From assembly GCA_025928885.1 (NCBI GenBank), contig JAICIM010000007.1, forward strand, positions 1-32,713: DNA of 32,713 bases. Direction: 5' to 3'. The stretch's first letter is position 1. The number at the start of each line of letters is the position of its first letter. Position numbers and translations under genes: made by a program. The notes under the pieces were generated by a model, which worked only from the letters and a program-made list of their open reading frames with translations, searched no databases and was not told the origin of the DNA. This document shows positions 1 to 32,713 of this stretch, one piece after another. The stretch is from Ktedonobacteraceae bacterium. Lineage in GTDB: Bacteria > Chloroflexota > Ktedonobacteria > Ktedonobacterales > Ktedonobacteraceae.

Positions 1-785
1 TGTGGCGTGGTGGTGGTCAACAGCGCCTCATTTTGGACGATATCGCGCCGACTTCCCGGCCCAAACGCTGAGGCTGGAGCATGCACATGCGGCAAAATCT
101 CGACCGCATTGCCAGTCCATAAACATTTGCCACTATCGATTAATGCGAACAGCAACGGGGCCGCCACGTCGTCGGCGTAGATCTGATCGCCGGTCATATA
201 TAATTGTTGGGGCCGCTGTGAGGGATCGTGTGCGGCATTGGCGAGCAGCGTGTCCAGGGTGGAGAGCATCTCCGTGCCGTCTCCGTGCATCTTGCGACAT
301 GAGCCATGTACGATACTGAGCTGGTTGATATCTTCCGGCGGCAGCACAAAGCACGGCAGCGGATGGCCCTCATACGTCAGCGTCTGTAAGCCTGTATCCT
401 GAGTCGCACGGGGCGTCAAAATGCCCGGTGTGCTGAGATAGGCTGTCGCCTTGCTTACCCCTGACTCATTGCCGTCGGCGGGTTGGAAGAACAGATCATA
501 ATAATAGAGCTGGCCCCAGGTCAGTTCCTGCTCTTTGTTAGTAGCATGGGCAGTTACGGCGACGATGTGGAGAAAGTCTCCCAGCCGTACCGTTGTGCGC
601 GTCCCCTCTATACACAGACGAAATGCACCGCTCGGATCTTGCATATAGACACGCAACGTGACGCGGCGCGGCTCTTTCAATGCGAGCCAGATGGTTGCCG
701 AAGCTGGCTCGACTCGCCGTACAATAGGCCCGGAGAGGATCAGGGGCAGATCTGCAATACGATCAGCTAGAGGTGTCCACGACAT
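1..785 (-). CDS. PhoD-like phosphatase, 3' end off window
   Basis: About 261 N-terminal residues of a metallophosphatase of the alkaline phosphatase D/PhoD-like family; the gene runs off the left edge, so its C-terminus is not visible. The N-terminal 110 residues look like the beta-sandwich that precedes the catalytic domain (GPIVRRVEPASATIWLALKE). The catalytic part begins with VHGSCRKMHGDG and continues with YMTGDQIYADDVA, the family's metal-ligand Asp motif. The ATG at 785 is preceded by GGAG about 11 nt upstream. No signal peptide is visible, which suggests a cytoplasmic relative rather than the secreted Tat-exported PhoD. The substrate (phosphodiester or phosphomonoester) cannot be told from sequence. 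The frame is open throughout, and the short ORFs on the other strand here are shadows. Confidence 0.85.
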   Translation of the reverse strand, partial: MSWTPLADRIADLPLILSGPIVRRVEPASATIWLALKEPRRVTLRVYMQDPSGAFRLCIEGTRTTVRLGDFLHIVAVTAHATNKEQELTWGQLYYYDLFFQPADGNESGVSKATAYLSTPGILTPRATQDTGLQTLTYEGHPLPCFVLPPEDINQLSIVHGSCRKMHGDGTEMLSTLDTLLANAAHDPSQRPQQLYMTGDQIYADDVAAPLLFALIDSGKCLWTGNAVEILPHVHAPASAFGPGSRRDIVQNEALLTTTTP

Positions 786-1037
786 ACAAAAGCTCGCTCC
801 ATAGCATAAGTTATTTGTGTTTCATGATGTGAAAACGAATAGAATGGAAATGTATTTATGTGGTATTGATCGAAAAGTCGTTATTCGCGCTATGTATGGG
901 GGCGCGTTATTGTTCTCTGCTTCGTTCTCATTGTCTCATTCTGTACCCCATTAGCATACAATATCTGTGTGACCGGTTGCAATGGTTCAGGCTGAAACAG
1001 CGGCACAATGAGAGAAACTCTATCACCAGCTTTGGCG

Positions 1038-1071
1038 GGGCGAACTCATTGAACGAGTTCGCCCTGTTCTT
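1038..1071. terminator. Hairpin at the 3' end of larA
   Basis: A perfect 10-bp stem, GGGCGAACTC (1038-1047) with GAGTTCGCCC (1055-1064), has a 7-nt loop. It starts about 9 nt beyond the larA stop on the minus strand. The T-rich run (TGTTCTTTTT) follows the stem on the plus strand. It is therefore a textbook intrinsic terminator only for plus-strand transcripts; for larA it would act as an RNA-end hairpin without a U-tract. Confidence 0.55.
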
Positions 1072-1072
1072 T

Positions 1073-2341
1073 TTAACGTGAAACAACCTCTGGAGAGCGA
1101 TAGAGCATCTCCCCTGCATGCGGCACATACAGGATACCTTCCTGTTCGCGATTCTGCCATTCACGCGGATCAATAGTGTGATAATCGCGATAGCCCAGGT
1201 TTACCAATCGGCAACGCTCCTCCGGGATGCTGGTTGCCAGCGTTACCTGGATGCGCGGCGTTTCGATGCCGGTCGCGGGGTCATAGGTGCCGCTCCCTTT
1301 CACATGTGTGCTGTGGGCCAGAATGGTGCCGGGTACGTCTTTGAAGCGCTCCCACTGTTTGAGGAAATACTCCTGCACATGATAGCCCACCTCGTCGATG
1401 AGCCTGCCGTGCGTATAGGATATTTCGCTGATATGTGGCGCATAAATAATCACCTCGCCGCCGTCCGCTATGGCTGGCTCGGTTTTGTACATTGCTTTGG
1501 CCGCCGTCCACAGATCATCGTACATCGTTGAGGGAGCAGACAGTACGCGCCGGAACGGTTGCTGCACGGTAATGAGATTGAGTTGCGCCGAAAGATCAGC
1601 CGCCTGCTCGAAGGCTTCGGTATACGAGCCGATGTAGAGGCCGTGTAGGTTCTGTCCCTGCATCACCATCGCCAGGCACAGAATCGGCTTCGGCACAAAT
1701 TCTGCGGCCCGATGGATCACGCGTCGCACAAGCGTATCTTTCACCCCGATCGTGTGCATGCTGGTGAGACGCGCCCCCAACCAGTGGGTGAAGTTGATGA
1801 TATCCGGGCCGGCAATGCCGGGGAAAAGATACTTCGCGCCACCGGAGAAGCCAACGACCTCGTGAGGAAAAACGGGGCCGCAGATCATCAAGAAATCGTA
1901 CTCAAAGATCATCCCATTCAGCGTGACCGACACCTCCTGTTCGAGTATGCCGTTTGTCAGATCCGACGCCTCCTGACGCGAGATGACGCCGATTGTTTTG
2001 AGGGTGCCGGGATCGGCCCAGTGATGATTAAAAACCTGCACATTAGGATAGCTCTGCGCCCGCTCCTCGCTTGATGCCCCGACTAATTTGTTGATTGCCT
2101 CTTCCGACATAGGCTGGTGCGTCCCCAGCGCAATCAGATAATCAAGTCGTGCCACCCGTTGCCCAAGTTGCTCATACAGGAGGCGAAACATCAGCGGTAT
2201 CGGGGCCGTGCGTGTGCCATCGGGGATGATGACCAGGACACGCTTGCCATCGAGTGCGAGGCCCTTGCAGGTCGTTTCTAGCAGATGGTGTACATCGTCG
2301 TCGGTCAACGTCTGAGTTGTGAATCCTTTTCCCTGTATCAT
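1073..2341 (-). CDS. larA: LarA-family nickel-pincer racemase/epimerase (DUF2088)
   Basis: A 422-residue protein of the lactate racemase LarA family, which interconverts enantiomers of a 2-hydroxyacid using a nickel pincer nucleotide bound to a lysine. Family residues are in place: GTHQP (first catalytic His), then PHEVVGFSGGAKYLFPG followed by a His. The spacing His-10-Lys-16-His is exactly that of LarA His174/Lys184/His200. Nucleotide-binding IIPDGTRT is near residue 40. The frame is open to a TTG at 2386, but the ATG at 2341 has AGAGAAGAG about 8 nt upstream and is preferred. The substrate may not be lactate, because the family is broad. No larB, larC or larE cofactor genes lie nearby. Confidence 0.85.
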   Translation of the reverse strand: MIQGKGFTTQTLTDDDVHHLLETTCKGLALDGKRVLVIIPDGTRTAPIPLMFRLLYEQLGQRVARLDYLIALGTHQPMSEEAINKLVGASSEERAQSYPNVQVFNHHWADPGTLKTIGVISRQEASDLTNGILEQEVSVTLNGMIFEYDFLMICGPVFPHEVVGFSGGAKYLFPGIAGPDIINFTHWLGARLTSMHTIGVKDTLVRRVIHRAAEFVPKPILCLAMVMQGQNLHGLYIGSYTEAFEQAADLSAQLNLITVQQPFRRVLSAPSTMYDDLWTAAKAMYKTEPAIADGGEVIIYAPHISEISYTHGRLIDEVGYHVQEYFLKQWERFKDVPGTILAHSTHVKGSGTYDPATGIETPRIQVTLATSIPEERCRLVNLGYRDYHTIDPREWQNREQEGILYVPHAGEMLYRSPEVVSR

Positions 2342-2396
2342 GCTATTACTCTTCTCTGAATGTATGGATTGCTCGCAAGTAAACAATTACTGCCCT

Positions 2397-2402
2397 ATTG
2401 TA
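2397..2402 (-). promoter_or_regulatory. Possible extended -10 for larA
   Basis: On the minus strand TGG-TACAAT reads as an extended -10 element about 55 nt before the larA ATG. No good -35 is visible, so this is tentative. Confidence 0.3.
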
Positions 2403-2786
2403 CCATTCAGAGGGAGCATTCAGTGATCCCTGATTGCTGATCCTGTTGCTCATCTTGTGTATTTGATGTAGAAACTTTGAGAAACCTTTCACCATTATAT
2501 AGCATGAAATGAAAACCTATTGGATAAATATTCTATTAAAAAAGAGAAAATGAGGTTACTGCTTATTAAATACAGCGTTATACAGATAGATCATCATAAA
2601 ATACTCGATCGGCGTTTGTGGCAAATATCATTGAGGACCGCAGTAGCCGCATCTGAGGCAAGGAAGCAGTATTCGTATCATCTTTTCCTCCATGAAATGG
2701 GGTGATGATGCTGTGGTGGGCTATTGTGGGGTATGTAGTTTGTTGTGTAGAGGTAACAGGGGGTTCTGTTAGGAAGGGGGTTTCAT
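2403..2786. other. Divergent intergenic region, no gene seen
   Basis: This AT-rich stretch separates divergent larA and the adaptor gene. A 61-codon frame at 2520-2705 starts with TTG, has no ribosome binding site and has no recognisable content, so it is not called. A strong ribosome binding site for the next gene (GGAAGGGGG, about 2771-2779) lies at the right end. Confidence 0.5.
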
Positions 2787-3665
2787 ATGGAGGGTCATCA
2801 AAAAAATCATCGTCAGTTTCAATCGGGGCATGTTCCAACAACGGCACCAACAACCGCTTTCTCCTCCAATGATAGTGATCTGCCACATACGCCGCCACCG
2901 TCTATGGCACGCTGGCCGCTTGGGCCTGGACCAATCAAGCCACCAGTATTGATTATGCCTGATGCATCTGCAAAGAGGCGCTCGCCACCTTCTCTGCGTC
3001 CTCGCTCTGGTTTACAGACTACGCGCAAAGCAGCGCGTAAAACAACGAGATCCAGACTGCTCTGGACGATGACGAGTATTGTGGTCGTATTGAGTGTGAT
3101 GGTTGGCGTCACCTGGATCGATACGAAAGCAGTGGCCGATGTGATGTTTTTTCAGGTCAATATGCCGCGTACTGCGCCAGTGGCTGTTGGCAATGGCATT
3201 GTGTTTCCTCTTCAGCGCTTCGATCTCTCCTACTCCACAAATGAACAGGTACTTGAGATCCTGGTAAAAGTCGGCGATGTAGTACAACCAAATCAGGCGC
3301 TTGTGCGCTTAGCGCATCACGGCCTGCTGACCTCTCCTATGCGTGGGACGGTGACGGCAATCAATATTAATCCCAACGAAATATTCTCGGCGAATATGCG
3401 GCTTTTAACGATTATGGATGAAACGGCAGCTATCGTGCATACGAATCTGCCGCTGGCGACTTTTGCCCATATCACGCCGGGTCTGGCAGCGGAGGTGAGC
3501 AGTCCTGCGCTACCCGGACAGACATTCGAGGGAACCGTCAGCAATATCATTCCCCAGGCCGACACGCAAACAGACACCTTTGAAGTGTGGGTCCGCATCG
3601 ACAATCAGAAAGAGGTGCTCCTCCCTGGTATGAAAGTGTCTGTAAGGATTGCGGTGGCGCAATAG
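2787..3665 (+). CDS. HlyD/RND-type membrane fusion (adaptor) protein
   Basis: A 292-residue protein. The first 90 residues are a Pro/Ser/Arg-rich cytoplasmic tail, followed by one membrane segment (about 91-110). The rest is extracytoplasmic: a biotinyl-lipoyl-like hairpin (about 150-212, EILVKVGDVVQPNQALVRL and SPMRGTVTAININPNEIF) and a beta-barrel region with PGLAAEVSSPALPGQTFEGTVSNI, as in periplasmic adaptor subunits. GGAAGGGGG sits 7 nt before the ATG. The alpha-helical coiled-coil hairpin of long adaptors is missing, so this is the short type. No ABC or RND partner gene is adjacent, so the transporter it serves is unknown. The long cytoplasmic N-terminal tail is unusual for the family. 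Confidence 0.75.
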   Translation: MEGHQKNHRQFQSGHVPTTAPTTAFSSNDSDLPHTPPPSMARWPLGPGPIKPPVLIMPDASAKRRSPPSLRPRSGLQTTRKAARKTTRSRLLWTMTSIVVVLSVMVGVTWIDTKAVADVMFFQVNMPRTAPVAVGNGIVFPLQRFDLSYSTNEQVLEILVKVGDVVQPNQALVRLAHHGLLTSPMRGTVTAININPNEIFSANMRLLTIMDETAAIVHTNLPLATFAHITPGLAAEVSSPALPGQTFEGTVSNIIPQADTQTDTFEVWVRIDNQKEVLLPGMKVSVRIAVAQ

Positions 3666-3681
3666 AAATTTATTGCGCCAC
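3654..3681 (+). repeat. Hairpin overlapping the adaptor stop codon
   Basis: An 11-bp perfect stem, GTGGCGCAATA (3654-3664) with TATTGCGCCAC (3671-3681), has a 6-nt loop. It encloses the TAG stop of the adaptor gene (3663-3665). There is no U-tract, so it is either an RNA-stabilising 3' hairpin or a factor-dependent end. Confidence 0.6.
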
Positions 3682-3722
3682 TGGAAATTATAAATACATC
3701 TCTTCGGCTAGAAGATATCAGG

Positions 3723-3741
3723 TAGTGATGTATAATTACTA
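3723..3741 (+). promoter_or_regulatory. hicAB -10 element inside a palindrome
   Basis: A consensus TATAAT (3731-3736) lies 23 nt before hicA. It sits within the imperfect palindrome TAGTGA-N7-TTACTA (3723-3728 and 3736-3741), which resembles an autoregulatory operator. No clear -35 was found. Confidence 0.4.
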
Positions 3742-3759
3742 GCAAGAAGTGGAGAGGGA

Positions 3760-4014
3760 ATGCATAAAAGGAAGCTGTTAGAGAAAGCCTTAACAAGCCC
3801 AAAAAATCTTTCGTTCCACGAATTGGTGACGTTAGTAGAAGCTTTTGGCTTTCGTCTCTCGCGAATAAGAGGCAGTCATTTTATTTTTGTTCACCCAGGC
3901 ATACCAGAACTTATTAACATACAGGAGAAAAGTGGGAAGGCAAAACCTTATCAAGTACGTGAGTTTCTTATGTTGGTAGCGCGATATCATCTTCAATTAG
4001 GAGGTGAAGCATGA
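3760..4014 (+). CDS. hicA: HicA family mRNA interferase toxin
   Basis: An 84-residue HicA-type toxin, a small dsRBD-fold ribonuclease that cleaves mRNA during translation. The hallmark is RIRGSHFIFVHP, with catalytic His40 in the G-S/D-H context; the N-terminal LSFHELVTLVEAFGF matches the first helix of the fold. GGAGAGGGA precedes the ATG. The stop overlaps the start of hicB by 4 nt (ATGA), so the two are translationally coupled in the usual toxin-first order of hicAB. Length and motif agree with active family members. Activity is inferred, not shown. Confidence 0.85.
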   Translation: MHKRKLLEKALTSPKNLSFHELVTLVEAFGFRLSRIRGSHFIFVHPGIPELINIQEKSGKAKPYQVREFLMLVARYHLQLGGEA

Positions 4015-4232
4015 AAGACTATCATATTAACATTTTTTATAGCGAAGAGGATGAAGGATATATAGCAGATATCCCCGATCTTCAATACTGCTCCGCTTTT
4101 GGAGAAACGCCAGAAGAAGCTCTGAAAGAGGTGCAGATCGCTAAAGCTGCATGGCTTGAAGCAGCACGTGCGGAAGGCAAGCCCGTTCCCCCTCCCCACT
4201 ATAAGCCAGAGCTACATCAGACTGCATCTTAA
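4011..4232 (+). CDS. hicB: HicB family antitoxin (short form)
   Basis: A 73-residue HicB antitoxin with the partial RNase H-like fold: INIFYSEEDEGYIADIPDLQYCSAFGETPEEALKEV, then an amphipathic helix (AKAAWLEAARAEGKPVPPP). It neutralises HicA by direct binding. AGGAGGTGAAGC supplies the ribosome binding site inside hicA. The protein ends right after the Pro-rich segment and lacks the C-terminal ribbon-helix-helix or HTH domain of longer HicB proteins. It may therefore not bind the hicAB operator itself. Confidence 0.85.
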   Translation: MKDYHINIFYSEEDEGYIADIPDLQYCSAFGETPEEALKEVQIAKAAWLEAARAEGKPVPPPHYKPELHQTAS

Positions 4233-4243
4233 TAAATTTTGAC

Positions 4244-4277
4244 CTGTAGGTGAAAGTCGTGCGACTTCCACCTACAG
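4244..4277. repeat. Family-2 hairpin between hicB and trmH remnant
   Basis: A 16-bp stem with one mismatch (4244-4259 with 4262-4277) and a 2-nt turn; outer arms CTGTAGGTG/CACCTACAG. Its apex AAGTCGTGCGACTT matches the 20-nt palindrome at 18866-18885 except at one base, while the outer arms are unrelated. It lies between the convergent hicB and trmH-remnant ends and may also end transcription from both sides. Confidence 0.6.
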
Positions 4278-4289
4278 TCTTGGGTTGAT

Positions 4290-4637
4290 TTACAACCGTT
4301 GCGCCACCTTTTGCTGATAAATGGCTTCGTATAACAATAAAACGGCGGCGTTGGCGACATTGAGCGAATCGGCTCGACCGTGCATAGGGATGGAAACGCT
4401 GACATCGTGCAACTCGTACCATTCGGGGGAGATGCCATTCTGCTCATTGCCGACAATGATAGCCACGCGAGCCGCATAGCTAATCTGTCGATAGCTGAGA
4501 GGGGCGTCCGGGCTGGCTGTAATGATTTGAAAACCATGCCTGCGCAGCCAGGAGGCCGCCTCCTGGACCTCGCTTTCGATAACGGGATAGCCGAATAATG
4601 AGAAGTTGCTGTCAAGCGTTACGATTGCTTTTTCTGA
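4290..4637 (-). pseudogene. 3' remnant of a TrmH/SpoU RNA methyltransferase
   Basis: An open frame of 115 codons has no ATG, GTG or TTG start. It translates to the C-terminal half of a SpoU (trefoil-knot) 2'-O-methyltransferase. The visible motifs are the S-adenosylmethionine-binding IIVGNEQNGISPEW and SIPMHGRADSLNVANAAVLLLYE, followed by a normal stop. The family is about 240-280 residues long, so the N-terminal substrate domain and the first half of the knot are missing. The in-frame TGA at 4638-4640 closes the frame exactly where the upstream gene (4619-5260) ends. The conserved motifs look intact, so the truncation could be recent. Translation as a C-terminal fragment from a non-standard start cannot be excluded. 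Confidence 0.75.
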
Positions 4638-5260
4638 TCATCCTGTTTTGCAGCTTCTTGTTGTTGTACCTTCTCTGGCGCACGCGAGGTCATTGGATCA
4701 ATAATATCCTCGCCTGGACCAGCGCCACGATTGTCGCGCTTTTTATCTCGATCTCCCATTGCAGTCTGTGGTTGACCAGGATTGCGCCCACCGAGGTTGC
4801 TCTGTCCATGCCGATCGATGCGATTGACATCATTGGTGGATTCCCCGGCAGCGCCTGTAGTGGTGAGGCCGCCACGATCAGTGGGAAGATTGGCTCCAAC
4901 CGTCTGTTTCGACGAGGTGCCACCAGCTGCGACCGTGCTATCGCTGGTATTGATGCCGCTATCTGGCTTACTACTGCTGCTGGGAATCGTGCCGCCGCCA
5001 ACGGTGCCAAGATCGCGCTTCGGGTCCGGGCCACCGCTGCCAATGGAGGTCTGCGTGGGATGCTCCGGCACCATCTTATTATAATCTGGATGTTTGGGAT
5101 CAGGCCCGGTGCTATCTGTTACATGGCCTTTCGCTGTTTGCTGTTGGTCGAGCGTATCGTCATTCATCGGTGCGCTTTCATTTTCAGCACCACGGCTCAC
5201 GGGGCCACGTGCCATCAGGTCTTCCTGCTCTGAATGTTCGTACTTTGATTTTTCAGACAT
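4619..5260 (-). CDS. Disordered hydrophilic protein, unknown function
   Basis: A 213-residue protein with no hydrophobic segment, rich in Gly, Ser, Thr, Asp, Pro, Gln and Lys, and almost certainly unstructured. GPDPK occurs twice (in TGPDPKHPD and GGPDPKRD), and the C-terminus is Lys/Gln-rich (EKVQQQEAAKQDDQKKQS). AGGTGGAG 5-6 nt upstream of the ATG supports real translation. I do not recognise a family; the composition recalls desiccation- or stress-type hydrophilins, but that is only an analogy. Its stop codon lies inside the open frame of the truncated SpoU methyltransferase, which suggests that the segment carrying this gene replaced the 5' half of that gene. Confidence 0.65.
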   Translation of the reverse strand: MSEKSKYEHSEQEDLMARGPVSRGAENESAPMNDDTLDQQQTAKGHVTDSTGPDPKHPDYNKMVPEHPTQTSIGSGGPDPKRDLGTVGGGTIPSSSSKPDSGINTSDSTVAAGGTSSKQTVGANLPTDRGGLTTTGAAGESTNDVNRIDRHGQSNLGGRNPGQPQTAMGDRDKKRDNRGAGPGEDIIDPMTSRAPEKVQQQEAAKQDDQKKQS

Positions 5261-5381
5261 ATGTCTCCACCTTCCTGGTTGTGGACTACTTTCTCTTTCT
5301 CTCCATCGCTACCCAACATAAAGAACACGTCTTTGCCAAGAGAAGGGGAGACTCAACAGGAAAAGGTAAGCTTTTTATGCC

Positions 5382-6098
5382 CTAACGAGCTTCCGTTCGT
5401 TTAATCAATCCCGCACGCTCCAGATCGAAGAGCAGCCGGTAGACCTCTTCGGGAGCTTTGCCCATGAGGTGGGCCAGATCTGGGGCCGGGCGTTTTCCAT
5501 CGATCAGCAGAAAGAGGCGGCGATGGGTGCGCGAGAGCTTCATTTGCTCGATGTACTGAAGCGCCGCCGGGCCTTCCTGTAACCGATACGGTATTCCCAT
5601 CGGAGGAGGCGTATCAGGTGTTTTTATTGTGGGTATTTGCCCGGCCACTATCGGGATCGGTCGGGTGATGGCAGAGAGCGGTCGGGTATCCGTGCGGCGT
5701 TCGCTGCCGGGACGGAAGTTCGGAGGGGGCGTGTGTGGTGTGGGTGCTGGCGATAGCTGAGGAGGTGAGGGAGGTGTATTGGGGTTGCCAAGTAAACGCT
5801 GGTTGATCTGCGATAGCTCCTCGACTGAGGTCTGGAGAAAGATGAAGCGGCAGAATCCCCACTCGCTGAGCCGGTTCAGCGCTTCTACCCCGCGTAGCTG
5901 ATCGATGCTTGCCTCAGCTCCCCGATACTGGCTGGCAGCTGCCTGAACGACCTGCCCGTTGATAAAAATGATCGTTCCCTCTTCGATGATGTTGCCGTAG
6001 CTGCGTTCTACTTTGAGTATTCCCGTCTGATGCGCCAGTAACATCGAGTGAATCACATAAGATAGCTGTTCCGTCGTTGCTTCTCGCGATTCTGGCAT
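5382..6098 (-). CDS. DUF4388 (PATAN-like) domain protein
   Basis: A 238-residue cytoplasmic protein. Residues 1-100 look like DUF4388: SYVIHSMLLAHQTGILKVER, then GTIIFINGQVVQAA, which is the characteristic short strand-turn-strand with a Gly, and a final FCRFIFLQ strand. A Pro/Thr-rich linker follows (about 105-165), then a C-terminal winged-helix-like domain (about 180-238, SRTHRRLFLLIDGKRPAPDLAHLMGKAPEEVYRLLFDLERAGLI). In other bacteria such proteins work in signalling and gliding or polarity systems; here the partner is unknown. AGGTGG lies 8-9 nt before the ATG. It is a single gene, separated by 121 nt from the next minus-strand gene. Confidence 0.7.
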   Translation of the reverse strand: MPESREATTEQLSYVIHSMLLAHQTGILKVERSYGNIIEEGTIIFINGQVVQAAASQYRGAEASIDQLRGVEALNRLSEWGFCRFIFLQTSVEELSQINQRLLGNPNTPPSPPQLSPAPTPHTPPPNFRPGSERRTDTRPLSAITRPIPIVAGQIPTIKTPDTPPPMGIPYRLQEGPAALQYIEQMKLSRTHRRLFLLIDGKRPAPDLAHLMGKAPEEVYRLLFDLERAGLIKRTEAR

Positions 6099-6372
6099 GT
6101 GTGAGCATCCACCTTTTAATGGTCAGGCTAGTTAGCTGGCACGCCATAGGGCCAGGTCTGTTGCATGCTATTTTTTGTTGTGCCGGAAAATAGGGATAGG
6201 CAGGTGCAATGAAACATAGGCACAAATGAGTATAGAACTGCATCAGGCTAGTGGTAAGGATAAGGAATATCTGCTATTTTGTCAAGTTTATCTCTTCTTT
6301 TGTCTGCTTTACGACTATGGAGAAGCCTGAAGGTAATTGTTGGAATCCTGTCAGACCAATAAACCAGGATAG

Positions 6373-6401
6373 TTGACTTGTCCGCTTTACTGAATTATTA
6401 T
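6373..6401 (+). promoter_or_regulatory. Sigma-70-type promoter for the HTH regulator
   Basis: TTGACT (6373-6378), a 17-nt spacer and TATTAT (6396-6401) make a near-consensus promoter, about 86 nt upstream of the start at 6487. The rest of the 388-nt gap 6099-6486 holds no gene that I can support. Confidence 0.7.
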
Positions 6402-6413
6402 GAATCCTATACA

Positions 6414-6454
6414 GTTCAACTACACATTGAACCTGTTATGTTAGTTCTAAGAAC
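6414..6454 (+). promoter_or_regulatory. Two GTTC...GAAC palindromes in the 5' leader
   Basis: GTTCAA-N7-TTGAAC (6414-6419 and 6427-6432) and GTTCT-A-AGAAC (6444-6454) lie just downstream of the -10 element. Both have GTTC/GAAC ends, as expected of operators for a dimeric DNA-binding protein, possibly the downstream regulator itself. Confidence 0.45.
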
Positions 6455-6486
6455 AGACAGGTCCACAATGCTCAGGAGGTGTGCTA

Positions 6487-7152
6487 TTGTCTTCACAGGC
6501 AGGGGAAGAGTGGTTAAGCTTACGCGAGGCGGCAGAACTGTTGGGCATGCATCCGGCGACCGTACGTTTGTGGGCAGATCGTCACGAGTTACCATCGCGT
6601 CGCACCAGTGGAGGACATCGCCGTTTTCGCCGCGCTGATATAGAGGCTCGTCTACGACAGGAGACCGAGCCAAAACCCGATCCAGCTGTTCAGGTGTTGA
6701 TCCAGAGCTTGCTGGGACGGGTCCGCCTGGCCTTTACCGACGGCACGCTGAGCACCTTGCCCTGGTATCAGCACTTCGACGAGACCGTGCGCGAGGCGTA
6801 TCGCCACCTGGGACGCCGCCTGCTCGATCTCTTGCGCCGCGCCCTCAGCCGCGAAACCGATCGCGAGGCGTTGCAGCGCGAAGCAGTAGAGCTTGGCACT
6901 GAATACGGCACGATTACCAGCCGCTCGCATGTCTCGGTCGCCGATACCGTGCGTGCCTTCCTCTACTTCCATACCCTCGTGGATGAAGGCATCTTGCAGC
7001 TTGCCGAGGTACGCGGCGCTCGCGAACAGGATATTCCCTGGATTGAAAGCCTCTATCAGGTCCAGTTTATTACCAACGAAATTTTACCCGCTCTGATCGA
7101 AGCTGCCGAAAACCTTCCTCAAGAGCAAGAAGCCTCCGCTCCCCCTCAATGA
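6487..7152 (+). CDS. MerR/BldC-like helix-turn-helix regulator
   Basis: A 221-residue protein. The N-terminal domain (about 8-55: WLSLREAAELLGMHPATVRLWADR and RRTSGGHRRFRRADIEARL) is the winged HTH of MerR/excisionase type. The C-terminal 150 residues are all-helical, with no cysteine cluster and no known ligand motif. The frame extends to a GTG at 6481, but AGGAGG (6474-6479) is only one base from it. The TTG at 6487 lies 7 nt downstream of AGGAGG and is the likely start. It stands alone after a near-consensus promoter with two palindromes in the leader, which fits autoregulation. The next gene (PBP) has its own -10 element. The effector is unknown. Confidence 0.75.
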   Translation: MSSQAGEEWLSLREAAELLGMHPATVRLWADRHELPSRRTSGGHRRFRRADIEARLRQETEPKPDPAVQVLIQSLLGRVRLAFTDGTLSTLPWYQHFDETVREAYRHLGRRLLDLLRRALSRETDREALQREAVELGTEYGTITSRSHVSVADTVRAFLYFHTLVDEGILQLAEVRGAREQDIPWIESLYQVQFITNEILPALIEAAENLPQEQEASAPPQ

Positions 7153-7188
7153 GCTTGAAACAATTTATGGTCTTCTAGTAGTACGTCT

Positions 7189-7194
7189 TATAAT
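7189..7194 (+). promoter_or_regulatory. -10 element before the PBP gene
   Basis: TATAAT (7189-7194) lies 126 nt upstream of the PBP start. The -35 region is poor, so the call rests on the -10 alone. Confidence 0.35.
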
Positions 7195-7319
7195 AGTAGA
7201 AGGTTATGATTGCTCAGGTGGATGGAGCCGGTGTATGCCATCCTCCTCGTAGTCATCTTTGATGTTATCTCGTTGAAAAGATTTCTACCTGCTAGAAACG
7301 AAGGGGGGAGGAGGCAACA

Positions 7320-9752
7320 ATGCCGGAAGAGGATTCCTATCATCCCTTGCCATCACAACAGGTGCCGTTTGTTCCGCCAGAAAAAGCGCTGGTTCCTTAC
7401 ACATCTACCGATGCAGTCAGGCGTACATTAGAGCATCGCCGCTATCGGAAAATACTCTTCTATCATCACGTACGTAGAAATCTGCGCCAGGCCCGCGCCC
7501 ATGATCGTCAGGTCTCGCAACGCTTCTGGATGACGATTGCTTGCACTGTTTTCGCCATCGGCTTCGTCTTTTTCTCCGTCACCGGTACCGGCGCGTATGC
7601 CACCCTGCGCTTCTATCAGGATACCCAGACGAAATATATCCCACGCGTTGTGACTCTGCACGATCTGATGCCCCTCGATAACCTCAAAATGTATGATCGC
7701 CACGGCGCTTTGATCGGCCAACTCACCGATCAGGGGCTGCATACCGCCGTCACCCTTAACGATGTTGCGCCCTCGCTGATCAATGCGACCATCGCAATAG
7801 AGGATAAGAATTTCTGGACCAATGCCGGTGTCGATATTCCGCGTATCATTCAGGCGGCCATCAACGATCTGCGCAGCGGACGAGTCGTTGAAGGCGGTAG
7901 CACAATCTCGCAACAGCTGATTAAAAATCTGGTGGTCGGCAAAGAGACGAGCATTGAGCGCAAGCTGTCGGAGGCGATGCTGACCCCCGAACTCAATAGT
8001 CGCTATAGCAAACGCGATATCCTCGAAATGTACCTCAATAGCATCTATTATGGACAACAGGCATACGGCATCGATGCCGCAGCGACGGCCTATTTCGGCT
8101 TGCAGGATAAACCGGGCAAACGCGCCTCCAGCCAGCTGAGTATTGCTCAATCGGCGATGCTGGCCGGTCTACCGCAATATCCTTATGGCTACGACCCCTT
8201 CCAGCATCCACAGGCGGCCTTGTTGCGCTTTCAATCGGTCATTGATGCAATGGTGAGCCAGGGCTATATCACGAAGGTTCAGGCGCTTGACGCCGAACGC
8301 GAAGCCCGTCGTCCCAACTTCTTCAAACATCCTGATCTGGTCAATCGCGCTCCCCACTTCTTCAACTTTGTGCTGGGCGAGCTTGAGCAGGAGTTTCATC
8401 TCAAACGCAACCAGCTCTCGCTCTCCGATATGCAGATCTATACAACGCTCGACCTCACTTTGCAGGACAGGATTCAAAAGATTGCGCAAGAACATATAGC
8501 AGAGCTGAAGTACACACATCATGTTACCAACGCAGCCGAAGTGCTGATCGACTATCATACCGGCGCGATTATCTCGCTGCTGGGGAGTATCGATTATAAC
8601 GATAAAAGCATCGATGGACAGTTTGATGTCGCGACGCAAAGCTATCGTCAGCCCGGCTCATCCTTTAAACCATATGTTTATGTGGACGCTTTTCAGCAGG
8701 GAGCCTCGCCAGCTCAGGCCATCGACGATGCACCCCTGACGATCAAGCTGCCTGGAGGCAATCCGCCAACGTTCAGCCCGACAAACTACGATAACAAGTA
8801 TCACGGCCATATGACGCTGCGTTGCGCTCTGCAAAATTCGCTCAATGTGCCGGCGGTGAAGGTCTTGCAGCATGTTGGGATCGATAATGCAATGAGTATG
8901 GCACACACGATGGGGATAAACAGCTATGAGGGCTATGCCGGCTATTCGTTGGTGCTGGGCGGTCTCGGCGTTCGTCTGATCGATCACACCTCCGCCTATG
9001 GCACCTTCGCCAATGGCGGCATGCATGTGCCGTATTATGGCGTTGAGAAGGTTGTGATCAGCCGCACGCACGAGACGATTCAGCATCAGCGCGATTCGGG
9101 GACGCAGGCGATCAGCCCGCAACTGGCGTATATGATGACCGATGTTCTGAGCGACAATCAATCGCGCCTCCCCGAGTTTTTTGATTGCAACCCGCTGCAA
9201 CTCTACTCCAACTCGCAGGCCGATTGCTGGTACGGCAATCGTGGCACCGTTCGCCCGGCAGCCGCTAAGACGGGAACGACCAACGATTTTCGCGATAACT
9301 GGACGGTTGGCTATACCACGGATTATGTGATGGGCGTCTGGGCCGGCAATGATGACAATACGCCTATGTTCGATGTAACCGGCGTTCAGGGCGCGGCCCC
9401 GATCTGGCACGATTCGATGTTGGTGGCCGAGCAGGGACATCCGGTACACGATTTCAGCAATCCCGGCGGCCTGGAGCGGCAAACTGTGACCTATCCCGAT
9501 GGTGTGAAGACCACCGACTGGTTTCTGCCTGGTACGGCCCCACTGTCTATTGAGCCAACTCCTACGCCCGGCACGTTCACGATACCAGGGCTTGAGCCAA
9601 CGCCAACCAGCGAGCATGATCATGACGATAATAAGAATAATCGCTCTGCGGCTCGTCCATATTGCCCCAATAATTACAGTTTTGCGTTTGCTCCGCCTTC
9701 TTCCTCATCTCATAACAATGACCTGTTTTTCTCCGATCCAGGTTGGTGGTAA
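7320..9752 (+). CDS. Class A penicillin-binding protein (PBP1A type)
   Basis: An 810-residue bifunctional peptidoglycan synthase. Residues 1-69 are cytoplasmic and basic, 70-91 form the membrane anchor. The GT51 glycosyltransferase domain has catalytic Glu161 in IEDKNFWTNAGVD and GGSTISQQLIKNL. The transpeptidase domain carries all three penicillin-binding motifs: SSFK (Ser447-Lys450), SLN (about 507) and KTGT (about 650). The first GT51 motif has Asn168 where the classical EDxxFxxHxG has His. The C-terminal 80 residues are Pro/Thr- and then Asp/His/Asn/Ser-rich, probably a flexible wall-spanning tail. GGGGGAGGAGG precedes the ATG. The protein polymerises and cross-links glycan strands outside the membrane. 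Confidence 0.92.
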   Translation: MPEEDSYHPLPSQQVPFVPPEKALVPYTSTDAVRRTLEHRRYRKILFYHHVRRNLRQARAHDRQVSQRFWMTIACTVFAIGFVFFSVTGTGAYATLRFYQDTQTKYIPRVVTLHDLMPLDNLKMYDRHGALIGQLTDQGLHTAVTLNDVAPSLINATIAIEDKNFWTNAGVDIPRIIQAAINDLRSGRVVEGGSTISQQLIKNLVVGKETSIERKLSEAMLTPELNSRYSKRDILEMYLNSIYYGQQAYGIDAAATAYFGLQDKPGKRASSQLSIAQSAMLAGLPQYPYGYDPFQHPQAALLRFQSVIDAMVSQGYITKVQALDAEREARRPNFFKHPDLVNRAPHFFNFVLGELEQEFHLKRNQLSLSDMQIYTTLDLTLQDRIQKIAQEHIAELKYTHHVTNAAEVLIDYHTGAIISLLGSIDYNDKSIDGQFDVATQSYRQPGSSFKPYVYVDAFQQGASPAQAIDDAPLTIKLPGGNPPTFSPTNYDNKYHGHMTLRCALQNSLNVPAVKVLQHVGIDNAMSMAHTMGINSYEGYAGYSLVLGGLGVRLIDHTSAYGTFANGGMHVPYYGVEKVVISRTHETIQHQRDSGTQAISPQLAYMMTDVLSDNQSRLPEFFDCNPLQLYSNSQADCWYGNRGTVRPAAAKTGTTNDFRDNWTVGYTTDYVMGVWAGNDDNTPMFDVTGVQGAAPIWHDSMLVAEQGHPVHDFSNPGGLERQTVTYPDGVKTTDWFLPGTAPLSIEPTPTPGTFTIPGLEPTPTSEHDHDDNKNNRSAARPYCPNNYSFAFAPPSSSSHNNDLFFSDPGWW

Positions 9753-9760
9753 CAGGTCTT

Positions 9761-9836
9761 ATGTAGCGCCAATCTCTTGCAACTGGCGCGGCCCACACCG
9801 ACTTGAGCCGCGCCAGTCACCAGGGAGGTGCTACAT
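9761..9836 (+). repeat. BIME-like composite of family-1 REP (copy A)
   Basis: The ends are inverted repeats ATGTAGC (9761-9767) and GCTACAT (9830-9836). Inside, the 24-nt REP core 9766-9789 pairs GCGCCA with TGGCGC around an apex CTCTTGC. A second hairpin pairs 9782-9792 with 9807-9817 (11 bp, ACTGGCGCGGC). The two stems share 9782-9789 and exclude each other. It starts 9 nt after the PBP stop. Confidence 0.65.
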
Positions 9837-9874
9837 GAGCAGAATCGAAAACTAAAAATACTATGATCTTCCGA

Positions 9875-9926
9875 ACGACAGCCGCAAGGGGATTGTCGCG
9901 AAGACAGCCGCAAGGGCTATCGCTAC
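9875..9926 (-). repeat. Tandem family-1 REPs (copies B and C)
   Basis: Two tandem REP cores read on the minus strand. B (9875-9899) pairs CGACA with TGTCG around CCTTGCGG. C (9898-9926) has the apex CCTTGCGG, a degenerate stem and GTAG at its foot (the complement of 9923-9926). C abuts the -35 of the next promoter. Confidence 0.6.
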
Positions 9927-9954
9927 TTGACGTGTTGAATTCTTCTGGTATACT
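9927..9954 (+). promoter_or_regulatory. Promoter for the FG-GAP-like gene
   Basis: TTGACG (9927-9932), a 16-nt spacer and an extended -10, TGG-TATACT (TATACT 9949-9954). This is a strong promoter 46 nt before the start at 10000. Confidence 0.65.
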
Positions 9955-9999
9955 AAGGAAGAAAATATGTTCTAAATTTTCTAGATCGGAGGAATGGAC

Positions 10000-10668
10000 A
10001 TGGATATGACACATACCAGGAGGCAGTCGCAGCCCATTGCGGACGATGTGATGAACGATGACTCCCTCTATGAGACTCGCATGCCCAGCAGTGTCAGGCG
10101 CTATAAAACATCCTCAACTGCTCAGCGCAACCCCGCTGACGAGCCGATTTCGCGGCAGGGAGCCTTTATCCAGCGCCGGCGCTCAAGTTCTCAGTCAACG
10201 CAGGGCATCGCCTCTAAGGCCATTGCGCCCCCTCGTGAGAGAAGCGAGCAGAGGAGTTTCCCGCTCGTCCCTACAGTTATAGGTATGATTATTACGATTA
10301 TCTTGATTATGAGCTTCAGTCTCGCCAGCACCTGGTGGAACACATATCAGGATGACCTGCACTACGGGCGACCGCGAACCTCACAAATGGATGCTGTGGT
10401 AGGGCATGGTGATAGCGCCAGTAATCCGACGCACTTTATCTTTATGAATCTACGTCGTCATGTGCAAATTATTGAAATTCCCGGCGGCGACCCCAGCCGT
10501 TCGCGTATCTTCATTGGTCCGACACTCTATGGTGATGGTCAGGATTTAACGCCGGTGACCGGCGAGATTCGCGACATTAATGGTGATGGGAAGCTCGATT
10601 TAATCGTCCATATTCAGAATCAACAGGTTATATTCATTAATGATGGCACCACGTTCCATTCGCAATGA
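10000..10668 (+). CDS. Membrane-anchored FG-GAP/EF-hand-like protein
   Basis: A 222-residue protein of unknown function. Residues 1-90 are a polar, Arg/Ser-rich cytoplasmic part, one membrane segment lies at about 92-112 (VPTVIGMIITIILIMSFSLA), and the remaining 110 residues are outside. The end contains GEIRDINGDGKLDLIVHIQN, a DxNxDGxxD calcium-binding loop typical of FG-GAP/VCBS repeats, here as a single copy. Of three in-frame ATGs the second (10000) lies 7 nt from GGAGG (9988-9992); the first is only one base away and is rejected. It follows the PBP gene but has its own promoter. A role in the envelope is inferred from topology alone. Confidence 0.65.
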   Translation: MDMTHTRRQSQPIADDVMNDDSLYETRMPSSVRRYKTSSTAQRNPADEPISRQGAFIQRRRSSSQSTQGIASKAIAPPRERSEQRSFPLVPTVIGMIITIILIMSFSLASTWWNTYQDDLHYGRPRTSQMDAVVGHGDSASNPTHFIFMNLRRHVQIIEIPGGDPSRSRIFIGPTLYGDGQDLTPVTGEIRDINGDGKLDLIVHIQNQQVIFINDGTTFHSQ

Positions 10669-10864
10669 AGCTGCTGCTCGTTGTGGATAATTAACAGAGG
10701 GTATGGTTGAGATGCGAATCGCAGGACGCGAGCATTTCAACTATGCCCTTTGTGTTGTATCCGATCATTGCAAGCATTACCACTTCTGCCTGTTCTTCAT
10801 ACATCCTTAAAATTCATCTGTTACAATATCTCTATATACTCAACAAACAAGGATGGAACGTACC

Positions 10865-11806
10865 ATGAACTCTCCACAAGCAGGTCAGCAAGAGCTGCTC
10901 TATTTCTGGGCTATTGGCGATCTTCATTATCGCACCATTCCAGCCTGGCACGAGCTGCATACCAAGCGCCTCTCTCTTATGTATAATGATCTCCATGCAT
11001 TGTGGAGCAGCGAAGAGGGTAGCCCCACCTTTTGCGTCTCCCCCGGAGATATTGTCGAGACCTGTATTATCGATAATCATCAATTAGCAAAAAAGTGCAT
11101 TGAGGAGCAGCTGGGATCGATCCCCTTTTATCCAGGTGTGGGCAATCATGAATACTACGGTCCCAATGGAGAAGAGCCGACCCTGATGGCTCCCACCTAT
11201 ACGCAAGTCTGGGAGAAGCCGTTGCGCTATAGCTGGCAGGCGGGCGAGACGATCTGTATCATGCTCGATTATCCCGATCCCATGACGCTGAAAGACCCCA
11301 AATATGTTTATCTTTCCGAGGAGGCATTAACTTTTCTCGATACAACTCTGACAGCCCATGCCAATCTGCCAGCGATTATTTTCCTGCACTGCCCGTTGTA
11401 TGATACTGTGTTGGATCGCGATCCCAAACGCCATCGCGACTATAACTCGCTGCAATACTTCTTCTCGCTCGAAAACTCAAAGGAGATACGCGCTATCCTG
11501 GCCCGTCATACAAACGCCTGCCTGTTGTTCAGCGGCCATACGCATTCGGGCTGGCAAGCGCCAAATCTGGTGAAAACGGAGCAACTGGGCCAGCATCCAG
11601 TCACGTTTGTACATTTGATGTCGCCCTGGTATACGGGGACCCACACAGGGCCGAGCCTCAATAAGGGGCGCGTGACCTATGTTCCCGATACGCCGAATGT
11701 TATTCCGACGTTTGCTGTGCGCCTCTTCCCGGAGCAGGCGCTGATTCGTTTACGCGATCATCAGACGCAAACGTGGTTGCAGGAGTGGCGTGTGCCGCTT
11801 AGATGA
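10865..11806 (+). CDS. Calcineurin-like metallophosphoesterase
   Basis: A 313-residue phosphoesterase with the dimetal-site motifs in order: GDLHY (about 18-22), PGDIVE, GNHEYY, LHCPLYD and SGHTHSGW. It has no signal peptide and is probably cytoplasmic; the substrate (cyclic nucleotide, phosphodiester or phosphoprotein) cannot be assigned. The frame includes an ATG at 10853, but AAGG is directly adjacent to it, so 10865, with AAGG 12 nt upstream, is preferred. The 3' end overlaps the convergent response-regulator gene by 8 nt (11799-11806), so no terminator separates the two. Confidence 0.8.
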   Translation: MNSPQAGQQELLYFWAIGDLHYRTIPAWHELHTKRLSLMYNDLHALWSSEEGSPTFCVSPGDIVETCIIDNHQLAKKCIEEQLGSIPFYPGVGNHEYYGPNGEEPTLMAPTYTQVWEKPLRYSWQAGETICIMLDYPDPMTLKDPKYVYLSEEALTFLDTTLTAHANLPAIIFLHCPLYDTVLDRDPKRHRDYNSLQYFFSLENSKEIRAILARHTNACLLFSGHTHSGWQAPNLVKTEQLGQHPVTFVHLMSPWYTGTHTGPSLNKGRVTYVPDTPNVIPTFAVRLFPEQALIRLRDHQTQTWLQEWRVPLR

Positions 11807-12530
11807 CGAAGCGATAGCCGACGCCCCAGACGGTGACGATCTTCTCTCCCAGGGGACCTAGCTTTTTGCGCAGGCGGGTGATATGAGTATCGACGGTGCG
11901 ATCAAAGCCGTCATAGTCATATCCCCACAGCTGTTGGAGCAGAAATTCGCGGCTAAATGCGCGACCGGGATGCGAGGAGAGTAGAACGATCAGATCGAAC
12001 TCTTTCGGTGTCAGATCAATCTTAGCATTATTGAGCTGCACGATGCGCTCGGCGGTATAGATGCGCAGCTGACCATGCACGATTGGTGGTGGAGCTGCTG
12101 GAGTAGCCGGAGTATTGGATGCGAACGTGTTTCCACCGGTGGCAGCTACCGGCGTCAGGCGGCTATCAAGCTCTATACGTCGCAGCAGTGCGCGTACCCG
12201 GGCCTGGACCTCGCGAATGCTAAACGGTTTGCTGATATAATCGTCGGCCCCCACTTCCAGGCCGAGGATGCGATCCACCTCCTCATTGCGTGCTGTGAGC
12301 ATAATGATCGGCGTGAGATGGTTCTGGCGGACGCGGCGGCAGACCGAAAGGCCATCCAGACCGGGCAGCATCCAGTCAAGGATGATGAGATCGGGGTGGT
12401 GCTGCTCAACCTGGCTCAGACCTATATTGCCATCAAAAGCCTGAAAGACAGTATGCCCCTCGGCCTCCAGCTCGTTGCGCAAGAGATTACAAATATCGAT
12501 TTCATCTTCAACGACAAGTATGCGTGCCAT
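11799..12530 (-). CDS. OmpR-family response regulator
   Basis: A 243-residue regulator. The receiver domain (1-120) has the acidic pocket ED (8-9), phospho-acceptor Asp52 (LIILDWMLPG), Thr79 and Lys101 (SKPF). A 30-residue Ala/Pro/Thr linker follows, then the OmpR winged helix (about 150-243: LTPKEFDLIVLLSSHPGRAFSREFLLQQLWGY, VDTHITRLRKKL, VWGVGYRF). The ATG at 12530 has AGAGGATAGG just upstream; the longer frame to 12626 lacks a ribosome binding site. It lies downstream of its kinase on the same strand with a 112-nt gap that has its own promoter-like signals. The stimulus and targets are unknown. Confidence 0.92.
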   Translation of the reverse strand: MARILVVEDEIDICNLLRNELEAEGHTVFQAFDGNIGLSQVEQHHPDLIILDWMLPGLDGLSVCRRVRQNHLTPIIMLTARNEEVDRILGLEVGADDYISKPFSIREVQARVRALLRRIELDSRLTPVAATGGNTFASNTPATPAAPPPIVHGQLRIYTAERIVQLNNAKIDLTPKEFDLIVLLSSHPGRAFSREFLLQQLWGYDYDGFDRTVDTHITRLRKKLGPLGEKIVTVWGVGYRFVI

Positions 12531-12581
12531 CGTCCTATCCTCTGTAGTGTTTACCTGGTTGCAGAGTTTGCTACTCTCCCT

Positions 12582-12615
12582 AGTGTACAACCAGATACCT
12601 CTTGTATACAAGAGG
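12582..12615 (-). promoter_or_regulatory. Promoter and 18-bp palindrome in the kinase-regulator gap
   Basis: CCTCTTGTATACAAGAGG (12598-12615) is a perfect palindrome. On the minus strand it contains TTGTAT (12606-12611), followed by an 18-nt spacer and TACACT (12582-12587), a plausible promoter for the response regulator with an operator over its -35. A weaker stem (AGAGT/ACTCT, 12563-12577) lies downstream. Confidence 0.45.
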
Positions 12616-12642
12616 GCAGGACGCATGGCGTATTGGATGATA

Positions 12643-14151
12643 TTATGCTTGCTGCACTACGTGCTGTGCTGGATGTTGCGGCGGTTGTTGAACCGTCCCT
12701 GCGATCTGGAGCAGGACGCAGAAGCGCGTTCCTTCTCCCACTTTGCTTTCAACGGTGATCGAGCCGTGCATGGCCGTGACAAAATCCTTGACGATCGATA
12801 GGCCCAGGCCGAAGCCGCCAGATGTGCGTGAGCGCGAGGCGTCTGTGCGATAAAAGCGCTCAAAGACGCGCCCGAGATCCTCTGGGGGAATGCCGATGCC
12901 GGTATCTGCGACTGAGAGGGCGAGCGCGTTTGCTCCGGCAGGTTCGAGCGTGATAGAAACGATCCCGCCGTTGGGCGTGTAAGTGATGGCATTGCGTACA
13001 AGATTGAGGAGCACCTGGATGAGCCGTTGACGATCAGCCAGGACGGGTGGCAGTCCAGGCGTGATGGCGCGAACGAGCGTGATCTGCCGGTCGCGCCGTG
13101 CCAGTGGCATCAACGTTTGATAGACCTCCTCAACTACTGTCCCGGCCTCGACCGCCGAGAGGTTCAAACTCAGCTCGTTGGCCTCCGTCTTTGCCAGAGA
13201 GAGCAGATCGTCAACGAGCGAGCCGAGCCGCACGGACTCGCGATGCACGATCGTGAGATATTTCTGCAACGCCTCCGGCGAAGGCGCTTTACTGCTATCA
13301 TCGTCGCTAAAGCCGTTCAGGAGCGATTCGAGATGGCCGCGAATGCTGGCGACCGGGGTGCGTAGCTCGTGTGAGACGTTGATGATCAGGTCGCGCCGCT
13401 TTTGATCGGCCTGTTCCGCTCTGATGCGCTGCTGCTCGGCCAGTGCTTTTGCCTCGGCCAGCCGCAAATCTTTATCGCTTAAACCCAGCATTGTACGAGC
13501 GATCTGACCCCAGGCCCAGGCCATGCCATTTGTGATATAGAGCGGCGCAAAAATGATCCCGCCACCTGTCATCGATATTTCCAACACACGACCAACAGTG
13601 AGGGGGCGCGTTGGTGGTGTGAGTTTCATCGATTGCGATATGATGGTGGAACGCGATCGGCGAGAAGTTCCCGTGATAGAAAATAGCAGAAAAACGAAGG
13701 GCGAAAAGAACGGCCCCAATGAGATCGACACCGCCAGCAGCGCCAGTACCATCGCCAGGGCGCTGAGGGTGATGCAGAATGTGATGGAGCCAATCAACAG
13801 CTTGAGGAAGAGATAGAGCAGGCTCTTCCAGGTTACGCTATTGCTGAGATGAGCGCGTACCCGGTCCCAGAGCGGCTTTGTGTTGTCAACCGGCCCTTCC
13901 ATCGGTGGGATAGGCACGTTGAGCCAGTTGATCGCCATTGTTCGCTCCATCGCCGCCAGTTTCCACCAGAGCCACATGACAAATAGTAGGATGGGAACGC
14001 CCAGCCAGATGACCAGCGTCCCTATGCCGAGCGTGAGGCCCACGGCGAGAAAGACAAAGTAGAACAGGCCCAGCGGAAAAGAGAGCAGCAGATAGCCAAT
14101 GCTGGCGTACGTTTGTTTCTGTATCGTAAGACGATGCAAGCTGGGAATCAT
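12643..14151 (-). CDS. Membrane sensor histidine kinase
   Basis: A 502-residue kinase. Two hydrophobic hairpins (about 15-65 and 110-160) form a multi-pass sensor domain resembling the 'putative sensor' module, without a large extracytoplasmic loop. A coiled linker (about 225-255) leads to the dimerisation domain with phospho-acceptor His261 (NVSHELRTP). The ATP-binding domain shows the N box (LLNLVRNAITYTPNGG), G1 (VADTGIGIP), F box (VFERFYR) and G2 (GFGLGLSIVK). The ATG at 14151 has GAGGG 8 nt upstream; the frame to TTG 14169 is less likely. It presumably phosphorylates the regulator encoded downstream. The cue is probably intramembrane or envelope stress, by inference from the topology. 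Confidence 0.9.
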   Translation of the reverse strand: MIPSLHRLTIQKQTYASIGYLLLSFPLGLFYFVFLAVGLTLGIGTLVIWLGVPILLFVMWLWWKLAAMERTMAINWLNVPIPPMEGPVDNTKPLWDRVRAHLSNSVTWKSLLYLFLKLLIGSITFCITLSALAMVLALLAVSISLGPFFSPFVFLLFSITGTSRRSRSTIISQSMKLTPPTRPLTVGRVLEISMTGGGIIFAPLYITNGMAWAWGQIARTMLGLSDKDLRLAEAKALAEQQRIRAEQADQKRRDLIINVSHELRTPVASIRGHLESLLNGFSDDDSSKAPSPEALQKYLTIVHRESVRLGSLVDDLLSLAKTEANELSLNLSAVEAGTVVEEVYQTLMPLARRDRQITLVRAITPGLPPVLADRQRLIQVLLNLVRNAITYTPNGGIVSITLEPAGANALALSVADTGIGIPPEDLGRVFERFYRTDASRSRTSGGFGLGLSIVKDFVTAMHGSITVESKVGEGTRFCVLLQIAGTVQQPPQHPAQHVVQQA

Positions 14152-14214
14152 AGAACGGCCCTCGACCAATCAATCTATCGAACAATCAAGATACTTTCAA
14201 TGCTTTTTTCTACC

Positions 14215-14264
14215 TGTTACAGGATAGCACGTGGTTGTTGATAGCATATGATCAAAGTGTTACA
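14215..14264. promoter_or_regulatory. Two TGTTACA boxes upstream of the kinase gene
   Basis: TGTTACA occurs at 14215-14221 (inside the palindrome CTGTTACAG) and at 14258-14264, 43 nt apart. They could be regulator boxes in the kinase promoter region. This is tentative. Confidence 0.25.
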
Positions 14265-14310
14265 AAACTGTGACGATTTCGCATCACCATTGCAGGGCAT
14301 TGATACAGAC

Positions 14311-14348
14311 AAAAAGAAGCTCGGCGGAACGTACCCGCCGAGCTTCTT
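14311..14348 (-). terminator. Intrinsic terminator for minus-strand transcription
   Basis: A 14-bp stem (14314-14327 with 14335-14348, core GAAGCTCGGCGG) has a 7-nt loop and is followed on the minus strand by TTTTTGTC. It ends transcripts coming from the aldolase gene about 470 nt upstream and insulates the kinase gene. Confidence 0.8.
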
Positions 14349-14515
14349 TCTAAGACATCCCCTCCTCCATCGTCCCCAATAAATTCCACGATACACGTGT
14401 GAAAGTGATCCTGTCAGTCCTCCCCCACTCAACATACTGTACCGTCCTCTATCCCGTTTCCCCATCACTGCCACCCCAGGAGATCAGAAGACAGCACTCC
14501 TGGTATACTGGCAAG

Positions 14516-14708
14516 TTCTTGCACACCCCTCTTCTCCCTCTGCCATCCTTTAACCATGACCGCATTTCATCTCTAAAAATAAATAACCTACCCGCATCTT
14601 CTACTACCATCTCCAACCGCATCTTCCACCCTCGATCATGAGCAGAACTGTTCCTCCACTAACCGCACTTCCATCATTTCCCCTGGTGCCATCTACCAGG
14701 TTTTTTTC
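14516..14708 (+). ncRNA. Candidate small RNA (unproven)
   Basis: The predicted start follows TGG-TATACT at 14501-14509, and the end is the terminator at 14682-14707, giving about 190 nt. The sequence is C/U-rich and carries CCGCAYYTTC-like motifs starting at 14560, 14592, 14617 and 14663. No family is recognised. The call rests on promoter-like and terminator signals on the same strand with no ORF between them. Confidence 0.3.
14682..14707 (+). terminator. Plus-strand intrinsic terminator without an upstream gene
   Basis: CCTGGT (14682-14687) pairs with ACCAGG (14695-14700) and is followed by seven T (14701-14707). There is no plus-strand gene upstream, which is why a small RNA is suspected. 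Confidence 0.6.
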
Positions 14709-14821
14709 CTCTCGTTTCCTACGCCCATACTATAACATAGAGTCATGACGAACCCATGAATTGATAAGCGTGTATGATGAACAAAAATTCATCTAGAGAG
14801 AAGTGCGGCAATGCATTCACA

Positions 14822-15487
14822 TTACAGATTTTTCATCCGTTGCCAATCTTGCGTAAACTTCTCTACCGCTCGCTCGCTTTCAGGATCTGTCAGGAGGGAG
14901 AGCAGGACCTCTGGCGGCACAGTCAGATCGTGTGCGCCAGCCTGGAGAGCCTCGGCAGCCTCCAAAGACGACTTGATACTTGCGACCAGGATGCGCGAGG
15001 TGAGTTGCTGGCTCTGAAAGAGTTTGGCTATCTGGGCAATGCGTTCGCTGGCATTGACGCCCGAGCGGGCGAGGCGATTGTAATATGGAATGATGAAGTC
15101 GGCCTGGATCATGGCCGCACAATACGCCTGGGCAACCGAGGTGACGGCGGTAAATGCCACGCGATGCCCCTGTTCTTTCAAGCTGCGAGCCACGCGCATC
15201 CCAGTCTTCGTCATTGGAATTTTGGGGATGACGCGCTGTGGTTCGGTCTCGATATACGCGCGTGCCTCCTGCAGCATCTCCCCTTCCCTGGTCGCCCCCG
15301 GCTGAATAAAAACAAGCCCGGATTGTTTGCTCAACAGTGCGGAGAGGAGTTGTGATGGTGTGAGTCGTTGCCCGCGTTCGCTAGCCGCCAGCATAATCGA
15401 CGGATTGGTTGTAACACCAGCCAGAGGCACCGTGCGTCCAACCTCAACGATATCATCAAGGTATCCACAATCGATGTAGAGGGCCAT
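14822..15487 (-). CDS. Transaldolase / fructose-6-phosphate aldolase-like
   Basis: A 221-residue single-domain TIM-barrel aldolase of the short TalC/MipB transaldolase type. GVTTNPS (24-30) and the Schiff-base lysine in IPKIPMT (Lys89) are present, with the barrel strands RVAFTAVTSVAQAYCAA and RILVASIKS. It moves or cleaves a dihydroxyacetone unit in sugar-phosphate metabolism; transaldolase and fructose-6-phosphate aldolase activities cannot be separated by motif alone. AGGAG precedes the ATG. It is divergent from the MaoC gene. Its message probably ends at the terminator 14311-14348. Confidence 0.85.
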   Translation of the reverse strand: MALYIDCGYLDDIVEVGRTVPLAGVTTNPSIMLAASERGQRLTPSQLLSALLSKQSGLVFIQPGATREGEMLQEARAYIETEPQRVIPKIPMTKTGMRVARSLKEQGHRVAFTAVTSVAQAYCAAMIQADFIIPYYNRLARSGVNASERIAQIAKLFQSQQLTSRILVASIKSSLEAAEALQAGAHDLTVPPEVLLSLLTDPESERAVEKFTQDWQRMKNL

Positions 15488-15610
15488 AATTGTTGCTCCT
15501 ATCTCCTTTAAACTCTTCTATAGAAGATCTTTGTTGCAGACATGTTGTTTTGCTTGCAAATATTGTATAACAACAGGAGAGCCGTTATTGGGAAGGAGGT
15601 TGCGCTATCG

Positions 15611-16111
15611 ATGCCAATTAAAGAGGGCTGGCGAGGCCGCTTTTTCGAGGATTTCACGGTTGGTGATATCTATCAACATCTGCTGGGGCGAACAGTGACA
15701 ACTACCGACAATATGTGGTTTACCTTGCTGACGCAGAATACCGCGCCGATCCATTTCGACCATCACTACGCCGCGCAGACCGAGTTTGGTAAACCGCTGG
15801 TTGACTCGACCTTCACGCTGGCGCTGGTGACGGGGCAGAGCGTCGCAGATATCTCGCAGAACGTCTTTGCCAATCTCGGCTGGGACGAGGTGCGCCTCCC
15901 ACATCCCGTTTTCGAGGGCGACACCATTTATTCACAATCGGAGGTGCTGGCGACGCGTGAATCGCGCTCACGTCCGAATGTTGGGATTGTCACGGTCAAG
16001 ACCAGCGGCTATAATCAAGAAGGCGAAATCGTCATTACGTTTAAACGGACCATTATGGTGTATAAACGAGGCCACGCGCCGCAGATTACACGCCTGACAA
16101 TGGAGCAATAG
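15611..16111 (+). CDS. MaoC-family (hot-dog fold) dehydratase
   Basis: A 166-residue hot-dog protein related to MaoC enoyl- or mesaconyl-CoA hydratases. It shows RFFEDFTVGDIYQH at the N-terminus, then the catalytic region TQNTAPIHFDHHYAAQTEFGKPLVDSTFTLALVTGQS, with the Asp-His type dyad, and LPHPVFEGDTIYSQSEVLATRESRSRPNVGIVTVKT. It probably hydrates an enoyl-CoA-type double bond; the substrate is unknown. The frame extends to 15542, but GGAAGGAGG (15591-15599) points to the ATG at 15611. Only 22 nt separate it from the next gene, so the two are an operon. Confidence 0.8.
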   Translation: MPIKEGWRGRFFEDFTVGDIYQHLLGRTVTTTDNMWFTLLTQNTAPIHFDHHYAAQTEFGKPLVDSTFTLALVTGQSVADISQNVFANLGWDEVRLPHPVFEGDTIYSQSEVLATRESRSRPNVGIVTVKTSGYNQEGEIVITFKRTIMVYKRGHAPQITRLTMEQ

Positions 16112-16133
16112 CATAATCAAAGGAGAAGGTGTT

Positions 16134-16853
16134 ATGGCACAATTGAATGGAGCGCAGATTACATGGCTAGGGCATGCCACGTTTAAAGTGACGACGCCCC
16201 AGAACAAAGTTATTTTGATTGATCCCTGGATCGAGGGCAACCCGAAGAGTCCCGCCGAAGCGAAACAGCTTGATCAGGTCGATCTGATCCTGGTCACACA
16301 CGGCCATTCCGACCATATCCACGATGCGGTGCCACTGGCGAAAAAGTTTAACGCGCACGTTCTGGCTATCGTAGAAACGGCCACCTGGATTGGTTCACAG
16401 GGCGTCGAAAACGTGGTCGGCTTCAATATTGGGGGCAGCATCAATGCGCAGGGCATCACGATTTCCATGACCCAGGCATTCCACTCTTCGGGCATCGATG
16501 GCAGCGATCAGACGGTCTATGGCGGCGATCCCGTTGGCTTTGTGATAGAACTGGAGAACGGCCTCAAGCTCTATCATGCTGGCGATACCTGCGCCTTTGG
16601 CGACATGCAGTTGATTCGCGAACTCTATGCCCCCGACATCGCCATGCTGCCAATCGGCGATTTCTATACGATGGGGCCAAAGGGAGCGGCTCTGGCGACG
16701 CGTCTGCTCGGCGTCCAGCACGTCATCCCGATGCACTACGGCACCTTCCCGATCCTGATAGGCACGCCCATGCAACTGAAGGACGAGCTAGTTAAACTGG
16801 GTCTGGAACGCGTTGAGGTAATCGAAATGACTCCGGGGCAGACGATCAAGTAG
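16134..16853 (+). CDS. UPF0173 metal-dependent hydrolase
   Basis: A 239-residue metallo-beta-lactamase-fold hydrolase of the UPF0173 (YtkL-like) family. The N-terminus ITWLGHATFKV and the metal motif THGHSDH (His56, His58, Asp60, His61) are clear, with further ligands in YHAGDT and PMHYGTFP. Length and motif order match the family from end to end. AAAGGAGAAGG lies before the ATG. The biological substrate of UPF0173 is not established. It is cotranscribed with the MaoC gene, which could hint at a thioester or acyl intermediate, but that is speculation. Confidence 0.85.
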   Translation: MAQLNGAQITWLGHATFKVTTPQNKVILIDPWIEGNPKSPAEAKQLDQVDLILVTHGHSDHIHDAVPLAKKFNAHVLAIVETATWIGSQGVENVVGFNIGGSINAQGITISMTQAFHSSGIDGSDQTVYGGDPVGFVIELENGLKLYHAGDTCAFGDMQLIRELYAPDIAMLPIGDFYTMGPKGAALATRLLGVQHVIPMHYGTFPILIGTPMQLKDELVKLGLERVEVIEMTPGQTIK

Positions 16854-16885
16854 AGAGAATATATACAACCCCTTGCCAGGTTTGC

Positions 16886-16891
16886 TATAAT
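16886..16891 (+). promoter_or_regulatory. Extended -10 element for clpP
   Basis: TGC-TATAAT (TATAAT 16886-16891) lies 39 nt before the clpP ATG. The -35 is weak, as often with an extended -10. Confidence 0.5.
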
Positions 16892-16930
16892 CAAGCTTGA
16901 TATGGGTGTTTTCTCGAAAAAGGAGTCAAT

Positions 16931-17596
16931 ATGAGCGCAGCTTCCTCCTCAAATAGCCCTTTATATGGTGCAGGTAGAGCGAGACCCGAAGCTTTCATTC
17001 CCTATGTGATCGAATCGACCCCACGTGGTGAGCGAAGGTGGGACATCTATTCGCGTCTGCTGCAAGATCGTATCGTTATTGTTGGCACGCCCATTAACGA
17101 TCAGATCGCCAGTGCTATCGTTGCTCAGTTGTTGTATCTCGAAAGTGAGGACTCAACACGAGATATCTATATGTATATCAACTCTCCCGGTGGAGAGGTC
17201 TATTCTGGCCTGTCAATCTATGATGCCATGCAGACGATTAAATCGCCCGTTACCACCATCTGTCTTGGTATGGCGATGAGCTTCGGGGCGATTCTGTTGG
17301 CGGGAGGCGCGAAGGGGAAACGCTATAGTTTGCCTAATGCAACGGTGATGATCCACCAGCCATTGGGCGGCGCACGAGGTCAGGCAGCTGAGATCGAGAT
17401 CGAGGCTCGTGAGGCCATCCGTTTGCGCCAGGTGCTCAACGAAATTCTCGCCAAACACACTGGACAAACTCTAGAGCGTATCGCACGCGATACCGACCGC
17501 GACTACTATCTCTCAGCACAACAGGCCGCCGAATACGGTCTGGTTGACGAGGTAATGGAGCTTGACAAGATCGAGGAGCAGAAGCGCGAATCATAG
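16931..17596 (+). CDS. clpP: ATP-dependent Clp protease proteolytic subunit
   Basis: A 221-residue ClpP, the barrel-shaped serine peptidase that pairs with ClpX. The catalytic triad is visible: Ser117 in [11 protein letters not shown], His142 in MIHQPLGG and an Asp (about 191) in [10 protein letters not shown]. The nucleophile context is AMSFG rather than the usual AASMG. The N-terminus is about 20 residues longer than the mature form, which fits a cleaved propeptide. AAAAGGAG precedes the ATG. It is not next to tig and clpX, which lie about 9 kb downstream in this window. It has its own -10 element and a terminator-like hairpin. Confidence 0.93.
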
Positions 17597-17623
17597 CTTG
17601 ATAAACAGGATGTTTTCAAACGT

Positions 17624-17660
17624 AAACCAGGCGGTGCAAATTTCTCACCCCTGGTTTCTT
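17624..17660 (+). terminator. Terminator-like hairpin after clpP
   Basis: AAACCAGG-c-GGTG (17624-17636) pairs with CACCCCTGGTTT (17646-17657), a 12-bp stem with one bulged C, followed by CTTTAT. The U-tract is short. Confidence 0.55.
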
Positions 17661-17678
17661 TATGCCTGATATGGGAAT

Positions 17679-17774
17679 CTCCCGATGTCATAGCCGTGCG
17701 CTTTATCGCATTTTGCCGAAATTGCTGTACATATACAAAAAGCGCGATAAAGCGCACGGCTATGACATCGGGAG
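17679..17774 (+). repeat. Giant inverted repeat (family 3, copy 1)
   Basis: The arms 17679-17709 and 17744-17774 are perfectly complementary over 31 bp, with 34 nt between them that can partly pair further (TTTTG/CAAAA). The inner ten bases CGCTTTATCG/CGATAAAGCG recur in the inverted repeat at 21881-21949; the outer arms do not. The right arm ends inside the ribosome binding site of the methyltransferase gene. Confidence 0.85.
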
Positions 17775-17786
17775 GAAGGATCATCA

Positions 17787-18824
17787 ATGAAGCGCGAACA
17801 ATGTTTGCTTTGCGAGACGGTGCAATATTCTCTTGACGACCATATGTTGATCCTCAATGCGGCGGCGGACCCCTTTGTCCGGCAGCTCGTCGAGCTATTC
17901 GCTTCTTCGTCGGCTACTGGACGCGTGACTCTGGCAGAAGATAACGTCGCGCTCGCCCACGAACTGCTCACACTTGCCAAGCATGCTCAGACCGTTCAGC
18001 ACGCCGCCTTCCACGACTATAGCGAACACGCTATCCCTGCAACGATCGATGTGGCGGCGATGAATCTGCTCTATCAACCCAACAATAGCTGGATGCATTA
18101 TGGCCTGCAAATGGCTCTGTACCTATTGAAAGTGGGAGGGCGGCTCTACGTCGTGGGCGCGAAAGATCGCGGCATCCTTACAATCGCCAAACGTATGGAA
18201 CAGCTCTTTGGCGAGGTGGAGACGCTGGAGATCAGTAAAGGGCAGCGGGTGCTGCTGGCCCGCAAAAGCGCTGCCACAAAAGCAACAACTGTGGGCGCGA
18301 CTCTGCCCGTATTTGCCGATAATAAGCTGGATGAGGGGACGCGCCTCCTGCTGGCTGCATTGGAGGTTCACGCCGCCGACGATGTGCTGGATATTGGCTG
18401 CGGTGCCGGTTTGATCGGGTTGCATATCGCGCGTCTTGCCAGTAAGGGGAATGTGACGATGGTTGATGTGAGCCTGGCGGCGGTGGCGGCGAGTCAGCAG
18501 GCTATTGCAGAGAGTCAGCTAGCAAATATACGGGTTGCGGCCAGCGATGGGGCGCAGGCGGTTCTGACGCAGTGCTTCGATCTCGTGGTGACCAATCCCC
18601 CTTTTCATCAGGGAGGGATACAGACAACCGCCATTGCCGAACGTTTCATCCGCGAAGCTGCACAGGTGTTGCGTCCACAGGGACGCTTCTATCTGGTGGC
18701 GAATCGCTTCCTGAAATATGAGCCTGTTTTACGCGCCAGCTTTCAGGATGTGGAAGAGGTGGGAGGGGATACCCGCTATAAAGTACTACGAGCAACCCGA
18801 CCACAGCACTCAAATATGTCGTAA
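17787..18824 (+). CDS. RsmC/RlmG-like rRNA guanine-N2 methyltransferase
   Basis: A 345-residue protein with the two-domain build of RsmC/RlmG: a degenerate N-terminal methyltransferase-like half (about 1-170) and an active C-terminal class I domain. The S-adenosylmethionine loop is DVLDIGCGAGLIGL (about 200) and the catalytic motif is TNPPFHQG (about 269-276), typical of enzymes that methylate a guanine N2 in rRNA. Methylation of 16S or 23S rRNA is inferred from the family; the exact base is not known. The ribosome binding site GGAGGAAGG (17771-17779) overlaps the right arm of the 31-bp inverted repeat, so translation may depend on how that stem folds. Confidence 0.82.
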   Translation: MKREQCLLCETVQYSLDDHMLILNAAADPFVRQLVELFASSSATGRVTLAEDNVALAHELLTLAKHAQTVQHAAFHDYSEHAIPATIDVAAMNLLYQPNNSWMHYGLQMALYLLKVGGRLYVVGAKDRGILTIAKRMEQLFGEVETLEISKGQRVLLARKSAATKATTVGATLPVFADNKLDEGTRLLLAALEVHAADDVLDIGCGAGLIGLHIARLASKGNVTMVDVSLAAVAASQQAIAESQLANIRVAASDGAQAVLTQCFDLVVTNPPFHQGGIQTTAIAERFIREAAQVLRPQGRFYLVANRFLKYEPVLRASFQDVEEVGGDTRYKVLRATRPQHSNMS

Positions 18825-18865
18825 TTGCGTGCTATGATCTTTCCAACCAAAGACAATGATGAATT

Positions 18866-18885
18866 TCGAAGTCGCGCGACTTCGA
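18866..18885. repeat. Family-2 palindrome
   Basis: TCGAAGTCGCGCGACTTCGA is a perfect 20-nt palindrome located 42 nt after the methyltransferase stop. It shares the 14-nt apex AAGTCGYGCGACTT with the hairpin at 4244-4277. Confidence 0.6.
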
Positions 18886-19215
18886 CCGGAGAGATCATCG
18901 GATTATCTGTATCTGGTTAAGCCATATATGATCCGCGTTCATGCGGTACAATAGTAGCGATACCATTTCTCTCACTGTTGTAGAGATACTCATCTGCTTA
19001 TTCGGTAAGGAGCATTGCATTGTCTGGCACCTTGCAGCATTACCTGATCCCCGTTCGTATTATTGTACCCTTTTCTGGCTCCTCTGTTCTCTCTCTCTAC
19101 ATGGCTGATGTAAAAAGGGTCAGCGTTGCAAGCAATGTTCGTTCTTTAGTGCGGGCTGGTGGAAGTCTCTTTATCAGGCAGGAAGCATATATATCAGGCT
19201 AGAAAGGTATGGCAC
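18886..19215 (+). other. Intergenic stretch with a possible small ORF
   Basis: A TACAAT -10-like hexamer lies at 18947-18952, and a 60-codon frame at 19020-19202 starts with TTG placed 7 nt after AAGGAG (19007-19012). It ends 13 nt before the hydrolase start, so it could be a leader peptide gene. The translation has no recognised family. Apart from this I see nothing in the stretch. Confidence 0.3.
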
Positions 19216-20151
19216 ATGATAGAGCCACGCAGCGCCTTTATTGATGTTGACGATATCCGGCTCCACTATCTGGAGTGGGACCCGGCCCAATTACTCCCTG
19301 CGCAATCCCAGGGGAGGCGCGACGACGACGCAATTCCTCTTGTGTTGATTCATGGGCTGGGAGCAACTGCCGATACCTGGAGGATGGTTGCGGAACATTT
19401 GTATGATCGGCATCTCGTAATCGCCTTTGACCTGCGCGGACATGGATTGAGCGATCAACCTGTAGATGGCTATGATCTGGTGACGATGACGGAAGATATC
19501 ATTTGTGGTATGGCTGACCTGGGCCTGGGACAGGTGGCGCTGATCGGGCATGGCTGGGGCGCGAGGCTGGCCCTGGTCCTGGCGGCCCGCCATCCAGCTC
19601 TGGTCAGCCATCTCTCGCTGGTCGATTGCCCACATATCGAGCCGAGGCACTGGCCCGGCATGACGCGTGAACGGTTTTTACGTGAAAAATCTTTTGCTGA
19701 TACTTATCCCTCTTTTAAAGAATTTGCCAGAATTATTCGTGAAGAGATCGGCGATGGCCTGTATCCAGATGTGGAGACTATTTTGAGTACCTATGTGCGC
19801 GAACAGCCAGACGGCAGCGTCGAGACCCGTCTGCGCCCCGAATATCAGCGCCAGATCCGCGAGGCGCTCTGGGAGGATCGTGCGCTCTCTTATTATAGCA
19901 AATTGACCTGTCCCGTCTTGCTGGTTCCAGCGGCAGCCCAACCACAACCGGGAGAAGAGCCGCCGGAACGCCTGGAACTGGCAAATGAATTTGCCGCCAC
20001 AAAAGGCTATATCGCGATGCAAGTTGCCCGCACCATTCATCATTGCGTCGTCCATTGGATGCCCGATGCCGCCCACGATATCCAGCTCCAGCGTCCTCAA
20101 CAGCTCGCTCAGACCATCGCAAACTTTATCGATGGAGAAGATCCTCTGTAG
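19216..20151 (+). CDS. Alpha/beta hydrolase fold protein lacking the nucleophile
   Basis: A 311-residue alpha/beta hydrolase of the epoxide hydrolase/dehalogenase-like branch. The oxyanion segment LIHGLGATADTW (about 44-55) and DLRGHGLSD (about 72-80) are normal. The nucleophile elbow reads LIGHGWGARLAL: Gly113 (codon GGC at 19552) stands where Ser or Asp is expected. The general base His appears to be present (DAAHDIQLQRP near the C-terminus), while the acid strand (VLLVPAAAQPQPGEEP) lacks a clear Asp. The protein may be a non-hydrolytic member or pseudoenzyme. The frame extends upstream to 19159, but AAAGG 8 nt before the ATG at 19216 marks the start. The stop codon overlaps REP copy D. Confidence 0.8.
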   Translation: MIEPRSAFIDVDDIRLHYLEWDPAQLLPAQSQGRRDDDAIPLVLIHGLGATADTWRMVAEHLYDRHLVIAFDLRGHGLSDQPVDGYDLVTMTEDIICGMADLGLGQVALIGHGWGARLALVLAARHPALVSHLSLVDCPHIEPRHWPGMTRERFLREKSFADTYPSFKEFARIIREEIGDGLYPDVETILSTYVREQPDGSVETRLRPEYQRQIREALWEDRALSYYSKLTCPVLLVPAAAQPQPGEEPPERLELANEFAATKGYIAMQVARTIHHCVVHWMPDAAHDIQLQRPQQLAQTIANFIDGEDPL

Positions 20152-20231
20152 CGACAATCTCTTGCGGTTGTCGCGGGCAAATTGGCAATATACATGTATG
20201 GGATGCGGCAATCTCTTGCGGTTGCCGCTAC
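20148..20231 (+). repeat. BIME-like pair of family-1 REPs (copies D and E)
   Basis: D (20151-20174) pairs GCGACAA with TTGTCGC and E (20205-20228) pairs GCGGCAA with TTGCCGC. Both have the same apex, TCTCTTGCGG. The unit is bounded by GTAGCG (20148) and CGCTAC (20226-20231). It fills the 5' leader of the amidohydrolase gene and overlaps the hydrolase stop. Confidence 0.75.
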
Positions 20232-20263
20232 GTGAAGCAAAAATTTGGGGTTTTAAAGGCATT

Positions 20264-21877
20264 ATGACGAAAATTCTCTACATGAATGGGACCATCTATA
20301 CAATGGATGCCGCTCTGCCAGTGGCGCAGGCGATGGCGATCGATAGCGCCAGTGGCCGTATTGAGGTGGTGGGAACAAACGATGAGGTGCGGCGCGTGGG
20401 TGGACGTTTTAGCGAGGTTATCGATCTCCACGGCAAAACGGTCCTGCCCGGCTTTATCGATGCCCATATTCACCTCGTCAGCACCGCTTTTCGCGCCTAT
20501 CATATCGATGCCGCCGCCTGCACCAGCGAAGATGAGGTGGCGGAACTGGTACGCGAACGGGCCGCGCAGACGCCGCCGGGTCGCTGGGTTCAGGGGGGGC
20601 AGTGGGATAGAAATCTCTGGGCCAACAGCAATTTTCCCACAAAAGCCTCGCTCGATGCTGTTGCCCCCGATCATCCCGTCGCCCTCTGGAGTAAAGATGG
20701 GCATCTGCTCTGGGTCAATTCGCTGGCCCTACAACGGGCAGGCATTACAGCACAGACGCCCGATCCCTCCACCGGAGCAATTTTGCGCGACGGATCAGGC
20801 GAACCAACCGGCATTTTGCAGGAGGCAGCCGCCACCACTCTTGTCTACGATGTTATTGAAGAGCCGGACGAAGCCTTACGTCGGGCTATGCTCGAACGCA
20901 TCCTGCCGCAGTTGTTACGATCCGGCATCACCACGATACACGATATCGAAGGTGAAGACTCACTCAACCTCTTCCGCCAGTTTCGCGATGAGGGCAGGCT
21001 GGGTTTGCGGGTGCAGATGATCTTGCCGCGACAGCTGCTGCCACGATTGCGCGAACAGGGCATTCAGAACGACGAGAATGACCTGTTGCGGGTGGGTGGC
21101 ATCAAAATCTTTGCCGATGGCACTCTCGGCTCTCAGACCGCTGCTATGCTCGAAAGCTTCGAGGGGAGTCCTGGTAACTACGGTATCCTGACGATCCCCG
21201 AGGCGGAGATGCAGGACGTAGTGAGCGATGCAACCGAAATGGGTCTGACCATCGCCGTGCATGCTATCGGCGATCGGGCCGCGCGAGTGGCACTCAACAC
21301 CATCGAGCGTGCGCAACAGATGCTCGCCGAAGAGGGAACCGTGGCGAACCCTGCGTCGGGCCTGCGCTATCGTTTGGAGCATGTGCAACTGATTGCGCCC
21401 GAAGATCTGGAGCGCATGCGTCGCCTGGGCGTAATCGCCTCGATCCAGCCCTATCATGCCGTTGCTGACCGCGATATCGCCGAACGCTACTGGGGCAAAC
21501 GCCATCGCCGCGCCTATGCCTATCGCACAATGCACGATATGGGGATTCCGCTGGCCCTCGGCTCCGACGCTCCCGTCGAAACCTTCGATCCCCTGACTAT
21601 CCTCTACGCCGCTACCGCCCGGCGCGATCCCTCAAAAACGCGCCCATCCTGGCTGCCCGATCAGGCATTAGCCGTGCGCGATGCTCTGTGGGGCTATACA
21701 ATGGGTGCAGCCTATGCCGGTGCTGAGGAGCAGCGCAAAGGCTCCCTCTCTGTTGGCAGGCTTGGCGACGCGGTTGTGCTTCGTGAAAACGTCTTGAACA
21801 CCCCCCAGGAAAAAATGACAGAAAACGGCGTGCAGGCGACGATCGTTGGTGGAAAGATAGCGTACGGAGAGTTGTAA
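20264..21877 (+). CDS. YtcJ-type amidohydrolase
   Basis: A 537-residue metal-dependent amidohydrolase of the amidohydrolase_3/YtcJ branch. It has the small N-terminal beta-sandwich, then the metal motif GFIDAHIHL (His68, His70), a catalytic-site region HAIGDRAARVAL, EHVQLI and the late Asp in LGSDAPVETFDP. Length agrees with the family (about 530-560). It should hydrolyse an amide or ring C-N bond; the substrate is unknown. The frame is open upstream through the REP pair, but the ATG at 20264 with TTAAAGG just before it and the family N-terminus (ILYMNGTIYTMD) fix the start. Confidence 0.85.
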   Translation: MTKILYMNGTIYTMDAALPVAQAMAIDSASGRIEVVGTNDEVRRVGGRFSEVIDLHGKTVLPGFIDAHIHLVSTAFRAYHIDAAACTSEDEVAELVRERAAQTPPGRWVQGGQWDRNLWANSNFPTKASLDAVAPDHPVALWSKDGHLLWVNSLALQRAGITAQTPDPSTGAILRDGSGEPTGILQEAAATTLVYDVIEEPDEALRRAMLERILPQLLRSGITTIHDIEGEDSLNLFRQFRDEGRLGLRVQMILPRQLLPRLREQGIQNDENDLLRVGGIKIFADGTLGSQTAAMLESFEGSPGNYGILTIPEAEMQDVVSDATEMGLTIAVHAIGDRAARVALNTIERAQQMLAEEGTVANPASGLRYRLEHVQLIAPEDLERMRRLGVIASIQPYHAVADRDIAERYWGKRHRRAYAYRTMHDMGIPLALGSDAPVETFDPLTILYAATARRDPSKTRPSWLPDQALAVRDALWGYTMGAAYAGAEEQRKGSLSVGRLGDAVVLRENVLNTPQEKMTENGVQATIVGGKIAYGEL

Positions 21878-21880
21878 AAG

Positions 21881-21949
21881 GATAACTTGTATTTGCTCGC
21901 TTTATCGTTTTGCGTCGTAAAACGATAAAGCGAGCAAATACAAGTTATC
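21881..21949 (+). repeat. Giant inverted repeat (family 3, copy 2)
   Basis: The arms 21881-21911 and 21919-21949 are perfectly complementary over 31 bp with a 7-nt loop (GCGTCGT). The inner part, CGCTTTATCGTTTT, matches copy 1 at 17679-17774; the outer arms (GATAACTTGTATTTG...) are unrelated to it. It starts 3 nt after the amidohydrolase stop and lacks a T-tract. The remaining gap to 22166 holds no gene. Confidence 0.85.
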
Positions 21950-22166
21950 AGGGATAAGAATATTCTTCCATTATTATCGCACTTTTCTATGCCATCTATA
22001 CCATATTATCTTAACCATATCTAGTCTTTTTCTCCTATGCTTCAGCGTGTTTCATCCGATCTATTATTGTGGATGCGTTAATATGTAGAGCAACAGACAT
22101 TGAAATGTTTGGGGCTGCGAAGCCTGAAGTTGTCTTGTAGTGAAGTAGAGGAGAAGAGGATATCCT

Positions 22167-22877
22167 ATGTATTTGAACGCACAGACACGGCGCTATTTTT
22201 CGGGGCGTCGGCTCATCAGCATCATCGGCGCACATGTGGTTGTCCTGGCTATTCTGGCCGGGGCGTTATTGAGCAGCGGGACCGATCTGCTGGGCGCATT
22301 TGCTCAATCGCCCTGTTCGTCGGGAGATCAGATGTACAAGGTTGCGGGAGGAGATACGCTGGGTGCCATTGCATCCCGCTACAATATGTCCTGGCAGAGC
22401 CTGTCATCCTACAACAAGCTTGCCAACCCGAATGTCCTGTACATCAATCAGCATATTTGTATTCCAGGCAAAGCTACCACCAGCGGCAAGCCGATGACCA
22501 GCAACGTTACTTTAAATGCCAAAAGTGGTGCCGGTAATTTCTTTCCCTATGCTCAATGCACCTGGTTTGCCAATCAGCGCTACCATGAATTGAGCGGGAG
22601 ATATGTTCCCTGGACCACCAATGCCAATGCCTGGCAGTGGGTCACGCGTGCCTATCAGTATGGCTGGAAAGTCTCCAGCAGCCCGTCGGTTGGCTCCATT
22701 ATCGTCTTGCAGCCCTGGACGCAGGGGGCCTATGGACTTGGACACGTGGGCATCGTAGAGCAGGTCAGGGGTAACGGCAGTATCGTCGCCAGCAATATGA
22801 ACTGGGGCGGCAACGGCTCAGCAGTCGTCAACGCCACCTTCCATGCCGGTCCTGGCGTCTCATTTGTCAGCGTATAG
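22167..22877 (+). CDS. Secreted LysM-CHAP cell wall hydrolase
   Basis: A 236-residue exported protein. A signal peptide/anchor (about 18-47, ending near AFAQS) leads to a LysM domain (about 55-100: YKVAGGDTLGAIASRYNMSWQSLSSYNKL and NQHICIPGK) that binds glycan. The CHAP amidase/endopeptidase domain (about 125-236) has its catalytic Cys131 in YAQCTWFANQRY and His193 in GHVGIVEQV, plus the terminal NWGGNG motif. It likely cuts peptidoglycan during growth or division. GAGGAGAAGAGG precedes the ATG. The neighbouring amidohydrolase is not obviously linked in function. Confidence 0.88.
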   Translation: MYLNAQTRRYFSGRRLISIIGAHVVVLAILAGALLSSGTDLLGAFAQSPCSSGDQMYKVAGGDTLGAIASRYNMSWQSLSSYNKLANPNVLYINQHICIPGKATTSGKPMTSNVTLNAKSGAGNFFPYAQCTWFANQRYHELSGRYVPWTTNANAWQWVTRAYQYGWKVSSSPSVGSIIVLQPWTQGAYGLGHVGIVEQVRGNGSIVASNMNWGGNGSAVVNATFHAGPGVSFVSV

Positions 22878-22983
22878 CAATGGAGGTGTGTGCGCGTGTA
22901 TGGTCGAGGTGGCAGGCTTTTCTGGCCCATATTGTCCCTCCCATATGTGAAAAAGCACACGATATATCGATTGCAGAGAAGCA

Positions 22984-23014
22984 AAAAAGAAGCCGAGGCA
23001 GATCCGCCTCGGCT
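22984..23014 (-). terminator. Intrinsic terminator of ppk1
   Basis: AGCCGAGGC (22991-22999) pairs with GCCTCGGCT (23006-23014), and the minus strand continues TCTTTTTT. It lies about 26 nt after the ppk1 stop and may also end the plus-strand CHAP transcript. Confidence 0.85.
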
Positions 23015-23039
23015 CTTTGTTCGCAGGGAATTGAAAAAT

Positions 23040-25220
23040 CTACGCTCTGGACGGGATGGCGCTGATGGTGGTTGTCTCCTGAAGCTCGTCCTCATCCGCC
23101 TCTTCAATCAGAGGGTGTGTGATAAACCAGTCCTGGCTATCAAACGGTTCCTCGTCTGGTGCGGGCAGAATGGGAACGTAGGAGCCATCGGGCAGTAAAC
23201 GATGGGCATTGGCCGTATCTTGCGAGATAGGGTCCAGCACACGCTCTTTGAGCGCCTTGCGGAGCGTGGGCGAATTGACCGGGAAGACGACCTCGACGCG
23301 GTTATTGAGGTTGCGTTGCATCAAGTCGGCGCTGCCCAGATAGATCTCTTCCTGACCATTGTTGCCGAAGTAATAGATTCGACTATGCTCTAAGAAGCGC
23401 CCAACAATGCTGCGCACGCGAATATTCTCGCTGATCCCCTCAATGCCCGGACGCAAGCAGCACATGCCACGAATAATCAGATCGATTTGTACCCCCGCCT
23501 GCGATGCCTGGTAGAGCAGACGGATCATCGCTGGATCGGTCAGCGCGTTGGTCTTGAAGATGAGCCGCCCGTTGCCGTATTGTTCATGCAAACGAATCTC
23601 GCGCTCGATCCGCTCAGCTATGCCACGCCGCAATCCCAGCGGCGCGACCAGCAATTTGCGATAGATGTTTTGCCGCGAGTGGCCGGTGAGCGAATTGAAG
23701 AGCGTTGTCACATCCGAGCAGATCTCCGGCTGGCAGGTGAGCAGGCAGAGGTCTTCGTAGATGCGGGCCGTCGTCGCGTTATAGTTGCCAGTGCCGAGAT
23801 GCACGTAGCGATGCAGGCCCCGCTCCTCTTTGCGCACAACCATTGCGACCTTTGCATGCGTTTTCAAGCCCTTGAGTCCGTAGACCACATGTACTCCAGC
23901 TCGCTCTAGCTTCTTGGTCCACTCGATGTTGTTCTCCTCATCGAAACGGGCCTTTAGCTCGACCAGCACGGCCACCTGCTTGTTGTTCTCAACCGCTTCG
24001 AGCAGCGCGTTGACCACTGGAGCGTTAACCCCTACACGGTAGAGCGTTTGCTTGATCGCCAACACGTGTGGATCGTTGGCGGCGGCACGAATGAAATCAA
24101 CGACCGTGCTAAAGCTGTCGTAGGGATGATGCAGCAACAGATCGTGATCTTTGATTGCATCGAAGAGTTCGGAGGTTCTGGGATGGTGCTCACCTTTTTT
24201 GCGCAAGAACGCTGGCACCCGTGGCGTGAACGGCGTATCTTTCAACTCCGGGTGCTCTAGCGAATGCAGCTCCATCACATCGCCCAGCCCCAGCGGGCCA
24301 TCGATGACTGAAAGGTCGCGCGAACCGATCTCCAGACCATCCAGCAACAGGCTGCGGATGCGCGGCGGCATTGAGGGATTGACCGCCAGATCGACCACCG
24401 CACCAAAGCGACGCTCTTTCACTTCTTGCTCGATATATTCGAGCAGATCGGAGGCGTCGTCCTCCTGTAGCTCGATATCGGCATCGCGCAGGACGCGGAA
24501 AGGATACGACTCCCAGACCTCGAAGCCCGGAAAGAGCATGCCCAGGTGGGCCGCGATCAGTTGTTCCAACCAGACAAAGGCGACGACCTGCGGATCTTCT
24601 ACCGCAACAGGGACCGGGACCAGGCGCGGCAACAGTGGTGGAGGTGGCACCTTCACGCGGGCAAACAACTCTTCTCCGTGCGTTGGATCGCTGATCACAA
24701 CGGCTAGATTGAGGCTGCGATTTGAGATATGCGGGAAGGGATGATGGACCGCATCAACCGCCAGTGGAGTGAGAACCGGAAAGACCTCATTCTCAAAGTA
24801 ATCGCGCATGGCTGAGCGCTGCTCATCGTTCAATTGTTCGTAATCGAAGATATGAATGTGTTGCTCGGCCAGCAGGGGCAACAGCTCATTGCGCCAGTAC
24901 TGACGAACTTCCTGTACCAGCGGGGCCAGTCGCTGCCGCACAGCGATTAACTGTTGCTCGGCTGTACGACCATCAGGACTGCGTGGTGCAGTTCTCGATA
25001 CAACCTGATCTTTCAGGCCAGCGAGCCGAATCATAATAAATTCATCAAGATTGGTTTCAAAGATAGAGATGAATTTCACCCGTTCGAGCAGCGGATGGCG
25101 GTTATCTTGCGCCTCCTGAAACACGCGACGATTGAACTCAATCCAGCCTAACTCACGATTGATATACAGATCTGGTCTCTCTAACTCTGTTGAGGATAGT
25201 GGCAATGTTTTCTGATCCAT
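23040..25220 (-). CDS. ppk1: Polyphosphate kinase 1
   Basis: A 726-residue PPK1, which reversibly builds inorganic polyphosphate from ATP. All four domains can be followed. The N-terminal helical domain begins with YINRELGWIEFNRRVFQEAQD, and HPFPHISNRSLNLAVV starts the head domain. The two phospholipase-D-like catalytic domains contain the autophosphorylated His in YVHLGTGNYN and the second His in FLEHSRIYYFGN. The IKQTLYRVG and IRGMCCLRPG motifs are intact. Two start codons are possible; the ATG at 25232 directly abuts GGGA, so 25220 is preferred. The C-terminal 40 residues are acidic and outside the conserved core. Confidence 0.93.
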   Translation of the reverse strand: MDQKTLPLSSTELERPDLYINRELGWIEFNRRVFQEAQDNRHPLLERVKFISIFETNLDEFIMIRLAGLKDQVVSRTAPRSPDGRTAEQQLIAVRQRLAPLVQEVRQYWRNELLPLLAEQHIHIFDYEQLNDEQRSAMRDYFENEVFPVLTPLAVDAVHHPFPHISNRSLNLAVVISDPTHGEELFARVKVPPPPLLPRLVPVPVAVEDPQVVAFVWLEQLIAAHLGMLFPGFEVWESYPFRVLRDADIELQEDDASDLLEYIEQEVKERRFGAVVDLAVNPSMPPRIRSLLLDGLEIGSRDLSVIDGPLGLGDVMELHSLEHPELKDTPFTPRVPAFLRKKGEHHPRTSELFDAIKDHDLLLHHPYDSFSTVVDFIRAAANDPHVLAIKQTLYRVGVNAPVVNALLEAVENNKQVAVLVELKARFDEENNIEWTKKLERAGVHVVYGLKGLKTHAKVAMVVRKEERGLHRYVHLGTGNYNATTARIYEDLCLLTCQPEICSDVTTLFNSLTGHSRQNIYRKLLVAPLGLRRGIAERIEREIRLHEQYGNGRLIFKTNALTDPAMIRLLYQASQAGVQIDLIIRGMCCLRPGIEGISENIRVRSIVGRFLEHSRIYYFGNNGQEEIYLGSADLMQRNLNNRVEVVFPVNSPTLRKALKERVLDPISQDTANAHRLLPDGSYVPILPAPDEEPFDSQDWFITHPLIEEADEDELQETTTISAIPSRA

Positions 25221-25232
25221 ACGGTCTTGCAT

Positions 25233-25609
25233 TCCCTGTTAGTTGTTCTACATTGTGATGTTATTCCGCGTCTGTATGCAGGTGCGGAGATCGGTGTACA
25301 CCCGGCTAATCAAATTACCTGTGTGCATACTTTTTGGAAACGTGATAAAATATGATTTCGCTTCCCTCTCTGGTAAGGAGACCTGAAGCAGAAATATGAT
25401 GAGTAGTTATCGAGAGGCGCTAACAATTTCATTGTATCATGTTCTTGTCTAAGAATGCAAAGAGCCGGGAGGTGCAGAGAGAACAGTGGTAGCCTGGAAT
25501 GGTAAAACTAAAAAATTGTCTTGACAGTACCCCTGTCGCTGATGTATTATCCACAAGTAAGAACCATGTAACCTGGAAATCTTTATCGTTGAAAGAACGC
25601 GTAAAGAAT
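25233..25609. other. Gap between ppk1 and the tRNA genes
   Basis: No coding frame is supported here. A 172-codon minus-strand frame covering the tRNAs is their antisense shadow. The stretch holds the ppk1 upstream region and the tRNA promoter at 25521-25550. Confidence 0.6.
25521..25550 (+). promoter_or_regulatory. Consensus promoter for the tRNA genes
   Basis: TTGACA (25521-25526), an 18-nt spacer and TATTAT (25545-25550), 60 nt upstream of tRNA-Leu. A perfect -35 fits a stable-RNA promoter. Confidence 0.75.
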
Positions 25610-25695
25610 GGGCGGTTGCTGAAATTGGTAGACAGGGCAGACTTAGGATCTGTTGGTGATGAACCGTGAGAGTTCGAGTCTCTCACCGCCCACCA
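25610..25695 (+). tRNA. tRNA-Leu (anticodon UAG)
   Basis: Acceptor arms GGGCGGT/ACCGCCC close the molecule. The anticodon loop CTTAGGA (25642-25648) gives UAG, which reads CUA and related leucine codons. A long variable arm (class II) and the T-loop GTTCGAGTC are present. The 3' CCA is encoded (25693-25695). Length 86 nt including CCA. Confidence 0.93.
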
Positions 25696-25838
25696 CCTGT
25701 TGCATGGAAGGGCCAGGATCAAACGTATTTCCATATTTCGACCGCTGAAGTGGAAACTGATGGTTGAGAAGCAATTGTGATTGAAAGAAAAGAAATAGGG
25801 AGATTTGAGATTCTGTCCTCTTATTAATGCACAATTAA

Positions 25839-25910
25839 GCGGGAGTGGCTCAGTGGTAGAGCACTTCCTTGCCAAGGAAGATGTCGCGGGTTCGAATCCC
25901 GTCTCCCGCT
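25839..25910 (+). tRNA. tRNA-Gly (anticodon GCC)
   Basis: Acceptor arms GCGGGAG/CTCCCGC, a D arm with GCTCAGTGGTAGAGC, anticodon loop TTGCCAA (25869-25875) giving GCC, and T-arm GCGGGTTCGAATCCCGT. The CCA end is not encoded (the genome reads CCG), unlike the neighbouring tRNA-Leu. Probably cotranscribed with it. Confidence 0.93.
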
Positions 25911-26157
25911 CCGAATTGTCTAGGCAGAGGGCCGTGATTTTATGCAAATGAAAGAGCGGCTTCTCTTAATGGGCAAGTGCATATGTACGCGACCCACACG
26001 AGACATAGATCACAACGCTTTGCAGCATGCAAATTTGCTCGTACTACTAGCTCAGTTGTGGGGTGGTCTATGGGTGGTGATTGCCTCTTTGTACTTCCCA
26101 CTGTCTTTTTTGCACACGGATCTTGTCTATAGATCTCAACGAACAATAGGGGTATGC

Positions 26158-26189
26158 TTGACAGCCCCTTTTAGTATACATAGTATACT
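26158..26189 (+). promoter_or_regulatory. tig promoter with repeated AGTATAC box
   Basis: TTGACA (26158-26163), a 17-nt spacer and TAGTAT (26181-26186). The -10 lies in the direct repeat TAGTATACA/TAGTATACT (26172-26180 and 26181-26189), whose second unit contains the palindrome AGTATACT. This looks like an operator. Confidence 0.55.
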
Positions 26190-26205
26190 CACGTCTGTAC
26201 CACTA

Positions 26206-26232
26206 GTAGCGACAAACCCTTGCGGTTGTCGT
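26206..26232 (+). repeat. Family-1 REP (copy F) in the tig leader
   Basis: A GTAG foot (26206-26209) is followed by GCGACAA (26209-26215) pairing with TTGTCGT (26226-26232), with apex CCCTTGCGG. It lies about 45 nt before the tig start. Confidence 0.65.
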
Positions 26233-26277
26233 GCGATTATTAAAGAGAATTGCAGAGCATAACCTGCTGGAGGAATT

Positions 26278-27720
26278 GTGAAGGTCTCTGTTGAAAAGCT
26301 GCCGACGAGTGAGGCCGTCCTGGATGTAGAGGTGACATGGGACGAGATGCAAAAAGCCTCAGATAAGGCATACCAGAAATTAGTTAAACAGATTGATGTC
26401 CAGGGTTTTCGTCGCGGCAAAGCGCCACGTACTTTGGTGGAGCGCAAGCTGGGCGGGAAAGAATACATTTACCAGGAAGGTCTCGATGACCTGATTTCGG
26501 AGACTTATCGCAGCACTCTGAGAGAACACGATCTCACGCCGATCTCCCAACCAAAGCTTGATGCCCCCGAGTTTGAAATGGGGCAGCCGTATCACTTCAG
26601 CCTCACGGTCCCCGTCCTGACGCCCGCCGTGCCTGGCGATTATAAGTCTCTCCATTTGGAGCGCGAAGACGCCAGCGTAACCTCCGAAGAGGTGGACAAA
26701 GAGATCGAGTCCCTGCGCGAGCGCGTGAGCGATTGGAAGATCGTTGAGCGCCCCGCTGACTATGGCGACCGCGTAACGGTTGACCTCAAGCTGACCTCGG
26801 GAGATCAGAAAATCTCTGACCTCAAGGATAACCCGTTTGAACTGACCAAAGAGCGCACCGGCCTGTTTACAGGCATGGACGAGCAGGTGGTTGGCATGCA
26901 GGCGGGCGAGAGCAAATCGTTCTCCGTCACCATTCCCGCCGACTACAGCAACGAGAAGCTGGCGGGGCAGGATGCCAATTACGAAATCACCCTGCATAAG
27001 GTCGAGGTGAAAGAACTGCCAGAGCTGGACGACGCCTTCGCCGAAAAGGTCAGCGATGGTCAGTACCAGACGATGGAAGATCTCAGCAAGGCCATCAGCG
27101 ATAACATCCTTGAGAGCAAGAAACGGCGCAATCGTGATGAGTTGCGTGATAAAATTGTAGATGCCCTGATCGAGCAGAGCACGTTTTCGATCCATCCGCT
27201 CTTGATTGATGAGCAGGCCGAAGATATGCTGCATCAATTTGGGCATATGCTGGAGCAACAGCATATCTCGGTCGATCAGTATCTCACCATGATGCGCAAA
27301 TCACGCGAGGAATATCTGCAAGAGATCCGGCCCGATGCTGAGAAGAGTGTGAAGCGCCAGCTGATACTGGATGAAATTGCCAAACAAGAAGATCTTAACG
27401 TGACGGCGGAAGAGATCGAAGGACTGTTTGCCCTGTATTCTCAGGCGGGCCAGGAGTTGCCCCAAACTGAGGAGCAGATCCGCGCACTGGCAAGCAGTTA
27501 TCGACGCGAGAAGACGTTGCAACGCTTAACCGAGATTATCGCCGGTCCCGATCCCGATAGTGAAGAGGTGGAAGTGTCTGAGCAGGCTGATGAAGAGGCA
27601 ACCCTGAAGAATGCTGAGGAAGCTGCTCTGGCAGCAGACGAAGCTACTGCGGTTGAGACGCAAGCTGAGGCCGAGGCGTCTGCAACAGCAGGCGAATCTA
27701 AGGCAGAGACCGTAGAGTAG
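26278..27720 (+). CDS. tig: Trigger factor chaperone
   Basis: A 480-residue ribosome-associated chaperone and prolyl isomerase. The N-terminal ribosome-binding domain has the signature [18 protein letters not shown] (GFRxGKxP). The PPIase domain follows (about 150-245, DRVTVDLKL and [27 protein letters not shown]), then the long helical C-terminal arms. The last 50 residues are an Ala/Glu-rich acidic tail beyond the usual about 430 residues. The start is GTG with GGAGG 5 nt upstream. It is first in a tig-clpX-lon series, the common quality-control arrangement but without clpP between. Confidence 0.93.
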
Positions 27721-27769
27721 GAATGCAATCATCAGGTGCAATGTTGCACTTGCACGAAAGGTGACAGAC

Positions 27770-29059
27770 GTGGCAAACTCAAAAAATATGCGTACGACAT
27801 ACCGCTGCTCGTTCTGCGGCAAGAGTCAGGATCAGGTCCAGCGTTTAATCGCCGGGCCTGGCGGGGTCTATATCTGCGATGAGTGCATCGATCTCTGTCG
27901 AGAAATCATCGAGGAAGAGCAAGCCACCGTTGCCAAGCCTCGCTTGCAAACAGGCAAGATACCGACACCCAAGAAGATTTACGAACAGCTCAGTAACTAC
28001 GTCATCGGCCAGGAACGCGCCAAAAAAACGCTTTCTGTAGCGGTTTATAACCACTACAAGCGCATCGGCGTCGGTATGCAGATCGATGATGTAGAGTTGG
28101 GCAAGAGTAATATTCTGATGATCGGCCCGACCGGTTGTGGCAAAACGCTCCTGGCCCAGACGCTGGCGAAGATCCTGGATGTTCCCTTTTGCATTGCTGA
28201 TGCAACTGCTCTCACCGAAGCTGGCTATGTCGGCGAGGATGTCGAGAACATTCTCCTACGTCTGATCCAGACCGCCGATTTCGATGTCGCTCGCGCCGAA
28301 CGCGGCATCGTCTATATCGATGAGATTGATAAGATTGCGCGTAAATCTGACAATCCTTCGATCACCCGTGATGTCTCGGGCGAAGGTGTGCAGCAGGCAC
28401 TCCTCAAGATTATCGAGGGGACCGTCGCCAATGTGCCGCCACAGGGAGGCCGCAAGCATCCCCATCAGGACTTCATCCAGATCAACACCGCCAATATCCT
28501 GTTCATTTGCGGTGGGGCCTTCGAGGGCCTGGATAAGACCGTGGAGCAGCGCCTCGGCAGCAGTAAGAGCATTGGCTTCCGTGCGCGTGGACAGGAGACG
28601 AAAGAGGCAGAGGCGAAAGAGGCAGAGGCGATTCTGGCCCATCTGATCCCCGACGACCTCTTGAAATACGGTCTGATCCCTGAATTCGTCGGTCGCTTGC
28701 CGGTGACGGTCTCGCTGGATAGCCTGGATAAAGAGGCGCTGATCCGCATTCTTACCGAGCCGAAAAACGCGATCGTCAAGCAGTATCAGAAGTTCTTACA
28801 GCTCGATCACGTTGATCTGGTCTTTACCAATGAGGCGCTCGATGCCGCAGCGGAAAGCGCACTCAAGCAACGGACTGGAGCGCGAGGCTTGCGTAGTATT
28901 ATTGAAGATGTCCTGCTGGATGTCATGTACGAAATACCCTCGCGTGCTGATGTGAAGAAGGTGATTGTAAACGGGGATGTCATAACGTCGCGTCATAAAC
29001 CCTTATTGGTGACGCGTAGTGATAGAACCGCAGCATATTCTGAAGATGAGTCTGCCTAG
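27770..29059 (+). CDS. clpX: Clp protease ATPase subunit ClpX
   Basis: A 429-residue AAA+ unfoldase that feeds substrates to ClpP. The N-terminal zinc-binding domain has Cys13, Cys16, Cys36 and Cys39 (RCSFCGKS and [10 protein letters not shown]). Walker A is GPTGCGKT (about 119-126), Walker [12 protein letters not shown], sensor PEFVGRLPV, and [10 protein letters not shown] completes sensor 2. The start GTG at 27770 has AAAGG 8 nt upstream, which fits better than GTG 27761. A 15-bp tandem duplication (28600-28629) encodes [10 protein letters not shown], an insert between the central loop and [13 protein letters not shown]. It sits 49 nt after tig. Confidence 0.95.
28600..28629 (+). repeat. 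15-bp tandem duplication within clpX
   Basis: The unit GAAAGAGGCAGAGGC is repeated exactly twice, in frame, adding five residues (KEAEA) to a surface-exposed variable region. Confidence 0.8.
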
Positions 29060-29138
29060 CCAGCGCAGGCTCATCCTTTTCTTGAATCGTTGAGTTGTCC
29101 CTACTGAAAAACCATACTGGAGAGACAGGCGGAGACCA

Positions 29139-31724
29139 ATGAATGAACAAGAACGCCCGGAAATTGTACAGGATAATCATGATGCCTATCCATTGGTGGC
29201 GTTAAAAAATCTCGTTGCGTTTCCCCACAATCGTCTGGCATTGCCCATCGCGCGGGAAAAATCCGTTCGCGCGATCGAAGAAGCAATGATGCGCCCTGAT
29301 CGGCTGCTGATCGCTGCAACTCAGCGTAGCGCCGAAATTGATGATCCTCAGCCCCAGGATATCTATGACATAGGTACCCTTGTCGAAGTCTCCACAATGC
29401 ATCGGCAACAGGATGGCAGCCTGCAAGTCCTCGTGCGCGGCATCAATCGCGTTCACGTTGATGAGTACCAGGAAGCTGAGCCATTTCTCCGCGTGCTGGT
29501 GAGCAGCACCACGGAAACTCAGGTCAAAGGTCCACAGGCCGACGCCCTTGTGCGCCATGCAACCAGTTTGTTTGAACGTTATGCGCAGTTGAGCCGCCGC
29601 TTCTCGGTGGAGGATATCAATTCCATTGTCGCGCTCAAAACAGCCCCCCGCCTCTCAGATACGCTGGCCGCACATATCGTCACCGATATGCTGCAACAGC
29701 AAGATCTGCTGGAGACGTTTGATCCGCTGGAGCGCCTGGAAAAGATTTGTGTCATTATCGGTAACGAGATCGAGATCCTCGAACTCGAAACGACCATTCG
29801 CAGTCGGGTACGTTCTCAGGTTGATCGCACACAGAAAGAGTTCTACCTGCGCGAACAATTGCGTGCAATTCAAGAAGAGCTAGGCATGGAAACTTCCTCA
29901 GAGGCCGACGAGCTACGCTTGAAGCTAAAGGAGAAGTCTTTGCCCGCTGAGGTTGGCATCAGGGTTCATAAAGAGATTGATCGTCTGGAACGCACGCCCT
30001 CTCAATCGGCGGAAGTGGCCGTTATTCGTTCGTATATAGACTGGCTGCTCGCTCTTCCCTGGACGGAGCACAGCGATGAGATCTTCGATATCGAACATAC
30101 ACGACGAGTGCTGGAGGAAGATCACTACGGCCTCGAACCGGTAAAAGAGCGCATTATCGATTTTCTGGCGGTCCGACAGTTGCGTCAGCAGTTTGTCAAT
30201 CGCGGTGGTCAGGTGAAAGGGGAAGGACAGGGCCAGATCCTCTGTTTTATTGGCCCTCCCGGCGTTGGCAAAACGTCGCTGGCCTATTCGATAGCCAGGG
30301 CGCTGGGCCGTAAATTTGCCCGCATTTCGCTTGGTGGCGTCCATGATGAGGCGGAAATTCGCGGTCATCGTCGCACTTATGTGGGAGCTTTGCCCGGTCG
30401 CATTATTCAGAGCATGAAGACGGTGGGAGTACGCAATCCCGTGTTCCTGCTCGATGAGATCGATAAGCTCTCCTCTGAATATCGCGGCGATCCAGCTTCT
30501 GCCCTGCTGGAAGTGCTTGATCCTGAGCAGAACTCGACCTTTGTCGATCACTACCTGGATCTGCCCTTCGATCTGTCCGAGGTGTTTTTCATCTGCACTG
30601 GCAACGTGAAATACCAGATCCCGCGCCCTCTGGCGGATCGTATGGATATCATTGAGTTGCCTGGATATATGCTGGATGAAAAGATCAACATCGGAATCCG
30701 GCATCTGTTGCCGAAAGTGCTGAGCGAGCATGGGTTAACGCCCGATCAATTGAGGGTCCCGCAAACGGTGATGCAGCATATCGTCACTGACTACACGCGG
30801 GAGGCCGGTGTGCGCAATCTGGAACGACAACTGGCGCATATCTGCCGCAAAGTGGCGCGGCGCGTGCTGGAAAAGCCCAATACGCATGTGCGGCTTTCGA
30901 GCAATACCTTAAAACAATACCTGGGTATACCGCGCTATACCGCAACCCCACCGCAGCAGAGGACGCTGATAGGCTCTGCGATGGGACTGGCTGTGACCGA
31001 AAATGGTGGCATTCTGCTGCCCGTCGAAGTAGTGACGATGGTTGGCAAGGGCGATTTGCAGGTGACCGGGCAACTGGGCGATGTCATGCGTGAATCGGCT
31101 CTCGCAGCTCTTTCTTATATTCGTACGCGAGCCATCGAGCTAAATATTGACCCGAACTTTCAGGATATGACGGACCTCCATATTCACCTCCCCGAAGGTG
31201 CGATTCCGAAAGATGGCCCGTCAGCAGGAATTACTATCGCAACGGCCCTGATATCCGCACTTACGCGCCGTCCAGTGCGTGGCGATGTGGCAATGACGGG
31301 TGAGGTGACGTTGCTGGGGAGCGTGCTGGCAATCGGTGGACTGAAGGAAAAAGTCCTGGCTGCACAGCAAGCAAACATTACGACTATCATCATCCCGGCG
31401 GAAAATAAAAAGGATCTCACTGAGGTTCCGGCAAAAATTCGGCAACGTATCAACTTTGTGATTGTGGACACGATGGATCAGGTAGTTGAGGCGGCGCTTT
31501 TGCCACCTGAACCACATGATGAGGAGCCGAATGAGCCTCTCCCGCTGCGTCTGGAAGAGCGCGTCCCGCTGATGCACGATAACAATTTACGGCGTTCGGG
31601 AATGGCTCAGGATCAGCAGGGAGAGGGCGATGAGGAAGGGAAACGCTCTGAGCAATCGGATCAACGCGATGAATCGCTCCCGCCACACTCGCGAATTCGT
31701 GCGAGACAGGAAGAAGTTGATTAG
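29139..31724 (+). CDS. lon: ATP-dependent protease Lon
   Basis: An 861-residue Lon protease. It has the N-terminal substrate-binding domain (PLVALKNLVAFPHNRLALPIARE), the AAA+ module with Walker A GPPGVGKTSLA (about 371) and Walker B VFLLDEIDKL, and the protease domain with catalytic Ser695 in PKDGPSAGITIATAL and Lys736 in GGLKEKVLAAQ. The last 80 residues are acidic/polar and disordered, beyond the usual end of about 780. The ATG follows GGCGGAG. The gap of 79 nt after clpX has no visible terminator, so read-through from tig-clpX is likely. Confidence 0.95.
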   Translation: MNEQERPEIVQDNHDAYPLVALKNLVAFPHNRLALPIAREKSVRAIEEAMMRPDRLLIAATQRSAEIDDPQPQDIYDIGTLVEVSTMHRQQDGSLQVLVRGINRVHVDEYQEAEPFLRVLVSSTTETQVKGPQADALVRHATSLFERYAQLSRRFSVEDINSIVALKTAPRLSDTLAAHIVTDMLQQQDLLETFDPLERLEKICVIIGNEIEILELETTIRSRVRSQVDRTQKEFYLREQLRAIQEELGMETSSEADELRLKLKEKSLPAEVGIRVHKEIDRLERTPSQSAEVAVIRSYIDWLLALPWTEHSDEIFDIEHTRRVLEEDHYGLEPVKERIIDFLAVRQLRQQFVNRGGQVKGEGQGQILCFIGPPGVGKTSLAYSIARALGRKFARISLGGVHDEAEIRGHRRTYVGALPGRIIQSMKTVGVRNPVFLLDEIDKLSSEYRGDPASALLEVLDPEQNSTFVDHYLDLPFDLSEVFFICTGNVKYQIPRPLADRMDIIELPGYMLDEKINIGIRHLLPKVLSEHGLTPDQLRVPQTVMQHIVTDYTREAGVRNLERQLAHICRKVARRVLEKPNTHVRLSSNTLKQYLGIPRYTATPPQQRTLIGSAMGLAVTENGGILLPVEVVTMVGKGDLQVTGQLGDVMRESALAALSYIRTRAIELNIDPNFQDMTDLHIHLPEGAIPKDGPSAGITIATALISALTRRPVRGDVAMTGEVTLLGSVLAIGGLKEKVLAAQQANITTIIIPAENKKDLTEVPAKIRQRINFVIVDTMDQVVEAALLPPEPHDEEPNEPLPLRLEERVPLMHDNNLRRSGMAQDQQGEGDEEGKRSEQSDQRDESLPPHSRIRARQEEVD

Positions 31725-31769
31725 ATAATTTGCAGCCTGCTTCGTTATAGATAAGTAGAGTAGGGATGA

Positions 31770-31791
31770 CGGGACGCTTCGCGGCGTCCCG
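31770..31791 (+). repeat. Hairpin after lon
   Basis: CGGGACGC (31770-31777) pairs with GCGTCCCG (31784-31791) around TTCGCG. There is no U-tract. Its apex (CTTCGCGG) slightly resembles the family-1 REP apex but lacks the GTAG foot. A weaker inverted repeat, GTCCCT/AGGGAC, follows at 31800-31821. Confidence 0.5.
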
Positions 31792-31842
31792 CAACGATAG
31801 TCCCTGATCTTGTAAAGGGACAGATGGCACAAAAGTGTGGGC

Positions 31843-31880
31843 TATCGACGTTTTTCAGTAGTGAAATATCGACATTTTTC
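31843..31880 (+). promoter_or_regulatory. Direct repeats upstream of the DUF4870 gene
   Basis: TATCGACGTTTTTC (31843-31856) and TATCGACATTTTTC (31867-31880) are 24 nt apart, start to start, and differ at one base. They lie about 110 nt before the next start codon, a position suited to an activator or regulator site. Confidence 0.4.
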
Positions 31881-31990
31881 TAATGGCGAGCAGCAACATT
31901 GTTTGTATTGGACGATATTCACTGGTGGGAAAGCTGCACTATCTCTCATACGATGACCTCATAAAGATTTTACAAGAGAAGGATGGAATC

Positions 31991-32680
31991 ATGAGTTATC
32001 AAGGACAGGACCCCAATCAAGGACAGTATCCTGGTTCAGGGCAATATGGCGGCGGCTATCAGCAGCCACAACAGCCGCCGCCAACCGATCCTTACAGCGG
32101 TCAGGGTCAGCAATACGGGACGGGCTATGGCCAGCAGCAGCCGGGATATGGGCAGGAGGGCTATGGCCAGCAGCAATCGGGGTATGGTCAGCAACCATAC
32201 GGTCAACCGGGCTATGGGCAGCCAGGATATCAGCAGCCTGGGCAGGGCTATCAACAGCCAGGATATCAACAGCCCGGGCAGGGCTACCAGCCTCCTTATG
32301 GCACGCCTCAACAGGGGCCAACATCGATGGGCATGTCGCAAAACGTAGCCGCCGGTCTGAGCTATGTTCTCATCTGGATCACCGGTCTCATTTTCTTCCT
32401 GATGGAGAAGCAGAATCGTTTTGTTCGTTTCCACGCCATGCAGTCGATCATCTTTTTCGGCGGCGTAACGGTCCTCAATATTCTGATCAATATCGTGGTT
32501 GCTGCGCTGCATTATTCGGCATTTGCGACCGCAATAGGTTGCGTCGGGTCTATAATAGGACTCGCAGCTTTCGTCGTCTGGATTGTGCTGATGGTCAATG
32601 CTTTCCAGGGCAAATACTTCAAACTTCCTGTGATCGGTGATTATGCCGAGCGCTACGCCAATCAAGGCACCACAATGTAA
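31991..32680 (+). CDS. DUF4870 membrane protein with Gly/Tyr/Gln-rich N-terminus
   Basis: A 229-residue protein. Residues 1-110 are low-complexity, built from GYGQQQPG- and GYQQPGQ-like units, including a 33-bp tandem DNA repeat. The C-terminal 110 residues match DUF4870: three membrane segments (about 119-138, 150-172, 178-200) with the family signature [18 protein letters not shown] between the first two. The cellular role of DUF4870 is unknown. The frame extends upstream to 31883, but the ATG at 31991 with AAGGA about 8 nt upstream begins the low-complexity region and is preferred. The last 33 nt of the window show nothing further. Confidence 0.8.
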
Positions 32681-32713
32681 GAAGAAGATATGATGATAGG
32701 GAGAGTGGCTCAA

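Follow-up and report, generated by a model that had tools for sequence, protein, structure and literature searches.

Hairpins that recur between the genes of a 32,713-nt stretch of DNA from a Ktedonobacteraceae bacterium (the window; contig C65 of a genome of 6.6 Mb in 764 contigs, 85.7% complete) very probably belong to a GTAG-type REP family whose copies form REPINs that are moved by a RAYT transposase. Six such hairpins (A to F) had been pointed out in the earlier note as intergenic, and all six are present at intergenic positions, with coordinates that shift slightly once the GTAG foot is counted in. A seventh, a degenerate partner of copy A, had been missed. GTAG is found in five of the six (A, C, D, E on the minus strand, and F), not in four as previously counted, and B alone is without it. 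The copies in the window are:

9763–9789, plus strand: REP copy A, GTAGCGCCAATCTCTTGCAACTGGCGC; stem pair 4 is C-G; covariance model E 3.3e-7
9810–9834, minus strand: degenerate inverted partner of A, with CTAC at its end; read from the sequence
9872–9902, minus strand: REP copy B, without GTAG foot; covariance model E 4.9e-4
9903–9926, minus strand: REP copy C, a rearranged copy that retains the GTAG foot and has GACAGCCGCAAGGG in common with B; read from the sequence
20148–20174, plus strand: REP copy D, a consensus copy; covariance model E 4.1e-10
20202–20231, minus strand: REP copy E, loop-flipped: its GTAG is on the minus strand, whereas its loop reads on the plus strand; G-C at stem pair 4
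26206–26232, plus strand: REP copy F, a single copy; covariance model E 2.2e-8

The repeat and its hairpin structure

The consensus of the window family, including the foot, is GTAGCGACAAtCCCTTGCGGTTGTCGC; the repeat can also be written GTAGCGACAAYCCCTTGCGGTTGTCGC. Allowing up to three mismatches, its 24-mer core occurred 58 times in the genome compared with once for the reversed pattern, indicating that the core is far above chance. A genome search with a covariance model had been called for in the earlier note; such a model (R1), built from 44 distinct copies, found 69 copies in the whole genome, confirming that the family extends well beyond the window. It recovered copies A, B, D, E and F with E-values from 4e-10 to 5e-4. 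Copy C, which is too rearranged to give a match at E ≤ 1, was identified by eye. The only Rfam matches in the window were two tRNA genes (25610–25692 and 25839–25910).

The hairpin consists of a seven-pair stem (GCGACAA/TTGTCGC), a bulged base, two further pairs and a five-base loop, with the apex CCCTTGCGG. The one-base bulge is supported by an apex variant, GCCTTGCGC, in five copies. Across the 44 distinct copies, 96% of stem cells were paired and compensatory changes occurred at three pairs: A-T/C-G/G-C at pair 4, and C-G/G-C and C-G/U-A inside the bulge. At pair 4 the window itself shows all three states (C-G in A, A-T in D and F, G-C in E), so the covariation noted there before holds. Changes on both sides of a pair were seen in 9 cells, compared with a mean of 1.9 after shuffling; stem pairing and covariation clearly exceeded both shuffled and slid controls, the slid controls being far lower. 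Among 54 aligned copies, the foot reads GTAG in 41 and GTCG in 5. As a GTAG-footed palindrome present in many dispersed, mainly extragenic copies, the window repeat is a GTAG REP.

Doublets between genes

Whereas 87% of bases lie in crudely called open reading frames (ORFs), at most 11 of 54 copies overlap one. Three window copies are among these 11, and they fall in mechanical upstream extensions or in ORFs without a family match. Many copies lie no more than ∼25 nt from a stop codon, and in about six the GTAG provides the TAG stop of the adjoining called ORF. In the window, the TAG stop of an alpha/beta-hydrolase ORF (19159–20151) comes from the GTAG of copy D, an amidohydrolase starts at 20264, downstream of D and E, and F lies 45 nt before the gene for trigger factor (26278).

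The copies are frequently paired. Among 15 neighbouring pairs at 50–60 nt, nine are head to head and another three keep GTAG at either outer end despite one flipped loop; tail-to-tail pairs are absent. In the window, D and E together make up a doublet of 84 nt whose outer ends both carry GTAG. As the degenerate inverted partner at 9810–9834 carries CTAC, A is likewise one half of a doublet, head to head and ∼72 nt long. Spacers between the two halves are related across loci (mean z 1.9; z > 3 in 24 of 120 pairs), whereas the outer flanks beyond GTAG are unrelated (mean z 0.3; 6 of 450 above 3). Together with the pair geometry, this suggests that copying acts on the whole doublet of ∼80–84 nt, in line with the definition of a REPIN (PMC3116915), and on these sequence features the doublets of the window family are predicted to be REPINs. 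Loop-flipped members in which GTAG still lies outside were found at 20202–20231 in the window, at 486–515 in L011 and at 1498–1527 in L019; they look as if the apex of the hairpin had been inverted.

Alternatively, the repeats could be fixed cellular hairpins (mRNA-stabilising elements, attenuators or terminators) that are kept at gene ends and are no longer mobile. The many copies within ∼25 nt of a stop codon would suit such roles, which have been proposed for REPs (PMC3733652). However, a T-rich tract was present in only 4 of 54 copies on one side and 3 of 54 on the other, on which ground we rejected terminator identity for most copies. Moreover, copies occur in both orientations, and doublets of ∼83 nt, in which the spacers are related but the flanks are not, resemble a copied unit. 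We therefore consider fixed hairpins improbable and favour mobile REPINs.

Such a REPIN would be a non-autonomous miniature element of ∼80–84 nt, in which two REPs are joined in inverted orientation and each outer end carries GTAG. In single-stranded DNA, such as the lagging-strand template, a REP would fold into the bulged hairpin; a RAYT, an HUH tyrosine transposase, would then read the GTAG foot, cut beside it and carry the whole doublet to a new intergenic site. These steps of binding, cutting and transfer are known from work on TnpA-REP of E. coli, Stenotrophomonas and Marinomonas (PMC8266576). By analogy, a RAYT would also move the family of the window.

RAYT genes in the genome and across the class

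The only RAYT found in the assembly is an intact gene for a protein of 180 aa (G000:C304:4460–5002, locus L125), which surfaced only with the NCBIfam model NF047646 (REP_Tyr_transpos; E 4e-11), its score of 42.9 bits being under the curated cut-off of 80. A six-frame search of the genome with Y1_Tnp (PF01797) missed it and returned only an IS605-like remnant. The protein contains HMH as HUH motif, YIINNP with the tyrosine, and WQPNYYDHIVR, which corresponds to WQxxxxDHxxR; W, Q, E/D, H and R are listed as the GTAG-contact positions (PMC6006769). With HUH motif, catalytic tyrosine and GTAG-contact residues in place, the gene is predicted to encode a RAYT (TnpA-REP). A profile of ten RAYT proteins also matched the solved E. 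coli TnpA-REP 4ER8 (E 5e-10). A search for close relatives of the protein gave matches scattered among phyla, none of them in a named representative of the class.

This RAYT is flanked by another REP family. Upstream of it, GTAGCCGCGCGACTTtATCGCGC occurs three times in direct and once in inverted orientation (L125 887–1076), representing a second GTAG REP family (GTAGCCGCGCGACTTTATCGCGC) with ∼356 copies in the genome compared with 3 for the control, typical doublets of 74–76 nt and no copies in the window. The contig stops 2 nt past the RAYT stop codon. Many second-family copies are located at the ends of contigs. As at least 28 of the 100 exact copies listed begin no more than 150 nt from a contig start, the assembly evidently breaks at such doublets, so that a RAYT lying between them can readily drop out. 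An alignment search at E ≤ 10 detected no other RAYT in the assembly. No RAYT was found next to the window family, which hence forms no REPtron in the present assembly, itself incomplete and broken at such repeats. The cognate RAYT may be missing from the assembly or may have been lost, or the RAYT of the second family may act in trans.

A decayed IS605-like element with a broken tnpA and a tnpB-like ORF downstream is present at L021 1326–2758 (G000:C386). This remnant with its adjoining tnpB-like ORF could speak for a different origin, in which the repeats are MITE-like derivatives of IS200/IS605 moved by an ordinary TnpA (Y1) and not by a RAYT. However, its tnpA has an internal stop codon and a scan of the locus revealed no copy of the repeat; moreover, the GTAG foot and the head-to-head doublets are the pattern of RAYT and REP. 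We thus regard an IS200/IS605 origin as very improbable, and movement by a RAYT remains our preferred explanation.

The window family is nearly private to its genome, with one weak match among 100 relatives. A scan for the exact pattern gave no match in the contigs of named genomes, indicating that the exact repeat is in no named relative. REPs that share the CCCTTGYGG apex with the window family but differ in a stem base were detected in 11 further genomes of the class (controls, 0), with up to 80 copies in G034. In two relatives, a RAYT lies between copies of such same-apex REPs, forming a REPtron: GTAGGGGCGACCCTTGCGGTCGCCC at L121 (G013) and GTAGGGGCGTACCCTTGTGGTCGCCC at L182 (G034:C62). 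A RAYT at L119 (G017) has exact REPs on either side whose family numbers 62 copies in that genome, and other GTAG REPs lie on both sides of RAYTs at L122 (G008), L188 (G013) and L193 (G030). Each RAYT of the class having its own GTAG REP is the expected pattern. The low-scoring Y1 matches of the order (L091–L109) were mostly IS200-like or uninformative. As the relatives searched include no genome of the same genus, no empty site or excision is demonstrable. Accounting for these results, the RAYT-driven REP system proposed in the earlier note stands in that there is a GTAG REP family, with RAYTs in the genome and in many relatives of the class; its expectation of a RAYT flanked by the same repeat is borne out for same-apex REPs at L121 and L182, but not for the window family, as the RAYT of this genome adjoins another REP family.

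Two further kinds of loci were observed. L193 (G030:C55, ∼1300–2370) has a RAYT-like gene with dense GTAGCGCCGCCATCYTGGCGGC hairpins on both sides, some of them within the mechanical start of the ORF. In genus g13 (L130, L131, L137, L194 and L195; ∼1316–2241), a RAYT-derived protein has neither of the HUH histidines (PQQVQ or similar in their place) nor the catalytic tyrosine, and is conserved in five species with a dN/dS of 0.10–0.20. The protein appears to be a catalytically dead, domesticated RAYT.

GTAG REPs of Chloroflexi are already known from Thermomicrobium roseum (GTAG-23; Di Nocera et al. 2013, PMC3733652), so the novelty claimed earlier was overstated, and the window family adds another member. 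Like the GTAG REP superfamily described there, it is a short GTAG-footed palindrome with alternative complementary stem residues, forms head-to-head dimers 20–100 nt apart, can supply GTAG as the stop codon of flanking ORFs, a trait recorded by the same authors, and occurs in a genome with RAYTs. It differs in its stem, GCGACAA/TTGTCGC, its one-base bulge and its apex, a comparison that excludes the 24 consensus sequences of that study. As in the REPINs of Pseudomonas fluorescens SBW25 (Bertels and Rainey 2011, PMC3116915), an inverted REP doublet with its spacer would be what replicates, and a RAYT is present in the same genome. In contrast to the SBW25 elements, which are spaced 71 or 110 nt, the window family has a start-to-start distance of 50–60 nt and a unit of ∼83 nt; moreover, no cognate RAYT was found for it, and its status as a REPIN derives from sequence. 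With the REP/TnpA-REP system of E. coli (Corneloup et al. 2021, PMC8266576), the family shares a bulged imperfect palindrome and the GTAG foot, and the RAYT of the genome shares the HUH, Tyr and WQ....(E/D)H..R residues; however, the E. coli REP has an AA-GC mismatch, whereas the window family has a one-base bulge and an unrelated loop. Overall, with two REP families in one genome and several RAYT subgroups that have their own REPs, the class harbours a full RAYT/REPIN ecology, of which we found no report in the literature for this class of Chloroflexota.

Palindromic flanks of the elements

In 97 non-redundant elements from both families, we compared the outer flank on the left with that on the right, deriving the expectation from mismatched flanks. 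An inverted repeat directly at the element ends scored at least 6 in 11 elements (0.5 expected) and at least 9 in 8 elements (0.04 expected). The flank arms are 7–15 bp long and their sequence differs by locus, as in CGATAAGGTCTTTC[REP]GAAAGACCTTATCG. Elements centred in inverted repeats of 10–15 bp are:

L215, 194–222
L298, 36–120
L206, 176–351
L233, 152–225
L207, 200–286
L205, 383–459
L082, 1022–1051
L015, 1498–1580

L204 (211–285) and L210 (106–163) were taken out of this set: in each, the right flank repeats the left one almost perfectly in inverted orientation as far as the contig end, and both are probable assembly fold-backs. That the abundance of the repeats is itself an artefact of metagenome assembly has next to no chance of being right: although contigs often end at palindromes and these two fold-backs reach a contig end, dozens of copies are internal to contigs, with different genes around them, and the near-complete relative G017 (7 contigs, 62 copies) has the same kind of REP/RAYT system, which refutes such an origin for the family as a whole. 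None of 33 REPs of G017, whose units are built differently, had palindromic flanks.

Palindromic targets with a fixed consensus have been recorded for the REPs of T. roseum and A. variabilis (PMC3733652); for locus-specific ones we found no description in the REP literature. One tentative explanation, which we hold to be possible but rather doubtful, is that REPINs insert at the tip of any local hairpin, the target being a single-stranded fold and not a sequence, in which case the fixed-consensus targets of those two species would be a special case. Palindromes grown after insertion by template switching would fit as well. The exact abutment of the arms agrees slightly better with template switching than with insertion at a hairpin tip; conversely, the A/T tracts around some arms (L215, L298, L207) agree with terminators that existed before insertion. 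The locus-specific palindromic flanks make the target choice of a RAYT testable within one genome.

Follow-up and report, generated by a model that had tools for sequence, protein, structure and literature searches.

The described RNAs that come closest to the locus reported here are CsrB and the RsmX-Y-Z RNAs (PrrB_RsmZ, RF00166). Like them, our locus is intergenic, has a repeated motif and an intrinsic terminator, appears to have a promoter of the response-regulator type and lies in a genome that encodes CsrA. It differs from them in that it belongs to another phylum, GGA is not specifically enriched, the motif is GGUGG(U/A)(A/G)G and the RNA is longer in most genera. ROOL, GOLLD, OLE and raiA are large bacterial RNAs in Rfam that have a strong shared fold within each family. 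They resemble our locus in being long and structured and in having an unknown or poorly known function, but the body of the RNA described here changes quickly and none of the four was matched in cmscan. CrcZ of Pseudomonas is about 400 nt long and has a CA/A-rich motif; the size, a two-component type of control (probable for our locus) and a proposed titration are common to both, whereas the motif here is G-rich. In the available parts of the source, CrcZ is described as a sponge of Hfq/Crc under CbrB, while Hfq (PF17209) was found in 0 of the 29 genomes of the family studied here.

The DNA that was analyzed (the window) is a 32,713 nucleotide stretch from a Ktedonobacteraceae genome of 6.6 Mb in 764 contigs, and it was compared with relatives in the class Ktedonobacteria (Chloroflexota), among others Ktedonobacter, Ktedonospora, Ktedonosporobacter, Tengunoibacter, Dictyobacter and Thermogemmatispora. 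An initial annotation had read a C/U-rich stretch at 14516-14708, between a histidine kinase gene (start ~14169) and tal (end 14822), both on the minus strand, as a plus-strand small RNA. The features on which this reading was based are real, but conservation points to an element on the opposite strand, and the C/U-rich stretch is most likely the complement of a real, undescribed G-rich non-coding RNA that, together with its own conserved control region, is kept across a family of bacteria from soil and hot springs. The features of the locus are:

14822..15487, minus strand: tal, transaldolase / fructose-6-phosphate aldolase-like gene (PF00923, E 3.2e-30), upstream of the predicted RNA
14729-14837, minus strand: conserved promoter region, directly after tal
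14822..14837, minus strand: distal element GATGAAAAATCTGTAA (GATGAA-N6-TGTAA), also the last codons and stop of tal
14777..14792, minus strand: ATGAA-N6-TTCAT, upstream inverted half-sites
14745..14760, minus strand: TTCAT-N6-GTCAT, an 11-nt direct repeat 10 nt upstream of the -10, putative OmpR/PhoB-type response-regulator box
14729..14737, minus strand: extended -10, TGTTATAGT
14309..14722, minus strand: predicted non-coding RNA, ~410 nt, G 0.37, C 0.13, marked by its GC skew and fold z, with ORF length as in shuffles
14680..14722, minus strand: RNA 5' end, GUA.. followed by an A-rich leader and ACCUGGU
14306..14348, minus strand: intrinsic terminator, 14-bp stem AAGAAGCTCGGCGG/CCGCCGAGCTTCTT followed by TTTGTCTGT
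12643-14169, minus strand: histidine kinase gene, downstream of the predicted RNA
11799-12626, minus strand: OmpR-type response regulator gene, downstream of the predicted RNA
14501..14509, plus strand: extended -10 of the initial annotation; no conservation seen, not counted as part of the element
14682..14707, plus strand: terminator-like hairpin of the initial annotation; read on the minus strand, it follows A7 close to the RNA 5' end
14560..14569, minus strand: repeat 1, in minus sense TGAAATGCGG
14592..14601, minus strand: repeat 2, in minus sense GAAGATGCGG
14617..14626, minus strand: repeat 3, in minus sense GAAGATGCGG
14663..14672, minus strand: repeat 4, in minus sense GGAAGTGCGG

Nowhere in the window is the GC skew as strong as at the predicted RNA: among 1293 windows of 400 nt, the 12 with the highest skew are all located at this place. 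Across 18 RNAs (our own and those of relatives) the G-C skew is 0.29-0.62, except for two from Thermogemmatispora (0.13 and 0.14), and for the 300 nt before the promoter it is -0.25 to +0.06. A protein-coding reading was rejected, as the longest ORFs of 17 RNAs are as long as in shuffles and a G run in Thermogemmatispora changes its length by 1 nt. For the statistics on composition, motifs and fold, the RNA ends were placed manually, guided by skew and terminators, and they vary slightly between analyses; from the 23 full-length RNAs, 18 were used for motif counts and for skew, 17 for the ORF/repeat test and 16 for the GG-tract test, with near-identical or truncated Thermogemmatispora sequences and one RNA with an insertion (G020) left out, together with one Ktedonobacter in the GG-tract/fold set. 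In the RNA with the insertion, from Ktedonobacter sp. SOSP1-85 (G020, L016), ~450 nt of ordinary composition, perhaps a mobile element, follow position ~+40.

Both ends of the RNA recur among the relatives. The consensus of 23 aligned 5' ends is GTaAc, an A-rich part and CCctGG. RNA-sense intrinsic terminators were found in 18 of the 21 genomes scanned, two of them being doubtful (weak in G009, beyond the expected end in G024), and a GAAGC..GCUUC stem base is common to many of these terminators, in several other genera. A long hairpin, AAGCCTGA..TCAGGCTTC, with a tail too T-poor for the terminator scan, stands where the end is expected in G017, G024 and G026, and in G021 the scan found none. 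RNA lengths range from ~217 nt (Thermogemmatispora) to 990 nt (Ktedonobacter), G020 left out. We consider it very probable that the locus is a non-coding RNA gene on the minus strand. The non-coding RNA gene with repeated motifs that the initial annotation had proposed is thus well supported, but on the minus strand, at ~410 nt and not 190, and as a G-rich and not a C/U-rich RNA.

The control region of the locus is conserved in relatives. When the whole intergenic stretch was searched as DNA against 61 genomes, our own included, one conserved block was found besides terminator-like matches, at 14704-14792 of the window; it was matched in 8 of the 61 genomes (again with our own), is located just 3' of tal and reads as a minus-strand promoter. 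An alignment of 21 promoters gives the order ATGAA-N6-TTCA(T), TTCA(T)-N6-(G)TCA(T), 10 nt and TAT..T, with 20 invariant columns; ATGAA and the TAT..T of the -10 are invariant in 21 of 21 and the TTCA(T) of the inverted half-sites nearly so. In the window the layout is TTCAT-N6-GTCAT, then 10 nt, then TATAGT. R1, a model built from the 21 aligned promoters using their sequence only, matches the window at 14722-14793 (E 1.3e-17), the window being one of the 21 training loci that match by construction; outside the training set it matches G008 (E 3.4e-9), G014 (6.3e-7), G005 (3.3e-4) and G002:C233 (3.9e-4).

Farther upstream, 24 of 25 RNA loci carry [AG]ATGAA-N6/7-[TG]TAA at position -109/-110, counted from where the -10 ends (in G002 from the end of the R1 match), and the 25th, G006, has by eye the one-letter variant CATGAAAATGTTGTAA. 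In most loci this distal element coincides with the final codons of tal. It is also kept at loci in which no tal was found (G005, G008, G011, G014), at loci with a tal that stops farther upstream (G006, G021), and in G002, so that protein coding does not account for its conservation. It was absent from 8 of 8 other primary-scanned hits and from the other 19 second-site hits scanned.

Direct repeats of 11 nt that lie ~10 nt upstream of the -10 are the layout of OmpR/PhoB-type activator sites, and this is the layout found here, with 11-nt repeats 10 nt before the -10. A point against the reading is that no good -35 precedes this -10, a lack to be expected only of a promoter with an activator. 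Box plus -10 was matched 46 times in 7 genomes, while the reversed pattern was matched 6 times. Judged from this arrangement, the RNA is probably controlled by an OmpR/PhoB-type response regulator. The neighboring kinase and regulator have their best scores against the PnpS/PhoR and PhoB models, below cut-off, and the kinase lies 3' of the RNA on the same strand in G000, G011, G021 and G026, both being neighbors of the RNA in some genera; they are at most possible controllers of it. A phosphate-regulon promoter was considered, as the 11-nt repeat is pho-box-like. It was dropped, since phosphate-binding-protein loci carry TTAAC-N6-TTAAC instead: this was found in 8 of the 15 loci scanned, and the TTCAT box with spaced -10 in none of these 15 (pst-type) loci. 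At L117, L119, L121-L125 and L127, all phosphate-binding-protein genes, TTAAC-N6-TTAAC is located ~270-350 nt upstream of the matched domain, and it is likely the Pho box of Ktedonobacteria.

The same promoter type was also found at other sites. TTCAT boxes upstream of other genes show no clear theme except for two response-regulator genes: at L185 and L193, TTCAT-N6-TTCAT/GTCAT lies just before OmpR-type response-regulator genes (L193 being divergent from an ABC transporter), which are possible autoregulated systems. At second R1 sites (L077, L079-L083, L085-L087, L091-L094) a TTCATACAATGTTCAT-like box precedes the gene of a short DUF6788 protein, a family assignment that was tested for the copy of our own genome; this gene is followed by nrdR and is usually divergent from an S30AE/ribosome-hibernation-type gene. 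An R1-type promoter is also present at L089. In Thermogemmatispora (L078, L088, L090, L095) a second R1-type promoter lies before another G-rich stretch, which is divergent from an orotate phosphoribosyltransferase-like gene (named by eye) and is possibly a second RNA of this kind.

Within the family the RNA locus was counted in 25 of 29 genomes. In 23 it is full-length (the 21 training genomes together with G005 and G008), and in the two genomes of genus g3 (G002, G014) the RNA is short, roughly 80 nt. The locus was not found in G001, an assembly of 720 contigs whose genus-mate G013 has it, or in three genomes of genus g4. Across the family the RNAs are mostly G-rich and non-coding, with repeated GGUGG(U/A)(A/G)G. 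In the order outside the family there was no convincing R1 match, and a G-rich stretch followed tal in 0 of the 9 loci examined. In the window, Rfam 15 at gathering threshold gave no family beyond two tRNAs, whose genes lie at 25610-25692 and 25839-25910 on the plus strand, and permissive thresholds gave chance matches only. The literature search gave no report of this RNA, the available part of PMC2864571 included; PMC6776052, in the part available, mentions a Thermogemmatispora strain, and the RNA-seq described there is of Thermomicrobium roseum.

The constraint on the RNA body differs between genera. Six Thermogemmatispora genomes share an average identity of 98.0% over the initial 180 nt of the RNA; the corresponding values are 90.4% for tal (its last 500 nt), 83.5% for the promoter and, in four genomes, 36.1% for the 200 nt past the terminator. 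Promoter and body (over 180 nt) are 92.9% vs 68.1% identical in the Ktedonobacter group and 85.3% vs 66.2% in Dictyobacter, with three genomes in each case. The fold of the minus-strand RNA in the window has a z of -3.20, and across nine RNAs the values are mixed, from -4.12 to +0.35, which suggests that a large part of the body may have a loose fold. Hairpins CGUUCUUGC..GCAAGAACG with G-rich loops of ~28 nt recur in the Dictyobacter group. In the alignment of five genomes, the second half of which is uncertain, 91.0% of the cells are paired, against 86.4 +/- 0.9 with the 3' letters shuffled (0/500) and at most 46.5% with the partners slid; the structure was predicted on the tested alignment itself, which biases this pairing test in its favor. 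Two-sided pair changes number 6, against 2.5 in shuffled alignments, and two of six slid versions also reach 6.

Three other readings of the locus depend on its strand and its neighbors. The plus-strand small RNA of ~190 nt that was originally proposed can point to an extended -10 (TG-G-TATACT) at 14501-14509, to a stretch whose composition at 14516-14708 is indeed C/U-rich (A 0.22, C 0.38, G 0.09, T 0.31) and to a hairpin, CCTGGTGCCATCTACCAGG, with seven T at 14682-14707, all of which are present; terminator-like sites in 14150-14850 number 2, against 0.3 +/- 0.5 in shuffles. Yet the sigma-70 match scan scored nothing at this -10, the C-richness begins ahead of the promoter (C 0.47 in 14410-14470) and the plus-strand RNA folds no better than its shuffles (z -0.73, 43/200 as good). 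The seven T are complementary to an A-rich leader with CC(C/U)UGG after it, an arrangement seen again at the 5' ends of minus-strand RNAs in relatives. The four repeats reported at 14560, 14592, 14617 and 14663 do share CCGCAYYT, but the full CCGCAYYTTC is exact only at 14592 and 14617, with one mismatch at 14663 and two at 14560. An 8-mer of the same degenerate form occurs four times in 3 of 1000 dinucleotide-keeping shuffles, and four-fold recurrence of any 8-mer with two Y/R positions was seen in 14 of 500, so the recurrence exceeds chance modestly. The repeats are not conserved as such in relatives, an outcome that had been named beforehand as refuting the proposal: ARRTGCGG occurs four times in this RNA and 0-1 times in each of 16 other genomes. 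The absence of the repeats as repeats in relatives leaves the suggested pairing of a C/U-rich RNA to purine-rich ribosome binding sites unsupported. With the conservation sitting on the minus-strand promoter, on the distal element at its fixed distance and on minus-strand terminators, a plus-strand RNA is very improbable. Slightly less credible still is a long 5' leader or attenuator of the histidine kinase gene: the kinase is the next gene on the same strand in the four genomes named above, but the next gene found is on the opposite strand in G005, G007 and G008 (a metallophosphoesterase gene) and in G010 and G014 (an FG-GAP gene), and a terminator separates RNA and kinase. The chance that the RNA is the 3' UTR of tal, or a decaying region with a composition bias only, is equally slight; it mostly adjoins tal, but it has a promoter of its own, is kept at the four loci without tal and is 98% identical in Thermogemmatispora.

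The remaining readings accept the minus-strand RNA and concern what it binds. In 18 RNAs, GTGG[TA][AG][AG]G was counted 50 times against 10.9 +/- 3.2 in dinucleotide shuffles, GTGGNAG 46 times against 13.4, GTGG 271 times against 155.1 and GGAAGTG 23 times against 3.2; the RNA of the window adds few of these (0, 2, 5 and 1, respectively). The earlier idea of a partner bound in several copies survives in altered form, as a motif array on the minus-strand RNA, and a sponge or motif-array function falls slightly short of an even chance. One possible option is that the RNA is a CsrA-specific sponge, a separately evolved functional analogue of CsrB/RsmZ that would bind CsrA dimers through many GGA. 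CsrA is encoded in 26 of the 29 family genomes, the window's own included, and has a VREE stretch in all 9 sequences read, of 10 tried. The three genomes that lack CsrA are one genus and lack the RNA too, a co-absence that is one clade and a single evolutionary event; outside the family, CsrA was found in 15 of 18 genomes of the same order, where no convincing RNA was found. FliW was found in 0 of the 29 family genomes, and with Hfq missing as well, CsrA is an obvious protein to consider as the one titrated. GGA has a density of 1.9-5.4 per 100 nt (the Thermogemmatispora RNA has only 4 GGA) and is more often unpaired (0.60) than the average (0.42). Against this, neither GGA (389 vs 366.5 +/- 12.2) nor ANGGA (81 vs 90.0) exceeds dinucleotide expectation in the 18 RNAs, the enriched motif is GGUGG(U/A)(A/G)G, and the PrrB_RsmZ model gives 15 bits in the window against a gathering score of 44 (E 0.49), with no match at E <= 1 in the loci of 11 relatives. 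CsrA as the partner is a guess that the motif statistics do not single out, and we regard both it and the CsrA-specific sponge as rather unlikely. A little less probable again is that the RNA pairs through GGUGG-type motifs with C-rich (CYUACCAC-like) RNA stretches, or forms two-tier G-quadruplexes that recruit proteins. GG-repeat tracts fit for such quadruplexes number 82 in 16 RNAs, against 58.2 +/- 5.5 in shuffles, and the observed number of bases in them was reached by 0 of 200 shuffles; the absence of Hfq speaks against pairing, although many Hfq-less bacteria do use sRNAs.

The explanation that we prefer is an activator-switched, G-rich minus-strand sponge RNA, a proposal to which, taken as a whole, we give an even chance. 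The gene would run from about 14722 to 14309, and an OmpR/PhoB-type activator would bind the TTCAT half-sites between -110 and the -10 element and switch it on. The product would be a long, loosely structured, G-rich RNA, with hairpins that carry GG-rich single strands and with repeats of about GGUGG(U/A)(A/G)G. It may thereby present many copies of a short binding motif and titrate an RNA-binding protein, with CsrA as a candidate, or a set of RNAs. That the body changes fast while promoter, 5' end and terminator stay fixed is in keeping with an RNA that presents many motif copies.

A wider and more speculative reading, which we think improbable but worth stating, is that these RNAs are a new, Ktedonobacteria-specific class of regulatory RNA, fixed in the promoter and variable in the body, whose GGUGG(U/A)(A/G)G array would serve as the principal antagonist of either CsrA or a GGUGG-binding protein. 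In this lineage, which lacks Hfq and FliW, the logic of the Csr sponge would then have arisen independently and with another recognition motif. The locus also has a control region that extends into the 3' end of a protein-coding gene and is retained where this gene has disappeared from the site. With CsrA present and neither FliW nor Hfq found, the question arises of what controls CsrA outside the proteobacteria and the flagellated firmicutes. If it is transcribed as predicted, the locus would represent a previously undescribed family of RNA genes in Chloroflexota, a phylum with hardly any known regulatory RNAs.
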